DNA from: Marivita sp.
GTDB taxonomy: Bacteria > Pseudomonadota > Alphaproteobacteria > Rhodobacterales > Rhodobacteraceae
Length of the DNA: 64,000 nucleotides
Direction: 5' to 3'
Assembly (NCBI RefSeq): GCF_020055635.1
Contig: NZ_JAIPUT010000009.1
Location: 1-64,000, forward strand
Both the position numbers and the translations under genes were made by a program. Positions 1-64,000 of the stretch are shown in pieces. Below the pieces are notes generated by a model. The model was not told where the DNA came from. It searched no databases and saw only the letters and a list, made by a program, of their open reading frames with translations. Numbering within the stretch: the stretch's first letter is position 1; each line of letters opens with the position of its first letter.

Positions 1-221
1 ATGAGAGCTTGCTCAACCGTCGTCTCAGTTCCGTCTCCAACCTTGCGCATCTACATCACGCAGTGCCCGGCGCCGCCGGATTATTTGCCATGAACCAAAG
101 GCTTGACAGCGATCATGAGAACAGGATGCTGAAGAAGTCGGTTGGAAGGACGCTGTTCCTGCTATCACGGTTTGACTGCGGAACTTCGAGGCAGCGGACC
201 TGGTCTGGGCTACCCCTTTCG

Positions 222-371
222 TCAGGCCGCCAATAGTTTCGGTAGCCTGCCCGTGGACTTGGGTGCTGGCATGAAGGGCGCGATCAGTGCCCATTCGGGG
301 TCTGTCAGCTCGCTTGCATACTTGTCGCCCACTCGGTCATGTTGGCGGCGGGTGAGTTCGGTCCAGGCCAT
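222..371 (-). pseudogene. IS5-family transposase, 5' fragment
   Basis: Reading the minus strand from the ATG at 371 gives a 49-residue peptide that begins MAWTELTRRQHDRVGDKYAS and continues with an ELTDPEWALIAPFMP-like stretch. This is the typical N-terminus of IS5-group DDE transposases (ATDLTDEEWALIEP-type motif). The frame ends at a TGA at 222-224, where an intact enzyme would continue for well over 200 residues including the DDE catalytic core. I see no continuation in any frame down to base 1, so this is a decayed remnant rather than an active insertion sequence. It lies at the low-GC edge of the accessory region. Confidence 0.65.
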
Positions 372-457
372 CGTGATCTCCGTTCAGCTTTGCAACCGAA
401 CAGAAGCACAACCTGCTGAACTCACACAATTAGTTTCAAATCGGGTTTTAAGAGAAA

Positions 458-491
458 GGTTGGCCAAAGTCTGGCCAACCGAAGATTTTTT
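458..491 (+). terminator. Stem-loop with T-run
   Basis: A perfect 9-bp stem (458-466 GGTTGGCCA with 472-480 TGGCCAACC) has a 5-nt loop and is followed by a run of six T at 486-491, the shape of a Rho-independent terminator for plus-strand transcription. No intact plus-strand gene lies before it in the window, so it may belong to the decayed mobile element. The same stem could also serve the minus-strand operon ending at 688, but its T-run on that side is poor. Confidence 0.5.
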
Positions 492-687
492 ACAACACAT
501 TCGGTAAGGGGCTTGCTAATCTTACTGGGGTCTTTTTTCGGGTTTGTCGTCGAAATTGGCACCAACCGGCAGGAAGGAGTTGGGCGGTGGCAATAATCTA
601 GCAAATCTTTTCATCCTCGATCACAGCTACGGATCGATGACCCGCACTGGTCCTCGTTCATTGCCAACCATCTAGTTCCAACCACTT

Positions 688-1146
688 TCAGCCTCCCGGC
701 ACGAGGCCGAAAATCAACTCGCCTCGGCGATCGACTGCGCGATCTCCGCCGGCCGCCGCAGCCATGCTTTCCTTGTTCCCCTGCGAGATGGCCGAGACAA
801 CCTTGTCTGCGACACCGCGTTCCGACAGGTGGCCCATCAGAATTCGGACCCTCGCCTCATCCAAGGGAAGACCCTCAATTTTCTTGCGTTCGTCGCTGGC
901 CCTATGGGCCACCACCTTCACGCCGATATTGTCGAATACGCTCAGCACGGCGGCCGTCTGGTCAAAGACCTCCTCGGATCCCTCAACCGGGACCACGCTG
1001 TCCTTTTGGAAGAAGACGAACATGGCGGTCGGAACATCTTTGGAGGCAACCTCGCGCTCGAGCTTGGTCATCTGCGGCGCGCATCCTCCGAGCGCCGCTG
1101 CAAGCCCGACGGCGGCCGCGACTTTATACAAGATCTTTTTCCTCAT
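688..1146 (-). CDS. OmpA-like lipoprotein
   Basis: This 152-residue protein has a lipoprotein signal peptide ending in a lipobox (LGGC, Cys about residue 22), so it should be lipid-anchored after export. The mature part resembles a small OmpA-type peptidoglycan-binding domain: a VFFQKDS strand near residue 45, a KVVAHRASD segment near 77 (usually GHTD) and a closing DRAVDRRGEL motif near 137 (family form GRxxNRRVEI). The likely role is anchoring an envelope structure to peptidoglycan, but the binding residues are only partly conserved. It is the last gene of the minus-strand operon and overlaps the gene before it by 4 nt (ATGA), so translation is probably coupled. The function within the operon is inferred. 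Confidence 0.7.
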   Translation of the reverse strand: MRKKILYKVAAAVGLAAALGGCAPQMTKLEREVASKDVPTAMFVFFQKDSVVPVEGSEEVFDQTAAVLSVFDNIGVKVVAHRASDERKKIEGLPLDEARVRILMGHLSERGVADKVVSAISQGNKESMAAAAGGDRAVDRRGELIFGLVPGG

Positions 1147-1865
1147 TTCGAGTTCGACCCGCTTTTGCTCTCACTGAACGAGACGTTTTCGACCGATCCA
1201 TCGGCAGAAAAAGTGCCCGACATCGTGGTGTGGCCGTTGTCCACCGAAAAGGAACCGGTCCCGTCCCGATTGGAAGAGGAGGTAGCGGCGGTACTCACGC
1301 TGCCCGTTTGACTGGACGCCGAATGGCTTTCACCCTCGGGGTCGGTGCGGCTGGACGCGCTGACGCGGTTGTCTCCGGCAGAATTCGACGCATCCTGTTC
1401 GGTGGACTCGTCCGCCGGTGGCGCTGGCGGGAGCGACGGGAATGCCGCCGCGTCGCCCGTTAGGTTCGCTTCGGCGAGCTCAACCCAGACGAAACAGTCC
1501 GGAAAATCCATGACCGTCGCGTTTTCCGAACGTAGCCAACCGCAGGAGACCGGCACCCGTGACATCCAGATTTCCTGTTCGTCCAGTTTTTCAGTGTCAT
1601 ATGTCTGCTGGTCGACGATGGCGCCGTGGTCCTTGCATCCGGGAACCGCGCGGGCAAGATCGACATTCAGCACGCGACACTCAACAACACCGGGGGTAAT
1701 CTTGTCCGGTGAAAAGGCAAGGCTGTATCCGGGCCGAGGCTGTAGTTTGGATTGAGCTCCGTCCACGCAGGCGGACAAGGACATGGCGGCGAGAGTGGCC
1801 GTGCAGAGGGCGATATTCTTCAACGTTTGCTCCAATTCGGTTTTGTTTTTTGCGTGCCCAGTCAC
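1143..1865 (-). CDS. Putative lipoprotein with Ser-rich C-terminus
   Basis: The 240-residue product has a late hydrophobic signal (about residues 17-32) ending in the lipobox LSAC, so it is a predicted lipoprotein. The first half after the Cys is a compact domain with several Cys residues and Trp. The second half (from about residue 150) is low-complexity Ser/Thr/Gly/Asp-rich and ends in a SESKSGSNSK-like tail. I do not recognise the family. It overlaps the upstream gene by 4 nt and the downstream OmpA-like lipoprotein by 4 nt, as expected for products made in fixed proportion. The N-terminal 12 residues before the signal are unusual, and a later start cannot be excluded. Confidence 0.65.
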   Translation of the reverse strand: MTGHAKNKTELEQTLKNIALCTATLAAMSLSACVDGAQSKLQPRPGYSLAFSPDKITPGVVECRVLNVDLARAVPGCKDHGAIVDQQTYDTEKLDEQEIWMSRVPVSCGWLRSENATVMDFPDCFVWVELAEANLTGDAAAFPSLPPAPPADESTEQDASNSAGDNRVSASSRTDPEGESHSASSQTGSVSTAATSSSNRDGTGSFSVDNGHTTMSGTFSADGSVENVSFSESKSGSNSK

Positions 1866-2401
1866 TGTTCGCCGAAAAAACCGGACTCCGTTTCGGGTCC
1901 GGGTGCTTCGGAAACATCGGGGGCGAACGCGGTTTCTCGGTGTATCGTGGCGGTCGACCGACTGGCGGCCCGATCGCCTGGCAAACCGGAACCCTCTTGT
2001 GTCGGAACTGTTTCCGACGGTCCCGGAACCACATCTGCCGGGTTCCAGCCGATGAAGGCCGGGGGCGCCATGGACACAGGGCTGGCCTGGACAGCTTGTG
2101 CTTCGATGAAATCGTCCACGGCCTCGTCGACGCGTTCGGTCCAGTAAACTGCGAGGGTCCTGTTAAACTCGATCAGGTATTGAGGATCAGGCAGGATCAT
2201 CGGTTCGTAAGGCGCGATGTAGTGTTCGACCACGCCCCCCGAACCGGCAAACTGACGAACCCGCGCTTCAATCCGGGCCATCGCGGGCTCGAAACCTTCG
2301 ACCATTGGCGGAAAAGAGGTCACAGGTGCCGCTACGGGATCTGCGGCCGCCGTGACGACAGACCATACAACCAACGAAACCGAGACCAGACAATGTCGCA
2401 T
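1862..2401 (-). CDS. Exported protein of unknown function
   Basis: I choose the ATG at 2401 because it forms a 4-nt ATGA overlap with the preceding stop, matching the other two junctions of this operon. A start 7 codons upstream is possible. The 179-residue product has an N-terminal signal peptide ending near AAADPVAA and then a domain rich in Glu, Pro and aromatic residues (YIAPYEPMILPDP near residue 58). Its C-terminal third is hydrophilic and Pro/Ser/Gly-rich. No family recognised. Its place between lipoproteins and other exported proteins suggests a periplasmic or surface role, perhaps as an assembly factor. Confidence 0.65.
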   Translation of the reverse strand: MRHCLVSVSLVVWSVVTAAADPVAAPVTSFPPMVEGFEPAMARIEARVRQFAGSGGVVEHYIAPYEPMILPDPQYLIEFNRTLAVYWTERVDEAVDDFIEAQAVQASPVSMAPPAFIGWNPADVVPGPSETVPTQEGSGLPGDRAASRSTATIHRETAFAPDVSEAPGPETESGFFGEQ

Positions 2402-3105
2402 CACTGCACCTCGGGGCGGCATCCCTGCGCCTTGAGAAGGCGGGCCATGGCGGCGGGCGCTCCGCGCGGAATGACCGCGGTGCAGCTGCCGGCAAGCTTG
2501 CCGTTCGTTTTCGACGGGGCGGACCGTGTCTCGGCGGCTTGAGCCCGACTGCGGTCAGCCGGCCTGGCGGGTTGCGACTCCTGTGCTTTCTCGCGGCGCT
2601 CTTTTGCGCTTTCGTAGCCCAGTGCGCGAAAAGCCTCGCCGGCATATTTGTCCTGCATCATGATCTCGATGGCGGCTTTCTTCAGGGCGTTCGCCTCCTG
2701 TTCCGGCATGTGCTGCGCCGCGCCGATCAAGGTCTGCACCCAGTTGCGCCGCTGGCAGGATTCGTCCTCCAAGGACTGGCCGTAGCCGAGCGAAAACCCC
2801 GGGGCAGAGCCCGACATCGCATGACCCGGGCCGACACAGGATCCGCCCCCGAAAGCACCAACCGACGGCGCCGGCGGCGTGTTGCGAGAGCTGCTGGAAA
2901 AGTCGAAGACGTTACCACCCGATTGCGAGTTGGCGTCGTTGTTGACTTCGTTCTGGCTCTCGATGTCCACATTGGCATCCGCGTTCGGGGACCCCACGTT
3001 CCGTGGCGGGTTTTCCTGCGCTTGCGCCATGGGAATGGTCGATCCCGTGCCGAGGACGAGTGCGACAGCAATCGTCCGGACCGTGCGGGCAAGCGTGAGG
3101 GACAT
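2401..3105 (-). CDS. Exported protein of unknown function
   Basis: A 234-residue protein with a clear signal peptide (cleavage likely after MAQAQ, near residue 29). The mature N-terminus is Asn/Ser/Asp-rich. The centre has a glycine-rich stretch with a Cys pair (GGGSCVGPGHAM and LEDESCQRRN), and an Ala/Glu-rich helical part follows with residues MPEQEANALKKAAIEIM. The C-terminus carries two more Cys (GSCTAVIP and QGCRPE), so two disulfides are possible in the periplasm. I do not recognise the family. It is preceded by an AAAGG ribosome site and by a 134-nt gap after the first gene of the operon, and it is translationally coupled to the gene after it. Confidence 0.65.
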   Translation of the reverse strand: MSLTLARTVRTIAVALVLGTGSTIPMAQAQENPPRNVGSPNADANVDIESQNEVNNDANSQSGGNVFDFSSSSRNTPPAPSVGAFGGGSCVGPGHAMSGSAPGFSLGYGQSLEDESCQRRNWVQTLIGAAQHMPEQEANALKKAAIEIMMQDKYAGEAFRALGYESAKERREKAQESQPARPADRSRAQAAETRSAPSKTNGKLAGSCTAVIPRGAPAAMARLLKAQGCRPEVQ

Positions 3106-3239
3106 GAAAAGCCTTTCTTTCTGTTGGCAGTGAAATCAGTGATGAAGGCCGCCCTTGCAGGCGACCTTCTGACACCCGACCGGGTGGGTTTGCACGACGC
3201 GGCCGGGGCCAATGCCTGAAGCAGGTCGGACAGACCTTG

Positions 3240-4130
3240 TTAGTTGGCGCCGTCGGTGGTTGTGCCGAACTCGAAGTCACCAAAGGCGGACGAGCCACCG
3301 TTGAAGAAGCCACCGGACTGAGCACTCAGAGCCACCGAACCGCCGCCGGCGTTCGCGATCGACAGGTCGATCGGGCCGCCCAACTCGGAATCCATCGCGA
3401 ATGCAACGCCGTCTTCCTGATCTGCGGGGACACCGAGACCGGTGAACTTTTCATAAGCCTCAATGGTCGCATCGTCCTGACCCGTAAGAATGAGCGGATT
3501 GATGGTGATCCCGCCAGTGCTCGAATCCGACGTCAACGCGCTGTAGGCGAAACCTTCATTGCTCTCGGACAGCGTGGTTCCGTTTGCTGCGGCAAAGCGG
3601 GTTTCGGCGCCGTTCAACTGCAGGTTCGCTCGCGTCGAAACGCTACCGGTCATGGCCGCTTCACTCTCGACGTTGGAGGAAGAGGTTGCTGCCGTTGTGT
3701 TTCCGGAACCATCGGACGTCGTGTTGCCGAATTCGCCAGTGCCGAAAGCAGAACCGACGAAGCCGGACGCACCTGTTGCCATACCTTCGGATACGGCGGT
3801 GCCGGTCCCCACGAGTGAGCCGTTCACCGTGACCGCACGGTCGAACGTGAACGTGCCCAGAACACCAGCATCGCTTACGGACCGGTCGGATGCTGTTCCC
3901 GATGACGCGTAGCCGGTGAAGCCGTGCACAGACGCGCTTTCCGCGACGCTGGCTGCGGCAGAGCCCACGCCGTTCACGCCGACGGTCGCGCCAAACAGGA
4001 AGCCGGTGTCCTGAGGAGCCATGAGTGCAACCCCCGCAGTTGCCGACTGCGTATTCGCCGAATCCTGAGCCAATGCGCCAGAAGCGGCCAAGCAGAGCGC
4101 CAGTGCCGAAGTAACATTTAGATATTTCAT
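3240..4130 (-). CDS. Exported Ser/Gly/Ala/Thr-rich surface-type protein
   Basis: First gene of the minus-strand operon; 296 residues with a classic signal peptide (cleavage after ASGALA, about residue 21). The mature protein is almost entirely small residues (Gly, Ala, Ser, Thr, Val) with Asn and Asp, has no Cys, and looks like a beta-rich extracellular or fibre-type protein. The repeated TxSxGxGNTTAAT and GxxVGxGxA-type phrasing is suggestive of an adhesin, but I see no regular curlin repeat. The ATG has an AGGA ribosome site about 9 nt upstream. A shared palindrome lies at 4282-4297 and a perfect 9-bp inverted repeat at 4178-4206, both upstream. Function as a structural surface component is inference. 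Confidence 0.65.
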   Translation of the reverse strand: MKYLNVTSALALCLAASGALAQDSANTQSATAGVALMAPQDTGFLFGATVGVNGVGSAAASVAESASVHGFTGYASSGTASDRSVSDAGVLGTFTFDRAVTVNGSLVGTGTAVSEGMATGASGFVGSAFGTGEFGNTTSDGSGNTTAATSSSNVESEAAMTGSVSTRANLQLNGAETRFAAANGTTLSESNEGFAYSALTSDSSTGGITINPLILTGQDDATIEAYEKFTGLGVPADQEDGVAFAMDSELGGPIDLSIANAGGGSVALSAQSGGFFNGGSSAFGDFEFGTTTDGAN

Positions 4131-4177
4131 TTAGGTTCTTCCTATATTTACCTTTTCACATGGCCGAGCGCAGCACT

Positions 4178-4206
4178 GAAATGGAGCTTCATGTCCACTC
4201 CATTTC
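4178..4206. repeat. 9-bp inverted repeat in the operon leader
   Basis: GAAATGGAG at 4178-4186 and CTCCATTTC at 4198-4206 form a perfect stem with an 11-nt loop, 48 nt upstream of the start codon at 4130. On the minus strand it would lie in the mRNA leader or the promoter, so it could be an RNA hairpin or a protein site. No T-run follows on either strand. Confidence 0.5.
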
Positions 4207-4281
4207 GCCATGCGTGGCGGCGACCGGGATTTAGGTAACACGCGCTCAGATCCGGATCGACAAATCTAAAGCCAATCTCAC

Positions 4282-4297
4282 TCTATCTAAAGATGAC
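4282..4297. promoter_or_regulatory. Candidate operator (shared palindrome, copy 1)
   Basis: TCTATCTAAAGATGAC aligns with GCTATCTTAAGATAGC at 7554-7569 at 12 of 16 positions, including the core CTATCT-n-AAGAT. It lies 152 nt upstream of the exported-protein operon. The likely binder is the LuxR-type response regulator encoded at 6692-7366, but that is inference. Confidence 0.45.
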
Positions 4298-4644
4298 ATT
4301 GATTGCACTGTGGACAGCACTTTGTATGCAGCTAATGCAATTCTCAAATACTTTTGGCCCGTGCTGCGTGACCCACGCCCAGCATATACCCGCGGCGAAA
4401 ATCACGGCATTTCATCAAAAGATATGGGCAATTATACCAAAGCTTGTGTACGATTGTCGAAGCAACAGGTTACAAGTACAGGGTACGGTTCGTCGATAGG
4501 CCTCTTTTGCCAACCACTCACGAAACCTCGGTAGCCTGGCAAGGTGTTTCGTTGGCCGCCGGTCCCCACCCGGCCTCGTGCACAAGGCGCCAGATAAACC
4601 GGCGAACCGTACATTTTCTAAATAAGACCGGACTGACAAGCGTC

Positions 4645-5400
4645 CTAAACGGATTCCCCTGCCTTGAAATTGGATTTCATGGCGTCAATACCGGCGAGCA
4701 ACCGGCTGCGGAATACCGGCTTGCGCAGGGTCGCGTCACCGATGGCTCGACGATGATCCGACAATTCATCCTGCTTGACCGATTGCGACAGCAACAGCAC
4801 CGGAATATCCGCGCAATCCAGGCGAAACGCCATCAACTCGTCCACGCAGGCGTCCAGATCATCGAACAGATCAAGATCGAAGATGATGAAATCCCAATCG
4901 ACAGGGCGCGTCTGGACTGTCTCGAACATGGCGTCGATGTCGGTCGTGTGGTGAATGTCGTAGCCCTGCTGGGCGAGGTCCGTCGCGATCCTGCGGGTTT
5001 GCACCGTGTTCCGAGCGATCAGCGCGATACGCAAAGCATCGTCTTCTTCCCGTGAATAAGAATAGGATCGCCAAACCTGCAAATCCTCCATTGGCGTGTC
5101 GCGAATTCTCTGCGAACTCACACTGACCCCAGCGTCGCCGGATGTTCGGTAGAAACCGATCATCATGAGGATCAGGAAAACCAGGAGTTGCAGGCCGATG
5201 GTCAACAGGGCCGCTTGAAGAAACGTGTATCCAACCCACCAGAGGCTCGGGAGGGCGACGAGCGCAATCGGTCCGCATAAAACAAGGGCGAACACCGCGG
5301 ATCCGGCAGGATTGCCATCGGTTGATCCTTGCGGCTGGCCGTCCTGTCCCACCCGCCTTGCGGTCGAGTCAGTTGGATCGTGGTTCCACCGCAACGCCAT
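4645..5400 (-). CDS. Membrane-anchored receiver-domain protein
   Basis: This 251-residue protein has two membrane helices (about 36-58 and 62-84) and then a response-regulator-like receiver domain (about 123-245). The phospho-acceptor Asp is present (D175 in FIIFDLDLFDD), as are the switch Ser (LLLSQ, about 205) and the conserved Lys-Pro (K227 in LRKPV). The acidic pair at the end of the first strand is missing (ALIARNT), so metal binding and phosphorylation may be weak. There is no output domain. It is a paralogue of the next gene upstream (5528-6328), sharing LSxxRxAIxDATLRxPV. It may act as a membrane-bound phosphate sink or as a protein-interaction partner of the hybrid kinase nearby. No strong ribosome site is visible. 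Confidence 0.7.
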   Translation of the reverse strand: MALRWNHDPTDSTARRVGQDGQPQGSTDGNPAGSAVFALVLCGPIALVALPSLWWVGYTFLQAALLTIGLQLLVFLILMMIGFYRTSGDAGVSVSSQRIRDTPMEDLQVWRSYSYSREEDDALRIALIARNTVQTRRIATDLAQQGYDIHHTTDIDAMFETVQTRPVDWDFIIFDLDLFDDLDACVDELMAFRLDCADIPVLLLSQSVKQDELSDHRRAIGDATLRKPVFRSRLLAGIDAMKSNFKAGESV

Positions 5401-5449
5401 CCATCAAGGTTAATCCGCCAACGCGCCACGTCCAGCGGTCTTCCTTGGT

Positions 5450-5465
5450 AAGCAAGTTCTTGCTT
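5450..5465. repeat. Short palindrome upstream of the receiver gene
   Basis: AAGCAAGTTCTTGCTT: 6-bp arms (AAGCAA/TTGCTT) around GTTC, 50 nt upstream of the start codon at 5400 in the 127-nt gap between the two receiver paralogues. It could be an operator or an mRNA hairpin. Confidence 0.35.
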
Positions 5466-5527
5466 GATACCTGTCCATGATCCGGAGGGACGCAGATGTC
5501 CGGTACCCCGTCAAGACAGCCGATCGA

Positions 5528-6328
5528 TCAGCTTGTTGCAAGCGCTCGACGCTCTGTACCGCGGCGAAACATCAGAATCTTTCCGCCCGTAGACGGAACT
5601 TCCTTCTGCGCCTGGCTCGTCCGTTCATCCTTGTTCTCGACAGTGGTTTTGACCGCGACATGCAGGCGGGCCATGGTTACCGGAGCGCGCAACGTCGCAT
5701 CGCAAATCGCTTTCCGATCTGCGCTCAGATCGTCGCTTGCGACCTTGGATGAAACAAGTACAACCGACATGTGCGGTCGGATTTCGCGGAAACTCTTGAG
5801 CGCATCTACCGCGCTGAACAAGTCGCCAAAGGCGTCGCCATTTACCACCAGCATGGAAACCGTTTCGTGAATGGCCGCAATGTCCAGGATCTCGTGTATA
5901 CCGGCAGAGAACGCGTTCGGTGAAAGTGCCGCGCTTTCCAGATAGGCAATCATGGTGTCACTATCCGACTTGTCGAAACCCATGACGCAGATGCGGCCTT
6001 GACCTGCATCAGGTGATACCCGGCGCTCTGCTTCTGACCACAGGCGCGACTGGAGTTCCGAAATATCCTGAAATCTCGACCCAACCCGTCCTGGATCGGG
6101 ATATCTGTCTTTCGCACCTGCATCAGCAACCCGGTATTCAGGCGCCAATTCATACTGCCGTCTGGATGTGGACAGAGATTGAATTTTCCTGCTTGTATCG
6201 CGGACACCTGCGAACAGAGAAACCACTCCGGCTTCCCAGAACCCGCCTCTTGTATCGTCGGCGTCAATTCGGCGCGGCTTGCTCTCTGTGGCTACGGCAA
6301 AAGCGTCGTCAAAAATCAGAAAACCCAT
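5528..6328 (-). CDS. Pseudo-receiver protein lacking the phospho-aspartate
   Basis: 266 residues, soluble. Residues 110-230 align with the receiver domain of the neighbouring paralogue: MLVVNGDAFGDL versus FIIFDLDLFDDL, and DATLRAPV versus DATLRKPV. The phospho-acceptor position is Asn (N163) and the conserved Lys is Ala (A215), so it cannot be phosphorylated in the usual way. The first 100 residues are polar and unrecognised. Its ATG at 6328 overlaps the end of the 60-residue membrane protein by 13 nt and has its own GGAGG ribosome site 8 nt upstream, so it looks like a coupled second gene rather than a frameshift. A likely role is docking with the kinase or regulator in the same cluster; this is inference. 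Confidence 0.7.
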   Translation of the reverse strand: MGFLIFDDAFAVATESKPRRIDADDTRGGFWEAGVVSLFAGVRDTSRKIQSLSTSRRQYELAPEYRVADAGAKDRYPDPGRVGSRFQDISELQSRLWSEAERRVSPDAGQGRICVMGFDKSDSDTMIAYLESAALSPNAFSAGIHEILDIAAIHETVSMLVVNGDAFGDLFSAVDALKSFREIRPHMSVVLVSSKVASDDLSADRKAICDATLRAPVTMARLHVAVKTTVENKDERTSQAQKEVPSTGGKILMFRRGTERRALATS

Positions 6329-6498
6329 ACCAACAGCCTCCCCAGCAGGTAAATCCAGAACAGGAGGCCAAGAGGTACAAAAACCACGAATAGAGCCGGG
6401 ACAAGAAGCGACGGGAAACCGTCCATCTCGCTTTCGTACTTTTTCGGAATTTGCTCAAATTCCGAAAAACGTTCCATCTTGGGACTATATTGGTTCAT
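6316..6498 (-). CDS. Small membrane protein, 60 residues
   Basis: A 60-residue protein with a polar N-terminus and one long hydrophobic segment from about residue 29 to the end (LLVPALFVVFVPLGLLF and on). The ATG at 6498 has a good GGAGG site 4 nt upstream. It overlaps the pseudo-receiver gene, while the paralogous receiver gene at 4645-5400 carries its membrane part in the same chain. The two genes here therefore look like a split version of that architecture, and this protein may anchor the pseudo-receiver to the membrane. A weak version of the shared operator (TATCTTTCGAT at 6552-6562) lies upstream. Confidence 0.6.
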   Translation of the reverse strand: MNQYSPKMERFSEFEQIPKKYESEMDGFPSLLVPALFVVFVPLGLLFWIYLLGRLLVWVF

Positions 6499-6691
6499 GA
6501 CGCCTCCAAATTCGAGACGACATTAGCGCTATTTGCGTCGCGGAAGAATTGTATCTTTCGATTATTGGAGCGGGAATTAGTTTTCGAACGTTATCCCGTT
6601 TTGCTTTTCGACGGTCTTTGTCAGGCCGGCTGCGCACTGCGCCATGGGTTCGCTGTTCAGGAACGTCGCCCCAAAAGCCTGACCTGACCGC

Positions 6692-7366
6692 TCAGATGAT
6701 CTGGGTCTGCTTTGCAATCATGGCGGCCTGAGTGCGGTTCTTGGCGCCCAGCTTGGTGCATATGGACCGCATGTGCATCTTGACGGTCACTTCAGAGATC
6801 GACAAGTCATGGGCGATCTCCTTGTTGGACTGACCTATCGAAGCACCGTACAACACCTTGAGTTCACGCTCGTTCAGTTTTGATGCCGCGTCACTTGCCG
6901 GCTCGCGCTTGGCGCGATTGTCCTGGGGGGTCTCGAAGAAACTGTAGGGCACGAAACGTTCTCCGGAGGCGACCAGACGCAGGGCATTTTCCAGGGACCT
7001 GAGCGAAACCGATTTCGGGATGAAGCCCCGTGCCCCTTCCTCGAGCGCCCTCATCACAACCACACGCGAGACGGAGCCGGAAAAAAGAACTACCGAGCCG
7101 CCGGCATTCTCGGCAACGATGGATTTGATCGTCGACAAACCGTCCATGCCCGGCATGTTCAGATCAAGAAGCACAACGTCGAAAGGTCCATCCGCCCTGA
7201 TCCGCTCGCAGGCCGAGGAGAAGCTGTTGGCCAGATGCACATCGAAGCCGCATTTTTCCAGCGGTCGTACCATCGCATCCAGCAACAACTGATGATCATC
7301 CGCGATGAGGACCTTTATGGAACCGGATTCGGCCGCGGCTGTCGCGGCTTTGGTGTCTGTCGGCAT
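6692..7366 (-). CDS. LuxR/NarL-type response regulator
   Basis: Residue numbers here count from the GTG at 7420, an alternative start 18 codons upstream. I prefer the ATG at 7366 (224 residues), which has a weak GAGAAAA site. The receiver domain (about 34-155) has the acidic pair D41-D42, phospho-acceptor D86 in LLDLNMPGMDG, and K136 in FIPKSV. A LuxR-type helix-turn-helix follows (181-236: LNERELKVL, SNKEIAHDLSISEVTVKMHM). All phosphorylation residues are intact, so it should be a phosphorylated DNA-binding output of the nearby phosphorelay. A large dyad at 7544-7581 lies upstream, between it and the divergent sensor genes, and is a likely target. Confidence 0.9.
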   Translation of the reverse strand: MPTDTKAATAAAESGSIKVLIADDHQLLLDAMVRPLEKCGFDVHLANSFSSACERIRADGPFDVVLLDLNMPGMDGLSTIKSIVAENAGGSVVLFSGSVSRVVVMRALEEGARGFIPKSVSLRSLENALRLVASGERFVPYSFFETPQDNRAKREPASDAASKLNERELKVLYGASIGQSNKEIAHDLSISEVTVKMHMRSICTKLGAKNRTQAAMIAKQTQII

Positions 7367-7543
7367 TGATTTTTTCTCGTTCTGTGTGCTGGCTTTTGGT
7401 ACCTCTCGATTGAGAAGCACTCATTCTGGTGGGGAAAAATCTTCAAGGAAGATCAGCACTGGTCTCTTGTAACAACGGCTGTCTATACTTTACGTCGGCC
7501 CGGGGAAGGCTGGCGCAACGCATGCACATGGCTTCCTCCAAAT

Positions 7544-7581
7544 GATCCAATTCGCTATCTTAAGATAGCTTGAATTGGATC
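7544..7581. promoter_or_regulatory. Large dyad in the divergent promoter (shared palindrome, copy 2)
   Basis: A 16-bp perfect palindrome GCTATCTTAAGATAGC (7554-7569) is enclosed by an outer pair of 10-bp arms, GATCCAATTC (7544-7553) and GAATTGGATC (7572-7581). It lies between the response-regulator gene (minus) and the sensor operon (plus, ATG at 7647), so it can control both. Two sites elsewhere share the inner palindrome (4282-4297, 11836-11851). A LuxR-type dimer is the obvious candidate binder. Confidence 0.65.
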
Positions 7582-7646
7582 AAAGGTTGGAAAACTATCG
7601 GCCAAGAAAAACAACCTTTAGCCGAGCAAAACAGAAGCCACTTGAT

Positions 7647-8189
7647 ATGACTGAACACAGAAAAACAAGACCGACTTGGACAACGATCATCGCCTGCCTT
7701 CTTCTCGTGGGTGCGTCTACAATACTTGCTCAGGTTGCATCGGCCCAAAACGACATCTTGTCGCAGGAAAACGTCCTTCTCCGTGTTGCACCCACAAATG
7801 GACCCATGGCTGATAGCCGTTCGGTCAACTTCGACCGCGCTCGGCTGGACGACTTGCCACAGCAGGAGTTCACGACCTCGACCATATGGACAGTCGGAGA
7901 CCTTTCATTCTCAGGGCCCTCGCTCTTCGACGTGTTGGGAGCGGCTGATGTCAGCGGCAGCACGGTGCACCTTGTCGCGGCGAACGGATACGAAGTCAGG
8001 ATGGCTTGGGAAGAGATCGAAGAAACGGTTCCCATCGTCGCCACGCGAATCGATGGCGAACCTTTCTCGGTCCGCGAAAAAGGTCCGCTCTGGGTTGTCT
8101 TTCCCTATGATCTGGACCCGAGCTACCGGACAGAAGCGGTTTATGCCCTGAGCATCTGGCAGCTCACAGACGTGCGTGTCTCCAGGTGA
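7647..8189 (+). CDS. Exported SUOX-fold (molybdopterin-binding-like) protein
   Basis: I take the ATG at 7647 (180 residues) because it is followed directly by a signal peptide (WTTIIACLLLVGASTILAQ, cleavage near VASAQ). A start 24 codons upstream would lie inside the dyad region. The mature part resembles the oxidoreductase molybdopterin-binding (SUOX) fold: LSFSGPSLFDVLGAAD, a VHLVAANGYEVRM strand, and GPLWVVFPYDLDP. It has no Cys in the mature chain, so the molybdenum ligand of true sulfite-oxidase-type enzymes is absent. It overlaps the hybrid kinase start by 4 nt (GTGA). The best guess is a periplasmic sensory partner for the kinase, not an enzyme. Confidence 0.75.
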   Translation: MTEHRKTRPTWTTIIACLLLVGASTILAQVASAQNDILSQENVLLRVAPTNGPMADSRSVNFDRARLDDLPQQEFTTSTIWTVGDLSFSGPSLFDVLGAADVSGSTVHLVAANGYEVRMAWEEIEETVPIVATRIDGEPFSVREKGPLWVVFPYDLDPSYRTEAVYALSIWQLTDVRVSR

Positions 8190-10852
8190 AGCTGTCGGTC
8201 CGGTTCACTGAAGGCGGGCCTGACCAGGACGTACGGATATCTTCCAGGCTGTGGTTCAGCATTCTGCTGCTCCTGTTCGTGGGGGTCGGGGCAACCGTCT
8301 TTGTCGGCTCACATGTCGTAAGGAACATGGTCCAGACAGGGCAGGAGTCGCTCGACAATCGGACCTGGGTTTTCGCGCAATTGGAAGTCGATTATTTTCG
8401 CTTCGAAACGGCACTTCATGACGCGATCAACGCCGACCGATTGTCCCCCGCAGTCATGCGTCCGCTGCGTCACGCTTTCGACATCTATTACAGCCGTGTC
8501 GATACAGTCAACGCGAGCAACTCCCTGTTTGACGCAGCCGACCCCGGCGGGCTTGCTCTTCAGACCGGCATCGCGCGTACCGTGGGCCACCGCGACGCTC
8601 TGGCCGGGTTGATAGATCAGATCGAGATCCCGACCCGGGAAGAGCTTGTGGACATTCTCGCCCTGTCCAAGGAAGTGCTGCCGACACTGCGCGACGTGAC
8701 CACGGGTGCATTGATGCAATTGACCCGCCGCTATAGCGAAACCCGCCAAACAGAAGAGATGGCGGTCAAGCAGTTCATCGCCCTGTCTTCCGTTCAGGCT
8801 TTGGTCCTGTTCGCGATCGCGATCCTGGCCATTCGGTTGGCCATCAAGCTTCGCATCCGCGCGACGGCCATGAAACGTGTCGGGGACAGCTTCAAGAACA
8901 TCGTCGAAGCCTCGCTTGACGGGGTCGTATTGCTCTCGTCGAAAGGCAAGATCCTAAGCTACAACTCGGCGGCTGCGACGATTTTCGACTGTCACGACAC
9001 CGATCTCGTCGGCCAGTCACTGGCCGACATCGCCCTGCCCCGGCTCAGGCACACCGCCTTCAAGTCGGACCCGGCCGCCTTCATGAAAAGCGCCCTTGGC
9101 ATACTTGCAAACCGAAGCCGTCTGCGGACACAGTTGAAGACCAGCCGTGGTCGGATGTTCAATGCCGAAGTCGCGCTTGCACGGCACGAGGATACGTTCG
9201 GTCGCTCCATCATCATCGCGTTCGTCCGCGATCTGAAAGATATCATCGCGCACGAGAATGACCTCAAGCGGGCCCGCGACAAGGCATTGCAATCGATGTC
9301 CGCAAAAGGCCGGTTCCTGAACATGATGAGCCATGAAATGAAGACGCCGCTGCACGGAGTCATCGCGTCGCTGGATCTGCTGCAAGGCGATGCCCTGTCC
9401 CCCGATGATCACGAAAACCTGCAGATCGCGCGGGACTCCGCGGCAGCCGCTCTGGCCCAGGTGGAAGATGTCCTGGCCATCAGCAGCAACGAGGCCGGAA
9501 CCCCGGAAACCACGCCCCTCAAGCCGTTCGACCCCGTGGAAGTCACCAAGCTCATTGTCGGGCAAGCACGGCTGAAAGCGCGACATAAAGACGTGACGGT
9601 TGGCTACACCATCACCGAAGACGGCGGAGACAGCTGCATCCTGGGCCGCGAGGAAGCGTTTCGGCGGGCCGTGGCGAACCTCGTCGACAATGCGGTCAAA
9701 TTCACCGAGATCGGAAGCGTCAAGGTCCACCTGGTCTACGGGCCGGAAGACGCATCGGGCCGGCGGCTGACCGTAAAGGTTTCCGACACCGGACCGGGTA
9801 TCCCCCCGGATGTTCAAGACCGCGCATTCGAGGATTTTCAGACCGTGTCCCATGGCGAAGCGCTAAGGTACGCCGGCAGCGGCCTTGGGCTGGGGATTGC
9901 AAGGCGCGCGGTTGTCCGCATGGGCGGTATCCTGCATCTGGACAGTCGCAAGAACGAAGGCAGCCATTTCAGCTTTGACATCCCCGCGCCTTCGGTCCCG
10001 AAACCGCAACTCACGCGCATCGAGCCACAGGCCAAGGAACATGCGGCCCCGTTGTACAGGACACAGACGTTCGCCCGCGCCCTGGTGGTTGACGATAACG
10101 CGGCAAATCGGATCCTGATGCAAAAGATGCTGGAGCGACTTGGCTACTCGGTGCAATGCGCCGAGAACGGAGAACACGCCGTTGACCTGTCCGATACCTG
10201 GCGCTTTGCCTTGATCCTGATGGACATCCAGATGCCCGGATTGGACGGGTTCGAAACCGCCATGGCCATTCGCGCCGGCAGCTTTTCGCGCGACGCGGTG
10301 ATCCTTGGCATCACGGCCAACCTGGCATCCCAGGACGCGGAACGCTTCAAGGTCTCGGGGATGCAGGAGATGCTCGCCAAACCTTTGACGATTGGTCAGC
10401 TCAGCGAGAAGGTCTCGCACCATATCGATGGGCTGAAAGATGGCTCTTTGCCGAGTCTACCTGTTGTCGAGGCCATCGAAGCGGAGGATCAATTCGTGAT
10501 TTCCGCCACGTCGGGCAACCTCTCGTTTATCTCCGAAAGCATGGAGCGCGACGAGTTCGAAGGCTGGCTGCATGCCTGTTTCGACGAAATCAGGCGTGCT
10601 CTTGACGCCGCAGCGCGCGACGAGCCCGACTTTATCCAGGCCATCCACAAAGCTGCGGGAACGGCCGCATTCATCGGCCTGCCGGGACTTCAGGCCGCGC
10701 TGAACCAGATGGAGGTCGCCTCGGCCCAAACCGACACCGGTCTCTTCACGTCAGCCTTCTTCGACGCATCTGAAATCTTCCGGAAGATCCGAGTAGATCT
10801 TTCGGGCATGAACGACGCGGATAACCGCAGCAATTCTCCTTTGAACGTTTGA
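8186..10852 (+). CDS. Hybrid sensor histidine kinase with receiver and HPt-like domain
   Basis: 888 residues from a GTG coupled to the preceding stop. Order: membrane helix (about 22-41), periplasmic sensor (about 45-195, largely helical), second helix (198-220), PAS domain (about 235-350), HisKA with phospho-acceptor H383 (MMSHEMKTPLHG), HATPase with N502 and the DTGPGIP box at 534-540 plus GSGLGLG at 565-571, receiver with D636-D637, D680 (LILMDIQMPGLDG) and K732, and a C-terminal HPt-like segment with H821 (AIHKAAGTAAFIGLPGL). All catalytic residues are present. It should run a His-Asp-His relay to a separate regulator, most simply the LuxR protein at 6692-7366. Its input is probably sensed with the SUOX-fold protein encoded just upstream. 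Confidence 0.92.
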   Translation: MKLSVRFTEGGPDQDVRISSRLWFSILLLLFVGVGATVFVGSHVVRNMVQTGQESLDNRTWVFAQLEVDYFRFETALHDAINADRLSPAVMRPLRHAFDIYYSRVDTVNASNSLFDAADPGGLALQTGIARTVGHRDALAGLIDQIEIPTREELVDILALSKEVLPTLRDVTTGALMQLTRRYSETRQTEEMAVKQFIALSSVQALVLFAIAILAIRLAIKLRIRATAMKRVGDSFKNIVEASLDGVVLLSSKGKILSYNSAAATIFDCHDTDLVGQSLADIALPRLRHTAFKSDPAAFMKSALGILANRSRLRTQLKTSRGRMFNAEVALARHEDTFGRSIIIAFVRDLKDIIAHENDLKRARDKALQSMSAKGRFLNMMSHEMKTPLHGVIASLDLLQGDALSPDDHENLQIARDSAAAALAQVEDVLAISSNEAGTPETTPLKPFDPVEVTKLIVGQARLKARHKDVTVGYTITEDGGDSCILGREEAFRRAVANLVDNAVKFTEIGSVKVHLVYGPEDASGRRLTVKVSDTGPGIPPDVQDRAFEDFQTVSHGEALRYAGSGLGLGIARRAVVRMGGILHLDSRKNEGSHFSFDIPAPSVPKPQLTRIEPQAKEHAAPLYRTQTFARALVVDDNAANRILMQKMLERLGYSVQCAENGEHAVDLSDTWRFALILMDIQMPGLDGFETAMAIRAGSFSRDAVILGITANLASQDAERFKVSGMQEMLAKPLTIGQLSEKVSHHIDGLKDGSLPSLPVVEAIEAEDQFVISATSGNLSFISESMERDEFEGWLHACFDEIRRALDAAARDEPDFIQAIHKAAGTAAFIGLPGLQAALNQMEVASAQTDTGLFTSAFFDASEIFRKIRVDLSGMNDADNRSNSPLNV

Positions 10853-11166
10853 TATGATCACCGGGCCTCCGTAAATTCGCGACATGGGGAGTGTCTGGCG
10901 CGGTGCCCACCGTGCTTCTGATAGGCTCGAACAATGTGACCATCTGGTCACCGTCTATCACAAGCCGGGACGCGTTTAGCCCACTAATACCGCCTGAAAC
11001 TGTCCGGTGACTGTCGCCCTTGGGATATCCGACACGCACCGGACATTTTTTTTGCGCCGTATTACGTCATCCGCCCGGGCAATTCCCTAATGCGTCGCGT
11101 GTTTGCGAAAAGGAACCAGGGTGGTTGACGCCCATGGAATAAATCGCGCGGAATTTTGGTGGACCG
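10853..11166. other. Intergenic region between convergent genes
   Basis: Just over 310 nt between the 3' ends of the kinase (plus) and the curlin-repeat gene (minus). It holds the terminator at 11002-11053. I see no gene; the short frames have no ribosome site. Confidence 0.5.
11002..11053 (+). terminator. Rho-independent terminator after the hybrid kinase
   Basis: GTCCGGTG (11002-11009) pairs with CACCGGAC (11037-11044) across a 27-nt loop and is followed by eight T (11046-11053). It lies 150 nt after the kinase stop codon on the same strand. The loop is long, but the stem and T-run are clear. Confidence 0.6.
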
Positions 11167-11733
11167 CTATTGCGAAATCAACACGGAATTTCCATGCCCG
11201 GTCTGTGTCACCAACGCGCTGTTGCCGCGACCGACTTGCTGCACTGCACTCAGGTTGCGTTGCCCGACGACACGCAGGTTCGCGTCTGAAGCAGACCCGA
11301 TCTGCCTGATCGAGAACTGGTTTTCCGCACCGCTGATAGAAAGGCTCGAAATCAGCCCTGCGCCATCCTGGAGCACCGAGTTTGGCGGCAATCCAGTCGC
11401 CGTTGCACGAAGCCAGCTCGGCGCTGAACTGAGCGCATTCGATCCGTCCAGCAGAATTTGCAGGCTATTGCCGCTACCATCAACTTTCTGGATCGACACC
11501 AAGTTCGCCCCGTTATCACTCGCATAGACAAGAATGCCTTCATTTGGTCCGCCTGAAAAGACCTGCGCATCTTTCCCGTCAGTCTTGGCGTGCTCCACCG
11601 GGCTTTCTTTGGTCGCACCTGTGATGACAAGAATGTTTTCATTCCCATCTGAACTATAGGCCATTTGCGGCGCCATAGCCGCCACGAATACCAGAACGGC
11701 CATTTTTTCATGCTTGAAAGTATCAAAGATCAT
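11167..11733 (-). CDS. Curlin-repeat protein, CsgB-like
   Basis: 188 residues with an N-terminal signal (cleavage likely after MAYS, about residue 27). The C-terminal third carries curlin-type repeats of the pattern N-x5-Q-x-G: NQFSIRQIGSASDAN, NLSAVQQVGRGN, SALVTQTGHGN, then VLISQ at the very end. A weaker unit (NLVSIQKVDGSGNSLQI) lies near residue 80. Curlin repeats form the amyloid core of curli, and proteins with few repeats often act as nucleators (CsgB). No csgE, csgF or csgG gene is in the window, so export must use genes elsewhere or another route. The 16-bp palindrome at 11836-11851, upstream of the start, links its control to the other surface genes. Confidence 0.8.
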   Translation of the reverse strand: MIFDTFKHEKMAVLVFVAAMAPQMAYSSDGNENILVITGATKESPVEHAKTDGKDAQVFSGGPNEGILVYASDNGANLVSIQKVDGSGNSLQILLDGSNALSSAPSWLRATATGLPPNSVLQDGAGLISSLSISGAENQFSIRQIGSASDANLRVVGQRNLSAVQQVGRGNSALVTQTGHGNSVLISQ

Positions 11734-12028
11734 GGCGTTCCCTATTCAGGCAATTCAATGCCATTTACATAAAGGGACCCACATAGGAACGCAGCATATC
11801 TTAATGCCAATGATATTCGCATTGGCGCAAGGACAGCTATCTTACGATATCTTCACGGATTGCCTGCGTGTCGATGAATTGATCGCCTCGCACGGCATCG
11901 ATATGCCAAGGCGGGTCAGCAAACGCGCCCGCATGTTCACGCGCCCATCCTTGCGACATGGTCGGGACGGGCACGGAAAGGTGGCGCGTCAAGCCGCGCG
12001 CGCACCCGCGCCCCGGGTTTTTCGCGGC
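11734..12028. other. Intergenic region upstream of the curlin gene
   Basis: About 295 nt between the curlin-repeat start and the ychF stop. The half nearest the curlin gene is AT-rich and holds the operator candidate at 11836-11851. The rest is GC-rich and I see nothing coding in it. Confidence 0.45.
11836..11851. promoter_or_regulatory. Candidate operator (shared palindrome, copy 3)
   Basis: GCTATCTTACGATATC matches the palindrome at 7554-7569 at 14 of 16 positions. It lies 103 nt upstream of the curlin-repeat gene. A second inverted pair, CCAATG/CATTGG, occurs nearby (about 11803-11825). Confidence 0.5.
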
Positions 12029-13126
12029 TTACGTATTGAACAGGAAATGCAGCACGTCGCCGTCCTTGACGACATAGGCCTTGCCTTCGGCGCGCATCTT
12101 GCCGGCTTCCTTGGCCGGGGTTTCGCCCCCCAGCGTCACGTAGTCGTCATAGGCGATGGTTTCGGCGCGGATGAAGCCTTTCTCGAAATCGCCGTGGATC
12201 ACGCCGGCGGCCTGCGGCGCGGCGGTGCCCCGCGTGATGGTCCAGGCACGGGCCTCTTTCGGACCGACGGTGAAATAGGTCTCAAGCTGCAACAGCTCGT
12301 ATCCGGCGCGGATCACGCGGTCGAGGCCCGGCTCCTCAAGCCCCATTTCCGACAGGAATTCCTGCGCCTCTTCGGCATCAAGCTGGCTGATCTCTTCTTC
12401 AATCTGCGCCGAGATGACCACGTGGCTGTTTCCCTGCGCGGCGGCCATTTCGCCCACGGCGGTGGACATCGCATTGCCTTCGGCGGCTTCGGCCTCGGAG
12501 ACGTTGCACACGTAGAGCACCGGCTTGGTGGTCAGCAATTGCAGCATGTCCCAGGCGCGGCGGTCCTCGTCGTCGACGGGCACGGTGCGGGCGGGTTTGC
12601 CCTCTTCCAGCGCCGCGAGGGCGGCGCGCATCAGGCGTTCCTGCTGCACCGCGTCCTTGTCGCCGCCACGCACCTTGCGGACGATGTTCTGGAGCCGTTT
12701 CTCGAGGCTTTCGATATCGGCCAGCATCAGCTCGGTCTCGATGGTTTCGGCATCGGCCACCGGGTCGACGCGACCATCGACATGCACCACGTCGTCGTCT
12801 TCGAAACAGCGCAGCACATGGGCGATGGCGTCGACCTCGCGGATGTTGGCCAGGAACTGGTTGCCCAGGCCTTCCCCCTTGGACGCGCCTTTCACCAGGC
12901 CGGCGATGTCGACAAAGGTGATGCGGGTCGGGATGGTCTGCTTGGACTTCGCGATCCCGGCAAGCCTGTCGAGCCGCGCGTCGGGAACGGCCACGTCACC
13001 GACATTGGGTTCGATCGTGCAGAACGGAAAGTTCGCCGCCTGCGCCGCTGCCGTCTTGGTGAGCGCGTTGAAGAGGGTCGACTTGCCCACGTTCGGCAAA
13101 CCCACGATTCCCACCTTGAAGCCCAT
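12029..13126 (-). CDS. ychF: Redox-responsive ATPase YchF
   Basis: A 365-residue Obg-family P-loop protein of normal length for YchF/OLA1. The G1 loop GLPNVGKSTLFNALT is at residues 8-22, the DIAG switch motif near 73, and the C-terminal TGS-like domain ends in KDGDVLHFLFNT. YchF binds ribosomes, hydrolyses ATP rather than GTP, and is linked to stress and translation control. In many alphaproteobacteria ychF lies next to pth and rplY. Here those two genes lie about 12-15 kb away, with many genes between. It is the only gene in its short transcription unit, with the MATE pump 36 nt upstream on the same strand. Confidence 0.96.
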   Translation of the reverse strand: MGFKVGIVGLPNVGKSTLFNALTKTAAAQAANFPFCTIEPNVGDVAVPDARLDRLAGIAKSKQTIPTRITFVDIAGLVKGASKGEGLGNQFLANIREVDAIAHVLRCFEDDDVVHVDGRVDPVADAETIETELMLADIESLEKRLQNIVRKVRGGDKDAVQQERLMRAALAALEEGKPARTVPVDDEDRRAWDMLQLLTTKPVLYVCNVSEAEAAEGNAMSTAVGEMAAAQGNSHVVISAQIEEEISQLDAEEAQEFLSEMGLEEPGLDRVIRAGYELLQLETYFTVGPKEARAWTITRGTAAPQAAGVIHGDFEKGFIRAETIAYDDYVTLGGETPAKEAGKMRAEGKAYVVKDGDVLHFLFNT

Positions 13127-13162
13127 GTCGCTCTCTCCTGATCCTGCGAATGTGGGCCGCTT

Positions 13163-14545
13163 CTATGCGTTGGCCGCAGGGGCCGCAAGACGGCTGAGTC
13201 CGGGGATCATGCGAAACCAGAAGCGGTGGTTGAGAAGCACCGCGGCAACCGCCAATCCGATCACCAGCCCGCTCCAGACCCCGGCGCCGCCCCAGCCCAG
13301 CCCGAAGCCCAGCACGTAGGCGGCGGGCAGGCCGACGCCGAAATAGGACACCGCCGCCAGCACCATCGGCACGCGGGCATCCTGGATACCGCGCAGAAGG
13401 CCCAGCGCCACCACCTGCGCGCCATCCACCAGTTGGAACAGCGCGGCCAGCACCAGCAGGATCACCCCGGTGGCGATGATGTCGGCCCGCGCCGGATCGT
13501 CGGGATCAAGGAAGACCGAGATCAGCGGCTCGGGCAGGCTCACGAAAAGGACGATCGTCAGCAGCGCCACCAGCGCGGACAGGGTCAGCGCCACCGCGCC
13601 GCCGCGCGCCAGATGCGGCATGTCGCGCCGGCCAAAGGCGTTGCCCGCGCGCACCGTGGCGGCGTTCGACAGGCCCAGGTGCAGCATGAAGGTCATCGAC
13701 GCCAGTTGCAGCGCGATGCCATGCGCAGCCAGCGGAATGGTGCCCAGCCAGCCCATCATGATCGCCGAGGCGGCAAACAGCCCGACCTCGGACAGGGTGG
13801 TCAGCCCGATGGGCCAGCCCAGCCGGAACACCGTGGCGAACATGTCCCAGTCCGATTTCCAGATCCGCTGGAACAGCGAATGTTCCGGAACGAAGGCGAG
13901 GATGTAGCCGACGACCACCGCAGCCGAGAAGAGATGCGTGCTGAGCGACGCGATCGCCGCGCCCTCGATACCGAGTTCGGGAAAGCCGAAATTGCCGAAG
14001 ATCAGCGCATAGTTGGCAAGGGCGTTGAAGGGCACCGCCACCGCCGTGACCCAGAACACCACCTGCGTGCGTTCGAGCGCGGCAAGGTAGCTCTTGAGCG
14101 TCATCGTCACCAGCGCGGGCAGCAGGCCGAACACCAGGATCCGCAGGTACAGCTGCGCCTCCGAGGCGACCTGCGGCAGCTGGCCCAGCATCAGGAGCAG
14201 GGCTTCGGACCACCACAGCAGCGGGAACACGGCGGCACAGAAGAGCGCCGACAGCCACAGCCCCATCCGCGTGGAGCGGCGGACGCTCTGGTCGTCGTCC
14301 TCGGCGTGGTACTTGGCGACCATCGGCATCACCGCCCAGGCAAAGCCCGACCCCGCCAGCATCAGCGTCATGAAGAGCGTCGTGGCCAGAGTCACCGTGG
14401 CCAGCGCCTCGGCCCCGTACCAGCCGACCATGATCGTGTCTGTCAGGCCGATGCCCATCTGGGCCATGTGCCCACCCACCAGGGGCAGACCCAAGACAAG
14501 GATGGCCCTGACATGGGCCGGGTATGACATCTGCGCGGAAAGCAT
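13163..14545 (-). CDS. MATE-family efflux transporter
   Basis: 460 residues with about twelve membrane helices in the two-bundle MATE pattern. The N-terminal signature is seen in LGLPLVGGHMAQMGIGLTDT (about residues 19-38), followed by MVGWYGAEALATVTLA. MATE carriers export cationic drugs and metabolites in exchange for Na+ or H+. The substrate cannot be read from the sequence. It lies just upstream of ychF on the same strand, with a 36-nt gap. A start five codons in (ATG at 14530) is equally possible, because neither has a strong ribosome site. Confidence 0.93.
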   Translation of the reverse strand: MLSAQMSYPAHVRAILVLGLPLVGGHMAQMGIGLTDTIMVGWYGAEALATVTLATTLFMTLMLAGSGFAWAVMPMVAKYHAEDDDQSVRRSTRMGLWLSALFCAAVFPLLWWSEALLLMLGQLPQVASEAQLYLRILVFGLLPALVTMTLKSYLAALERTQVVFWVTAVAVPFNALANYALIFGNFGFPELGIEGAAIASLSTHLFSAAVVVGYILAFVPEHSLFQRIWKSDWDMFATVFRLGWPIGLTTLSEVGLFAASAIMMGWLGTIPLAAHGIALQLASMTFMLHLGLSNAATVRAGNAFGRRDMPHLARGGAVALTLSALVALLTIVLFVSLPEPLISVFLDPDDPARADIIATGVILLVLAALFQLVDGAQVVALGLLRGIQDARVPMVLAAVSYFGVGLPAAYVLGFGLGWGGAGVWSGLVIGLAVAAVLLNHRFWFRMIPGLSRLAAPAANA

Positions 14546-14593
14546 GGCCGAGCGTTAGCGCCACCGTCCAGAACGGGCAAGCGCTTTGTCGCG

Positions 14594-15511
14594 TCAGATC
14601 GCGCGAAGCAGGAACTGTGCCGCGAGAAGCGCGATGATCAGCCCCGCCGCGGTTTCGATCATCCCGGCGATGCGCGCGGTGTGCGGCCCACCGGCAAAGC
14701 GCGCCAGCGCGCCTTCGCGGAACGTCACCGACCCGATGGCGGCGGCAAGGGTGACACTGGCGGTGCCCAGCCCCATCGCCAGCGTGCCAAGGATGCCTGC
14801 AAGGTCTATCCCCATGCTCACCGCAAGGATCAGCAGGAACAGCGCCCCGGTGCAGGGCCGGATGGCAATGGCCCCGATCAGCACCAGCGCATCGCGCAGC
14901 GATTGGACGTTCCGCGCCTGTTCGGGGCTCGGCGCATGGGCGTGTCCGCAAGAGCCGCACACAGTGTCTTCACCGTGGTCGTGGTCGTGCGGATCGCGCT
15001 GCCCTCCCGTGACGGCCTGGTCGCGCCAGAGCCGCAGGCCCCCGCGCAGCGCCAGCCACAGCCCGATCAGGCCAATGGCGGCATAGCTGACCGGCGCGAA
15101 CCAGTCCTCGGCCGCGCCCACCATGGCCTCGCGGCCCAGACCGAGAAACCAGACGCCCGCATAGACCACAAGGATCGCGGTCAGCGCCTGCGCAAGACTG
15201 GACAGCACCGCCAGCAGCGACAGGCGGGTCAGCGCCACGCGTTCGGCCACGCCGTACCCGGCAATCAGGATCTTGCCATGCCCCGGCCCCACTGCATGGA
15301 AAAAGCCGTAGCCGAAGCAGACCGCCATCAGCGCGCCGATCGCGCCGGGCTCGTTCGCCCGCAGCGCGCGCAGGCTTTGGGCCATGCCGCTCTGGGCCAT
15401 GCGCTGGCCTTCGGCGGCCCAGCGTTCCAGCATCCGCGCACCATCGAAGCCCCAGAGCCAGACCGCAAGGGCGACGACGGCCAGCGCCGCTAGTTGGAGG
15501 GCTGTGCGCAT
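14594..15511 (-). CDS. Nickel/cobalt exporter, NicO/RcnA family
   Basis: I choose the ATG at 15511 (305 residues): the longer frame runs far into the upstream gene and reads as unlikely protein. Six or more membrane helices. The family motif is present as HAVGPGHGKILIAGY (about residues 68-82), and a second conserved segment is AIRPCTGALFLLILA. Between them is a His/Cys-rich loop, DHDHGEDTVCGSCGHAH, typical of metal binding on the cytosolic side. It probably moves Ni2+ or Co2+ across the inner membrane. It overlaps the DUF1007 gene by 22 nt, a pairing repeatedly seen for this family. Confidence 0.88.
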   Translation of the reverse strand: MRTALQLAALAVVALAVWLWGFDGARMLERWAAEGQRMAQSGMAQSLRALRANEPGAIGALMAVCFGYGFFHAVGPGHGKILIAGYGVAERVALTRLSLLAVLSSLAQALTAILVVYAGVWFLGLGREAMVGAAEDWFAPVSYAAIGLIGLWLALRGGLRLWRDQAVTGGQRDPHDHDHGEDTVCGSCGHAHAPSPEQARNVQSLRDALVLIGAIAIRPCTGALFLLILAVSMGIDLAGILGTLAMGLGTASVTLAAAIGSVTFREGALARFAGGPHTARIAGMIETAAGLIIALLAAQFLLRAI

Positions 15512-16134
15512 GAGAGGGTGACAGTGTCGGCGAAATGGATGCCGACCCGCATTTCGTTGAAAATGTCTTCCATCGACCCGCCTGCCAGTTCCTTCTCGAC
15601 CGCGTCCTGCGCCGCCTGCTGATCGGGATCCGTCACCGTGGCGGTGCAATCCGGGTCCGTCAGGCTGACGCCCTGGGACACGTCATAGGCGACATAATAG
15701 GTCGGATCGTATTGCAGGATCTCGATGGCCTCGACCGGCACGGGCGGGATCTCGCGGAAATGCGTGGCGGTGATGAACCCGTCCTCGACCGCAATGCCGA
15801 TGGGACGCGGGCGCGGCATCTCGACCTTTTCACCGGCGGAATAGACGTAAAGATCACCCTCGAACCCTTCCGGCCATTCGATCAGGTCGAAGCCGTGAAG
15901 CTCGTCCAGTTCGGCCTGCGTCAGTTCACCATCGCCATCCGGGTCCAGGCCGTAATCCTCGAGGATCAGCAGCGTGAAGAAATCGTCATAGGTCCAGGTG
16001 ACCGTGACGCCCGTGACCTCCAGCCGGTCGTTGATCTCGAGCCGCAGGGCGGTGTCGACAAAGATATGCGGATGCGCCCCCAGGGGCGTCGCGACAAGAG
16101 CAAGGGCAAAAGCGCAATAGGCGTGTTTCATCAT
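15490..16134 (-). CDS. DUF1007 periplasmic protein, metal-transport partner
   Basis: 214 residues with a signal peptide ending in TPLGAHPHIFVD. The start of the mature protein, HPHIFVDT, is the DUF1007 hallmark, and a His-x-His next to the cleavage site could bind metal. Residues around 80-95 read LDPDGDGELTQAELDEL, which looks like one EF-hand calcium loop. DUF1007 genes are found next to nickel/cobalt exporters. Here it overlaps the NicO gene by 22 nt, so the two are probably co-translated. The exact role (metal delivery or chaperone) is unknown. Confidence 0.85.
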   Translation of the reverse strand: MMKHAYCAFALALVATPLGAHPHIFVDTALRLEINDRLEVTGVTVTWTYDDFFTLLILEDYGLDPDGDGELTQAELDELHGFDLIEWPEGFEGDLYVYSAGEKVEMPRPRPIGIAVEDGFITATHFREIPPVPVEAIEILQYDPTYYVAYDVSQGVSLTDPDCTATVTDPDQQAAQDAVEKELAGGSMEDIFNEMRVGIHFADTVTLSCAQPSN

Positions 16135-16209
16135 ATGTACCGGAGGTAGAACCCTCTGGTACTTAACGCAAGATCAACCGGCCGCCTGTGGCGGGGTTTC
16201 GCGCACATC

Positions 16210-17160
16210 TCAGCTTCGAACGTTGCGCGTTTCGGGATGCAGCGAGGTGCCAAGGATATGATCGGACCGGTGGATGACATGCCCGGCCCCGCCGACGATC
16301 AGCGGATCGAAAGGAATGGCCACGGCATGATCCTTGCCCGGATAGTCCAGCGTCGACAGGAAATGCTTCATGCACTCCAGGCGCGCGCGCTTCTTGTCGT
16401 CGGACTTGACGATCGTCCAGGGCGCGTCGGCGGTGTCGCTGTAGAAGAACATCGCCTCTTTCGCGTCGGTGTAGTCGTCCCACTTGTCGAGGCTCGCCTT
16501 GTCGATGGGCGACAGCTTCCACTGTTTCAGAGGATCGGTCTCGCGGCTGGCAAAGCGGCGGCGCTGTTCGGCCTGCGTGACCGAAAACCAGTACTTGTAA
16601 AGTCGAATGCCCGAGCGCGTCAGCATCCGCTCGAAATCGGGCGTCTGGCGCATGAATTCGAGGTATTCGCTGGGTTCGCAAAAGCCCATCACCCGCTCGA
16701 CCCCGGCACGGTTGTACCACGACCGGTCATACAGCACCATTTCCCCCGCGGTTGGCAGATGCTCGATATAGCGCTGGTAATACCACTGGCCGCGCTCCAC
16801 ATCGGTGGGCTTGTTCAGTGCCACCACCCGCGCGGCCCGCGGGTTGAGATGCTCGGTGAACCGCTTGATCGTGCCGCCCTTCCCCGCCGCGTCCCGGCCT
16901 TCGAAGATCATCACGAATTTCTGGCCGGTCTCCTGCGCCCACAGCTGGACCTTGAGCAACTCGGCCTGAAGCGCGGCCTTCTCGGCCTCGTAGGCCCTGC
17001 GCGACAGGCGGTTGCGATACGGGTATTTGCCGGACTCGAAGGCGCGGCGCACGTCATCCGCGCTGACGACCTTGTTCCGGGCAGGCGGCAGGTCTTTCAG
17101 GGCGCCGGTCGGCGTGTCCTTGATCTGTGTGTCGGCGGCGATCGTGGGGGATGATGGCAT
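16210..17160 (-). CDS. ppk2: Polyphosphate kinase 2 family protein
   Basis: I choose the ATG at 17160 (316 residues), which follows a GGGAG site; the longer frame adds 41 residues without family likeness. Walker A is FEGRDAAGKGGT (near 102), the lid/Walker B region has YDRSWYNRAGVERVMGFC, and residues KPTDVERGQWYYQRYIEHLP fit class I PPK2. PPK2 enzymes transfer phosphate between polyphosphate and nucleotides, usually making GTP or ATP from the diphosphate. It is a single gene, facing away from trpA. Confidence 0.93.
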   Translation of the reverse strand: MPSSPTIAADTQIKDTPTGALKDLPPARNKVVSADDVRRAFESGKYPYRNRLSRRAYEAEKAALQAELLKVQLWAQETGQKFVMIFEGRDAAGKGGTIKRFTEHLNPRAARVVALNKPTDVERGQWYYQRYIEHLPTAGEMVLYDRSWYNRAGVERVMGFCEPSEYLEFMRQTPDFERMLTRSGIRLYKYWFSVTQAEQRRRFASRETDPLKQWKLSPIDKASLDKWDDYTDAKEAMFFYSDTADAPWTIVKSDDKKRARLECMKHFLSTLDYPGKDHAVAIPFDPLIVGGAGHVIHRSDHILGTSLHPETRNVRS

Positions 17161-17311
17161 GCGGGACTCCCGGGCAGGTGGTTCGGATTGCCCCGAGTGT
17201 AACAGGTGCGTGATAATGTCTCTTTGACACGCATCAAAAACAGCCGCCCCTGCCCCATTGATTTTCCCCGCCAACTCCGGCAATCGGTTCTGATCATTTC
17301 AGGAGATCGCC

Positions 17312-18103
17312 ATGACCCGTATCGACGCCAAATTCGCAGAGCTGCGCAAAGACGGCAAAAAAGCCTTTGTGTCCTACGTGATGGCAGGCGATCCCGATTT
17401 CGACACCTCGCTGGAGCTGGTCAAGGGACTGCCGGGTGCCGGCGTGGACATCATCGAACTGGGACTGCCCTTCACCGACCCGATGGCCGATGGCAGCACG
17501 ATCCAGCTGGCCGGTCAGCGCGCGCTCGAAGGCGGCATGACGCTGGACCGCACGCTGGAGCTGGCGCGCAGGTTCCGCGAAGAGGACGACACGACACCGA
17601 TCGTGATGATGGGCTATTACAACCCGATCTATTCGCGCGGTGTCGACCGGTTCCTGACCCAGGCCAAAGAGGCGGGCATCGACGGTCTGATCATCGTCGA
17701 CCTGCCACCCGAGGAAGATGACGAGCTGTGCATCCCGGCGCAGGCGGCGGGTCTGAACTTCATCCGTCTGGCGACACCCACCACCGATGACAAGCGCCTG
17801 CCCAAGGTGCTCCAGAACACATCCGGCTTCGTCTATTACGTGTCGATCACCGGCATCACCGGCGCCGCCGAAGCGCAGGCCGCCGATGTCGGTCCCGAAG
17901 TGGCGCGGATCAAGTCGCAGACCGACCTGCCCGTGATCGTGGGCTTCGGCATCAAGACCCCCGAAGCCTCGCAAGCGATTGCCGGTGTGGCGGATGGCTG
18001 CGTGGTCGGATCGGCGATCGTGTCGGAACTGGCCAAGGGCAAACCGGTGAGCGACGTTCTGGCCTTCGTCAAATCGCTCGCGGACGGGGCGCACCGTGCG
18101 TGA
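17312..18103 (+). CDS. trpA: Tryptophan synthase alpha chain
   Basis: 263 residues, normal length. It cleaves indole-3-glycerol phosphate to indole and glyceraldehyde-3-phosphate and passes indole to TrpB. The catalytic acids are present in [17 protein letters not shown] (Glu and Asp), and the phosphate site in GFGIKTPEA and VVGSAIV. It has a TTCAGGAG-type ribosome site. It is not next to trpB, which lies 14 kb away on the other strand; in many bacteria the two are adjacent. It overlaps the following hydratase-family gene by 8 nt, so they are probably co-transcribed. Confidence 0.97.
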
Positions 18104-18884
18104 CACGTCCGCAGATGCCCTGCTTGCGGCCTTTGACGGCAATTTCCAGATTGCGCCGCTGACGGACGCCTCTCCTGACCTGACGCTGGACGAGGGCTAC
18201 GCCATTGCGGCGAAGATAGGCGAGATGCGCCGCGCGCGCGGCGAACGGATCGCGGGCCGCAAGATCGGGTTCACCAACCGCACGATCTGGCCGATCTACA
18301 ATGTCGATGCGCCGGTCTGGGGCTGGATGTACGAAGGCGGCGTAAGTGACATTCCGTCGGATTGCGTGATCCCCCTGCCCGCCCTGCCGGAACCCCGGAT
18401 CGAGCCCGAAATCGTCTTTGGGTTCAAAGCCTCCCCCGCGCCCGACATGGACCTGACCGCGCTTGCCGACTGCATCGACTGGGTGGCGCATGGGTTCGAG
18501 ATCGTCACCTCGCTTTACCCCGCTTGGCGGTTCACCGCGCCCGATGCCGTGGCCGCGATGGCGATGCACGGCGCGCTCTGGGTCGGTCCTCGCAGGGCAG
18601 CGACGCCCGACCGGCTCGAAGCCTTGACGACCTGTGGCGTCACCTTGTCCGGACCGGGAGAAGCGCTGATCGGGCACGGCGTCGACGTGCTGGGTGGGCC
18701 GTTGATGGCGCTGCTGCATCTGGTCAGCCAGATCGACCGGATGCCGGGTGCCGCGCCGATCCAACCCGGTGAAGTGATCACCACAGGCACCCTCACCGAC
18801 GCCCGCCCGATTGCGCCGGATCAGGTGTGGGAAACCACCTTCGACACACCCCTGATCGACGGGCTGCGCGTCACCTTCGCCTGA
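18096..18884 (+). CDS. 2-keto-4-pentenoate hydratase / fumarylacetoacetase-family protein
   Basis: 262 residues from a GTG that overlaps the trpA stop by 8 nt. The sequence fits the MhpD/HpaH hydratase branch of the FAH superfamily: the helix [23 protein letters not shown], the conserved [11 protein letters not shown] segment, acidic metal ligands in [11 protein letters not shown] (about residues 105-115) and a late [10 protein letters not shown]. Such enzymes hydrate 2-oxopent-4-enoate-type intermediates of aromatic ring cleavage. No other genes of such a pathway are nearby, so the true substrate is uncertain. Confidence 0.85.
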
Positions 18885-19065
18885 ACCGAGCGCCCGATAA
18901 CCAGCCCCTAGGATTGCAGCAGGACAAATGATGCCTTTTGGGAGTATGGCTCGAACAGGGAACTGACGACGCTGGACAATGCTGTCGGATGTCGGCCTGG
19001 AGACCATTGGGACTAATGCAGCGCAACGTATAATATCCGCTTCGTCTTTGAGCTGCGCATATACT

Positions 19066-20361
19066 CTAACGACACAAAACAAACCCCTCCGCGTATTTCA
19101 ATTCCGTCTCACGCAATTGTTTTAGATGGGTACTGCAAAGTTGATCCGACAACAAAGGTTTTGGCGCGTCTTCAAAGCGGTCGAGAAGCAAATGGAAGAA
19201 CGTAGTTTCGGTTGCAAAACCGTTCAAAAGAGCCGTCTCAAATGTCTTGTGCAAAAGCTTTGAGGCATGCTCATGGGGCAGTAAAGGTATCATGAATCTA
19301 TGGATCATAGAGATGTCCGGACCTTGATCGCTTCCGAAGCCATCCAGAACGCGGATCGCAATTTCAAGCGCACGATCCTGCACCGCAACGCTGAGTGCGT
19401 CTCTAGGTGCTTCGCACGACGGTGTCCCAAAACAAGCTGCAGGCCTCAATATTGAGTAAAGCAAGTTTTCACCATGATTTGACTCAAGATGCTTGTCAGA
19501 AAAGAGCAGCTTTTCTGCGTAATCCATCGCCCTTAGCGGATCCGGGGATGCAGTATCCAGCCATGACAAATCCATTTTGACGCCAAGAGCGCGCTCAAGC
19601 AATGCATAGGATAGGTTGCTGGGAGTGTCATGGAGCGGGTCGTACCAACCTTGCGCCCCGAATGACCATCGCTCCTTTCCTTGCGCAGGTCCTTTGGCAT
19701 GTATCGTCGCGCTTCGCTCACGAAGAGCCGCTTTTCGCTGCTCAAGTTCGGGTATGGCGGGCCAAAACTTCGGAAGTTCTTTCCCTGCATCGTCACTTTT
19801 GAACTCCGTAGCGATTGCCCGTCCCAAAAGCGTCTCTTGTCCATCGATCCGTTCAGACAGATCAAATTGCCAAGCTTCGTCGTGACCAAACTTCCCAGGA
19901 TGGTCCCAAGCATAGTGTATCCAGCCGTTCCAACGACTTTCGAGGTGGTGATCCCGAATAAGCCGCAAAACCAGTGCCTCTGATGGCTTATCCGTCTTTT
20001 CACGAATGAGACAATGATCGAACAAACCTAATTCAACAAAGACGTACTTTGCAAAAGCTGAAGGCTCTTCGCAGACAACTCCGGTTGCCGCGCGAATGGC
20101 AATCAGTTGAGGATCAGTACTCGAAACCGGCACAATCACTGTTACTGGTGCGCTCATGACGATGTCTATAAAAACGGCGGACTGAATAGTGCGGCCATGA
20201 AGCTCAACAAAATTGTGTTTCTGTATCGGACGGTTAATCGTTGTCGTTGCTGCCGCTTCAAGCCGTGCCGGCCACGTCCAACCGAACCAGATCTCGTAGA
20301 TGAGCATGGCGAACACAGATGAGAAAATGACGCAAAAAACAGTTTTTGACATTTTTTTCAT
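19066..20361 (-). CDS. Membrane-anchored protein of unknown function, low-GC gene
   Basis: I choose the ATG at 20361 (431 residues; a start 25 codons upstream is possible). A single hydrophobic helix near the N-terminus (KTVFCVIFSSVFAMLIYEIW) is followed by a large probably periplasmic part with several Cys (VVCEEPS, DHCLIRE, AACFGTPSCEAP, DQLCST) and a C-terminal Cys-Arg. The rest is mixed helical and I do not recognise any domain. The gene is clearly more AT-rich than its neighbours and stands alone between the hydratase and marR genes, which suggests recent acquisition. Function unknown. Confidence 0.6.
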   Translation of the reverse strand: MKKMSKTVFCVIFSSVFAMLIYEIWFGWTWPARLEAAATTTINRPIQKHNFVELHGRTIQSAVFIDIVMSAPVTVIVPVSSTDPQLIAIRAATGVVCEEPSAFAKYVFVELGLFDHCLIREKTDKPSEALVLRLIRDHHLESRWNGWIHYAWDHPGKFGHDEAWQFDLSERIDGQETLLGRAIATEFKSDDAGKELPKFWPAIPELEQRKAALRERSATIHAKGPAQGKERWSFGAQGWYDPLHDTPSNLSYALLERALGVKMDLSWLDTASPDPLRAMDYAEKLLFSDKHLESNHGENLLYSILRPAACFGTPSCEAPRDALSVAVQDRALEIAIRVLDGFGSDQGPDISMIHRFMIPLLPHEHASKLLHKTFETALLNGFATETTFFHLLLDRFEDAPKPLLSDQLCSTHLKQLRETELKYAEGFVLCR

Positions 20362-20539
20362 TTTGGGGTGCCTAGGTCGACCTCCGGAAGCCCTTTTACA
20401 ATGCCAACCATTTAGAACCAGATGGAAAGCAGACATTCAACATTGATAAATGAGCGTCTGCGCCGTCCGCATACACGCGCCGCGACACGAAGCTGCCAAA
20501 GCCTTGAGCCCGTGGAACCCTTTTGTCACGCGGCAAACC

Positions 20540-21001
20540 CTAATCCCGCGCGGCGTCCATCCGTTTGCGCAGGATGGCCAGCTTGTCGATGACAGCGCGC
20601 ACCTCCTCCGGGTCCAGCGTGTCGGCCATGCCGGCAAGGTCAGGCGCGATCCCGGCAATCGCGGTATCGCGAAATCTGCGGCCCGCGTGGGTCAGCCAGA
20701 CCTGCTTGCTGCGGGCATCGCCCGGATTGACGCGCATCGTGACAAAGCCGCGTTTCTCCAACCCCGCCAGCGTGTGGGTCATGCTGGTCTTGGGCACCTG
20801 AAACGCGCGGGCCAACTGCAAGGGCGTGCGCCCGTCCTGCACCCGGATCAGGTGGTTGATCACCGTGAAATGCGGCAGCACCAGACCGTCGGGCAACCGC
20901 GCCTCGAACAGGGCGCGGCTGAGTTGGCCGAGGATGCCGATCTCGTTGAAGAGTTCGAAATAGAGACCCGTCGCTGTGTGTGTGTCTGGTGTGTCAGGCA
21001 T
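20540..21001 (-). CDS. MarR-family transcriptional regulator
   Basis: 153 residues with the MarR winged-helix fold: recognition part PLQLARAFQVPKTSMTHTLAGL (about 80-101), wing near RGFVTMRVNPGDARSKQVWLT. MarR proteins bind short inverted repeats as dimers and are released by small phenolic or electrophilic ligands. The gene overlaps the upstream nitroreductase gene by 8 nt and is probably co-transcribed with it. The 12-bp inverted repeat at 22129-22164 at the operon promoter is the natural candidate operator. Confidence 0.92.
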   Translation of the reverse strand: MPDTPDTHTATGLYFELFNEIGILGQLSRALFEARLPDGLVLPHFTVINHLIRVQDGRTPLQLARAFQVPKTSMTHTLAGLEKRGFVTMRVNPGDARSKQVWLTHAGRRFRDTAIAGIAPDLAGMADTLDPEEVRAVIDKLAILRKRMDAARD

Positions 21002-22115
21002 TCCCGGGTCTTGGCCTCATCCGTGCATCGATCGGCCATCGCGGGGTGCGGGCCGTGGGCGCAGCGTAGCCCAGAAGCCCGAGCATTTGAACTGTCCCGC
21101 CGTCGGGTGCGTGGGCGGCATGGATCGCGTCGTAAAGCGCCGTCATCTCGGGGTATTCCTGCAATGCCTGACTGACGGGCCGCACCCCCAGCCCGGCACC
21201 CGTGGCCGCAAGGTTGAGCCGCAACCACCGCGCCCCTGTGGCGATCTGGTCGGCGCGGGTATTGGTGGGGCTGGTCTGCACCACCAAAGCAGGAGCTGAC
21301 GCGATGGCGTCCACCGTGCCCTGGATCGCGCCCTGCGCGGCCATTGTCGTCGGATCAAGCGAGGCCTCGCGGGTCAGAAGACCGGTCCTGTTCAGCAGCT
21401 CGAACGTCGCACCGCCCAAGTCGATGCCATCGGGTTGCGCGTTGATCTCGGCCTTGCCGATCCGCAGAAGATCAATGCTTTCCTTCCACGCATCGGGCGT
21501 CCCGGCTTCGATCAGCCACGCCTCGGTCGCGAGATCGCGCAGGGCTACGGCATCGGCACCTTGCGCGACCAGATCGACATGCGGCGCGATGCTGTCCAGA
21601 GCGGCGGCATCCAGCGCTCGGTCCTGAAACATTTCCTTGTGCGAGCGCCTTTGCAGGACATGGGCGAACAGCGGATCGGGCTGCGCGCCACCGGCGATGA
21701 AGCGGCACAGCGCCACCGGACCCGCCTCGCCCGCGGGAAACAGCGTCTGGTCGATGGCGTAACCTTCCTCGGCGGCGGCCAGGCGCATCAGGTCCAGAAA
21801 GCAGCCCATCCCGATGGTCAGTTGGCGCGCATAGGGGTCCGTGACGGGCAGATCCCGCGCCGGGTCGCGCCAGATCGCAACGGTGTCGTCCCCGATCAGT
21901 TCAGCCTCCCACGGCTGGCGATTGTGCGGGTTCGGTGCCAGCAGCGCATGGGACAGGGCACGCAGGCGGGGATCGGGGTACTGGCCCGCCATGTCCCACG
22001 GGGCAAGCGCGGCATGGGGCGTGCGGGTGGCGGCGAAAAGGCCAAGACCGGCGGCGGCAGCAAGCACCGTTCCACCCCCGATCAGGCCAAGTGTCTTGCG
22101 ACGGGAAAGAGTCAT
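20994..22115 (-). CDS. Nitroreductase-like FMN protein with Tat-type signal
   Basis: I choose the ATG at 22115 (373 residues) because an AGGAG site lies 7 nt upstream. The N-terminus MTLSRRKTLGLIGGGTVLA looks like a twin-arginine signal, so the folded flavoprotein should be exported. The mature part fits the large nitroreductase/Acg-like family: LAPNPHNRQPW near 65, HKEMFQDR near 190, and ATGARWLRLNLAATGAG near 290. Such proteins bind FMN and may reduce nitro or quinone compounds, or sequester flavin. It is first in an operon with marR. Confidence 0.83.
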   Translation of the reverse strand: MTLSRRKTLGLIGGGTVLAAAAGLGLFAATRTPHAALAPWDMAGQYPDPRLRALSHALLAPNPHNRQPWEAELIGDDTVAIWRDPARDLPVTDPYARQLTIGMGCFLDLMRLAAAEEGYAIDQTLFPAGEAGPVALCRFIAGGAQPDPLFAHVLQRRSHKEMFQDRALDAAALDSIAPHVDLVAQGADAVALRDLATEAWLIEAGTPDAWKESIDLLRIGKAEINAQPDGIDLGGATFELLNRTGLLTREASLDPTTMAAQGAIQGTVDAIASAPALVVQTSPTNTRADQIATGARWLRLNLAATGAGLGVRPVSQALQEYPEMTALYDAIHAAHAPDGGTVQMLGLLGYAAPTARTPRWPIDARMRPRPGNA

Positions 22116-22128
22116 GCGAATCTCCTTT

Positions 22129-22164
22129 GGTTCGATATCGCAATACTTAGTTCGATTTCGAACC
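22129..22164. promoter_or_regulatory. Candidate MarR operator
   Basis: GGTTCGATATCG (22129-22140) and CGATTTCGAACC (22153-22164) form inverted arms matching at 11 of 12 positions with a 12-nt spacer. It lies 14 nt upstream of the nitroreductase start codon, where a bound repressor would block transcription of the nitroreductase-marR operon. Confidence 0.65.
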
Positions 22165-22252
22165 ATTAATCAATCATTAACAAAATGCCGCGTTGCGTGG
22201 TTTCGCCGTCATTGGTAAACAAATCTAACCAATACTTCCGAAAGGCCGTGCC

Positions 22253-23419
22253 ATGCCCATGATTACCGAAATCGAAGACCTCCGCCGCATCTACAAGCGC
22301 CGGGTGCCCAAGATGTTCTTCGACTACACGGAATCGGGCAGTTGGACGGAACAGACCTTCCGCGAGAATTCGTCGGATTTCGACAAGATCTACCTGCGCC
22401 AGCGCGTTGCCATTGACATGGACGGGCGCAAGACCGCGACCAAGATGATCGGTCAGGAGGTGTCGATGCCGGTGGCACTTGCGCCCGTGGGCCTTACGGG
22501 CATGCAGCATTTCGATGGCGAGATCAAAGCGGCACGGGCGGCGGAAAAGTTCGGCGTGCCCTACAGCCTGTCGACCATGTCGATCTGTTCGATCGAGGAC
22601 GTGGCGGCCAATACGTCGAAACCGTTCTGGATGCAGGTCTACACGCTCAAGGACGACGATTTCATGCAGCGCCTGTTCGACCGGGCGAAAGACGCCAAAT
22701 GTTCGGCGGCGATCATCACGGTCGATCTGCAATTGCTGGGCCAGCGGCACAAGGACGTCAAGAACGGCCTTTCCGCCCCACCCAAGCTCACACCGGCCTC
22801 TGTCGCCAACATGATGACCAAGGTGCAGTGGGGCATGGGCATGCTGTCGACCAAACGGCGGTTCTTCGGCAATATCGTGGGTCATGCGAAAGGCGTGAAG
22901 GATCCGTCCTCGCTGGGCAGCTGGACCGCGCAGGCGTTCGACCAGTCGCTCAACTGGGACCGGATCCGGCAGTTCCGCAAGATGTGGGACGGCCCCTTGA
23001 TCATCAAGGGCATCCTCGACCCGCGCGATGCGCTGGAGGCGCTGAATGTCGGGGCGGACGCCATCATCGTGTCGAACCATGGCGGTCGGCAGCTTGATGG
23101 GGCGCTGTCGTCGATCCGGGCGCTGGAGCCGATCCTGGATGCCGTGGGCGACAAGATCGAGGTGCATCTCGACAGCGGCATCCGGTCGGGTCAGGACGTG
23201 CTCAAGGCGATGGCGATGGGGGCCAAGGGCACCTATATCGGGCGCGCCTATGTCTACGGGCTGGGGGCCAAGGGCCAACAGGGTGTCACCGACGCGCTCA
23301 ACGTGATCCACAAGGAACTGGACGCGTCGATGGGGCTGTGCGGGCGGACCGACATCAACTCCGTCGACCGCGATATCCTGATGGTCCCCAAGGGATTTTC
23401 GGGGGATTGGGCCGAGTAG
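22253..23419 (+). CDS. lldD: FMN-dependent alpha-hydroxy-acid dehydrogenase (L-lactate type)
   Basis: 388 residues, normal length for the LldD/glycolate-oxidase family. It oxidises L-lactate or a related 2-hydroxy acid, passing electrons to the quinone pool or oxygen. The FMN barrel is visible throughout: PVALAPVGLTG near 80, VDLQLLGQRHKDV near 160, and the active-site signature IVSNHGGRQLDG near 275, which contains the catalytic His and the substrate-binding Arg. No permease or LldR regulator is beside it. A noncoding stretch of 320 nt and then a palindrome array follow. Confidence 0.93.
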   Translation: MPMITEIEDLRRIYKRRVPKMFFDYTESGSWTEQTFRENSSDFDKIYLRQRVAIDMDGRKTATKMIGQEVSMPVALAPVGLTGMQHFDGEIKAARAAEKFGVPYSLSTMSICSIEDVAANTSKPFWMQVYTLKDDDFMQRLFDRAKDAKCSAAIITVDLQLLGQRHKDVKNGLSAPPKLTPASVANMMTKVQWGMGMLSTKRRFFGNIVGHAKGVKDPSSLGSWTAQAFDQSLNWDRIRQFRKMWDGPLIIKGILDPRDALEALNVGADAIIVSNHGGRQLDGALSSIRALEPILDAVGDKIEVHLDSGIRSGQDVLKAMAMGAKGTYIGRAYVYGLGAKGQQGVTDALNVIHKELDASMGLCGRTDINSVDRDILMVPKGFSGDWAE

Positions 23420-23743
23420 ACACGGCGCAGCCCCGGTCGGGCCGTTGCCCGCCGGTTGCCGGTCTTGCCGGCCGGGCCTGTGCCCGGCATGGGATGTCTC
23501 GAAAGGAAGCGGCGCCGCTCTTTGGGCCTGACCCGTCTCTCGCATTCCGGGGTGGTGTCCCCCGTGACCTGGGCCCTTTCGGGCCTCGCAAAACCGGTTT
23601 CTCAGGGTCCGCCCTTGCGGGCATCCGAAAGACGGTCAGTCTGGTGTCGCGGCATGGGAGTGACCCTTCCCGCTCGATGCGCATCGTGGGAAAGGGTATG
23701 GCGCCAGCAAGGTTAAGGATCTGGAAACCGGGCGTTCGGTGGG
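23420..23743. other. Intergenic region after lldD
   Basis: About 320 nt between the lldD stop and the palindrome array. It is GC-rich, with one short stem around CCGGGCCTGTGCCCGG (near 23476). I see no supportable gene; the frames present have no ribosome site and read as low-complexity. Confidence 0.45.
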
Positions 23744-23855
23744 GCGGCTTTTCGAAAAGCCGCAGACAGAGCCTTGCAAGGCTCTGATCCGCATTTTCGA
23801 AAATGCGGGCCACCCCGTTTCGAAACGGGGTTTCAAGCCTGTTCGAACAGGCTTG
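23744..23855. repeat. Array of five perfect 20-22 bp palindromes
   Basis: Five different palindromes stand in a row: 23744-23763 GCGGCTTTTCGAAAAGCCGC, 23767-23786 CAGAGCCTTGCAAGGCTCTG, 23789-23808 CCGCATTTTCGAAAATGCGG, 23812-23831 ACCCCGTTTCGAAACGGGGT, and 23834-23855 (22 bp, arms around TTCGAA). Start-to-start distance is 22-23 nt. Each is perfect although the arms differ, and four of five are centred on TTCGAA. The array ends 4 nt before the stop codon of the minus-strand MFS gene. It may act in mRNA end formation or protein binding. Confidence 0.85.
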
Positions 23856-23859
23856 CCCC

Positions 23860-25020
23860 TCATCCCGCGCGCAGGGCCGCACCCCGCCTCAGCACCGGCA
23901 GCAGCCCCAGCGGGACGACGAACAAGAGCACTCCGATCACCAGGAATGACGTCGCCAGCCCGAATCCTTCGGACAGGAATCCCATGAGCGGCGGGCCGAT
24001 GAAGAACCCCGCATAACCCACCACCGAGATCCGCGAGATCGCGTGGCTGCGGTACTGGTTCGGCACCATCCGACCGATCCAGGCATAGGCCATCGGCGCC
24101 ACCACCGACACGCCGAGGCCAAGCACCGAGAAGCCGAGATAGGCGATCCAGAGGGTCGGTGCCGCGGCGGCGATCGAGGCCCCGATGCCTGCCGTGACCG
24201 ACGCCCAGCGGATCACCACGCGCTCGGACACCCGGTTGGCGACGACCTGCCCGGTCAACCGCCCGACCGCCATCGTGATCCCCAGAAGCGCCGGACCCAG
24301 CGCCCCCTGCGCCGCCCCCGCCCCCAGGTTGCGCTCAAGATGCAGGGCCGACCAGCCTTCGGTCGCCTGTTCCGACATGAAGGCGATCAGGATGATGGCC
24401 CCGCCCGGCAGCAGCAGCGTCCAGGGCAGCGGCGCGACCGTGGCACCCTCGGGTTCGTGCGCGGGATCGGCCACGGGCGCAGCCCTGGCCTGCAGCGCCA
24501 GAAGCGCGATCAGGACGCCCGATCCCGTCAGGATCATGTCTGGACCAAGGCCCGCCTCGCGCGCCAGCCCCGTGGCAAGCGCGCAGGCGGCATAGGCCAC
24601 CGAGAAGACCGCGTGATTGAGGTTCATCAGGCTGCGCCGCACCTGCGCCTCGAGCGCGCTCACGCGGGCGTTCATCGACACGTCGAGCGTGCCGGAGGCC
24701 ATCGTCACGCAGAGCATCGCCAGTGTGAAACTGACACCGCCATAGGTGTGCCCCGGCAGGAACGTGGCCCCCGCCAGCAGCACCGTCAGGACCGCCAGCG
24801 CCCTTGGACCCAGCCCGCGCTCGGCCAGCGGCGCCAGCCACATCGCCAGCACCGCGCCGACCGAGGTGATCAGGAGCGCCACGCCGAACTGTCCGTCCGA
24901 CAGGCCGATCTGCGGCTTGAGCACCGGCACGAGGGCCGCGAAACTGCCCCAGAAGACACCCACGGCGGCAAAGCCGGCCGCCGGGCCGCGGCTGATGTAA
25001 AGGTCACGCAAGAGGCTCAT
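23860..25020 (-). CDS. MFS transporter
   Basis: 386 residues from the ATG at 25020 (the longer frame adds 14 polar residues). Twelve membrane helices in two halves with a central loop rich in Pro, Ala and Glu near residue 195. The fold and GxLxD/DVSMNARVSALEAQ features fit a small sugar/drug MFS branch similar to predicted fucose- or arabinose-type permeases, but the substrate cannot be told. A palindrome array begins 4 nt after its stop codon. The gene faces away from rplY. Confidence 0.85.
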   Translation of the reverse strand: MSLLRDLYISRGPAAGFAAVGVFWGSFAALVPVLKPQIGLSDGQFGVALLITSVGAVLAMWLAPLAERGLGPRALAVLTVLLAGATFLPGHTYGGVSFTLAMLCVTMASGTLDVSMNARVSALEAQVRRSLMNLNHAVFSVAYAACALATGLAREAGLGPDMILTGSGVLIALLALQARAAPVADPAHEPEGATVAPLPWTLLLPGGAIILIAFMSEQATEGWSALHLERNLGAGAAQGALGPALLGITMAVGRLTGQVVANRVSERVVIRWASVTAGIGASIAAAAPTLWIAYLGFSVLGLGVSVVAPMAYAWIGRMVPNQYRSHAISRISVVGYAGFFIGPPLMGFLSEGFGLATSFLVIGVLLFVVPLGLLPVLRRGAALRAG

Positions 25021-25191
25021 ATCGCTGCCAGTGCCACGGGGCGGGGGACCGGTCCAGCCCACAAAGCAACCGAAAGCGGCAAAAACTGCGATCTTGTGTC
25101 TTGTCTTGGCGCCCGAACCGGTCTATCGCGCGGGCTTCACGCGGGGTGACAGCCTTGGAGGCACCCTGCCCTTACATATTGGAGACACATC

Positions 25192-25839
25192 ATGGCTGGA
25201 GAGATTCCTGATCTCGAAGCTCTGGAACGGACGGGGACAGGCAAGGGCGCCGCTCGTCAGGCACGCCGCGACGGCATGGTTCCGGGCATTGTATTCGGTG
25301 GCGACAACGACCCGCTGCCGATCAACCTTCCCTTCAACGTCCTGCTGGCGCGCCTGAAGAAAGGCCGTTTCAAGTCGACCCTGTTCAACCTCAAGGTTGA
25401 CGGTCACGAAGACGTCCGCGTGATCTGCCGCGACGTGCAGCGCGACGTGGTGAAGGACCTGCCGACCCATGTCGACCTGATGCGCCTGCGCCGGACGTCG
25501 AAGATCAACCTCTTCATCCCGGTCGAGTTCATCAACCACGAAGCGGCCCCCGGTCTCAAGAAGGGTGGCGTGATGAACGCCGTGCGCCCGGAAGTCGAAC
25601 TGGTCGTGACCGCCGGTGACATCCCCGAGAAGCTGACCGTGGACCTGACCGGTCTCGAAATCGGCGACACGGTGACGATCTCTGCGATCACCCTGCCCGA
25701 AGGCACCAAGCCGACGATCGACCGCGATTTCGTGATCGCGAACATCTCGGCCCCGTCCGGCCTGCGCGCCGCGGAAGATGCCGAAGCCGAGGAAGCCGAC
25801 GCGGACGAGGTTCCCGCAACCGAACAGTCCGACGACTGA
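25192..25839 (+). CDS. rplY: 50S ribosomal protein L25 (general stress protein CTC)
   Basis: 215 residues, the long CTC form. The N-terminal part (about 1-95) is the L25 5S-rRNA-binding domain ([22 protein letters not shown]), followed by the C-terminal domain (about 100-195) and an acidic tail ([17 protein letters not shown]). L25 binds 5S rRNA in the large subunit. In relatives it is often followed by pth; here pth is 2.5 kb downstream with three unrelated genes between, and a terminator directly after rplY. Confidence 0.96.
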
Positions 25840-25862
25840 TCCCGCCGGGCCTCATGGTTCGA

Positions 25863-25893
25863 ACGGCCTCGCCCCATGGGCGGGGCCGTTTTC
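25863..25893 (+). terminator. Rho-independent terminator of rplY
   Basis: ACGGCCTCGCCC (25863-25874) pairs with GGGCGGGGCCGT (25878-25889) at 11 of 12 positions around a 3-nt loop, followed by a short T-run. It starts 24 nt after the rplY stop. Confidence 0.75.
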
Positions 25894-26035
25894 GTTCAGG
25901 GGGGATGTGCAGGCGGAGACTGTGCGCTCTGACTGCGTCGGGGTCCGCGCGGGGGCCGGATCAGGGTCTGAGTCCGAGGCCGGTTGACGGCTTTCGCAAC
26001 CATGGCGAAGGCTTCCTGGCGCTCCCGCAGAAGCC

Positions 26036-26452
26036 TTATCCGTCTCGTCCGGGTTCGGTTGGATCGTTTGAGAAGATCGCGATTTTGTTGCCCTGCGGAT
26101 CGCGCAGGTAGCCGACATAGAAACGCGCCCCGTAGGACGCGCGGAAACCGGGCTGACCCGCGTCCGAACCGCCTGCGGCAAGCGCGGCAGAGTGAAGGTC
26201 GCGCACCTGCTGCTGAGTGCGCGCCTCGAATGCGATCATCGCACCGTTGCCGGCCGAGGCCGGGCCTCCGTCAAAGGGGGTCTTGACGTAGAAATCGGGC
26301 AAAGCGGCCGGCTGACCGGGTTGCAGGGGCAGCGCATAGCTGAGGCCCTCGGGCCCTTCCTCAAGCGCATACCCAAGGGCTGGCAGGACCGCCGAGTAAA
26401 ACTGCCGCGCGCGCGTGATGTCATCGGCCCCGACGGTAACATAGGCAATCAT
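26036..26452 (-). CDS. VOC-family protein (glyoxalase/bleomycin-resistance fold)
   Basis: 138 residues with the paired beta-alpha-beta-beta-beta pattern of the vicinal oxygen chelate fold: MIAYVTVGADDITRARQFY at the start, MIAFEARTQQQVRDLHSAAL in the middle and YVGYLRDPQGNKIAIFSND at the end. Family members bind a metal and act on small electrophiles or bind antibiotics. The specific role cannot be read. It lies 60 nt upstream of nothing obvious on its 3' side and 61 nt after the monooxygenase-like gene on the same strand, so the two may share a transcript. Confidence 0.88.
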   Translation of the reverse strand: MIAYVTVGADDITRARQFYSAVLPALGYALEEGPEGLSYALPLQPGQPAALPDFYVKTPFDGGPASAGNGAMIAFEARTQQQVRDLHSAALAAGGSDAGQPGFRASYGARFYVGYLRDPQGNKIAIFSNDPTEPGRDG

Positions 26453-26513
26453 GCAACCTGTCCCTTCCTTGCACGTCCGGCCAATTCCCGGCCGGTGCCG
26501 TGGATCATCCGGG

Positions 26514-26819
26514 TCATGCGACCCCGGATATTTCGTAGGCGCGTTGAAGCCCCGCCGTCGCTGTTCCCCAGGACGACGCGCGCGTTCGATGCCTGTGAAA
26601 CTCGAACGCCTCTTTGTCGAGGAAGCACTCCTCTACCTGCCAAATCAAAGGGTCATCCGTCTGGAAGACATCGAAGGACAGACACCCGGGTTCCGCCCGC
26701 GTGAGGCGGATGTGCTCTGAAAGATGCTCTTGCACGAGTTCGGCGTCGCGCTCCGACCCGCAAATCAGGCGTCCCGTCAACCGCACCTGACCAGCACTGG
26801 CATCCGTTTTGGCACCCAT
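26514..26819 (-). CDS. ABM-family (antibiotic biosynthesis monooxygenase-like) protein
   Basis: 101 residues from the ATG at 26819, which has an AGGAG site 8 nt upstream (a start 12 codons earlier has none). The ferredoxin-like ABM fold is recognisable: VRLTGRLICGSERDAELV, HIRLTRAEPGCLSFDVFQTDDP and EECFLDKEAFEFHRHRT. Such small dimeric proteins often act on quinones or as stress-linked oxygenases without cofactors. The function here is unknown. It lies divergent from chrA. Confidence 0.85.
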   Translation of the reverse strand: MGAKTDASAGQVRLTGRLICGSERDAELVQEHLSEHIRLTRAEPGCLSFDVFQTDDPLIWQVEECFLDKEAFEFHRHRTRASSWGTATAGLQRAYEISGVA

Positions 26820-26993
26820 GTCACGACTCCTTTTCGTTCGGGCCGAGCCTAGCATGGGCTCGGAGCGACAACAAAGTTCCGCTGGCCCGATGCTTCAAGA
26901 GATGACGTCCCGACAAAAAGACCACCCCCCGACTTCGGATATCAGCGCGACGCGACATCCTGCGCGGGATCTGTCAATGAGGGTCAGATTGTC

Positions 26994-28283
26994 ATGTTCC
27001 TGAAACGCAGATCAGAGACACCGCCCCTCATGTCGCCCACGATTGCCCAGATCTTCGTCGTCTTCCTGAAAATCGGGCTGCTGTCCTTCGGTGGACCGGC
27101 GGCACAGATCGCGCTGATGCACCGGATGCTGGTGGACGAGCGCGACTGGCTGACGGAAAAGCAATTCCTGAACGCGCTCAGCTTTTGCATGTTGCTGCCG
27201 GGGCCGGAGGCGATGCAGCTGGCCACCTATGCGGGCTGGCGGTTGCAGGGCGTGTTGGGCGGGCTGATCGCGGGGCTGCTCTTCGTGCTGCCGGGGGCGG
27301 CGGTGATCTTTGCGCTGGCGCTGCTCTACGTGACCTATGGCGACCTGCCGCTGGTCGATACGCTGTTTCTGGGCGTACAGGCGGTGGCGGTGGTGATCGT
27401 GGTCGAGGCTTTGCTCAAGCTGTCCAGACGCGCGTTGCACGGGCGGGCGCATTGGGTGCTGGCGGGGCTGGCCTTTGTCGGGATCTTCTTTTTCGCGGTG
27501 CCGTTCCCGGTGATCGTTCTGGCGGCAGGCGTTTATGGCGCGCTGATGGCTGGGTCAGACGCGGCCCCGGCCCTGCCCGTCACGGTTTCGGCCGGGCGCA
27601 GTCTGGGCACGATCGGGATCGGTCTGGCGATCTGGGGCCTGCCCGTGCTGGCGGTGGACGCGGCGTTCAACGGCACGATCCTGACCGAGATCGCGCTCTT
27701 CTTTTCCAAGCTGGCCGTCGTGACATTCGGCGGCGCCTACGCGGTGCTGGCCTACATGGCGCAGGACGTGGTGGTGCAGTATGGCTGGCTGACCCCGACC
27801 GAGATGATGGACGGGTTGGGATTGGCCGAAACCACCCCCGGCCCGCTGATCCTTGTCACCCAGTTCGTAGGCACCTTGGCGGCCTTCCGGGAGGGTGGCT
27901 ACGGGCTGGCCGTGGCAGGCGGTCTGATGACGCTCTGGGTGACCTTCGTGCCCTGCTTCCTGTGGATCTTTGTCGGCGCGCCCTACATCGACTGGATTTC
28001 CGCGCAGCCGCGCCTGAACGGTGCCTTGCGCGCAATCACGGCGGCGGTGGTGGGCGTGATCCTGAACCTGTCGCTGTGGTTCGCGCTGCATGTGGTATTC
28101 GGCACGGTCGCGGAAACGCAGGTCGGAGTGCTGCGGCTCTGGCTGCCGGATGCGGCCACGTTGAACTGGCACGCGATGGCTCTGATCGCGCTGTCGGCGG
28201 GCCTGCTCCTGCGGCTGCATCTGGCGATTGGCTGGGCCCTGGGCCTTTCGGCAGCGGCGGCATTGGTCTTGGCGCAGTTTTGA
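26994..28283 (+). CDS. chrA: Chromate transporter, two-domain ChrA
   Basis: 429 residues with two homologous CHR domains (about 10-190 and 210-425). The signature FLKIGLLSFGGPAAQIALM lies near residue 20, and its counterpart FFSKLAVVTFGGAYAVLAYM near 235. About ten to twelve membrane helices. ChrA exports chromate from the cytoplasm and gives resistance. I keep the ATG at 26994 because a GAGGG site lies 9 nt before it; the ATG 12 codons later has none. It is a single gene without chrB or a regulator beside it. Confidence 0.94.
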   Translation: MFLKRRSETPPLMSPTIAQIFVVFLKIGLLSFGGPAAQIALMHRMLVDERDWLTEKQFLNALSFCMLLPGPEAMQLATYAGWRLQGVLGGLIAGLLFVLPGAAVIFALALLYVTYGDLPLVDTLFLGVQAVAVVIVVEALLKLSRRALHGRAHWVLAGLAFVGIFFFAVPFPVIVLAAGVYGALMAGSDAAPALPVTVSAGRSLGTIGIGLAIWGLPVLAVDAAFNGTILTEIALFFSKLAVVTFGGAYAVLAYMAQDVVVQYGWLTPTEMMDGLGLAETTPGPLILVTQFVGTLAAFREGGYGLAVAGGLMTLWVTFVPCFLWIFVGAPYIDWISAQPRLNGALRAITAAVVGVILNLSLWFALHVVFGTVAETQVGVLRLWLPDAATLNWHAMALIALSAGLLLRLHLAIGWALGLSAAAALVLAQF

Positions 28284-28358
28284 CCATCGGCTTTTGCCCT
28301 TGGCCCGAGTTTCGCCTAGAGAGGGGCAACCGCTTTGCAGGATGGAGCACGGGCAGCG

Positions 28359-29066
28359 ATGAAACTCTTTGTGGGTCTGGGGAATCCGGGCGCGAAATAC
28401 GCGAGGAACCGGCACAATATCGGCTTCATGGCGATGGACCGGATCGCATCGGATCATGGCTTTGCGCCGTGGAAATCAAAGTTTCAGGGCGAGGCGACCG
28501 AAGGGCGGCTGGGCAATGACAAGGTTCTGCTCCTGAAGCCCGGAACGTTCATGAACCGCTCGGGCCAGTCGGTGCAGGCGGCAATGCAGTTCTACAAGCT
28601 GGAGCCCTCGGACGTGGTGGTCTTCCACGACGAGTTGGACCTCGCCCCGGGCAAATGCCGGGTCAAGCAGGGCGGCGGCCATGCGGGCCACAACGGCTTG
28701 CGCTCGATCCACGGCCATATCGGCGAGGCGTACGGCCGCGTGCGGCTGGGCATCGGGCATCCCGGTCACAAGGATGCTGTGGCGGGATACGTGCTGCACG
28801 ATTTTCCCAAGGCGGACGAAGAGTGGCTGGATGACCTGCTGCGCGGGATCGCCGATGGCGCGCCGCAACTGGCGGATGGGGATTCCGGCAAGTTCATGAA
28901 CGCCGTGGCGCTGCGCGTGGCGCCCGCCCGGTCGTCGAAAACGCCGGCGACGCAAGCGAAGGCGGAAGCTCCGAAGCCCGAGCCGAAGCCAGAGCCGAAA
29001 CCCGAAGCAGCGCCAGAACCCGACACCCGCAACCCCTTTCAAAGGCTGGTGGACCGGTTCCGGTGA
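28359..29066 (+). CDS. pth: Peptidyl-tRNA hydrolase
   Basis: 235 residues from the ATG at 28359, giving the standard start MKLFVGLGNPG. Pth releases peptides from prematurely dropped peptidyl-tRNA. The catalytic His (RNRHNIGFMAMD), Asp (HDELDLAPGKCRVKQGG) and Asn residues (MNRSG, GGHAGHNGLRS) are present. The C-terminus has an extra, disordered Lys/Pro/Glu-rich part (KAEAPKPEPKPEPKPEAAPE) after about residue 195, seen in relatives but absent from the E. coli enzyme. It follows chrA by 75 nt on the same strand. Confidence 0.96.
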   Translation: MKLFVGLGNPGAKYARNRHNIGFMAMDRIASDHGFAPWKSKFQGEATEGRLGNDKVLLLKPGTFMNRSGQSVQAAMQFYKLEPSDVVVFHDELDLAPGKCRVKQGGGHAGHNGLRSIHGHIGEAYGRVRLGIGHPGHKDAVAGYVLHDFPKADEEWLDDLLRGIADGAPQLADGDSGKFMNAVALRVAPARSSKTPATQAKAEAPKPEPKPEPKPEAAPEPDTRNPFQRLVDRFR

Positions 29067-29193
29067 CATCGACCCTCGGGCGCAAAGCGTCCTCGGGCCT
29101 GGGATGCCCACAGTTTTTCACGGGCGCTGGGTGGCATGGGCGGACGATCCCGCCTAGGTTCAGATGAAACCACCGCATGACAGGAGGCCCCCG

Positions 29194-29577
29194 ATGGAAC
29201 CGGACGACGCAATCAACGTGATGGGTGGCCCGCTTGGGTCGTGTTCGACAGAGCCGCTGACCGGGTTCTTCAGGGATGGCCATTGCAACACCTGCGCTGC
29301 CGACACGGGAAGCCACACGGTGTGCGCGGTGATGACGGCGGAATTCCTGGCCTATTCGAAATACGTCGGCAACGACCTGAGCACCCCTGTTCCGCAGTTC
29401 CGCTTTCCGGGGCTCAAGCCCGGCGATCACTGGTGCCTGTGCGCGTCACGGTTCCTGCAAGCCCATGACGAGGGCTGCGCGCCCATGGTCAACCTTGCCG
29501 CGACGCACAGACGGGCGCTCGACATCGTGCCGATGCGGGTTCTGGAACAGTACGATATCGACTCGTCCGACGTCTGA
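29194..29577 (+). CDS. DUF2237 family protein
   Basis: 127 residues from the ATG at 29194, which has an excellent AGGAGG site. The DUF2237 pattern is clear: NVMGGPLGSCSTEPLTGFF, a Cys-rich NTCAADTGSHTVCAVMT, SKYVGNDLSTP and GLKPGDHWCLCASRF. The many conserved Cys suggest metal or iron-sulfur binding. The function of this family is not known. It ends a few bases before the convergent LuxR gene. Confidence 0.93.
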   Translation: MEPDDAINVMGGPLGSCSTEPLTGFFRDGHCNTCAADTGSHTVCAVMTAEFLAYSKYVGNDLSTPVPQFRFPGLKPGDHWCLCASRFLQAHDEGCAPMVNLAATHRRALDIVPMRVLEQYDIDSSDV

Positions 29578-29582
29578 CCGGC

Positions 29583-30113
29583 TCATGACGCCTTGTCCAT
29601 CTGCGGTCCCGGATCGGATCCGGACAGCGCGATGGGGTCGCCCATCAGTTCGTCGATGAACAGGCTGAGCAATTGCGGGCGGCCCGACACCCCCGCCTTG
29701 CGATAGATCGCGTTGGTCTGCGCCTTTACGGTGCCTTCGGAGGTGCTGCGCAGCCCGGCGATGTCGGCCGTGCTCAGCCCCTTGATCGAAAACAGCGCCA
29801 CGTCCTTTTCGGCGGGGGTCAGTTCCCATTCGGCAAAGCGTTCCTGCAACACGTCCATGAAGGCGCCCGACGCCAGACGCAGGCTTGCCTCGGCGGCGCG
29901 CTGCCGCTTGAGCGAGCGGACCATGAGCGTCGCACTGACGACCATGCCAAGGATCAGGCCGATCACCGCTCCGATCTGGGCCAGTTCGTAATAGACCCAG
30001 GCGATCGGAGAGGACGCGATGCCCAGCATGCTGCCAAGGATGTCCCACAAGAGGAACAGGCCGCTGGCCAATTGCAGCGCGCCAAGGGGGATCAGGACGA
30101 TCCAGATCCTCAC
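29583..30113 (-). CDS. Membrane-anchored LuxR-type regulator
   Basis: 176 residues from a GTG. Two membrane helices (about 5-26 and 44-66) are followed by a short linker and a LuxR-type helix-turn-helix (about 96-152: LTPAEKDVALFSIKGLSTAD, then SEGTVKAQTNAIYRKAGV). There is no receiver domain, so it probably senses a signal through the membrane part or a partner protein and binds DNA while at the membrane. It is the last gene of a minus-strand operon, 30 nt after the second poly-Asp gene, and likely regulates that operon. Four related half-sites at 31401-31457 upstream of the operon fit such a role. Confidence 0.82.
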   Translation of the reverse strand: MRIWIVLIPLGALQLASGLFLLWDILGSMLGIASSPIAWVYYELAQIGAVIGLILGMVVSATLMVRSLKRQRAAEASLRLASGAFMDVLQERFAEWELTPAEKDVALFSIKGLSTADIAGLRSTSEGTVKAQTNAIYRKAGVSGRPQLLSLFIDELMGDPIALSGSDPGPQMDKAS

Positions 30114-30143
30114 AGGCCAACCGGTGCCCGGAGGGACGTATGA

Positions 30144-30590
30144 TCAATCGTCGTCATCGTCATCTCCGCCGCCACCGCCGCCATCGTCATCATCGCCGCC
30201 GTCATCATCGTCGTCGCCGTCGTCATCATCGTCGTCGCCGTCGTCATCGTCGTCATCGCGGTCGTCATCGTCATCATCGCGGTCGTCGTCCCGGTCATCG
30301 CGATCATCATTATCATCGTCGCGATCATCGCCGTCGCCGCCGCGATCCGAGCGGTCGACATAGTCCCGCAGGATCGCCCCGGTCGCGGGATTGAGAATGA
30401 TCTCGCGCCGGCCGCGCGGGCCTGTCGCCACGATGCGCGTCCGGCCCAGCAGCGTGCGGCCAAGCGTGATGCGCCGATAGCCCTGCCGCCTGAGTTGATC
30501 GATCACCTGATCCTGGGCTGTCTGCGCGAGCACATCGACCGGAAAGGCGACCCCGGCCAGGAGGCCCGCAACAAGCTGTCTTCGTTTCAT
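30144..30590 (-). CDS. Exported PepSY-like protein with poly-Asp tail
   Basis: 148 residues with a signal peptide that starts MKRRQLVAGLLAGVAF and is cleaved after VLA. Residues 24-77 resemble one PepSY-type unit (QDQVIDQLRRQGYRRITLGR, then a strand REIILNPATGAILRDYV). From about residue 78 to the end the chain is nearly all Asp with Arg and Gly (for example DDDDDDRDDDDDDGDDDDDD). Such a tail can bind many divalent cations. It is a paralogue of the next gene upstream. It has a GGAG ribosome site. Codons in the tail are GAC/GAT runs, so length could vary by slippage. Function unknown; a calcium- or metal-binding surface role is inference. Confidence 0.8.
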   Translation of the reverse strand: MKRRQLVAGLLAGVAFPVDVLAQTAQDQVIDQLRRQGYRRITLGRTLLGRTRIVATGPRGRREIILNPATGAILRDYVDRSDRGGDGDDRDDDNDDRDDRDDDRDDDDDDRDDDDDDGDDDDDDGDDDDDGGDDDDGGGGGGDDDDDD

Positions 30591-30603
30591 TCTCGAACTC
30601 CAG

Positions 30604-30632
30604 GAGGCTCCCGTCAGCGGGACGGAAGCCTC
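30604..30632 (-). repeat. Intercistronic hairpin between the poly-Asp genes
   Basis: The arms at 30604-30615 and 30621-30632 pair as a 12-bp stem with one G-T position and a 5-nt loop. It lies just before the ribosome site of the second poly-Asp gene, so it may stabilise mRNA or modulate translation of that gene. Confidence 0.5.
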
Positions 30633-30654
30633 TGTTCTTCAGCTATCAGACGTT

Positions 30655-31314
30655 TCAATCGTCGTCATCATCGTCGTCGTCGTCATCGCTGTCGCCGTCG
30701 TCATCGCTGTCGCTGTCATCATCATCGTCATCGCTGTCATCATCGTCGTCGTCATCGTCGTCCCGACCGCGATCGTCGTCCCGCGCATCATCCCGGTCGC
30801 CGTTGCGGTCATCGTCGTCGCGATCCTCGTCCCGGTCATCATCCCGGTCGTCGTTGCGGCCATCGTCGTCGCGATCGTCATCGCGATCATCATCGTCGTC
30901 GCGATCATCGTCATCATCGCCGCGGCCGCGTGCGTCATCATCCCGACCACGATCATCCCGGCCACGGCCACGGACGTCATCGTCATCGTCATCGTCACCC
31001 AGGTCAGAGCGCGCGATCTCGACGAAGTCGCGGGCCCGATTGCGGATCTCGACACCTGGGCGGGTGTCGTCATCACCACGGACGCGTTCGACCTCCTGCT
31101 TGAGAATATCGCCGGTGGCACGGTCGTAGACCACTTCGAGCTTTTGCGTGCCGCGAATGGCCTCGACCTTGATCTGGCCAAGGCCATTGTCGATTTCGAT
31201 ACGTTCGAAGCCCTGCCCTTTCAGGTCGTCGACGATCTGATCGGTTGCAGATTGCGCGAAAGCCATGCTGCAAGTGAGCGTGGCGAATACGGCGGTCATC
31301 AATGTCTTTTTCAC
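30655..31314 (-). CDS. Exported PepSY-like protein with long Asp/Arg tail
   Basis: 219 residues, first gene of its operon. Signal peptide MKKTLMTAVFATLTCSMAFA, then a PepSY-like unit at about 22-77 (DQIVDDLKGQGFERIEIDNG and LEVVYDRATGDILKQEV). From about residue 100 to the end it is dominated by Asp with Arg, Gly and Ser (RDDDRDDDGRNDDRDDDRDE type), finishing in ten Asp. The PepSY unit and tail match the next gene, so the pair arose by duplication. PepSY domains are usually found in peptidase inhibitors or signal sensors. A metal-buffering or sensory role linked to the membrane LuxR protein is possible. This is not proven by sequence. Confidence 0.8.
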   Translation of the reverse strand: MKKTLMTAVFATLTCSMAFAQSATDQIVDDLKGQGFERIEIDNGLGQIKVEAIRGTQKLEVVYDRATGDILKQEVERVRGDDDTRPGVEIRNRARDFVEIARSDLGDDDDDDDVRGRGRDDRGRDDDARGRGDDDDDRDDDDDRDDDRDDDGRNDDRDDDRDEDRDDDDRNGDRDDARDDDRGRDDDDDDDDDSDDDDDDSDSDDDGDSDDDDDDDDDD

Positions 31315-31400
31315 GTTTCGGTCCTTTCATGTCCCTTGGGCCTGCCATGCGGCAGACACCGGGAACACTGACCACCTGGATGTTCGCAGGATATTGGCCG

Positions 31401-31457
31401 GCGGTTTAGGGCGGGGTTCATAAACCACTGTCCCATGCGCCTAAACCGCAGTTTATG
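31401..31457. promoter_or_regulatory. Four related half-sites upstream of the poly-Asp operon
   Basis: Four copies of a GGTTTA(G/T)G-like element alternate in orientation: GCGGTTTAGG 31401-31410, CATAAACC 31419-31426, CCTAAACCGC 31440-31449 and GTTTATG 31451-31457. The outer pair is a perfect 10-bp inverted repeat. They lie 87-143 nt upstream of the operon start at 31314 and are probably an operator for a dimeric regulator. Confidence 0.55.
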
Positions 31458-31483
31458 CGGACCCTTGGGAAGGTGGCGGACAA

Positions 31484-31515
31484 AGAAAAACCCCTCGCGC
31501 CAGGAGCACGAGGGG
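31484..31515 (-). terminator. Rho-independent terminator of trpB
   Basis: On the minus strand CCCCTCG (31515-31509) pairs with CGAGGGG (31497-31491), followed by five T (complement of A 31486-31490). It starts 29 nt after the trpB stop and separates trpB from the poly-Asp operon promoter. Confidence 0.8.
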
Positions 31516-31543
31516 TCTGAAGGTCAGGTTGAGGTGGCTGCGG

Positions 31544-32764
31544 TCAGCCCATGTCGAATCCCAAGTGTTTGGCGACGGTAAAGATGTCCTTGTCGCCGCG
31601 TCCGCACATGTTCATGCAGATGATGTGATCCTTGGGCAGGTCGGGCGCGATCTTCATCACATGGGCCAATGCGTGGCTGGGCTCCAGCGCCGGGATGATG
31701 CCTTCCATCTCGCAACACAGCTGGAACGCCTCCAGCGCCTCGGCGTCGGTGATCGACACGTATTGCGCGCGGCCAATGTCGTGCAGCCAGGCGTGTTCCG
31801 GCCCGATGCCCGGATAATCGAGCCCTGCCGAAATGCTGAACCCTTCGAGGATCTGGCCGTCATCGTCCTGCAAGAGATAGGTGCGGTTGCCATGCAGCAC
31901 ACCCGGCCGCCCCCCGGTCAGGGACGCGCAATGCTCCATCTTGGCATTCACACCCTTGCCGCCCGCTTCGACGCCGATGATGCTGACCTCCTTGTCGTCA
32001 AGGAAGGGATAGAACAGGCCCATCGCGTTCGACCCGCCCCCGATGGCGGCAATCAGCGTGTCGGGCAGACGGCCCTCGGCCTCGTGCATCTGATCGCGGA
32101 CCTCCTTGCCGATGATCGACTGGAAATCGCGGACCATCGCCGGATAGGGGTGCGGGCCGGCCACGGTGCCGATGCAGTAGAACGTGTCGCGCACATTGGT
32201 CACCCAGTCGCGCAGCGCGTCGTTCATCGCGTCCTTGAGCGTGCCGCGACCGGATGTGACCGGGATCACTTCGGCGCCGAGCAGTTTCATCCGGAAGACG
32301 TTGGGCTGCTGGCGCTCGACGTCATGCGCACCCATGTAGACGACGCATTTCAGGCCGAACTTGGCGCAGACGGTGGCGGTGGCCACGCCGTGCTGACCGG
32401 CGCCCGTCTCGGCGATGATGCGGGTCTTGCCCATGCGGCGGGCCAGGATGATCTGGCCCAGCACGTTGTTGATCTTGTGCGCGCCGGTGTGGTTGAGTTC
32501 GTCGCGCTTCATGTAGACCTTCGCGCCGCCGAGCCGCTCGGTCAGGCGTTCGGCGTGATAGAGCGGCGACGGGCGGCCCACGTAATGCTTCCAGAGGAAG
32601 TCCATCTCGGACCAGAAACTCTCGTCGGTCTTGGCGCGCTCGTACTGCTCTTCGAGTTCGAGAATGAGCGGCATCAGGGTTTCGGAGACAAAGCGTCCGC
32701 CGAAGATGCCGAACCGGCCCTTTTCGTCGGGACCGGTCATGAAGCTGTTGAATAGATCGTTCAT
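31544..32764 (-). CDS. trpB: Tryptophan synthase beta chain
   Basis: 406 residues from the ATG at 32764, which has a GAGAGG site; the upstream extension of the frame reads through palindromes and is not protein-like. It joins indole and serine with pyridoxal phosphate. The PLP Lys is in [16 protein letters not shown], the phosphate loop in GGGSNAMG, and the acid switch in [13 protein letters not shown]. trpA lies 14 kb away and trpF is not in the window. A 76-residue gene precedes it, separated by a palindrome array. Confidence 0.97.
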
Positions 32765-32825
32765 CGCGCGCGCCTCTCTTGTCGAACAGGACACAGGTAG
32801 CGATGTGCTGCGCGATGGGCAAGGG

Positions 32826-32917
32826 CAAGCGCCTTCGAAGGCGCTTGGGACCGCGTTTCGAAACGCGGTTTTCAAGCCAATTCGAATTGGCTTGGGCAAG
32901 CGATTTCGAAATCGCTT
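32826..32917. repeat. Array of four perfect 20-22 bp TTCGAA palindromes
   Basis: Four palindromes with different arms: 32826-32847 (22 bp, AAGCGCC arms), 32850-32869 ACCGCGTTTCGAAACGCGGT, 32873-32894 (22 bp, AAGCCAA arms) and 32898-32917 AAGCGATTTCGAAATCGCTT. All are centred on TTCGAA, with 23-24 nt between starts. The array abuts the stop codon of the 76-residue gene (32918-32920). Two of its units resemble two of the array at 23744-23855, in the same order. Confidence 0.85.
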
Positions 32918-33148
32918 CTACCGGACGCGCCGGATCGGCTGATCGTTGCAGAACACCACGTAATGTCGTCCGTTGCGCACCGCCTGGAATCCACGTTCCT
33001 CGACGGCGGCGACAAAGGCGTCGCGGCCCACGAGCCGTTCGACATCGCGGATCTGCCGCTTGACCACGCCGCCCTTCTGCGCCTCTGCCGAGGACAGCAT
33101 CTGGGTCAGCCAGATTTCGGGGGTCAGGTGATCGGGGAGTCGTGTCAT
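32918..33148 (-). CDS. Conserved small protein upstream of trpB
   Basis: 76 residues with no signal or membrane segment. The start reads MTRLPDHLTPEIWLTQMLSS, then AEAQKGGVVKRQIRDVERLV and a closing AVRNGRHYVVFCNDQPIRRV. Proteins of this type occur next to trpB in related genomes and are sometimes mislabelled as phosphoribosylanthranilate isomerase, but the length rules that enzyme out. The sequence suggests a small two-layer fold, perhaps nucleic-acid binding. The function is unknown. The stop codon touches the palindrome array. Confidence 0.75.
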   Translation of the reverse strand: MTRLPDHLTPEIWLTQMLSSAEAQKGGVVKRQIRDVERLVGRDAFVAAVEERGFQAVRNGRHYVVFCNDQPIRRVR

Positions 33149-33183
33149 GCGCCCGGTTTTGGCAAATCAAGGTAAATGCCGGG

Positions 33184-34512
33184 TTAACGCGCCACCGCCC
33201 GTTCCAGCGCCGGATAGCGCGCCGCCAGCGTCAGGCCCCGCGCCACGAAGGAAATCAGAAGCGCCATCCAGAGCCCGTGATTGCCAAAGCTCGGCACCAG
33301 CATGAATGCAGCACCCGCGTAGATCAGCGCCGAGACGAACATCATGTTGCGCATGTCGGCCGTGCGGGTGGCACCGATGAAGATTCCGTCGAACATGAAG
33401 GAGGCCAGCGCCAGCACCGGCGCTGCGGCCATCCAGGGCAGGTAGGCGCGCGCCGCCTGCTGCACCTCGGCGTTCTTGGCCATCAGGTCGACGACCTGCG
33501 CGCCGAAGACCCAGAATCCCAGCGCCAGCAGGACCGAGGCCCCGAGGCCCCAGAGGCTCGCCAGGACACTGGCGCGGCGCAGCAGCGGCACTGCGCGGGC
33601 GCCGACCGCCTGCCCGACGATCGCCTCCGCGGAAAAGGAGAAGCCGTCGAGCGCATAGGCCGTGATGTAGAGGAACTGCAACAACACCTGGTTGGCCGCC
33701 AGCGTCACATCCCCGAAATCCGCACCCAGGAACATGAAGGACAGGAACACCGCCTCGAGCAGCAGCGACCGGATCAGGATGTCGGAATTGACCCGTGCCA
33801 TGCGCACCAGCTTGGACCGCTCGAACACCCGCGCCCAGTCGCGCCAGTCGGGCACCCGAAAGGCGGCGCGGCAGAGGTATAGACCCATCGCCAGACCGCT
33901 CCATTCGGCGAGGAAGGTGGCAAAGGCCACGCCGTTCACGCCCCAGCCCAAGCCCAGCACGAACAGCACGCTCAGCACCACGTTCACGCCGTTCATCCAG
34001 AGCTGGAGCACCAGCACGGCGCGCGTGCGTTCCTGCGCGATGAGCCAGCCGATGATGCCGAAGATCGCGATCGCCGCCGGCGCCGACCAGATGCGGATCT
34101 GCATATAGCTGCGCGCGAGGCCTTCGACCTCGTCGCTGGCGGGCGCGATATGAAAGGCCGCCCATAGCAGCGGGGCTTGCAGCAGGATGAGAATGGCCCC
34201 GGCGCCGAAGCCGATCATCAGGACACGGGTCAGCAGGGCCGCCACCTCGGTGCGGTTGCCCTGCCCCTTCGCCTGCGCGGTCAGACCGGTCGTGCCCATG
34301 CGCAAAAAGCCGAATACCCAGTAGATCGCCGACAGGATGATCGCGCCGAGGCCCACCGCGCCGATCGGGGCGGCTTCGCCCATCTGGCCGACTACGCCGG
34401 TGTCCACCGCGCCCAGGATGGGGATCGTGACGTTCGACAGCACGATGGGCAGCGCGATCCCGAGAACGCGGCCATTCGTGACGTCGCGTGGCGCAAGCGC
34501 CGTGTCAGTCAT
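33184..34512 (-). CDS. MATE-family efflux transporter, DinF-like
   Basis: 442 residues, about twelve helices. The N-terminal part has LGIALPIVLSNVTIPILGAV followed by DTGVVGQMGEAAPIGAVGLG, the pattern of the DinF branch of MATE exporters. It uses an ion gradient to export organic cations or oxidised metabolites. The start overlaps the end of the upstream thioesterase gene by 8 nt, so it is the last gene of a three-gene minus-strand unit with two thioesterases. The substrate is not known; coupling to thioesterases hints at an acyl or aromatic acid compound. Confidence 0.92.
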   Translation of the reverse strand: MTDTALAPRDVTNGRVLGIALPIVLSNVTIPILGAVDTGVVGQMGEAAPIGAVGLGAIILSAIYWVFGFLRMGTTGLTAQAKGQGNRTEVAALLTRVLMIGFGAGAILILLQAPLLWAAFHIAPASDEVEGLARSYMQIRIWSAPAAIAIFGIIGWLIAQERTRAVLVLQLWMNGVNVVLSVLFVLGLGWGVNGVAFATFLAEWSGLAMGLYLCRAAFRVPDWRDWARVFERSKLVRMARVNSDILIRSLLLEAVFLSFMFLGADFGDVTLAANQVLLQFLYITAYALDGFSFSAEAIVGQAVGARAVPLLRRASVLASLWGLGASVLLALGFWVFGAQVVDLMAKNAEVQQAARAYLPWMAAAPVLALASFMFDGIFIGATRTADMRNMMFVSALIYAGAAFMLVPSFGNHGLWMALLISFVARGLTLAARYPALERAVAR

Positions 34513-35011
34513 CGCGCGGCATCAGGAAATGCGCCGTCGCCTGAGCAAAGGGTCGGTCGCGATTGTCCTGCCACGCGATCGCCTGCACCGATGCATAGCG
34601 CCGCCCGGCGCGGGTGATCGTGGCCCGCGCATAGGCGTCGCGCGGCAGGCCCGAGCGCAGGTAATCGACGGTGAAGTCAATCGTCTTGGGCAAGCGCGGC
34701 AGGTCTCCGGCGGCCAGCGCCTCGACATCGAGGGCGCCGCTTTCGAAATCTTCCCAGATATAGGCCCAGCTGAGCGAGATCACGGCGGTCACCTCGAGAA
34801 AGGCCGCCGTCACGCCGCCATGGATCGCCGGCAGCATCGGGTTGCCGATCAGCTTGTCGTCGAAGGACAGGAGCCCGGTCAGTTCGTCGCCGCGCCGGTC
34901 AAAGCTGATGCCCATGAAGGTGATGTAGGGCACACCGCTGACCAGGGCGTTGAGCGCGGCGTCGCGGCGCTGCTTGACGACCTGGACGGGTTCGGGAGCC
35001 TTGCGTTCCAT
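34505..35011 (-). CDS. Hotdog-fold thioesterase, PaaI type
   Basis: 168 residues from the ATG at 35011. The hotdog pattern is visible: a GISFDRRGDELTGLLSFDDK strand pair, the active helix AIHGGVTAAFLEVTAVISLS (HGG motif) and DFTVDYLRSGLPRDAYARA. PaaI-type enzymes hydrolyse aromatic or medium-chain acyl-CoA. It is one nucleotide away from the next thioesterase gene and overlaps the MATE gene by 8 nt. The pair probably arose by duplication: both share IHGGxxxAxxD/E and similar closing strands. Confidence 0.87.
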   Translation of the reverse strand: MERKAPEPVQVVKQRRDAALNALVSGVPYITFMGISFDRRGDELTGLLSFDDKLIGNPMLPAIHGGVTAAFLEVTAVISLSWAYIWEDFESGALDVEALAAGDLPRLPKTIDFTVDYLRSGLPRDAYARATITRAGRRYASVQAIAWQDNRDRPFAQATAHFLMPRDD

Positions 35012-35012
35012 G

Positions 35013-35441
35013 TCAGCTCCCCTCCACGGTGAAGGCGCCGGTGGCGGTGGCCACCGGGCGGTCGGTGTCGTCGTCGCAGGCGGTGGCGCGGACAAAGGCC
35101 ACCGAGCGCGTGATGTGATAGACCTCGGCCCGCGCGGTGATCGTCTGGCCGGGGGTGGCTGCGCGCATGTAGTCGATGCGCAGGTCGATCGTCGCGGTGC
35201 CCGCGGGCGCGTCCGGGTGGCTCATCACCGCCGCGCCGCCGCAGGTGTCCATCAGCGCCGACACCGCGCCGCCATGGATCACCCCGGTCTTGGGATCGCC
35301 GATGAAGCGTTCGTCATAGGGCATGCTGATCTCGGCCATGCCATCGGCAATTTCCATGATCTGCATGCCAAGCGCCCTGGCATGCGGGATCAGTTCGATG
35401 AATTGTCGGGCGATTGTCACTTTGTCGGCGGTCATCGGCAT
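35013..35441 (-). CDS. Hotdog-fold thioesterase, PaaI type
   Basis: 142 residues, first gene of the unit. The motifs are GVIHGGAVSALMDTCGGAA (catalytic helix with His-Gly-Gly and Asp) and IDLRIDYMRAATPGQTITAR. It has the length and form of single-domain PaaI/YbgC-like thioesterases that clear CoA esters. The stop is followed after one nucleotide by the start of the second thioesterase. The gene is divergent from the first MerR regulator gene (start 35557), 115 nt apart. Confidence 0.9.
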   Translation of the reverse strand: MPMTADKVTIARQFIELIPHARALGMQIMEIADGMAEISMPYDERFIGDPKTGVIHGGAVSALMDTCGGAAVMSHPDAPAGTATIDLRIDYMRAATPGQTITARAEVYHITRSVAFVRATACDDDTDRPVATATGAFTVEGS

Positions 35442-35556
35442 TTCCTGTCAGTCGCCCCTGTCTACGACGCCAGACCGGCGAGGACCAGAGAGCGCAGGAG
35501 GGCGGTTGCTCAATCCTTGGGCGGCTCCTATCATCGGTCGCAAGAGAGGGAATGGA

Positions 35557-35928
35557 ATGACGGAGAAAAAGCTCAGCTTCAAGGAGATGTGCGCGAAGTT
35601 CGACGTGACGCCGCGCACGCTGCGCTATTACGAGTATATCGAACTGCTCCAGCCCGAGCGGGATGGCCGGTCACGCTGGTATGGTCCGAAGGAAGTGGCG
35701 CGCATGACGTTGATCCTGCGCGGACGCAAGTTCGGGTTTCAGCTTGAAGATATCCGTCAATGGCTTCTGATCTACGAAAACGAAGGCACCGAGGCGCAGA
35801 TGCGCGCCTGGATCGAACTGGCCGACCGACAGCTGGCAGAGCTTGACGAGCAGCGCAAGCAGCTTGACGAGGCAATCGACGAATTGCAGTCCTTGCGCGA
35901 CGAGACCGTGGCGACCCTGGGCGACTGA
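35557..35928 (+). CDS. MerR-family regulator, copy 1
   Basis: 123 residues from the ATG at 35557, after an AGAGAGGG site. The MerR helix-turn-helix is at the N-terminus ([20 protein letters not shown]), followed by a coiled-coil dimer helix (LADRQLAELDEQRKQLDEAIDELQ). No ligand-binding Cys or extra domain is present. It is a close paralogue of the next gene. Members of this group near acyl-CoA dehydrogenase genes (LiuR-like) control branched-chain amino acid and fatty acid breakdown. It probably controls the downstream catabolic genes. Confidence 0.9.
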   Translation: MTEKKLSFKEMCAKFDVTPRTLRYYEYIELLQPERDGRSRWYGPKEVARMTLILRGRKFGFQLEDIRQWLLIYENEGTEAQMRAWIELADRQLAELDEQRKQLDEAIDELQSLRDETVATLGD

Positions 35929-36069
35929 CGGCACTTTTCCGCTGGCGCCGAATCGCGCTCTGATTGTGCCGGCTGGGTGTTTCCGCCCGTTTGCCCATCT
36001 CGTCCGCGCAGCTTTCCCGAAGCGCACCGAAAGATTGTTTCCGCGCGGACAGGGTGACGTTGCCTGATC

Positions 36070-36116
36070 TTACGTCAACCTGGAAGTGACGCCGCGTCCG
36101 AGTTACGTCAACGTCA
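36070..36116. promoter_or_regulatory. TTACGTCAAC repeats upstream of the second MerR gene
   Basis: TTACGTCAAC occurs twice in direct orientation (36070-36079 and 36103-36112); the second continues as an ACGTCAACGT dyad core (36105-36114). The repeats are 33 nt apart, about three helical turns. LiuR-type sites also contain ACGT halves, so these may be operators of the paired MerR proteins. Confidence 0.5.
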
Positions 36117-36186
36117 TTTCCCATTGTAAGAAGACATCGGCCTTCGCATTTCGGTGCCACAAGAGCATCGGACAAGGATGATGACT

Positions 36187-36591
36187 ATGACCGACGACCG
36201 CATCATGACGATCAGGGAAATGTGCGACGCGTTCGACGTGACGCCGCGCACATTGCGGTTCTACGAAGCCAAGGAACTGCTGTTCCCCATCCGCGAAGGA
36301 CAAAAGCGCCTGTTCACCAAGCGCGACCGCGCGCGGCTAAAGCTGATCCTGCGCGGCAAGCGCTTCGGCTTCAGCCTCGAGGAAATTCGCCAGTTGCTGG
36401 ATCTCTATCACATGGGTGACCAGCAGCACACTCAGCTGGCCCGGACCTATGAAATTGCCCAGCAGCGCCTGGCCGACATGGAATCGCAACGCGACGAGCT
36501 TAACCAGGCCATCGACGAACTCAAGGAACAGATGCGTTGGGGCGAGAAGATGCTTGCCTCGATGGAACAGAACAAACGCGCGGCCGGCTGA
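36187..36591 (+). CDS. MerR-family regulator, copy 2
   Basis: I choose the ATG at 36187 (134 residues), 9 nt after an AAGG site; ATGs at 36178 and 36181 are possible. The DNA-binding part reads [20 protein letters not shown] and the dimer helix is [22 protein letters not shown]. About half of its residues match copy 1, so the two arose by tandem duplication. It lies 26 nt before the acyl-CoA dehydrogenase gene and probably shares its transcript and controls it. ACGT-type repeats upstream (36070-36116) are candidate binding sites. Confidence 0.9.
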
Positions 36592-36617
36592 GCCGCGCCG
36601 CAGTCAGGGAGACCGCA

Positions 36618-38399
36618 ATGCCAAGCTATCACGCACCTCTGAAAGACATGCAGTTCATTCTGCACGACGTTCTGAACGCCTCGGAACAGGACATTCCCGG
36701 TTATGACGAACTTGACCGCGATTTCACGGGCGCGGTGATCGAGGAAGCGGGCAAGCTGGCCTCCGAAGTGCTGATGCCGCTGAACGCGGTGGGCGACACC
36801 GAAGGCTGCGTGCTGGAAAACGGCGTCGTGCGCACGCCCACCGGCTTCAAGGAGGCGTTCGACCAGATGCGCGACGGCGGCTGGACCGCGCTGGACTGCG
36901 ATCCGGACTATGGCGGTCAGGGTCTTCCCTACCTCATGCACACGGCCGCACAGGAACCCTTCGTGTCGGCCAACATGGCGTTCAACATGTACCAGGGCCT
37001 GACCCATGGCGCCTATACCGCGATCTACATGCACGGGTCGGACGATCAGAAGCAGACCTACCTGCCCAAGATGACGACCTGCGAATGGACCGGCACCATG
37101 AACCTGACCGAGCCGCATTGCGGCACCGATCTGGGCCTGATGCGCACCAAGGCGGTGCCGCAGGACGATGGCAGCTACAAGCTGACCGGTCAGAAGATCT
37201 TCATCTCGGCCGGCGATCACGACATGGCCGAGAACATCATTCACCTCGTTCTGGCGAAAATCCCCGGCGGGCCGGATGGCATCAAGGGCGTGTCGCTCTT
37301 CATCGTGCCCAAGTTCATCGTGAAGGAAGACGGATCGCTGGGCGACCGCAACGGCGTGTCCGTCGGCAAGATCGAAGAGAAGATGGGCATCCACGGCAAC
37401 TCGACCTGCGTCATGAACTATGACGACGCGACGGGTTATCTCGTGGGCGAGATGCACAAGGGCATGCGCCCGATGTTCACCATGATGAACGAAGCGCGCC
37501 TGGGTGTCGGCCTTCAGGGCTACGCGCAGGCCGAAGTCGCCTATCAGAACGCCGTGGCCTATGCCAATGACCGGCTTCAGGGCCGTGACGTGACCGGGGC
37601 CAAGGCGCCCGAGAAATCGGCAGACCCGATCATCGTGCACCCCGACATCCGCCGCAACCTGATGGATCAGAAAAGCTTTGTCGAAGGGGCGCGCGCCTTC
37701 ACCTATTGGGGCGCCTACCTGATCGACCGGGCGCACAAGAATTCGGACGCCGACGCCGATGGCCTGATCTCCCTGCTGACCCCGATCATCAAGGGCTTCC
37801 AGACCGACAAGGGCTTCGAGATGGCGGTCAACGCCCAGCAGGTCTATGGCGGGCATGGGTATATCGAGGAATGGGGCATGTCCCAGTTCGCCCGCGATGC
37901 CCGGATCGCCATGATCTACGAAGGTGCAAACGGCATTCAGGCACTCGATCTGGTGGGCCGGAAACTGGCGCAGGACGGCGGCAAGCATGTCATGGCGTTC
38001 TTCGACATGATCAAGACATTCGCGTCCGAAACCAAAGGCCAGGACGAGGCGTTTGACCGTGATTTCCTCGACCCGCTCAAGGCGGCGTCCAAGGATTTGC
38101 AGGCGGCGGCGATGTATTTCATGTCCGAGGGCATGAAGAACCCGAACAACGCTTTGGCCGGGTCGTATGACTTCATGCACATGTTCGGCCATGTCTGCCT
38201 TGGCTACATGTGGGCACGGATGGGGCTTGCGGCGTCGAAGGCTTTGGCAGACGGTGCCTCGGACGTGGCGTTCTTCGAGACAAAGCTGGCCACCGGGCGA
38301 TATTACATGGCGCGACAGCTTCCGGCGACCAGGATGCACCTGGCGCGCATCGAAACCGGAGCCGAGCCCGTGATGGCGCTGGAGGCCGCCAATTTCTGA
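36618..38399 (+). CDS. Long-form acyl-CoA dehydrogenase (DmdC-like)
   Basis: 593 residues from the ATG at 36618, after an AGGGAG site. The FAD fold is standard: [19 protein letters not shown] (substrate/FAD site), [20 protein letters not shown], and catalytic-region [21 protein letters not shown] with [17 protein letters not shown]. The length and extra C-terminal part fit the DmdC/FadE-like group that includes 3-methylmercaptopropionyl-CoA dehydrogenase. It removes two hydrogens at the alpha-beta position of an acyl-CoA and passes electrons to ETF. The exact substrate is not decided by the sequence. It starts the catabolic block after the MerR pair. Confidence 0.93.
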
Positions 38400-38403
38400 G
38401 CAA

Positions 38404-38430
38404 GCGGTGCGTGCAAGCACGCACCCTACG
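38404..38430. repeat. GTGCGTGC extragenic palindrome, copy 1
   Basis: GGTGCGTGC (38406-38414) and GCACGCACC (38417-38425) around AA, followed by CTACG. It begins 5 nt after the acyl-CoA dehydrogenase stop. The same element occurs at 63041-63070. Confidence 0.65.
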
Positions 38431-38438
38431 GAGGACAG

Positions 38439-38651
38439 ATGCCGAAACGCTTTCGCCTGACCCGCCGCTTTCCGGTCGCGATGACCGAGGATGGCTATCG
38501 ACGTCTCAAACGGTTCGCCGGTGAGGCGGGTCTGGACGAGGGCGAGGCGCTGTCCTTCCTGTTCGAGAATTTCGACAGCGTCACGGATGACGAGGCGCTG
38601 GGGCATCGGCTGCGGCTGTTCAACGCCGAGCTCGAGGCGCGCAAACGATAA
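38439..38651 (+). CDS. Small protein between acyl-CoA dehydrogenases
   Basis: 70 residues, strongly basic at the start (MPKRFRLTRRFPVAMTEDGY) and then amphipathic helices with DEGEALSFLFENFDSVTDD. A GGAGG site lies 6 nt before the ATG. No family recognised. The first part resembles small DNA-binding (ribbon-helix-helix-like) N-termini, but this is only an impression. It lies between two acyl-CoA dehydrogenases in the same direction, so it is probably part of the same operon and may be a small regulator or an accessory factor. Confidence 0.6.
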   Translation: MPKRFRLTRRFPVAMTEDGYRRLKRFAGEAGLDEGEALSFLFENFDSVTDDEALGHRLRLFNAELEARKR

Positions 38652-38669
38652 GCGGGATTGGGGGGAGCC

Positions 38670-39809
38670 ATGCGATCAAACTGGATGACCGACGAGCACC
38701 AGATGCTTGCCGAGATGACCGCGAAGTTCATCGAAACCGAGTGGCAGCCGCTTTACGACAAATGGCGGAAACAGGGCCAGATGGACCGCGAGACATGGGC
38801 ACAGGCCGGTGAACTGGGCCTGCTCTGCCCGTCGGTGCCCGAGGAATATGGCGGCGCGGGTGGTGATTTCGGCCACGAGGCGGTGATCCTGATGGAAGCA
38901 GGCCGCGCCAACCTGGCAAGCTGGGGGCACGGCATCCATTCCGGCATCGTCGCCCATTACGTGCTATCCTACGGCACGGAAGAGCAGAAGACACGCTGGC
39001 TGCCGAAGATGGTGACGGGTGAACTGGTCGGCGCCTTGGCGATGACCGAACCGTCGGGCGGATCGGATGTGCAGGGGATCAAGACGCGCGCGGTGAAAGA
39101 TGGCAACGCCTACCGGCTGTCGGGGCAAAAGACGTTCATCACCAATGGCCAGCACGCCAACCTGATCCTCGTGGCAGCCAAGACCGATCCGTCGCTGGGA
39201 TCAAAAGGCACGTCTTTGGTCGTCGTGGAAACCGACGGGGCCGAGGGATTCCAGCGCGGACGCAACCTTGAAAAGATCGGCTGCCATGCGGCGGACACGT
39301 CCGAGCTGTTCTTCGACAACGTCGAGATCGCACCGGAAAACCTGCTGGGCGGCGAAGAAGGTCAGGGCTTCTATCAGATGATGAAGCAATTGCCGCAGGA
39401 ACGGCTCATCATCGGTTGCGGCGCCGTGGGTGCGATGGAGGGCGCTGTTGCCCGCACCATCGCCTATTGCAAGGAACGCGAGGCGTTCGGCGGGCCGCTG
39501 ACACAGTTCCAGAACACCCGGTTCAAGCTGGCGGAATGCCAGACCAAGACCACCGTGGCGCGCGCGTTTCTGGACAATTGCATGGAAGAGCATCTGCGCG
39601 GAGACCTGTCGGTCGAGAAAGCCGCGATGGCGAAATACTGGCTGTCGGACACGCAGGGCGAAGTGCTGGACGAATGTGTGCAGCTGCATGGCGGCTATGG
39701 CTACATGCAGGAATACGCCGTCGCCGAGATGTGGGCCGATGCGCGCGTGCAGCGGATTTACGGCGGCACCAACGAGATCATGAAAGAGCTGATCGCGAGG
39801 GCGCTCTGA
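38670..39809 (+). CDS. Acyl-CoA dehydrogenase, short-chain type
   Basis: 379 residues from the ATG at 38670, following a GGGGGAG site; the TTG four codons upstream is less likely. Standard form: [40 protein letters not shown] (FAD and substrate), and the active-site end [20 protein letters not shown] with [18 protein letters not shown]. It catalyses alpha-beta dehydrogenation of an acyl-CoA, as in fatty acid or amino acid breakdown, with ETF as acceptor. The product can be taken by the FadJ and thiolase genes downstream. It precedes an inverted-repeat element. Confidence 0.94.
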
Positions 39810-39839
39810 TGCTGTCAGCCATTGCGCAAACAACAGGTT

Positions 39840-40080
39840 CGGGATGCCTCCGGCGGGAGTTTATCCGGCAAGATGAAGGAGCGCGGCAAGCTCCACCCCG
39901 CCGGTCGGCCTCTTTACCACGCGGCGTCAGGCACTGTCGGCGGGGCTTCACCTTGCACATGGCTCAGCTCTCCAGCCTGCCATGCCGTTTCACCCTGGAG
40001 CCATTAACCTTAACGGGCGGTAAAGAAGAGACCGTTTCCCGCTTCATCTTGCAAGATAAACTCCCGCCGGAGGCATCCCG
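39840..40080. repeat. Inverted-repeat element with 38-bp ends
   Basis: The left end 39840-39877 and the right end 40043-40080 are inverted copies matching at 36 of 38 positions, containing GCCTCCGGCGGGAGTTTATC. The inner parts are also loosely related in inverted order (CTCTTTACC-like). No gene lies between them; the longest frame has no ribosome site. It fits two inverted copies of a short extragenic repeat or a small non-autonomous element. A GCCTGCGCGGCAGGC hairpin follows at 40081-40095. Confidence 0.7.
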
Positions 40081-40119
40081 GCCTGCGCGGCAGGCGCTGT
40101 CAGTCGAGGACCTCACATA

Positions 40120-40758
40120 ATGACCATCGAACTCTATTGCTTCGGCGAGAGCGGCAATGCCTACAAGGCGGCGCTGGCTTTGGAACTGAGCGGGCTCGAG
40201 TGGGCGCCGGTGAAGGTGGATTTCTTCGGCGGCGAGACCCGTACGCCGGACTACCGCACCAACATCAACCCGATGGGCGAAGCGCCGGTGATGGTGGATG
40301 GCGATGTGAGGCTGACGCAGTCGGGCGTGATCCAGATGTATGTGACGGAAAAATCCGGCAAGTTCGGTGGGGCCTCGGCGGTAGAGGCGCGCGAGGTGAT
40401 GCGCTGGGTGTTCTGGGACAACCACAAGCTCAGCAGCCAGGCCGGAATGACGCGGTTCCTGATGAATTTCCTGCCCGAGGACAAGCGCCCGGCGGAGGTG
40501 ATCGGCTTCATGCAGGGGCGGCTGAATGCGGCTTATGCCGTGCTCGACGCGCATCTTGCGGGCCGCGACTGGATTGTTGGTAACGGGGTGACCAACGCCG
40601 ACATCTCGTGCTGCGGCTACCTTTTCTATCCCGAGCCGTTCGGTTTCGACCGGGCGGACTGGCCCAATATCGACCGCTGGCTCACGGGCATCGAAGCCCT
40701 GCCACGCTGGAAACACCCATACGACCTGATGCCCGGCTCCCCTGCGGACCGGGCCTGA
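40120..40758 (+). CDS. Glutathione S-transferase family protein
   Basis: 212 residues. The thioredoxin-like N-terminal domain (about 1-80) has the usual order, with GESGNAYKAALALEL as the first helix, NPMGEAPVMVDGDVRLTQSG as the cis-Pro and Ser-acceptor segment, then an all-helical C-terminal domain with GRDWIVGNGVTNADISCCGYL. It conjugates or binds glutathione adducts. Its position between fatty acid oxidation genes suggests handling of unsaturated or reactive acyl products. It is probably co-transcribed with the thiolase 13 nt downstream. Confidence 0.92.
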   Translation: MTIELYCFGESGNAYKAALALELSGLEWAPVKVDFFGGETRTPDYRTNINPMGEAPVMVDGDVRLTQSGVIQMYVTEKSGKFGGASAVEAREVMRWVFWDNHKLSSQAGMTRFLMNFLPEDKRPAEVIGFMQGRLNAAYAVLDAHLAGRDWIVGNGVTNADISCCGYLFYPEPFGFDRADWPNIDRWLTGIEALPRWKHPYDLMPGSPADRA

Positions 40759-40771
40759 AACGGAGAGCAGA

Positions 40772-41983
40772 ATGACGGAAGCCTATATCTACGACGCCGT
40801 GCGCACGCCGCGGGGCAAGGGCCGCAAGGACGGCAGCCTGCACGAAGTGACATCCGTGCGTCTGAGCGCGCAGGTGCTGGACGCGGTGAAGGAGCGCAGC
40901 GGCCTGGACGGCCATGCCGTCGAGGACGTGATCTGGGGGAACGTGACGCAGGTCGGCGAACAGGGCGGGTGCCTTGCGCGGACCGCCGTGCTGGCCTCGG
41001 GGCTGGATCAGTCGATCCCCGGTCTTGCGATCAACCGGTTCTGTGCGTCTGGCATGGAAGCGGTGAACCTTGCCGCCAACCAAGTGCGCGGCGGTGCGGG
41101 TGAGGCCTATATCGCCGGTGGCGTGGAAATGATGGGCCGGGTTGCCATGGGCAGCGACGGGGCGGCGATCGCGGTTGATCCGAGCATCGCGATGGAGAGC
41201 TATTTCGTCCCGCAGGGCATTTCGGCCGACATCATCGCCACCGAATACGGATTCTCCCGCGACGATGCCGACAGCCTTGCGGTGGAAAGCCAGCGCCGCG
41301 CCAAGGCGGCGTGGGATGACAAGCGCTTTGCAAAGTCGATCCTCACCGTGCGCGACCAGAACGGTCTGCCGATCCTGGACCATGACGAATACATGCGCCC
41401 CGGCACCGACATGCAGAGCCTTGGCGCGCTCAACCCGTCGTTCCAGCAGATGGGCGAGGTCATGCCGGGCTTCGACGCGGTGGCGCTGATGAAATACCCG
41501 CACCTGGAGCGGATCAACCATATCCACCACGCGGGCAATTCGTCGGGCATCGTGGACGGGGCCGCCGGTGTGCTCATCGGCAACAAGGCGTTCGGCGAGA
41601 AATGGGGTCTGAAGCCCCGCGCGCGGATCAAGGCCACCGCCAAGATCGGCACCGATCCGACGATCATGCTGACGGGGCCGGTGCCGGTGACGGAAAAGAT
41701 CCTTGCCGACAGCGGCATGAGCATCAGCGACATCGACCTTTTCGAAGTCAACGAGGCGTTTGCCTCGGTCGTGCTGCGCTTCATGCAGGCGTTCGACGTC
41801 GATGCCGGCAAGGTCAATGTCAATGGCGGCGGCATCGCGATGGGCCATCCGTTGGGCGCGACCGGTGCGATCATCATCGGCATCCTGCTGGACGAGCTCG
41901 AGCGGACCGGCAAGGGAACGGGCCTTGCCACGCTGTGCATCGCCTCGGGCATGGGGGCCGCGACGATCATCGAGCGGGTCTGA
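40772..41983 (+). CDS. Acetyl-CoA C-acyltransferase (thiolase)
   Basis: 403 residues, normal thiolase length. The nucleophile is C91 in NRFCASGMEAVN. The other active-site parts are GGGIAMGHPLGATGAIII (His) and TLCIASGMGAA (second Cys). It splits 3-ketoacyl-CoA in beta-oxidation (FadA-like) with CoA. FadA and the FadJ-type protein are neighbours, 4 genes into this block, so the two very likely work in the same complex. A 138-residue gene lies between them. Confidence 0.95.
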   Translation: MTEAYIYDAVRTPRGKGRKDGSLHEVTSVRLSAQVLDAVKERSGLDGHAVEDVIWGNVTQVGEQGGCLARTAVLASGLDQSIPGLAINRFCASGMEAVNLAANQVRGGAGEAYIAGGVEMMGRVAMGSDGAAIAVDPSIAMESYFVPQGISADIIATEYGFSRDDADSLAVESQRRAKAAWDDKRFAKSILTVRDQNGLPILDHDEYMRPGTDMQSLGALNPSFQQMGEVMPGFDAVALMKYPHLERINHIHHAGNSSGIVDGAAGVLIGNKAFGEKWGLKPRARIKATAKIGTDPTIMLTGPVPVTEKILADSGMSISDIDLFEVNEAFASVVLRFMQAFDVDAGKVNVNGGGIAMGHPLGATGAIIIGILLDELERTGKGTGLATLCIASGMGAATIIERV

Positions 41984-41986
41984 TCC

Positions 41987-42403
41987 ATGCCGGCGGTCAA
42001 CTTTCAGGCCTGGCTGGACCGTGTCGGGGATTCCTTCTTCGACGCGGATTTCGCCACCTACCGGGATGCCGTGCTTCTGCCGCTGACCGTCGCGACGCGG
42101 GACGAGACGCATATCGTGTCCGACGAGGCCCAGCTGCAGCAAGGGTTCACCGCCTGGATCGACATGATGGAGGGGGCTGGCATCGACACCATGATCCGGA
42201 CCTCCCGGGATGTGGAGCAGCTTGGTCCGGAACTGATCGTGGGCCGATACGAGACCGAGCTCCTGCGGGGCGGCAAGCGCATGGTGGAGCCGTTCGCGTC
42301 TTCCATGCAGCTGCGGCTCGGGGGCGACGGGACATGGCGCTGTTTCAGCGTGGCAAGCGGGTTCGGGGCGGCGTCGGGCTGGCCCATGGACCGACCGAAA
42401 TGA
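41987..42403 (+). CDS. Conserved protein of unknown function
   Basis: 138 residues, starting 4 nt after the thiolase stop, so translation may be coupled. The sequence (AWLDRVGDSFFDADFATYRD, VLLPLTVATRDETHIVSDEA, then TELLRGGKRMVEPFASSMQL) looks like a small cone-shaped NTF2/SnoaL-type fold with a tail, but the match is only by general pattern. The role in acyl-CoA breakdown is unknown. It keeps the same direction and spacing as its neighbours and is likely part of the operon. Confidence 0.6.
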   Translation: MPAVNFQAWLDRVGDSFFDADFATYRDAVLLPLTVATRDETHIVSDEAQLQQGFTAWIDMMEGAGIDTMIRTSRDVEQLGPELIVGRYETELLRGGKRMVEPFASSMQLRLGGDGTWRCFSVASGFGAASGWPMDRPK

Positions 42404-42437
42404 TTTTCTGGGCCAAGCGCCCTGTGGGAGACAGAGA

Positions 42438-44624
42438 ATGACCGATTTCACGATGAGCACAGACGCCGAGGGCGTTGCGACGATCACTTGGGACGTTCCC
42501 GAGAAATCCATGAACGTGCTGAGCTTCGAGGGCTTGCAGACGCTCGATGACCTGGTGCAGTCCGCGCTGGGGGACGAGGCCGTCAAGGGCATCGTCATCA
42601 CCAGCGCCAAGCCCGATTTCGCGGCCGGGATGGACCTCAACGTGCTGGCGACGCTGCGCGAGGCCGGGGCCGAGGCGGTGTTCGAAGGCATCATGAAGAT
42701 GCATGGCGTGCTGCGCCGGATCGAGCTGGCGGGCATGGATGCCAAGACCCAGAAGGGCGGCAAGCCGGTCGCGGCGGTACTGCCGGGCACCGCGCTTGGC
42801 ATCGGGCTGGAGATTCCGCTGTCCTGTCACCGCGTCTTTGCCGCCGACAATCCCAAGGCCAAGATCGGCCTGCCGGAAATCATGGTCGGCATCTTCCCCG
42901 GTGCGGGCGGCACGACCCGTGTGGCGCGCAAGATGGGGGCAATGGCGGCCTCGCCGTTCCTGTTGGAAGGCAAGCTGTCGGATCCGACAAAAGCCAAGGC
43001 GGCGGGCCTGATCGACGAGGTCAGCGAAGACCCGATGGCGGCGGCGCGAGACTGGGTGTTGAACGCAAAGGATGCCGATCTGGTCAAGCCGTGGGACGCC
43101 AAGGGCTACAAGATGCCGGGCGGCGCGCCCTACCATCCGGCGGGCTTCATGACATTCGTCGGGGCATCGGCGATGGTCAACGGCAAGACCAAGGGTGTCT
43201 ATCCGGCGGCCAAGGCGCTGCTGTCGGCGGTCTATGAAGGTGCTCTGGTGCCGTTCGACACCGCGCTCAAGATCGAGGCGCGGTGGTTCACGTCGATCAT
43301 CATGAACCCCTCTTCGGGGGCGATGATCCGGTCGCTGTTCGTCAATAAGGGTGCGCTTGAAAAGGGTGCCGTGCGGCCCGAAGGCGTGAACGATCAGCGC
43401 GTCAAGAAGGTCGGCATCCTGGGTGCCGGCATGATGGGCGCGGGCATCGCGCTTGTGTCGGCGCAGGCGGGGATCGAGGTGGTGCTGCTCGACCGCGAAC
43501 AGGCGGCGGCGGACAAGGGCAAGGCCTATTCCGCCGATTACACGGCCAAAGGCGTGTCACGCAAGAAGATCACTCAGGACAAGGCCGACGCGATGCTGGC
43601 GCGGATCACGGCCACAACGGATTACAACGATCTGGCGGGCTGTGACCTGATCGTCGAAGCGGTGTTCGAGGATCCCAAGATCAAGGCCGAGGTCACCGCC
43701 GAGGTGGAGAAGGTCATCGGCGAAGACTGCATCTTTGCCACCAACACCTCGACCTTGCCGATCAGCGATCTGGCGAAGGCGTCCAGGCGGCCCGAGCAAT
43801 ATATCGGCATTCACTTCTTCTCGCCGGTCGAGAAGATGATGCTGGTCGAGATCATCAAGGGCAAGCAAACGGGTGATCGCGCCGTGGCCAAGGCGCTCGA
43901 CTTTGTGCGTCAGATCAAGAAGACGCCGATCGTGGTGAATGACGCGCGGTTCTTCTATGCCAACCGCTGCATCATTCCCTACATCAACGAAGGTATCCGG
44001 ATGGTGAAGGAAGGCGTGTCCCCTGCCCTCATCGAAAACGCCGCCAAGATGGTGGGCATGCCGCTGGGTCCGTTGCAGCTTGTCGATGAAACGTCGATTG
44101 ATCTGGGGGCCAAGATCGCCCGTGCCACCAAGGCGGCGATGGGGGATGCCTATCCCGATGGCGAGGTGGACGAGGTGATCTTCTGGATGGAAGAGCAAGA
44201 CCGGCTGGGCCGCAAGACCAAGGCGGGGTTCTACGACTATGACGACAAGGGCAAGCGTCAGGGTCTGTCCGATGTGGTCAAGGCGCAGTATCCCGAAGCC
44301 GAGGACCAGCCCGATCTGATCGACGTGCAGCATCGTCTGCTTTTTGCGCAGTCGCTCGAAGCGGTGCGGGCGCTGGAAGACGGTGTTCTCATGGACATCC
44401 GCGAAGGCGATGTCGGCGCGATCCTTGGCTGGGGCTTTGCACCGTGGTCCGGGGGCCCGCTGTCCTGGCTCGACATGCTGGGTTCGGAATATGCGGCGGT
44501 CCGCTGTGATGAGCTGGTCGAAGCGTTCGGCGACCGTTTCGCCTGCCCCGACCTGCTGCGCGAGATGGCCGCGAAAGGTCAGAGCTTCTACGGACGCTTC
44601 GCGCCGGAGAAGTCGGTGGCCTGA
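42438..44624 (+). CDS. FadJ/FadB-type enoyl-CoA hydratase / 3-hydroxyacyl-CoA dehydrogenase
   Basis: 728 residues. The N-terminal crotonase part (about 1-195) has the two catalytic glutamates E125 (GIGLEIPLSCHR) and E147 (GLPEIMVGIFPGAGGTTR). After a linker, the NAD-binding domain starts at GILGAGMMGAGIALVSAQAG (about 327), with the catalytic His in GIHFFSPVEKM, and a C-terminal helical dehydrogenase domain follows. It performs the two middle steps of beta-oxidation. The hydratase and dehydrogenase sites both look intact. With the thiolase it would form the beta-oxidation complex. A terminator follows. Confidence 0.95.
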   Translation: MTDFTMSTDAEGVATITWDVPEKSMNVLSFEGLQTLDDLVQSALGDEAVKGIVITSAKPDFAAGMDLNVLATLREAGAEAVFEGIMKMHGVLRRIELAGMDAKTQKGGKPVAAVLPGTALGIGLEIPLSCHRVFAADNPKAKIGLPEIMVGIFPGAGGTTRVARKMGAMAASPFLLEGKLSDPTKAKAAGLIDEVSEDPMAAARDWVLNAKDADLVKPWDAKGYKMPGGAPYHPAGFMTFVGASAMVNGKTKGVYPAAKALLSAVYEGALVPFDTALKIEARWFTSIIMNPSSGAMIRSLFVNKGALEKGAVRPEGVNDQRVKKVGILGAGMMGAGIALVSAQAGIEVVLLDREQAAADKGKAYSADYTAKGVSRKKITQDKADAMLARITATTDYNDLAGCDLIVEAVFEDPKIKAEVTAEVEKVIGEDCIFATNTSTLPISDLAKASRRPEQYIGIHFFSPVEKMMLVEIIKGKQTGDRAVAKALDFVRQIKKTPIVVNDARFFYANRCIIPYINEGIRMVKEGVSPALIENAAKMVGMPLGPLQLVDETSIDLGAKIARATKAAMGDAYPDGEVDEVIFWMEEQDRLGRKTKAGFYDYDDKGKRQGLSDVVKAQYPEAEDQPDLIDVQHRLLFAQSLEAVRALEDGVLMDIREGDVGAILGWGFAPWSGGPLSWLDMLGSEYAAVRCDELVEAFGDRFACPDLLREMAAKGQSFYGRFAPEKSVA

Positions 44625-44650
44625 GACCGCCCGCAACAGACGTTCGGACG

Positions 44651-44676
44651 CCGCCCGCCCTTGCGCGGGCGGTTTT
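44651..44676 (+). terminator. Rho-independent terminator after the FadJ-type gene
   Basis: CCGCCCGC (44651-44658) pairs with GCGGGCGG (44665-44672) around a 6-nt loop and is followed by TTTT (44673-44676), ending the catabolic block 27 nt after the stop. Confidence 0.8.
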
Positions 44677-44696
44677 CGGTCTGGCGCCGGTCGGGG

Positions 44697-44891
44697 TTAC
44701 TCTGCCCGCAGCGTCGCGAAGCGGTCCAGCCTGTCGATCTGCGGTGCCATCGTGCACCATTCATCCTCGACCGCGACCCAATGGGCGTCGCGGGATTCGG
44801 CATGGACGATGATGCGGCCCGGTTCCATCGTGATCTCGGGCACCATGATCATGTTGAGGAACAAGGCGAGGGCTTCGGTCGTCAGACACAT
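44697..44891 (-). CDS. Small conserved protein, 64 residues
   Basis: 64 residues with a hydrophobic start (ALALFLNMIMVPEITMEPGR) and a Trp-rich polar part (HWVAVEDEWCTMAPQIDRLD). It has a strong AAGGAG site 8 nt before the ATG, which is why I keep it although it is short. It is convergent with the FadJ-type gene, separated by the terminator. Function unknown. It could be a small ligand-binding or regulatory protein. Confidence 0.6.
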   Translation of the reverse strand: MCLTTEALALFLNMIMVPEITMEPGRIIVHAESRDAHWVAVEDEWCTMAPQIDRLDRFATLRAE

Positions 44892-45063
44892 GGGAAAACT
44901 CCTTTTTCAAGTGTCCTCCCTTTTGACAATGTCCGCCTCTGACGTGCGGTGTTGTCACGCTAACCCGCAGGGGACCAAAAATATCCCGACGCCGTGCTGC
45001 AGCGCAGCAATTTACGGACATTTCGCTGTCTTATTCAGCGAACCTTGCCTGTCCGCATAATTT

Positions 45064-45714
45064 TCAGGCATCAAACCGATAGCCAAACCGCGCGATGTCG
45101 GCTGCGCACATCTCGGCCACCGCCTTTGCCGATCGGTCGCAATAGGCCGTGCGGTAGTCCGCGGGCCGGTTCGAGGCATTGGCGCGCGGCAGGGTCAGCG
45201 TGAACCCCAGGTGTTTTTCCACCGGAGCAAGATCCTCTTGCAGTGCTTCGAGGCGCACGAAGGCCGCGGCGCGGTCCCGACCATTGGCGTCGGTGACATG
45301 GCGGCCATAAGGAAAGGCGCGCAGGCTTGCGCTGGTCTCGGGGTGCAGGACGAACGCGTCGAAGGACCGGGCTTTCGCCAGTCTGACCGCCGGATGGTCG
45401 AACCGCTGGTGCCGCAGCCAGTGATAGTAGCTGACCATCCGATCCCACGGGTTGCGCACCATGGTGAAGACGAAAAGTCCATCCAGATCCTCGGGGCTGA
45501 CAATGCCGTCGATATCGGCCAGCGTGCTGTGTTTCCAAAGCCGGCCCCGGGGTTTCAGGGCGGTCAGACGGCGCTTGCGCTTGATGGCTTTCGGCGTGTC
45601 TCCGATCAGGATGTCGTCGCGATGCGCCCGCGCCTCGAGGGCCAGGGCCATCGAGGTTCCGCCCGTTTTCGGGATATGCACGAAGATGAAGGTCCGTCCG
45701 GGCGAGATGATCAT
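45064..45714 (-). CDS. Sulfotransferase-like protein
   Basis: 216 residues from the ATG at 45714 (a TTG 17 codons upstream is an alternative). The PAPS-binding 5' loop is FIFVHIPKTGGTSMALALE (about 10-28), and the 3' phosphate site fits FVFTMVRNPWDRMVSYYHWL (about 82-101). It belongs to the Sulfotransfer_2 family that moves sulfate from PAPS to sugars or lipids. A sugar- or polysaccharide-modifying role is likely, but there are no polysaccharide genes beside it. It is divergent from the acyl-CoA ligase. Confidence 0.85.
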   Translation of the reverse strand: MIISPGRTFIFVHIPKTGGTSMALALEARAHRDDILIGDTPKAIKRKRRLTALKPRGRLWKHSTLADIDGIVSPEDLDGLFVFTMVRNPWDRMVSYYHWLRHQRFDHPAVRLAKARSFDAFVLHPETSASLRAFPYGRHVTDANGRDRAAAFVRLEALQEDLAPVEKHLGFTLTLPRANASNRPADYRTAYCDRSAKAVAEMCAADIARFGYRFDA

Positions 45715-45818
45715 GACCCAGAGGTGCCATCCGGGCCGGATCGGCGCAAGGATTTGCTTTTCCAAACGTCAATCGCTGCGCTATGTCCTTGGGATCAGGG
45801 GTTTATGGAGAGTGCATC

Positions 45819-47447
45819 ATGGGTTGGATGCGGGATGAAACGGGTCTGGACAAACGCGCAGCGAACCATGTGCCCTTGACGCCGCTGTCGCATCTGCAAC
45901 GCGCGGCAGAGGTGTTCCCGGACACGCTTGCCGTGGTGCATGGTCCGCATCGCAAGACCTACCGCGAATACCACGACAGGGTGACGCGGCTGGCGTCGGC
46001 GCTCGCGGCGATGGGGATCAGGCCGGGCGACGTCGTCGCAACGATCCTGCCCAACATTCCCGCGCAGGCCGAAGCGCATTTCGGCGTTCCCGCCTGTGGT
46101 GCGGTGCTCAACACCATCAACACGCGGCTGGATGTGGACACGATCGCCTATATCCTCGACCATGGCGAGGCGAAGGTGGTTCTGTGTGACCCGCAGTTCA
46201 TGTCGGTTCTTGCCGAAGCCATGGAGCAGATGGAGGGCGCTGCCCCCGCCGTGATCGAGGTTGCCGACCCACATGAAGGTGTCAACGCAACCAGCGACTA
46301 TCCGCAATATGAAGACGTGCTGGCCGCGGCCGATCCGGAGTTCGACTGGATCATGCCCCAGGATGAGTGGGAGAGCCTCGCGCTCAACTACACCTCGGGC
46401 ACCACCGGGCGGCCCAAGGGGGTCGTCTACCACCATCGCGGCGCCTACCTGATGACGATGGGCACGGCGGTCAGTTGGGAAATGGCGCTGCGGCCGAAAT
46501 ACCTGACCATCGTGCCGCTGTTTCATTGCAACGGCTGGAACCACACCTGGATGATGCCGCTTCTGGGCGGCACGGTGGTGTGTTGCCGCGATATCTCGGC
46601 GCGGGCGATCTATAACGCGATCGCCGACGAGGGTGTCACGCATTTCGGCGGTGCGCCCATCATCCTGAACACAATCGTGAATTGCGACCCGAGCGAGCGG
46701 CGCGATTTTGACCATCTGGTGAAAGTCTACACCGCAGGCGCGCCGCCTGCCCCGGCGACGCTGGCCAAGATCGGCGATCTGGGCTTTCACGTGATGCAGG
46801 TCTACGGGCTGACCGAGACCTATGGCCATGTCACCGAATGTCTCTGGAACGGCGATGCCTGGGACGGGCTGGAGCAGGACGCCAAATCCGCCATCAAGGC
46901 GCGGCAGGGTGTTGCCTTTCCGATGATGGAAAAGATCGACGTTCTGGACTCCGAAGGCGCGCCGGTGCCGCGTGATGGCACCACGCAGGGCGAGATCGTC
47001 ATTCGCGGCAATGCGGTGATGAAGGGCTACCTCAAGAACCCCAAGGCCACTGAAGAGGCGTTTGCCGGCGGGCATTTCCATTCCGGCGACATCGCGGTGA
47101 TGCATCCCGACGGCCATGTGCAGATCGCCGACCGCGCCAAGGACATCATCATCTCGGGCGGCGAGAACATTTCCTCGGTCGAGGTCGAAGGCTGCCTGAT
47201 GGCCCATGACGCGGTGCTGCTCTGTGCCGTCGTGGCCAAGCCGGACGACACCTGGGGCGAAGTGCCCTGCGCCTTTGTCGAGCTGAAGGGCAACCACAGC
47301 GCCACCGAGGAAGAGCTGATCGCCTTTGCCCGGTCGCGGCTGGCGGGGTTCAAGACACCCAAGAAGGTGGTGTTCGAGGAACTGCCCAAGACCTCGACCG
47401 GCAAGATCCAGAAGTTCCAGCTGCGCGAGCGGGCCAAGGCGCTTTGA
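45819..47447 (+). CDS. Acyl-CoA synthetase, DmdB-like AMP-dependent ligase
   Basis: 542 residues from the ATG at 45819, after a GGAGAG site. The AMP-binding P-loop is NYTSGTTGRPKGVVYHH. Further motifs are QVYGLTETYGHVTECLW, YLKNPKATEEAF, HSGDIAVMHPDGHVQIADRA and the C-terminal KTSTGKIQKFQLRE with the catalytic Lys. This group includes the 3-methylmercaptopropionate-CoA ligase DmdB of DMSP breakdown as well as general medium-chain acyl-CoA ligases. With the dehydrogenases upstream it could start acyl breakdown. The specific substrate is not decided by sequence. Confidence 0.92.
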   Translation: MGWMRDETGLDKRAANHVPLTPLSHLQRAAEVFPDTLAVVHGPHRKTYREYHDRVTRLASALAAMGIRPGDVVATILPNIPAQAEAHFGVPACGAVLNTINTRLDVDTIAYILDHGEAKVVLCDPQFMSVLAEAMEQMEGAAPAVIEVADPHEGVNATSDYPQYEDVLAAADPEFDWIMPQDEWESLALNYTSGTTGRPKGVVYHHRGAYLMTMGTAVSWEMALRPKYLTIVPLFHCNGWNHTWMMPLLGGTVVCCRDISARAIYNAIADEGVTHFGGAPIILNTIVNCDPSERRDFDHLVKVYTAGAPPAPATLAKIGDLGFHVMQVYGLTETYGHVTECLWNGDAWDGLEQDAKSAIKARQGVAFPMMEKIDVLDSEGAPVPRDGTTQGEIVIRGNAVMKGYLKNPKATEEAFAGGHFHSGDIAVMHPDGHVQIADRAKDIIISGGENISSVEVEGCLMAHDAVLLCAVVAKPDDTWGEVPCAFVELKGNHSATEEELIAFARSRLAGFKTPKKVVFEELPKTSTGKIQKFQLRERAKAL

Positions 47448-47507
47448 TGCTGAACATATTGCGACGGTCCGTCGCCAAAAAAACTTTGCGATTTTCAGGG
47501 TATTTTT

Positions 47508-48035
47508 ATGAAAAACATCGAGATCGAACTCTGCCAAAGTTTGCCACCCCGAGAAGAGCTCAACGGCATTCTGTCTCAGTATTATGAGCTGATCGTGCAC
47601 CGCATGCGAGGCATGGGCTTTGATATCCCTCTTGCCGCTCCGAAGAGCGCACTTGCAGAATTTTGGGCCAATTCGGGCGACTACTTGCCGCCCAAGGGCT
47701 GCCTCGTGATCGCGCGAAACAAGACCGGTGGCATCGTCGGATGCGGTATGTTGAAACGCCTCGATCAACAGACAGGAGAATTGAAACGGGTCTTTGTCAT
47801 CGAAGACGCAAGGGGCACCGGCACCGGCAGAGCCTTGATCGAAGCGCGGGAAAACGCGGCGCGCAACATGGGGTTGAAGCGCCTGATAGCAGACACGCTC
47901 ACGCCCAATGTCGAGATGCGAGATCTTTATCCCAAGCTTGGCTTTGTGGAACTGGATGAGCCCGTGGAAACGACGACATACAACGATCAACCGATGCTGC
48001 GCCCGTATCTGCACTATTTTTCGAAAGACCTTTGA
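47508..48035 (+). CDS. GNAT-family N-acetyltransferase
   Basis: 175 residues with the GNAT fold: GIVGCGMLKRLDQQTGELKR (strands 2-4) and VFVIEDARGTGTGRALIEAR, where RGTGTGRAL is the acetyl-CoA pyrophosphate site, followed by ARNMGLKRLIADTLT and YPKLGFVEL. The acceptor is unknown. The gene and its upstream 60 nt are visibly AT-richer than both neighbours, which suggests it was acquired separately. It has no clear partner in the operon sense. Confidence 0.87.
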   Translation: MKNIEIELCQSLPPREELNGILSQYYELIVHRMRGMGFDIPLAAPKSALAEFWANSGDYLPPKGCLVIARNKTGGIVGCGMLKRLDQQTGELKRVFVIEDARGTGTGRALIEARENAARNMGLKRLIADTLTPNVEMRDLYPKLGFVELDEPVETTTYNDQPMLRPYLHYFSKDL

Positions 48036-48254
48036 GGCGTTATCATCCAGAAACCTGTGCCGTGCGACGATTGCTCTTGAGCGGGACACCATCGGCAGCA
48101 AAGCTCCGCAGAGCCACCCCTCATCCGCAAGACCACGCCACAAACGGGTCGAGATCCGGCCGTCGATGTGCAGGCGTATCCCCCCTCTGCCGCATTGCGC
48201 GAAACTCCGCGCGGGTGTACCCTTGCCTGCAATCAACGAGGCAGAGCAGCCCGC

Positions 48255-49280
48255 ATGACCGCGCTGAAGGAATTTCAACGGCTGGAGGCCGAAGCTGTCT
48301 GGCGTGCGACGCCCGCGGACCAGCGAAAGGATGTGATCGTGTCGCTGGGCGATGCGTCGCTGACGATCCTCGATCTGCGGGAAAACGTGCTGGCGCATTG
48401 GTCGGTGGCCGCCGTGGCGCGCGCCAACAAGGGGCAGATGCCCGCGATCTATCATCCCGATGGCGATCCGGGCGAAACGCTCGAATTCGGCGAGGACAGC
48501 GCCCAGATGATCGACGCGATCGAGCGTATCCGCTCGGCCATCGACAGGAGCCGCGCCAAGCCCGGCAAGCTTCGGGTGTGGATCACAACCTTCATCGCGG
48601 CTTTGGTCGTGGGCTTTGTCGTGTTCTGGCTGCCGGATGCGCTTTTGCGGCATACGGTGCAGGTGGTCCCGGCCGTCAAGCGCATCGAGATCGGCGACGC
48701 GCTTCTGGCGCGGATCACCCGGATTTCCGGTCAGCCCTGCATGACGCGCGATGCGCAGGAACCGCTGCGACGGCTGGCTTCGCGGGTGCTTGGCCCGGCG
48801 CAACGCGGCGCGCTTGTGGTGCTGCCCGGCGGTGTTGCGGAAACCGCGCATCTGCCCGGCGGGCGCATCCTGCTGAACCGCGCGATGATCGAAGACCCCG
48901 AAGAGCCCGACGTGACCGCAGGCTATATCCTGGTGGAGCGGTTGCGCGCTTTGTCTCAGGATCCGCTTGAGGAACTGCTGATCCAGACCGGGCTGTGGTC
49001 GAGCCTGCGGCTTTTGACGACCGGACAACTGGCCGAGGACGATCTGGACCGCTACAGCGAATATCTTCTGTCGCGGGAGCCTGTTCCGCTTGCGAACGAG
49101 GTGGTGCTGGCGGGGTTCGAAACCGCCAATCTGCGCAGCACGCCTTATGCCTATGCCATTGACATCACGGGCGAAACGTCCCTTCCCCTGATCGAGGCCG
49201 ACCCGGTCAGCGGCACCGACACGCGGCCGGTTCTGAGCGATGCGGACTGGGTGCGGTTGCAGGGCATCTGCGGTGAGTGA
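48255..49280 (+). CDS. Membrane protein with degenerate M48-like domain
   Basis: 341 residues from the ATG at 48255. A cytoplasmic N-terminal part (about 1-108), one membrane helix (VWITTFIAALVVGFVVFWLP, about 109-128) and a periplasmic part with GGVAETAHLPGGRILLNRAM. This last phrase and the helix after it (DVTAGYILVERLRALSQDPL) have the layout of M48 peptidases, where the zinc site HExxH would stand; here the site is LVERL, so no zinc peptidase activity is expected. A later ExxxYLL segment (DRYSEYLLSREP) is in the place of the third ligand. I am only moderately sure of this resemblance. Its stop touches the stop of the next, convergent gene. Confidence 0.55.
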   Translation: MTALKEFQRLEAEAVWRATPADQRKDVIVSLGDASLTILDLRENVLAHWSVAAVARANKGQMPAIYHPDGDPGETLEFGEDSAQMIDAIERIRSAIDRSRAKPGKLRVWITTFIAALVVGFVVFWLPDALLRHTVQVVPAVKRIEIGDALLARITRISGQPCMTRDAQEPLRRLASRVLGPAQRGALVVLPGGVAETAHLPGGRILLNRAMIEDPEEPDVTAGYILVERLRALSQDPLEELLIQTGLWSSLRLLTTGQLAEDDLDRYSEYLLSREPVPLANEVVLAGFETANLRSTPYAYAIDITGETSLPLIEADPVSGTDTRPVLSDADWVRLQGICGE

Positions 49281-49916
49281 TCAGTGACCGAGGCCCTTGC
49301 CGCGCCCGACGATCACCGGTTCCTGGATCTCTTGCGGCTCTGACAGAAGACGACGCGGCACGGTGTTGCTCCAGATCTGCTGCGTCGCGCGGTGGCCCTG
49401 GCGGGTCATGTGCGCACGGTGCGGGTTGAGGCGGTCGTCCTCCCAGGCGGGTTCGTAGCCTTTCGGCAGCGGCGGCAGCGTGTCGCCATTCTGTTTGTAG
49501 ACATGTTCCGGCACGATACGCGGTTCGCGACGCACGGGCTGAGCCGGGGCGGCTTTCGGGCTGTATTTCCGAACCTGAACGCGGCGATCGGGTACGGACG
49601 GCACCACCCGTTGCGGCGTGCTGACGACCGGCGCCGGCGCCTGTGCCACGGTGGCCGGGGGCTGCGCAAGGCTGGGTTGCTGTCCGCAGATCAACTGACG
49701 GTCACGGGACACGCGCGGCACCCAGGTCACCGCCCCGTCGACCCCCGCCCGGACATAGACGCAGCCCCGACTGTCGACATATTGACGCCCCTCGAAGCTT
49801 GCCGGCGGGGTTTCCGCCGGTGGCCCGACCGATCGCAGGTTCTGCGCGGTGGCGTCAGACGATGCGGCAAGCACCGCGACCAGCACGGCCACGGCTTTGA
49901 AGATATGTCCGGTCAT
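49281..49916 (-). CDS. Exported protein of unknown function
   Basis: 211 residues from the ATG at 49916 (a start 9 codons upstream is possible). Signal peptide KAVAVLVAVLAASSDATAQ, then a conserved small domain FEGRQYVDSRGCVYVRAGVD and TWVPRVSRDRQLICGQQ with two Cys, followed by a Pro/Ala/Val-rich linker and a basic, His-rich tail. Proteins with this domain are common in Rhodobacterales and often carry a SPOR-like peptidoglycan part, which I cannot confirm here. The likely location is periplasmic. The stop is directly next to that of the convergent membrane protein. Confidence 0.65.
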   Translation of the reverse strand: MTGHIFKAVAVLVAVLAASSDATAQNLRSVGPPAETPPASFEGRQYVDSRGCVYVRAGVDGAVTWVPRVSRDRQLICGQQPSLAQPPATVAQAPAPVVSTPQRVVPSVPDRRVQVRKYSPKAAPAQPVRREPRIVPEHVYKQNGDTLPPLPKGYEPAWEDDRLNPHRAHMTRQGHRATQQIWSNTVPRRLLSEPQEIQEPVIVGRGKGLGH

Positions 49917-49974
49917 GGCTCTGTCCCCACAGATGTGTCCCAAGACTGCCTGTCAGGTCATTGAGTGTAAAGGG

Positions 49975-50607
49975 CTACTTCGTGCCGAACATCCGGTCGC
50001 CCGCGTCACCCAGGCCGGGCACGATATAGCCGTTCTCGTTCAGACGCTCGTCAAGGGACGCGGTGACGATGGGCACGTCGGGATGTGCCTCCTTCATGCG
50101 GGCGACGCCTTCGGGGGCGGCAAGCAGGCAGAGGAAGATGATGTTCTTGGCGCCTGCCTCCTTGAGCAGGTCGATCGCGGCCGCCGAACTGTTGCCGGTG
50201 GCGAGCATCGGATCGACGACAATCGTAATGCGATCCTCGAGTTGCGACGGGACCTTGAAGTAATACTGCACCGGCTTGAGTGTGGCCTCGTCGCGGTAGA
50301 GACCGACAAACCCCACCCGCGCCGCCGGGATCAGGTCGAGGATGCCGTCGAGCAGCCCGTTGCCCGCGCGCAGGATCGAGATCAGGGCAAGCTTCTTGCC
50401 GTCGATCACCGGGGCGTCCATCTCGCACATCGGGGTTTCGATGCGCTTGGTGGTGAGCGGCAGGTTGCGTGTCACCTCGTAGGCCAGCAAGTGGCTGATT
50501 TCGCGCAGCAATTGGCGGAACGACTTGGTCGAGGTGTCTATTTCGCGCATCAGGCTCAGCTTGTGCTGCACCAGCGGGTGGTCGACGATGGTCAGGTGTT
50601 GGGTCAT
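49975..50607 (-). CDS. upp: Uracil phosphoribosyltransferase
   Basis: 210 residues. It converts uracil and PRPP to UMP. The PRPP loop is [20 protein letters not shown], and the uracil site includes the late [18 protein letters not shown], the family hallmark. It is the last gene of the salvage operon and overlaps add by 4 nt. Together with cdd, deoA and deoB it returns bases and sugar phosphate to the cell. Confidence 0.97.
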
Positions 50608-51647
50608 GTGCGCTCCAGTCGTTTCAGGACACGGGCCCGGGTGTCCTCGTCGCAGAAGGCCGCGCGGGCGGCGGTGTCGTTTATCTCGGCGAAAACAGCC
50701 TCGTCCCAGCCAAAGCTGCGGGCAAGCTTGAGGTATTCGTCGCGCATCGTGGTATGAAAGAAGGGCGGATCGTCGGTCGAGACCGTGACCTTCACCCCGC
50801 GTTGCCGCAGCTTTTCAATGGGGTGCGCGGCAAGGTTCGGGTAGACGTTCAGGTTCACGTTGGAACCCGGACAAATCTCGAGGGTAATTTCGTTTTCCAC
50901 AAGCTCGTCCACAAGCGCCAGATCGTTGATTGCATGGACGCCGTGGCCGATGCGTTCGACCTTCAGGTCCTCGACAGCATCCCGCACCGATTGCGCACCG
51001 CCCCATTCACCCGCATGCGCGGTCAGGCGCAATCCGGCTTCACGTGCCATGTCAAAGCTGTAAGCAAAGTCCCTGGGTTTGCCCTTCATCTCGTCCCCGG
51101 CAATGCCGAAGCCGACGATCCAGTCACCCGCGGTTTCAGCAGCACAAAGCGCCGAGGCCTTGGCTTTGTCAGGGCCGAAATGGCGGATGCATGTGACGAT
51201 GCCGCGCAGGATGATGCCGGTGTCGCGTTCGGCCTCAATGGCGGCGTCGCGGATGGCGTGCAGGTATTCGCGCCATGCGCCCACATCGCCACCGCCGCAA
51301 AAATCCGGCGACAGGAAGGTTTCGGAATAGACCACGTCATTTGCGGCGCTTTCTTCAAGCACCGCCTTGGTCAGGCGCGCGTAATCCTCGGGTGTCTTGA
51401 GCACGCTTGTCGCGGCTTCGTAGACGCTCAGGAAATGCACGAAATCGCGGAAGGCATAGCTGCCATCGGCTTTGAACACGCCGTTGAGGTTGACAGATTT
51501 GTCCTTGGCGAGCCCCCGGATGAAGGCAGGCGGCGCCGCGCCTTCGTGATGCAGATGCAGTTCGACCTTGGGCAGGCGCATGATGCGGTCAAGCTGTTCT
51601 TCGTCCATGCCGCGGCGCATGCGTTCGCGCTGTTCTTCATCCATCAC
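50604..51647 (-). CDS. add: Adenosine deaminase
   Basis: 347 residues. It deaminates adenosine or deoxyadenosine to inosine. The zinc ligands are present: [11 protein letters not shown] (first His pair), [14 protein letters not shown] (third His and catalytic Glu), ERIGHGVHA (His) and STDDPPFF (Asp). The first 20 residues are charged and variable; a later start is possible (for example at [11 protein letters not shown]). It overlaps deoB and upp by 4 nt each. Confidence 0.95.
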
Positions 51648-52852
51648 AGGAAACTCCGCCCCGATCCTCTTGGCTCAACACGCAGATGCGCGGCGATGCT
51701 GGCAGCCACGTCCACAAATCCGACATGGCCAATTTCGCCCGTGCCGGCCCCGGCAATCAGCACGGGCACGCGTTCGCGGGTGTGGTCCGTGCCGATCCAC
51801 GTCGGGTCGTTGCCATGATCGGCGGTGATGAGCAACAGGTCATCGGGTTTGAGGCGCGGCAGCAGCCTGCCCAACGCGCCGTCGAACCATTCCAGCGCGC
51901 CTGCATAGCCGGACACATCGCGGCGGTGGCCGTACTTGCTGTCGAATTCGACGAAATTGGCAAAGATCAGAGCCCCGTCTGGGGCGGTGTCGATCTGATG
52001 CGCGAGGAGATCCATCAGCCTGGCATCGGCGCCCTTGTGAACCTCGTCGATCCCCGCCATCGAAAAGATGTCGCCGATCTTGCCAATACCGACAACGCGT
52101 TGGCCGGCCTCCTGCACCCAGTTGGTGAGCACGGGTCGGGGCGGCGCGATGGCATAGTCGCGGCGATTGGTGGTGCGTTCGAACCGGCCCTCCTGTCCGA
52201 CAAAGGGCCGCGCGATCACCCGCCCGATCTTGCGGTCATGGCACATCGGCGCGAGGTCCTGGCAGAGCTTGAGCAGACGGTCGAGGCCAAACGCCTCTTC
52301 ATGGGCGGCGATCTGGACGACGCTGTCGGCAGAGGTGTAGCAGATCGGTTTGCCGCTGCGCAGATGCTCGGCCCCGAAGGTTTCGATCACCTTGATCCCG
52401 TTGCTGTGGCAATTTCCAAGAATGCCATCCGTGCCCGCGAGGGCGCAGATCCGGTCGGTGATCTCGGGCGGGAAGGACGGCACAGTGTCCGGAAGATAGG
52501 TCCAGTCCCACGGCACCGGCAGGCCCGCGAGTTCCCAATGACCCGAGGGCGTATCCTTGCCTCTGGAGATCTCGGTCGCGGCACCCCAAAGCCCGGTGGG
52601 TGATGCATCAAGGCCCGGTGCGGTTTCGCCACATGCCAGTTCGACGGCCCGGCCCAGGCCCAGCGCGTCGAGTGTCGGCAGGCGCAAGGGTCCGCTGCGC
52701 CCGTTCTCGGCGCGGCCTGCCGCGCAGGCCTGGGCGATGTGCAGAACGGTGTTGGCCCCGGTGTCGGCTGTGCCGTCATTGAAGAAAAGATCGGCGTCCG
52801 GCGCGCCGCCGATGCCGACGGAATCCATGACGACAAGGAAAGCGCGGCTCAT
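51644..52852 (-). CDS. deoB: Phosphopentomutase
   Basis: 402 residues, alkaline-phosphatase fold. It turns (deoxy)ribose-1-phosphate into the 5-phosphate. The metal sites are FLVVMDSVGIGGAPDA at the start, DTGANTVLHIA with the acceptor region, and LLLITADHGNDPTWIGTDHTRE at the end with the His/Asp ligands. It is the central gene of the operon, overlapping deoA (upstream) and add (downstream) by 4 nt each. Confidence 0.97.
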   Translation of the reverse strand: MSRAFLVVMDSVGIGGAPDADLFFNDGTADTGANTVLHIAQACAAGRAENGRSGPLRLPTLDALGLGRAVELACGETAPGLDASPTGLWGAATEISRGKDTPSGHWELAGLPVPWDWTYLPDTVPSFPPEITDRICALAGTDGILGNCHSNGIKVIETFGAEHLRSGKPICYTSADSVVQIAAHEEAFGLDRLLKLCQDLAPMCHDRKIGRVIARPFVGQEGRFERTTNRRDYAIAPPRPVLTNWVQEAGQRVVGIGKIGDIFSMAGIDEVHKGADARLMDLLAHQIDTAPDGALIFANFVEFDSKYGHRRDVSGYAGALEWFDGALGRLLPRLKPDDLLLITADHGNDPTWIGTDHTRERVPVLIAGAGTGEIGHVGFVDVAASIAAHLRVEPRGSGRSFL

Positions 52853-54141
52853 GTGATCTGCTCCAGAACCAGCTTGGGCGCGGTTGCAGGCCCGTCGCCC
52901 AGAGTGATCGCGGCGCGCACCGCGTTTTCGGCCGCGTCGGCCTGCCCTTCGCGGGCGGCATGGATGCGGGCCAGCGGTTGGCCTTTGGTGATGGTGTCCC
53001 CGATGGAGACCACATCGCCGAGCCCCACGGCGGGATCGACCACGTCGGATTCCACCTGTCGCCCGCCGCCCAGCGACACGACGGTCAGGCCCAGCGCTTC
53101 TCCGTCAATGGCGGTGACGGTGCCGGAGGCAGGCGCGGTCACTTCGCGGATCACCGGCGCTTCGGGCAGGAAACGCACCCAGTCCTCGACGAAATGCACC
53201 GGGCCGCCCATCGCGTAGACCATCGCCCCGAATTTCTCGGCTGCGGCGCCGCTGCTGATGGCGGTGCGGATCTTTGCGGGTCCGTCACCGAGCCCGGCCT
53301 GGTCCAGCAAGACCCCCCCCAGCGCAACCGTCAAGTCGAGGAGCCGCCCGGACGCCGCCCCGGTCAGGACGCGCATCACGTCGACCACTTCAAGCGCGTT
53401 GCCGAGGCTGGGGGCCAGGGGTTGCGACATGTCGGTGATCAGCGCGGATGTCGGACAGCCGGTGGCGTTCGCCGTATCGACCAGCGCGCGGGCCAGCGCA
53501 CGGGCGCTGTCTGCGGATTTCATGAAGGCACCCGAGCCGCATTTGACGTCGAGCACCAGCCCTTCGAGCCCTGCCGCCAGTTTCTTGGACAGGATCGAGG
53601 CGGTGATCAGGTCAAGGCTTTCGACTGTCGCGGTCACGTCGCGGATCGCGTACAGCCGCTTGTCGGCGGGGGCGATATCGGCGCTGGCGCTGACAATGGC
53701 GCAGCCAACCTTGGCCACCACCTGGCGGAACTGGTCTTCGGTCAGCGTGGTGCGGAAACCGGGAATGGCCTCGAGCTTGTCGAGCGTCCCCCCGGTATGG
53801 CCCAAGCCCCGCCCCGAGATCATCGGCACGTAGACGCCGCAGGCTGCCAGAGCGGGTGCAAGGATCAGGCTGACGCAATCGCCGACGCCGCCGGTCGAAT
53901 GCTTGTCCAGTACCGGCGCGTCGAGATCCCAGCGCAGGACCTTGCCACTGTCGCGCATGGCGGCTGTAAACGCGGCGCGGCCGCTGTCGCCCAGCCCGGT
54001 CAGGCAGACCCCCATCGCAAAGGCCCCGGCCTGCGCATCGGTGACTGAGCCATCGGCAAGCCCCTGCGCGAACCACGAAAGCGACTCGGCATCCGGCGTG
54101 CCGCCCTTGCGCAGCGTGGCGATGATGGCCCTTGCATCCAT
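52849..54141 (-). CDS. deoA: Thymidine phosphorylase
   Basis: 430 residues. It splits thymidine or deoxyuridine with phosphate. The signature KHSTGGVGDCVSLILAPALA (phosphate site) lies near residue 79, then SGRGLGHTGGTLDKLEAIPG, and the middle DVKCGSGAFMKSADSARALA. The C-terminal alpha/beta domain has a lipoyl-like turn (ITKGQPLARIHAAREGQADA), normal for the family. It overlaps cdd by 1 nt and deoB by 4 nt. No dedicated nucleoside transporter is in the window. Confidence 0.96.
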   Translation of the reverse strand: MDARAIIATLRKGGTPDAESLSWFAQGLADGSVTDAQAGAFAMGVCLTGLGDSGRAAFTAAMRDSGKVLRWDLDAPVLDKHSTGGVGDCVSLILAPALAACGVYVPMISGRGLGHTGGTLDKLEAIPGFRTTLTEDQFRQVVAKVGCAIVSASADIAPADKRLYAIRDVTATVESLDLITASILSKKLAAGLEGLVLDVKCGSGAFMKSADSARALARALVDTANATGCPTSALITDMSQPLAPSLGNALEVVDVMRVLTGAASGRLLDLTVALGGVLLDQAGLGDGPAKIRTAISSGAAAEKFGAMVYAMGGPVHFVEDWVRFLPEAPVIREVTAPASGTVTAIDGEALGLTVVSLGGGRQVESDVVDPAVGLGDVVSIGDTITKGQPLARIHAAREGQADAAENAVRAAITLGDGPATAPKLVLEQIT

Positions 54142-54533
54142 CAGCTTTTATCCATGTGGCCTGCGTCGAACGCGCCGGGCAGCAGATCGCCCACCGTCGT
54201 CTTGAACTCGGTGCCGTCCAGTGTCGCGAGTGTCACCGGCACATCCTTGGCCGCGAACTCGGCCAGTTTCTGGCGGCAACCGCCACAGGGTGGCACGGGT
54301 GACGGGCTGTCGGCGATCACGTAGGCTTCGGTGATGACGGTCGCGCCCGCCGCCACCATCGCGGCAATCGCGCCGGCTTCGGCACAGGTGCCTTCGGGAT
54401 AGGCCACGTTCTCGACATTGCAGCCGCTGAAGACGGTGCCGTCGGCGGCGCGCAGGGCCGCACCCACCTTGAACCGCGAATAAGGCGCATAGGCGTTTTC
54501 CCGAACCGCGTGCGCTGCGTCCTTCAATTCCAT
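54141..54533 (-). CDS. cdd: Cytidine deaminase
   Basis: 130 residues, the small tetrameric form. It deaminates cytidine and deoxycytidine. The zinc site is complete: GTCAEAGAIAAMVAAGA (Cys and catalytic Glu) and SPVPPCGGCRQKLAEF (two Cys). The substrate loop starts APYSRFKVGAALRA. It is the first gene of the five-gene minus-strand operon cdd-deoA-deoB-add-upp, and the gene directly behind it overlaps by 1 nt. Confidence 0.96.
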   Translation of the reverse strand: MELKDAAHAVRENAYAPYSRFKVGAALRAADGTVFSGCNVENVAYPEGTCAEAGAIAAMVAAGATVITEAYVIADSPSPVPPCGGCRQKLAEFAAKDVPVTLATLDGTEFKTTVGDLLPGAFDAGHMDKS

Positions 54534-54651
54534 CTCTGTCCCGCCCCATTGTTGTGACCTGCATGATTGCGAGGCCGCGACGCCGAATGCAAGGGCTCGC
54601 GGGAACCTCTTGGCGTGTCGTCGCGTTCCGCCTCAAACCAAGGAGTACAAC

Positions 54652-54852
54652 ATGCCGATGCGAAACAGCATTGCGCTTGATCCATCGCTTGGATTGGGCC
54701 CCGACCCGGAAGAAGAGATGACCGAAGTACAGGCGGTCGAGCTGCGCGAGTTGACCAGCGAGGCGGACGAGCCCTTCGATGCCAGCCTGACGCGCCGCCA
54801 GGCCGAACGCCGGATCGCGCATCTTAAAGAATATCTGAATTCAGCTTCGTGA
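54652..54852 (+). CDS. DUF3072 small protein
   Basis: 66 residues from the ATG at 54652, which has an AAGGAG site 8 nt upstream. The DUF3072 signature is the second half, MTEVQAVELRELTSEADEPF then DASLTRRQAERRIAHLKEYL. It looks like a short helical hairpin, possibly binding a partner protein or nucleic acid. The function of this family is unknown. It stands alone, divergent from the salvage operon and 80 nt before maeB. Confidence 0.87.
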   Translation: MPMRNSIALDPSLGLGPDPEEEMTEVQAVELRELTSEADEPFDASLTRRQAERRIAHLKEYLNSAS

Positions 54853-54931
54853 ACGAGCGCTGCCCCGGCGCTCTTTCCCTCCGCACCGTTGTGGTTTACC
54901 CCTAAACCAAACACGTGCGGGGGGAATTTTC

Positions 54932-57211
54932 ATGTCGGACGGCACCAACGAGTCACTGCGCCAGGCGGCGCTGTTCTATCACGAGCATCCCAAGCCGGGT
55001 AAGCTTGAAATCCGCGCCACCAAGCCGCTTGCCAACGGGCGTGACCTGTCCCGCGCCTACAGTCCCGGCGTGGCCGAAGCCTGTCTCGAGATCAAGGCCG
55101 ATGCGACCAACGCGGCGCGCTACACCGCCAAGGGCAACCTTGTTGCGGTGGTCACCAACGGCACCGCCGTCCTCGGGCTTGGCAATATCGGCGCGCTGGC
55201 CTCCAAGCCGGTGATGGAGGGCAAGGCGGTCCTGTTCAAGAAATTCGCCAATATCGACTGTTTCGATATCGAGGTTAACGAGAGCGACCCCGAAAAGCTG
55301 GCCGATATCGTCTGCGCGCTAGAGCCGACCTTCGGCGCGATCAACCTCGAAGACATCAAGGCCCCCGATTGTTTCATCGTCGAAAAGCTATGCCGCGAGC
55401 GGATGAACATCCCGGTCTTTCACGACGACCAGCACGGCACCGCCATCGTGGTGGGTGCGGCCGCGACCAATGCGCTGCACGTGGCGGGCAAGGCGTTCGA
55501 GGACATCAAGATCGTGTCCACGGGCGGCGGGGCTGCGGGCATCGCCTGCCTGAACATGTTGGTCAAGCTGGGCGTGAAGCGCGAAAACATCTGGCTCTGC
55601 GACATTCACGGGCTGGTCTATGAAGGCCGGGCCGAGGACATGAACCCGCAAAAGGCGGCCTTTGCGCAGAACAGCGACCTGCGCGGCCTGGATGACGTGA
55701 TCGACGGGGCGGACCTGTTCCTTGGCCTGAGCGGCCCCAAGGTGCTGAAGCCCGAGATGGTTGCGCGGATGGCGGATCGCCCGATCATCTTTGCGCTGGC
55801 CAACCCGACGCCGGAGATCCTGCCCGACGAGGTGCGCGAGGTGGCACCGGGTGCGATCATGGCGACGGGACGCAGCGATTTTCCCAACCAGGTCAACAAC
55901 GTGCTGTGTTTCCCGTTCATCTTTCGCGGCGCATTGGACGTCGGCGCGACCGAGATCAATGACGACATGCAAATCGCCTGCGTCGAGGGCATCGCCAAGC
56001 TGGCCCGCGCCACCACAAGCGCAGAGGCGGCGGCGGCCTATCATGGCGAACAGCTCACCTTCGGGTCGGAATACCTGATCCCGAAACCCTTCGATCCGCG
56101 GCTGTCCGGCGTGGTTTCGACCGCCGTGGCCAAGGCCGCGATGGAATCGGGTGTCGCGCTCCGGCCGCTCGACGACCTGGCGGCCTACAAGGCCAAGCTG
56201 GATGCAAGCGTCTACAAGTCCGCGCTGCTCATGCGGCCGGTGTTCCAGGCGGCCGCCACCGGCGCACGTCGAATCGTCTTTGCCGAGGGCGAGGACGAGC
56301 GGGTGTTGCGGGCCGCGCAAGCCATTCTCGAGGAAACCACCGAGACCCCGATCCTGATCGGCCGTCCTGACGTGATCGCCACGCGCTGCGAGCGGTTGGG
56401 TCTGGAGATCCGTCCTGAACGCGACTTCACGCTGGTGAACCCGGAAAACGACCCCCGCTACCGCGACTACTGGGAGACCTACCACAAGATCATGGCGCGG
56501 CGCGGCGTGACGCCCGATCTTGCCCGCGCGATCATGCGCACCAACACCACCGCGATCGGCGCGGTCATGGTACATCGCGGCGAGGCAGACAGCCTGATCT
56601 GCGGCACCTTCGGCGAATTCCGCTGGCACCTGAACTATGTCACGCAGGTTTTGGGCACAGCCGAGCACACTCCGCATGGCGCGCTGAGCATGATGATCCT
56701 CGAAGACGGGCCGCTTTTCATTGCCGACACGCATGTGCGGTCCCTCCCGACGCCCGAGGAACTGGCCCAGACGGCGATCGGCGCGGCGCGGCATGTGCGG
56801 CGCTTCGGTCTCGCGCCGAGCATCGCCTTCTGTTCGCAATCGCAGTTCGGCAACCAGGAGGAAGGCTCGGGCAAACGGCTGCGCGAGGCGATTGCGCTGC
56901 TCGACGCGGAACCGCGCGATTTCTGCTACGAGGGCGAGATGAACGTCGATGCGGCGCTCGATCCGGACCTGCGCGAACGCACCCTGCCCGGCAACCGGAT
57001 GGCCGGCACCGCAAACGTGCTGATCTTCGGGCACGCCGACGCGGCCTCGGCGGTGCGCAACATCCTCAAGATGCGGGCGGGCGGGCTCGAGGTGGGGCCG
57101 ATCCTGATGGGCATGAGCAACCGCGCGCATGTGGTCACACCGGGCATCACGCCGCGCGGCTTGCTGAACATGGCGGCGATCGCCGGAACGCCGGTTGCGC
57201 ATTACGGGTAA
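54932..57211 (+). CDS. maeB: NADP-dependent malic enzyme with phosphotransacetylase domain
   Basis: 759 residues, the long two-domain form. The N-terminal malic enzyme part (about 1-430) has [31 protein letters not shown] and the NAD-binding [18 protein letters not shown]. The C-terminal part (about 440-755) is a phosphotransacetylase-like domain, usually regulatory rather than catalytic. It decarboxylates malate to pyruvate with NADPH. It is a single gene followed directly by a palindrome group. Confidence 0.96.
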
Positions 57212-57251
57212 ACGAGGCGTCGACGCCTCGTGATTTCGGGTTGACCCGAAA
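57212..57251. repeat. Palindrome pair after maeB
   Basis: A perfect 20-bp palindrome ACGAGGCGTCGACGCCTCGT (57212-57231) begins at the base after the maeB stop codon. An 18-bp one, TTTCGGGTTGACCCGAAA (57234-57251), follows, with 8-bp arms around TG. Start distance 22 nt. A GACCCG/CGGGTC pair continues to 57257. The layout matches the arrays at 23744 and 32826. Confidence 0.75.
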
Positions 57252-57289
57252 CGGGTCGATCCACCGCTGGGCCGGGTTGACAGGAGACC

Positions 57290-58804
57290 TCAGTTCAACC
57301 CGTCAAGAAACGCCTCGGCTTCGGACAGGATCGTGTCCTTGCGGTCCTGATCCATCCGTTTCCAATTGGCATAGATCTGGTTCATGCGGTTGTTCCCGCT
57401 GAACCTTTCGGCGTGCCGATCCAGGAAATGCCAGTACAGCAGGTTGAACGGACAGGCATCCTTGCCGGTCTTGTCATTGACCTTGTAGCGGCAGGATTTG
57501 CAGTAATCCGACATCCGGTTGATATAGGCGCCGGACGACACGTAGGGCTTGGAGGCGATGATCCCGCCATCGGCGAACTGGCTCATGCCCACGGTGTTCG
57601 GGGCCTCCACCCATTCATATGCGTCGATGTAGACGCGCAGATACCAGTCATGCACCTCGTAAGGGTCGATGCCGGCCAGGAGCGCGAAATTGCCCGTCAC
57701 CATCAGGCGTTGGATGTGGTGGGCGTAAGCCTCTTCCTTGGTCTGGGTGATCGCCTTGGCGAGACAGTTCATGTCCGTCTCGCCGGTCCAGTAGAACCAC
57801 GGCAGCTTGCGCTGGTGGTTCAGCGCATTGCGGCGGGGGTAGTCCGGGCCTTCGCGGAAATAGATGCGGCGCACGTATTCGCGCCAGCCGATGATCTGGC
57901 GGATGAAGCCTTCGACGGCGTTGAGCGGCGCGTGGCCGTCCCGGTACGCCTCTTCGGCGGCTCGGCAGACCTCCATCGGGTCGAGCAGCCCGACATTCAG
58001 GTAAGGCGAGATCAGCGCGTGGTAGAGAAAGCGGTTGTCGTTGAGCATCGCGTCCTGGTAATCGCCGAACCGCGGCAGCGCGTAGGTGACAAAATGCGTC
58101 AGCGCGCGCCGGGCCTGTTCCTGATCGGTGCCGAAATGGAAGGGGCGCAGCGTTCCGAAGGAATTGCCGAAGCGTGCCTGCACAAGGTCGAGCACCTCGT
58201 TGACCGTATCGTCGGGCGTGAACTGCATCGGGCCGAAAAAGGCGATGTCATCGGGCGCGGGCTTGCGGTTCTCGGCATCGTAATTCCACTTGCCGCCCTC
58301 GGGGTCGTCGCCATCCATCAAGAGCCCGGTCTTGCGGCGCATGTCGCGGTAGAAATACTCCATCCGCAGCGCCTTGCGGCCCTCGGCCCAAGCGTCGAAT
58401 TCCTCCTGCGTGCTGACGAACCGGGTGTCGGGTTTCATGCTCAGCTTGAGCGGCATGTCCTCCAGCGCGCCGATCAAGCGCCATTCGCCGGGTTGCGTCG
58501 CGATCACCTCGGTTGCGCCGGTGTCATTGGCCCGGCGCAGCAGCTCGCCGGGGATGGAGCCTGCGTTTTCGGCGTCATCGAGTTTCGTGTAGCGGACGTC
58601 CCAGCCATCGTCCTGAAGACGGGCCGCGAATTTGCGCATCGCGGAAAAGATGAAGGCGATCTTCTTGGGATGATGCTGGACATAGGTCGCTTCTTCGGAA
58701 ACCTCGGCCATCACGACCACGTCCGATGTCTTGTCGGCCGCTTCAAGCGCGGACATGGTGTCGGTCAATTGATCGCCGAGGACGAGAACGAGGCGGCTCA
58801 CCAC
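57290..58804 (-). CDS. cryB: CryB-type cryptochrome/photolyase with iron-sulfur cluster
   Basis: 504 residues, the length of FeS-BCP (CryB/PhrB) proteins. The N-terminal Rossmann part starts RLVLVLGDQLTD. The four cluster Cys are at 347 (DMNCLAKA), 435 and 438 (DYCKSCRY) and 451 (KDACPF), which matches the pattern of Rhodobacter CryB within one residue. The FAD region has GFIRQIIGWREYVRRIYF. This family binds FAD, a lumazine antenna and a [4Fe-4S] cluster, repairs (6-4) photoproducts in some members and affects light-dependent gene expression in others. It overlaps the SDR gene by 7 nt. Confidence 0.95.
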   Translation of the reverse strand: MVSRLVLVLGDQLTDTMSALEAADKTSDVVVMAEVSEEATYVQHHPKKIAFIFSAMRKFAARLQDDGWDVRYTKLDDAENAGSIPGELLRRANDTGATEVIATQPGEWRLIGALEDMPLKLSMKPDTRFVSTQEEFDAWAEGRKALRMEYFYRDMRRKTGLLMDGDDPEGGKWNYDAENRKPAPDDIAFFGPMQFTPDDTVNEVLDLVQARFGNSFGTLRPFHFGTDQEQARRALTHFVTYALPRFGDYQDAMLNDNRFLYHALISPYLNVGLLDPMEVCRAAEEAYRDGHAPLNAVEGFIRQIIGWREYVRRIYFREGPDYPRRNALNHQRKLPWFYWTGETDMNCLAKAITQTKEEAYAHHIQRLMVTGNFALLAGIDPYEVHDWYLRVYIDAYEWVEAPNTVGMSQFADGGIIASKPYVSSGAYINRMSDYCKSCRYKVNDKTGKDACPFNLLYWHFLDRHAERFSGNNRMNQIYANWKRMDQDRKDTILSEAEAFLDGLN

Positions 58805-59463
58805 GGCACCTCCTTGCCCTGCCAGTCGTAGAACTTGCCAGTGTCCCCGGATGTCAGGTCATCCAGAACCGAGAGCAGGTTTTCCGCCGCTTCGCTGGCC
58901 GGAACGGACGGATTATGGCCGACATATTTCTCGGTGAACGGCGTCTCGACCGTGCCGGGATGCAGCGCCACGCAGATCAGGTCCTTATGTGTGCGCCCAA
59001 GCTCGACAGCCGCGCCGTGCAACATCTGGTTCAGCGCCGCCTTGGAGGTGCGATAGCTGTACCAGCCTCCCAGCCGGTTGTCGCCGATCGACCCGACGCG
59101 CGCCGACAATGCCGCAAAGACCGCCCGCCCGGTGCGGGGCAGCAACCGCATCGAATGTTTCAGGACAAGCGACGGACCGACCGTGTTCAGCTTGAACTGG
59201 TCGATCATCGCCTCGGCGGAGACATGGCGCAGGGTCTTTTCCGGTTTGGCCCCGTTGATCTCCAAGGCGCCGGTGGCGACGAACACCAGATCGAAGGGGC
59301 CGTCCAGGGCGCCAAGCGCCTCCGACACACTGGCCTCGTCCGTCACGTCGAGCCCGTCGCCGCTGCGCGAAAGGCCGGTCACGGCCACGCCGCGGGCGGT
59401 CAGGGCCTGTGTCAGCGCCGTGCCGATGCCGCCGCTCGAACCGATGATGAGTGCCTTGTTCAT
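58798..59463 (-). CDS. Short-chain dehydrogenase/reductase
   Basis: 221 residues. The nucleotide site is ALIIGSSGGIGTALTQALTA at the start. The catalytic Tyr and Lys are in WYSYRTSKAALNQMLHG (Y-x3-K), and a Ser before them lies in ALSARVGSIGDN. NADPH use is probable from SRSGDGLD. The substrate is unknown; the sequence resembles the C-factor-like SDR group. It is first in a two-gene unit with cryB, overlapping it by 7 nt, so it is likely part of a light or stress response. Confidence 0.9.
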   Translation of the reverse strand: MNKALIIGSSGGIGTALTQALTARGVAVTGLSRSGDGLDVTDEASVSEALGALDGPFDLVFVATGALEINGAKPEKTLRHVSAEAMIDQFKLNTVGPSLVLKHSMRLLPRTGRAVFAALSARVGSIGDNRLGGWYSYRTSKAALNQMLHGAAVELGRTHKDLICVALHPGTVETPFTEKYVGHNPSVPASEAAENLLSVLDDLTSGDTGKFYDWQGKEVPW

Positions 59464-59504
59464 GACGCGGTCATCTAGGGTGCCGGGTCACCGGGTCAAC
59501 GGCG

Positions 59505-59879
59505 TCAGATCAGTCCGCGCCAGCGCAGGACGACGAGGAGCAATGTCATCGCGGCAAGGAAGTTGAAGGCCATGCTGCCGAGGATCGACAAGGCCATCCC
59601 CTTGCGGCGGTCGGCGACATCGATGGCGCGCAGGTGAACGGCGGCCCGGTCATAAGAACTCTTGATCGTGTTGGCGTCCAGACGCACCGCCAATTTGGGA
59701 TTGCTGGCGATCTTCTCGGCCTCGGCCACGGTGGCGATGTCGTTGCGCACTCCCGAGGGCAGACGCCGCCCGGCCCTGGCCACACGTCGGGCCAGCGACC
59801 CGCGCTTGAGGCCCAGTCGCTGGGCCATGAGCGTGCGAAGCTGATCCGCCTGGGTCCGTATCATCTCGACATGTTCCAT
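59505..59879 (-). CDS. Conserved protein with C-terminal membrane helix
   Basis: 124 residues from the ATG at 59879. The longer frame runs into the alpha/beta hydrolase gene and does not read as protein there. It is basic and helical (MAQRLGLKRGSLARRVARAG, then LPSGVRNDIATVAEAEKIA), ending in one membrane helix (MALSILGSMAFNFLAAMTLL). The family is not recognised. It is probably a cytoplasmic domain anchored at its C-terminus. It is divergent from the hydrolase gene, 63 nt away. Confidence 0.65.
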   Translation of the reverse strand: MEHVEMIRTQADQLRTLMAQRLGLKRGSLARRVARAGRRLPSGVRNDIATVAEAEKIASNPKLAVRLDANTIKSSYDRAAVHLRAIDVADRRKGMALSILGSMAFNFLAAMTLLLVVLRWRGLI

Positions 59880-59942
59880 GGCATGGGTGTAAGGCGCGCC
59901 ACCCCCTTGCTCAAGCGGGTATCGGCGCTTTATGAGGCCAAT

Positions 59943-60707
59943 ATGCTGAACACATTGTTTACCCATTCGACCGGCACAGCCCCGCATCTTCTCATCGTTC
60001 ACGGGCTGTACGGCTCGGGTCGCAACTGGGGAGTGATCGGCAAGCGCCTGTCGGATCGTGGTCCGGTCACGGCCGTCGACATGCGCAATCACGGAGACAG
60101 TTTCTGGTCCGACAGCCACGGCTATCCCGACATGGCCGACGATCTGGCCGAGGTGATCGCCGCGCAGGGTGGCCCGATGGACGTGCTGGGGCATTCGATG
60201 GGTGGCAAGGCGGCGATGGTGCTGGCACTGACCCGGCCCGAACTTGTGAACCGGCTGATCGTGGCGGATATCGCGCCGGTTGCATACGGACATTCGCAGA
60301 TCCAGTTCATCGAGGCGATGCGCGCGGTGGACCTGTCTCGGGTCGAGAAGCGCTCGGATGCCGTCGAACAGCTAGCCGCGACGGTTCCGGACCCGACATT
60401 GCAGGCGTTCTTCACCCAGTCGCTGGACCTGAAGGCGAAACGCTGGAAGCTGAACCTCGAGGCGCTGACCGAAGAAATGCCGAAGATCCTCGGCTTTCCC
60501 GAGATCGCGGGGAGTTTCGACAAACCCACGCTGTTCCTGTCCGGCGCGGAATCCGATTACATCGCGGCAGACCATCGCCCGGCCATCAAGCGCCTGTTCC
60601 CCAAGGCCCGGTTTGCAAAAATCCCCGGCGCGGGTCATTGGTTGCATGCCGAAAGGCCGCGCGAGTTCGAAGCGTCCGTGCGGGCGTTTCTCGACCTGTC
60701 TCAGTAG
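59943..60707 (+). CDS. Alpha/beta hydrolase
   Basis: 254 residues from the ATG at 59943, behind a GAGG site. The hydrolase core has the oxyanion loop LLIVHGLYGSGRNWG, the nucleophile elbow DVLGHSMGGKAAMVLAL (Ser), and the late acid and His (FLSGAESDYIAADHRPA and GAGHWLHAERPREF). It looks like a YbfF-type esterase, which hydrolyses short acyl esters or thioesters. The longer upstream frame is the shadow of the opposite gene. Its 3' end overlaps the lipoprotein stop by 7 nt. Confidence 0.92.
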   Translation: MLNTLFTHSTGTAPHLLIVHGLYGSGRNWGVIGKRLSDRGPVTAVDMRNHGDSFWSDSHGYPDMADDLAEVIAAQGGPMDVLGHSMGGKAAMVLALTRPELVNRLIVADIAPVAYGHSQIQFIEAMRAVDLSRVEKRSDAVEQLAATVPDPTLQAFFTQSLDLKAKRWKLNLEALTEEMPKILGFPEIAGSFDKPTLFLSGAESDYIAADHRPAIKRLFPKARFAKIPGAGHWLHAERPREFEASVRAFLDLSQ

Positions 60708-61048
60708 CCGCGGCAGGATTGTTCGGAGCGCGCGGCAAAGACCTTGTAGCGTTCCCAGAACGCATCGTCCGACGGGCTTTTCGACATCCAGACATCATGC
60801 GCGCGCTGCGGGTCTTCAAAGAACCGCGACGCCCGGCGCTGATCCGAGCCGGACAGGGACTGATTGGCGACCGTCTGGATGCAACCGCACAGCCGCGACG
60901 TGCGCGCCTTTCGGTCCGAGGACAAGCAGGCCCGGCTGATCGGGCCGGAGGAAAACCGCGTGACTACGCCGCTGTCGCCCCGATCCAAACGGTTGCCGCC
61001 ACATCCTGCGACCAATGCCAATGCCAGTAGTGATGCCAGAAATCTCAT
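60701..61048 (-). CDS. Small lipoprotein
   Basis: 115 residues from the ATG at 61048. Signal [20 protein letters not shown] with the lipobox LVAGC, so a predicted lipoprotein with Cys near residue 16. The mature part has four further Cys ([23 protein letters not shown]) and a helical middle ([20 protein letters not shown]). The arrangement of Cys fits two disulfides. It resembles small Rhodobacterales envelope proteins of unknown function. It is divergent from lepA. Confidence 0.75.
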
Positions 61049-61222
61049 GCTGCCTGCTCGCTTGTCATCGTCCCGCGTCCGGGTCTTGCGCCCGGCATCG
61101 TCGGTCTGTGCCTTATGCAAGGATGCCCGAAACGCGCGACGTTTTCAAATCACCTTTTGTCAAAGCCGCAAGCCGCGTCACGCCACCTTGACCAGACCTC
61201 AAAACCGCATCATATCCCGCGC

Positions 61223-63025
61223 ATGACAGAGCTTTCGCATATCCGCAATTTCTCCATCGTTGCCCATATCGACCACGGGAAATCCACCCTGGCCGACCGG
61301 CTGATCCAATCGACGAACACCGTCACGGAACGGGAGATGAAGGAACAGCTTCTCGATTCGATGGATATCGAGCGCGAGCGCGGCATCACGATCAAGGCCA
61401 ACACGGTCCGGATCGAATACAAGGCCGAGGATGGCGAGACCTATATTCTGAACCTGATCGACACGCCCGGACACGTGGATTTCGCCTACGAGGTGTCGCG
61501 GTCGATGCGCGCGGTCGAGGGCTCGCTGCTGGTGGTGGACGCCACACAAGGCGTCGAGGCGCAGACGCTGGCGAACGTCTATACCGCGATCGATGCGGAT
61601 CACGAGATCGTGCCGGTTCTCAACAAGATCGACCTGCCCGCATCGGAACCCGAGCGGGTGAAGGAACAGATCGAGGACGTGATCGGCATCGACGCGTCAG
61701 AGGCTCTGGAGATTTCAGCCAAGACCGGCATCGGCATCCCGGCCGTGCTGGAGGCCATCGTCAAGCGCCTGCCGCCGCCCCATGAAGGCGATGCGGGCAA
61801 GCCGCTCAAGGCGATGCTGGTGGACAGCAAATACGACCCCTATCTGGGCGTCGTGGTGATCGTGCGCGTCATCGACGGGGTGCTGAAAAAGGGCCAGCGC
61901 ATCAAGATGATGAAGACCGGCGGCACCTATGACATCGACCGCGTCGGCGTATATCGCCCGGCGATGCAGGCGGTGGACACGCTTGGCCCCGGCGAGATCG
62001 GCTATATCACCGCGCAGATCAAGCAGGTCAGCGACACCCGTGTCGGCGATACGATCACGACCGAGAAGAAGGGCTGCGAGGCTCCCCTGCCCGGCTTCAA
62101 ACCGTCGATCCCGGTGGTGTTCTGCGGACTGTTCCCGGTCGATGCCAACGATTTCGAGGACATGCGCGGCGCGATCGAAAAACTCGCGCTGAACGATGCG
62201 TCCTTCACATCCGAGATGGAAACCTCGGCCGCGCTTGGCTTCGGGTTCCGCTGCGGGTTCCTTGGCCTGCTGCACCTCGAAGTGGTGCGCGACCGGCTGG
62301 AGCGCGAATACGATATCGACCTGATCACCACGGCACCGTCGGTGATCTATCACATCTACACGCGCGACGGCGAGATGCTTGAACTGCACAACCCCGCCGA
62401 CATGCCCGATCCGTCCACCATCGACCATATCGAGGAGCCGCGCATCAAGGCATCGATCCTCGTGCCGGACGAATATCTGGGTGACGTTCTCAAGCTGTGC
62501 CAGGACCGGCGCGGTGAACAGCTGGACCTGACCTATGTCGGCAACCGCGCGATGGTGGTCTATGACCTGCCGCTGAACGAGGTGGTGTTCGATTTCTACG
62601 ACCGGCTGAAATCGGTGACCAAGGGCTATGCGTCGTTCGATTACCAGATGATCGGGTATCGCGAAGACAACCTGGTCAAGATGCAGATCCTCGTGAACGA
62701 CGAACCGGTCGATGCGCTTTCCACGATGGTGCACCGCGACCGGGCGGAAACCCGCGGGCGGGCAATGTGTGAAAAGCTCAAGGACCTGATCCCGCGCCAC
62801 ATGTTCAAGATCCCCATTCAGGCGGCCATCGGCGGCAAGGTCATCGCCCGCGAGACCCTCGCCGCGCTGCGCAAGGACGTGACGGCGAAATGCTATGGCG
62901 GCGACGCGACCCGGAAGAAGAAGCTTCTGGAAAAGCAGAAAGCCGGCAAGAAGAAGATGCGCCAGTTCGGCAAGGTCGACATCCCGCAGGAAGCGTTCAT
63001 CTCTGCATTGAAGATGGACAGCTGA
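61223..63025 (+). CDS. lepA: Elongation factor 4 (LepA)
   Basis: 600 residues from the ATG at 61223, giving the normal start [23 protein letters not shown] sites: [23 protein letters not shown] and the late SAKTG. The C-terminal LepA-specific domain is complete ([20 protein letters not shown], then [11 protein letters not shown]). LepA moves back-translocated ribosomes and helps translation under stress. It stands alone between the lipoprotein and an exported protein gene. Confidence 0.97.
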
Positions 63026-63040
63026 ACCCGTCTTTCCGGG

Positions 63041-63070
63041 CGTAGGGTGCGTGCTTGCACGCACCCTACG
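63041..63070. repeat. GTGCGTGC extragenic palindrome, copy 2
   Basis: Arms of 14 bp (CGTAGGGTGCGTGC at 63041-63054 and its complement at 63057-63070) around TT, 16 nt after the lepA stop. The inner part is the same as the copy at 38404-38430, inverted in its flanks. A hairpin in mRNA or a protein-binding element is possible. Confidence 0.7.
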
Positions 63071-63189
63071 GCGCCATGCGGAGGTGCGCGGTCTGTTGCC
63101 GGTCCACCGGAACGTGATCGCGCCGCCCTGACATCGGGCCCCGGTTTGGCGTAAGCTGCCTGAAAAACACCCGAGCAGGACCACCACTC

Positions 63190-63855
63190 ATGCGATCGAT
63201 TCTCCTGGCTGCCCTTGTGCTGGCCGCGCCGTCCGTGCAGGCCGATGTCTGCGATTTCCGCCCCAGCGTGCTTGCCGGCAAGGCCGGAAAGGCGGCCAAG
63301 TCCACCGCCGGGACGATTGGCGCCGTCACCGCCGAAGGGGTGCGGGCGATGGGGGCCTACACGCTGGAAAACCCGGTCTCGGGTGTCAGCATGATCGGCA
63401 GCGGCGTCAGCAGCGCGGCGGCGGCGGGCGGCAGCATCGCTTCGGGGGCCGGCGGAGCGGTCGGCACGGCGACGGCGCTCGCCACGGCACCGGTGACCAT
63501 CGCGGTTGCGGGTCTCACGGCGATGGCGCTGGGCGGCTATGAAGGCGCGTGCTATTTTCGCGCAGATCGGATCACCGACACGGACGAGATCCTGTATATC
63601 GTCAGCAACCTTGCCGCCAATTCCGACCCCACCCGCTTCAGCCTGATCGCGGCCGGATCGGGCTATGTCACGCTTCAGGGCCGGGATGCGATGGCGCGCA
63701 CCGACAAGGTGCGGATCGCGTCGGCGGGTGTGGGTCCCTTCCTGTTCGACGTCGAGGATCTCTATATCGTCGACGGTGTGCTGATGCATCGCGACCTCGG
63801 GCGCAACACGGTGATCGGCAATATCGGCCTCGAGGTCGTGGAGGTATCGGAGTAA
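63190..63855 (+). CDS. Exported protein of unknown function, Gly/Ala-rich core
   Basis: 221 residues. Signal peptide MRSILLAALVLAAPSVQADV. The middle is Gly/Ala/Ser-rich and hydrophobic (GGSIASGAGGAVGTATALAT and on to about residue 120), like glycine-zipper segments that insert in membranes or pack in fibres. One Cys precedes it (VCDFRPS) and one follows (GACYFRAD). The C-terminal part is a beta-rich domain (ILYIVSNLAANSDPTRFSLI). I do not recognise a family. It is a single gene after lepA. Confidence 0.65.
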   Translation: MRSILLAALVLAAPSVQADVCDFRPSVLAGKAGKAAKSTAGTIGAVTAEGVRAMGAYTLENPVSGVSMIGSGVSSAAAAGGSIASGAGGAVGTATALATAPVTIAVAGLTAMALGGYEGACYFRADRITDTDEILYIVSNLAANSDPTRFSLIAAGSGYVTLQGRDAMARTDKVRIASAGVGPFLFDVEDLYIVDGVLMHRDLGRNTVIGNIGLEVVEVSE

Positions 63856-63967
63856 CGGGCGGCACCGCCCGGTGCGCCTCTTTTTCCCACCGGCACTTTA
63901 ATTTGACCGATATCAACGCGCAGTGCGTTGGTCCGGGACAGGATCAACCAAAGGAAGGGAGACCGTC

Positions 63968-64000
63968 ATGGACCTGAACGACACCAAAGAGCTGCTTCTG
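63968..64000 (+). CDS. Start of a gene cut by the window end
   Basis: An ATG at 63968 follows an excellent AAGGAAGGGAG ribosome site and opens MDLNDTKELLL before the window ends. Only 11 residues are visible, so no function can be assigned. The partial frame is kept because the ribosome site is strong and the upstream gap fits a promoter. Confidence 0.5.
   Translation, partial: MDLNDTKELLL

Follow-up and report, generated by a model that had tools for sequence, protein, structure and literature searches.

The closest described counterparts of the elements reported here are the REP/BIME repeats. Their GTAG and CGTC super-families often lie less than 20 bp from the 3' ends of open reading frames, according to the portion of the text of Di Nocera et al. 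2013 that was available (PMC3733652). Perfect inverted repeats are also enriched downstream of bacterial stop codons, as stated in the available part of a survey of 118,019 genomes (PMC13155455).

The window, a stretch of 64,000 nucleotides from the Marivita genome, contains three arrays of consecutive palindromes, none of which has an assigned strand. Array 1 (23744..23855) is formed of five perfect palindromes with lengths of 20, 20, 20, 20, and 22 bp and the centres TTCGAA, TTGCAA, TTCGAA, TTCGAA, and TTCGAA. Array 2 (32826..32917) consists of four perfect palindromes of 22, 20, 22, and 20 bp. The two units of array 3 (57212..57251) belong to the GTCGAC/GTTGAC-centred class: one is a palindrome of 20 bp, the other an 18-mer with its sole imperfection in the two central bases. 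The original prediction of runs of two to five perfect or near-perfect palindromes of 18–22 bp at these places is thereby borne out. The predicted TCGA or closely similar centre is exactly TCGA in nine of the 11 units, and TGCA or TTGA in the remaining two. All ten palindromes of the window with perfect arms of at least 9 fall inside the arrays, compared with a mean of 1.0 in five simulations of an order-3 Markov model. Units containing ACC(C/G)CG and AAGCC occur in the same order in arrays 1 and 2, which are related to each other as had been proposed. The unit starts in the window are spaced by 22–25 nt and not by the 22–24 nt first given.

Each array is positioned 0–4 nt from a stop codon, in agreement with the prediction. 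Array 1 is 4 nt from the stop of a minus-strand MFS transporter gene (23860..25062, start codon uncertain), and its far side faces a convergent gene for an LldD-like L-lactate dehydrogenase (22253..23419, plus strand). Array 2 is 0 nt from the stop of a minus-strand gene for a protein of 76 amino acids (32918..33148), which has no match in Pfam and NCBIfam. On its other flank, the start of trpB, encoding the tryptophan synthase beta chain (31544..32764, minus strand), is 61 nt past the array. Array 3 is 0 nt from the stop of a plus-strand gene for an NADP malic enzyme with a phosphotransacetylase domain (54932..57211), for which the top NCBIfam model scores under the model cut-off. The minus-strand gene for a deoxyribodipyrimidine photolyase-related protein (57290..58804) is convergent with it. 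The gene calls come from an in-house codon-usage caller and not from curated annotation. Genes outside the window that we take to be peroxiredoxin-like, FabF-like, and GlnE-like are named from their protein sequences and not from a family search.

A dispersed conserved block of approximately 240 nt (23490..23743, plus strand), a candidate non-coding RNA, runs straight into array 1. A search of positions 23300–23900 against Rfam with E values up to 5 returned four matches to microRNA/lncRNA models, all far under the gathering scores, and the whole window has no Rfam match at the gathering threshold. Among 35 copies of the block, an array is present in 15 of the 23 that face a convergent gene and in none of the ten that face a co-oriented gene. 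Four of the 35 copies come from loci fetched for their arrays, and without those, 12 of 19 convergent-facing copies carry an array. The copies are not independent, about a dozen of them being orthologues at one site, and some of the called genes upstream of the block look like antisense shadows.

The original prediction named further arrays in the genome and a position bias toward stop codons as tests, and both were found. The pattern TTCGAA-N14-22-TTCGAA has 62 matches in the whole host genome, and its control has none. A sample of 854.5 kb of the host genome (Marivita group) contains 20 arrays of at least two palindromes, each of which lies on the 3' side of a called stop codon at a distance of at most 21 nt (median 5 nt). 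Seventeen of them begin at most 10 nt from the stop, and four overlap the called gene end by 1–18 nt. None of 115 divergent gaps in the sample contains an array, versus 19 of the 407 other gaps (Fisher p 0.011). Near-palindromes reach densities of 3.35 per kb in convergent gaps, 1.34 in tandem gaps, 0.27 in divergent gaps, and 0.18 in genes. For 19 arrays whose two neighbours are known, random placement within their own gaps gave a mean distance of 40 nt versus the observed 4.7 nt, and none of 2,000 simulations was as low. For the nine tandem arrays alone, the random mean was 60 nt, and again none of 2,000 simulations was as low as the observed value. The centre-to-centre spacing of 44 intervals ranges from 21 to 25 nt, and strict phasing over about two helical turns, which had been suggested, is therefore not supported.

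The host and congener sequences, many of them fetched as pattern matches, provide 137 distinct arrays with 397 units. Of the arrays, one occupies a divergent gap and four extend into called genes. The centre is TCGA in 336 of the 397 units and palindromic (TCGA or TGCA) in 351 (88%). From unit to unit the arms differ, and what recurs is limited to the TT-NN-AA (or GTNNAC) centre and, in many cases, the outer AAG/CTT. The arrays also spread by copying, because one array of four units is repeated with identical spacers at an unrelated gene (the C59 and C58 copies), and others share their unit order.

Each of 16 congeners has 8–32 matches to the TTCGAA pattern, and in the wider family the enrichment is patchy, limited to scattered genera. 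Six other genera provide 25 distinct arrays (31 rows before the removal of repeats), of which 23 are in convergent or co-oriented gaps, 1–115 nt from the nearest stop, and none in divergent ones. Two of the 25 overlap a called gene, with genes called by the Marivita codon model. In pieces of three other array-rich genera taken by contig number, two (G346), zero (G207), and five (G328) non-divergent gaps have at least two near-palindromes of any centre; loci targeted later held arrays. Related arrays follow the orthologue of the array 1 gene in congeners, with gain and loss of units and compensatory changes, and arrays related to array 2 occur in seven congeners. The orthologous gene ends form 24 groups, some sites being counted from both sides. 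Units are gained and lost between congeners, and the array is absent from many orthologous gene ends, so it is not essential there. The existence of the repeat family, its 3' position, and its conservation at orthologous sites are directly established.

Orthologous arrays of the relatives are kept with compensatory changes in the arms and freer drift of the centre. The 55 strict unit families contain 495 pair positions, of which 432 are invariant and 63 vary. The changes include 22 replacements of one Watson–Crick pair by another, the compensatory arm change that had been anticipated. Nine of the replacements are transition-type and 13 transversion-type. This strictest clustering was used; a looser clustering (29 transition-type to 78 transversion-type), which mixed in paralogous units and mirrored sites, and a tighter one (13:28, with single changes to G-U and A-C at 11:22) were discarded. 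The ratio for local U-tract hairpins is 7:6, and in B. cereus terminators 79% of switches are AU-GC, according to the available part of PMC5381666. At site C33:90739, 98.1% of 208 cells pair, whereas slid controls reach at most 63.6%. Changes on both sides occur there in 8 cells versus 2.2 after shuffling, and none of 500 shuffles is as high. The arms thus mostly keep their symmetry across species, both at this site and in the 55 families, which upholds the proposal that symmetry is under stronger selection than sequence. The GTCGAC-class site C33:88263 shows little covariation, with a single both-side change, and 48 of 500 shuffles reach that number. Alignment A2 was rejected as covariation evidence, because it matched an extra unit of genome G007 with the first unit in the other genomes, and two of its three both-side changes were consequently not orthologous.

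The centres behave differently from the arms. The same arms are found with the centre-only variants TTCTAA, TTTGAA, TTCCAA, and TTGGAA, and 28 of 66 unit families, a set looser than the 55 strict ones, have a variable centre. Central GC, the commonest doubly changed state, occurs in seven of the 66 families, whereas AT and TA occur in none. A loop occurs together with its reverse complement, a possible mark of template switching, in three of ten eligible families, which is a raw count. Arms that change together around two drifting central bases fit a hairpin better than the binding site of a protein dimer. The ratio of G-U to A-C mismatches, which has low power, is 8:5 in tandem arrays, 12:15 in convergent arrays, and 37:4 in U-tract terminators. 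The difference between tandem arrays and the U-tract hairpins of the same genomes has a Fisher p of 0.028, the two sets having been detected with different mismatch limits. The direction from tandem to convergent arrays is that expected if one or two transcripts matter. A ratio of 7:9 in a "unidirectional" class was initially taken as proof of maintenance at the DNA level. This was dropped, since the class pooled every array that had no convergent partner close by, and strict orientation with more arrays gave the tandem ratio of 8:5.

Of the three mechanisms offered originally, serial RNA hairpins fit best, and judged from sequence comparison the arrays are probably rows of mostly bidirectional hairpins at transcript ends. 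They would function as 3'-end elements, with two to five short hairpins right behind stop codons, most often common to a convergent pair of genes. Each unit could form in RNA a stem of about 8–9 bp closed by a U-N-N-A loop. As a palindrome in the DNA, it gives an identical hairpin in transcripts of either strand. We infer that the pairing acts in RNA, with termination or protection as its effect, and the arrays would most likely mark the end of a transcription unit. It is possible that RNA polymerase is terminated or slowed without a U-tract, perhaps with Rho, and/or that the hairpins block 3'-to-5' exonucleases. Should transcripts end at the arrays, these genomes would produce many of their gene ends with no U-tract. 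The palindromic centre of most units counts against the hairpin reading, as it is a feature that a hairpin loop does not need.

The symmetry may also be maintained in DNA, through quasi-palindrome correction by replication template switching. This rather unlikely explanation, which is compatible with RNA hairpins, holds that the arms are kept perfect and Watson–Crick pairs swapped in one step, the symmetry being partly a mutational by-product. It agrees with the 9:13 ratio of replacements, which show no preference for a G-U route, with the lack of a G-U excess in convergent arrays, and with the return of the centre to a palindrome, as GC and never as AT or TA. Template switching is also known to create and maintain RNA hairpins, as described in the accessible part of PMC8794818. 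However, bidirectional use of RNA would likewise give no G-U excess, and correction alone does not place arrays behind stop codons. The arm sequence itself is conserved at some sites, such as unit 1 of C33:90739, where eight of ten pairs are unchanged in 11 species and the other two vary only to G-U in one species. Gene conversion or another copying between arms, also among the mechanisms offered originally, may take part as well. A combination of the two processes is a tentative idea, in which the repeats would be a self-renewing family characterised by symmetry alone: copying of DNA around TTCGAA as its centre might make and repair the palindromes, and the hairpin rows might serve as a U-tract-free, strand-symmetric boundary for convergent pairs and for a multi-copy non-coding RNA. 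Congener arrays, with dozens of aligned stems of known gene orientation, offer a natural test between RNA selection and DNA template switching.

It is doubtful that the arrays are merely REP-type mobile palindromes of little function, spread by transposase or recombination and piling up where they do least harm. The copying of four units with their spacers to an unrelated gene, the patchy abundance across genera, and the turnover of units between congeners are all consistent with mobility, but tandem arrays hug the upstream stop beyond mere avoidance of the downstream start, arrays at orthologous sites persist and show compensatory changes, and no REP tag was visible in 20 arrays read by eye. 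E. coli REPs within 15 nt of a stop codon cause ribosome stalling and lower the expression of the upstream gene, according to the available part of PMC12306157. By analogy, hairpins at most 15 nt from the stop might stall terminating ribosomes and reduce the output of the gene before them, and the 17 of 20 sample arrays within 10 nt are inside the distance reported there to matter. A single hairpin would suffice for such a brake, which leaves rows of up to five and their sharing by convergent genes unexplained and makes it an improbable role. The multi-site protein target of the original prediction, here taken as the site of a dimer reading TTCGAA, is very improbable, despite the prevalence of TCGA centres and the spacing within 21–25 nt. 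It is not favoured because changes in the arms are complementary, something that recognition by a dimer does not in itself call for; moreover, the centre is variable in 28 of 66 families, compared with 63 variable positions among 495 in the arms of the strict set, the spacing is unphased, and none of the 115 divergent gaps of the sample holds an array.

No published account of these arrays was found among titles and abstract openings of mostly open-access literature. The main text of PMC3733652 does not contain the terms Rhodobacter, Roseobacter, Ruegeria, Dinoroseobacter, Paracoccus, or TTCGAA, and that of PMC13155455 does not contain Rhodobacter, Roseo, or TTCGAA. The arrays resemble intrinsic (Rho-independent) terminators in being GC-containing hairpins after genes, some of them shared by convergent genes and evolving by compensatory change (described in the available part of PMC5381666). 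Unlike terminators, the main class lacks a U-tract, its hairpins stand in series, and G-U pairs appear to be few. No U-tract or T-run was seen by eye after the TTCGAA-class units of 20 arrays, whose spacers are 0–5 nt long. An exception is the GTCGAC-class site C33:88263, where TTTTT right behind the first hairpin could indicate an ordinary terminator. A U-tract hairpin is present at two of ten convergent ends with an array and at 15 of 74 without (p 1.0). The arrays do not take the place of U-tract hairpins at these ends, nor do the two tend to occur together, and the arrays are therefore not simply the alternative terminator of the genome. The Rho-independent terminator reading is not favoured, given the lack of U-tracts and this independence at convergent pairs.

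The perfect stems and compensatory replacements are like those of the template-switch-maintained hairpins of PMC8794818, but the part of that paper available concerns RNA genes such as rRNA, whereas the Marivita arrays are dispersed gene-end repeats with a preferred centre. The inverted repeats of PMC13155455 share the enrichment after stop codons and, near terminators, spacers more variable than arms; in the available text they form narrow peaks at +50 to +80 bp, whereas the arrays begin at a median of +5. The likeness to REP/BIME is broader. Both consist of short palindromic units, single or grouped, with many extragenic copies per genome (PMC3733652, available part), mostly between convergent or co-oriented genes, near 3' ends, and rarely between divergent genes. 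However, REP/BIME units are conserved in sequence and carry a terminal GTAG or CGTC tag that stays unpaired, whereas the Marivita arms differ from unit to unit, and the units are mostly perfect palindromes with a TT-NN-AA centre, arranged two to five in a row. The tag is absent from TTCGAA-centred units, as judged by eye in 20 arrays with their spacers and flanks, and in GTCGAC-centred units CGTC falls inside the palindrome. As extragenic palindromes are normally identified through a consensus sequence, repeat finders built on consensus would tend to split this family, which for all its likeness to REP/BIME is characterised by its symmetry, centre, and spacing.

The three palindrome arrays of the window (C59:1-64000 in the 4.94-Mb host draft genome) are present in the sequence as the original prediction described them. 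Array 1 (23744-23855) is formed of five units, array 2 (32826-32917) of four, and array 3 (57212-57251) of two. Ten palindromes in the window are perfect and have arms of 9 bp or longer, every one inside an array, whereas an order-3 Markov model predicts a mean of 1.0 (five simulations). The genes neighboring the arrays encode an MFS transporter, an L-lactate dehydrogenase, a 76-aa protein, TrpB, a malic enzyme with a PTA domain, and a photolyase-related protein. A family search gave no match for the 76-aa protein, and an Rfam search of the window gave none at the gathering threshold. The nearest named relatives of TrpB are from Marivita strains and metagenome-assembled genomes (MAGs) of the Roseobacter group, and we assign the host to the Marivita group. 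At trpB, array 2 is flanked by the 76-aa gene on one side and by a conserved stretch on the other; judged by the promoter consensus, this stretch is a possible promoter.

A second recurrent 3′ hairpin, GGTGCGTG...CACGCACC, is found in the window (38406-38425 and 63039-63072) and on other host contigs (C33:37104, C55:32238, and C22:4858); unlike the arrays, it occurs as single copies behind genes. The palindrome TGTTTCGCGCGCGAAACA recurs at C33:17123 and 94466 in the host genome and in loci L131 (at 10816) and L198 (near 970); the loci read include one other genus that has it.

The units belong to two classes that share a common plan. The main class has the center TTCGAA, less often TTGCAA, with AAG frequent at the outer end. 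The second class has the center GTCGAC or its variants; its units stand alone or form pairs, of which array 3 is an example. From the host and its congeners we assembled 137 distinct arrays, comprising 397 units; a unit was counted when no fewer than 7 of its 9 positions paired. The set is not random, because many loci were fetched for matching the pattern. The central bases are TCGA in 336 units and TGCA in 15, followed by TTGA, TGGA, TCCA, TCAA, and TCTA. Array flanks, inspected by eye in 20 arrays, are often G-rich on the stop-codon side and C-rich on the opposite side, for example GCGGG ... CCCGC, and could close the whole row into one multi-branched fold.

The positions of the arrays were determined in an 854.5-kb sample comprising the window and long stretches of seven contigs known beforehand to contain pattern matches; one stretch ended just beyond a listed match, so that array density, not array position, is possibly overstated. 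The sample contains 29 near-palindrome clusters with a T..A center, 20 of which have at least two units, and four of the nine single units are within genes. All 20 arrays are positioned at most 21 nt 3′ of a called stop codon; four of them overlap the end of the gene as called, by 1-18 nt. Ten are between convergent genes, nine between co-oriented genes, and one at the end of a sampled stretch; none is in the 115 divergent gaps. For the 19 arrays with both neighbors known, the mean distance to the nearest stop codon is 4.7 nt, compared with 40 nt after random placement (60 nt for the nine tandem arrays), and none of 2,000 simulations gave values as low as observed for either group. Near-palindromes of all kinds have densities of 3.35 per kb in convergent gaps, 1.34 in tandem gaps, 0.27 in divergent gaps, and 0.18 in genes. 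The centers of successive units are separated by 21 (2 cases), 22 (6), 23 (17), 24 (12), or 25 nt (7). In the 137-array set, 85 arrays are convergent, 40 tandem, seven at contig or stretch ends, four overlapping a called gene, and one divergent; the median distance to the nearest stop codon is 5 nt for convergent and 7 nt for tandem arrays, and the outliers reach 267 and 441 nt.

The pattern TTCGAA-N14-22-TTCGAA has 62 matches in the host genome (none for the reversed control) and 8-32 in each of the 16 congeners, with controls of 0-4 across the genus. Among 394 genomes of the family, counts are near their own controls in the large majority; 11 other genomes (counted by eye) have at least 20 matches, the highest 114, but one of them, with 33 matches, has a control of 11. 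No genome exceeds 17 matches among 285 of the class outside the family. Since the pattern fixes the center, these surveys miss arrays with other centers. Six enriched genera yielded 25 distinct arrays. Of these, 23 occupy gaps between convergent or co-oriented genes, at 1-115 nt from the closest stop codon, two overlap called genes, and none is divergent. Among 80 named loci, 10 contain, within about 330 nt upstream of trpB, a perfect palindrome whose arms measure 9 bp or more and whose center is TTCGAA or TTGCAA (four Marivita, three Sulfitobacter, one Mameliella, one Maliponia, and one unclassified MAG). At least one further MAG (L163, Paracoccaceae) has a hairpin row with another center there, which suggests that the arrangement extends beyond units centered on TTCGAA. 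The hairpins of this row are about 21 nt long, with odd centers such as CAAATCCTCTTAGAGGATTTG, and follow the array plan with a different loop.

Array 1 has a copy on contig C58, between genes that we take to be FabF-like and GlnE-like, in which four units and their spacers are identical; the likeness extends over a 389-column alignment with 84% identity. Because array 1 recurs there and further arrays have a common unit order as well, we conclude that arrays are copied to new gene ends.

A dispersed, conserved non-coding block of about 240 nt (window 23490-23743, plus strand) directly precedes array 1, and other copies include C58:67415-67653, C55:142925-143164, and loci L385-L414. Matches were found in 16 of the 17 genus genomes (7-11 each in 15, one in G007, none in G010), some of them being two pieces of one copy. 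In an alignment of 24 copies, the core comprises some 45 bases that hardly vary. There was no meaningful match to Rfam, and because the covariation support from RNAalifold is slight (3 of 44 pairs), the block is a candidate RNA only. Among 35 copies, 15 of the 23 facing a convergent gene have an array at the 3′ end (12 of 19 without the four that came from array-fetched loci), and none of the ten facing a co-oriented gene has an array, two of these having a single unit. The Fisher test (p 0.00035, on 15/22 with one single-unit copy omitted) gives too small a value, because many copies, about a dozen of the 35, are orthologues at one site. The distribution suggests that arrays accompany convergent ends rather than the block itself.

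At orthologous gene ends in congeners, related arrays are frequent and differ by gain, loss, or replacement of units; often, too, there is no array. At C33:90739, downstream of a presumably peroxiredoxin-like gene, two units are kept in 11 species; the site lacks this pair in four other congeners. Pairing is retained in 98.1% of 208 cells, compared with at most 63.6% with partners slid, and both sides changed in eight cells, compared with 2.2 in shuffles (0/500 as high). The orthologous site in congener loci L191 and L201 has, instead of the two-unit array, a single palindrome centered on TTCGTACGAA, perfect over 32 bp in L201. Support is weaker at C33:88263, of the GTCGAC class (97.5% paired, one both-side change, 48/500 shuffles as high), and the trpB-site alignment was left out of the covariation evidence, one unit being misaligned. 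The 55 strictly defined families of orthologous units comprise 495 pair positions, of which 432 are invariant, and 22 replacements exchange one Watson-Crick pair for another.

The two central bases of the units vary asymmetrically on unchanged arms (TTCTAA, TTTGAA, TTCCAA, TTGGAA). In a looser set of 66 families, a few of which resemble coding matches rather than arrays, the center is variable in 28; such change would be expected of a hairpin loop more than of a dimer site. A palindromic center was regained in the same set, as GC in seven of the 66 families and as AT or TA in none, and this return speaks against the hairpin-loop reading. RNA stems tolerate G-U pairs, not their complements A-C. 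In 96 U-tract hairpins from the same sequences, detected differently from the arrays (at most two mismatches, stems up to 12 bp), the G-U to A-C ratio is 37:4, and 13:1 among orthologous single changes. The ratios for arrays are 8:5 (tandem) and 12:15 (convergent); when orthologous changes are counted, they are 4:1 (tandem) and 10:9 (convergent). The convergent ratio matches that predicted for two opposite transcripts, and the tandem ratio leans towards RNA, with a G-U share below that of U-tract terminators (Fisher p 0.028). A looser first count that had indicated no G-U preference at all was withdrawn. Array pair replacements comprise 9 of transition type and 13 of transversion type, and those of local U-tract hairpins 7 and 6; for B. 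cereus terminators, the available text of PMC5381666 gives 79% AU-GC switches.

The best reading, which we consider somewhat probable, is that the arrays form serial hairpins at transcript ends, because they are positioned at gene 3′ ends at a tight distance from stop codons, their pairing is kept by compensatory change, and their centers are freer; some of the rival readings are compatible with it. Such rows may terminate transcription without a U-tract, protect against exonucleases, or stall ribosomes, and the available text of PMC12306157 reports stalling for E. coli REPs at most 15 nt from a stop codon. The defining tag and consensus of REPs were not found in the arrays, which we therefore regard as a REP variant rather than members of the GTAG or CGTC family. 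REPs are described in the available text of PMC3733652 as lying near the ends of ORFs, in gaps where the two genes converge or share an orientation, and in this respect the arrays behave like REPs.
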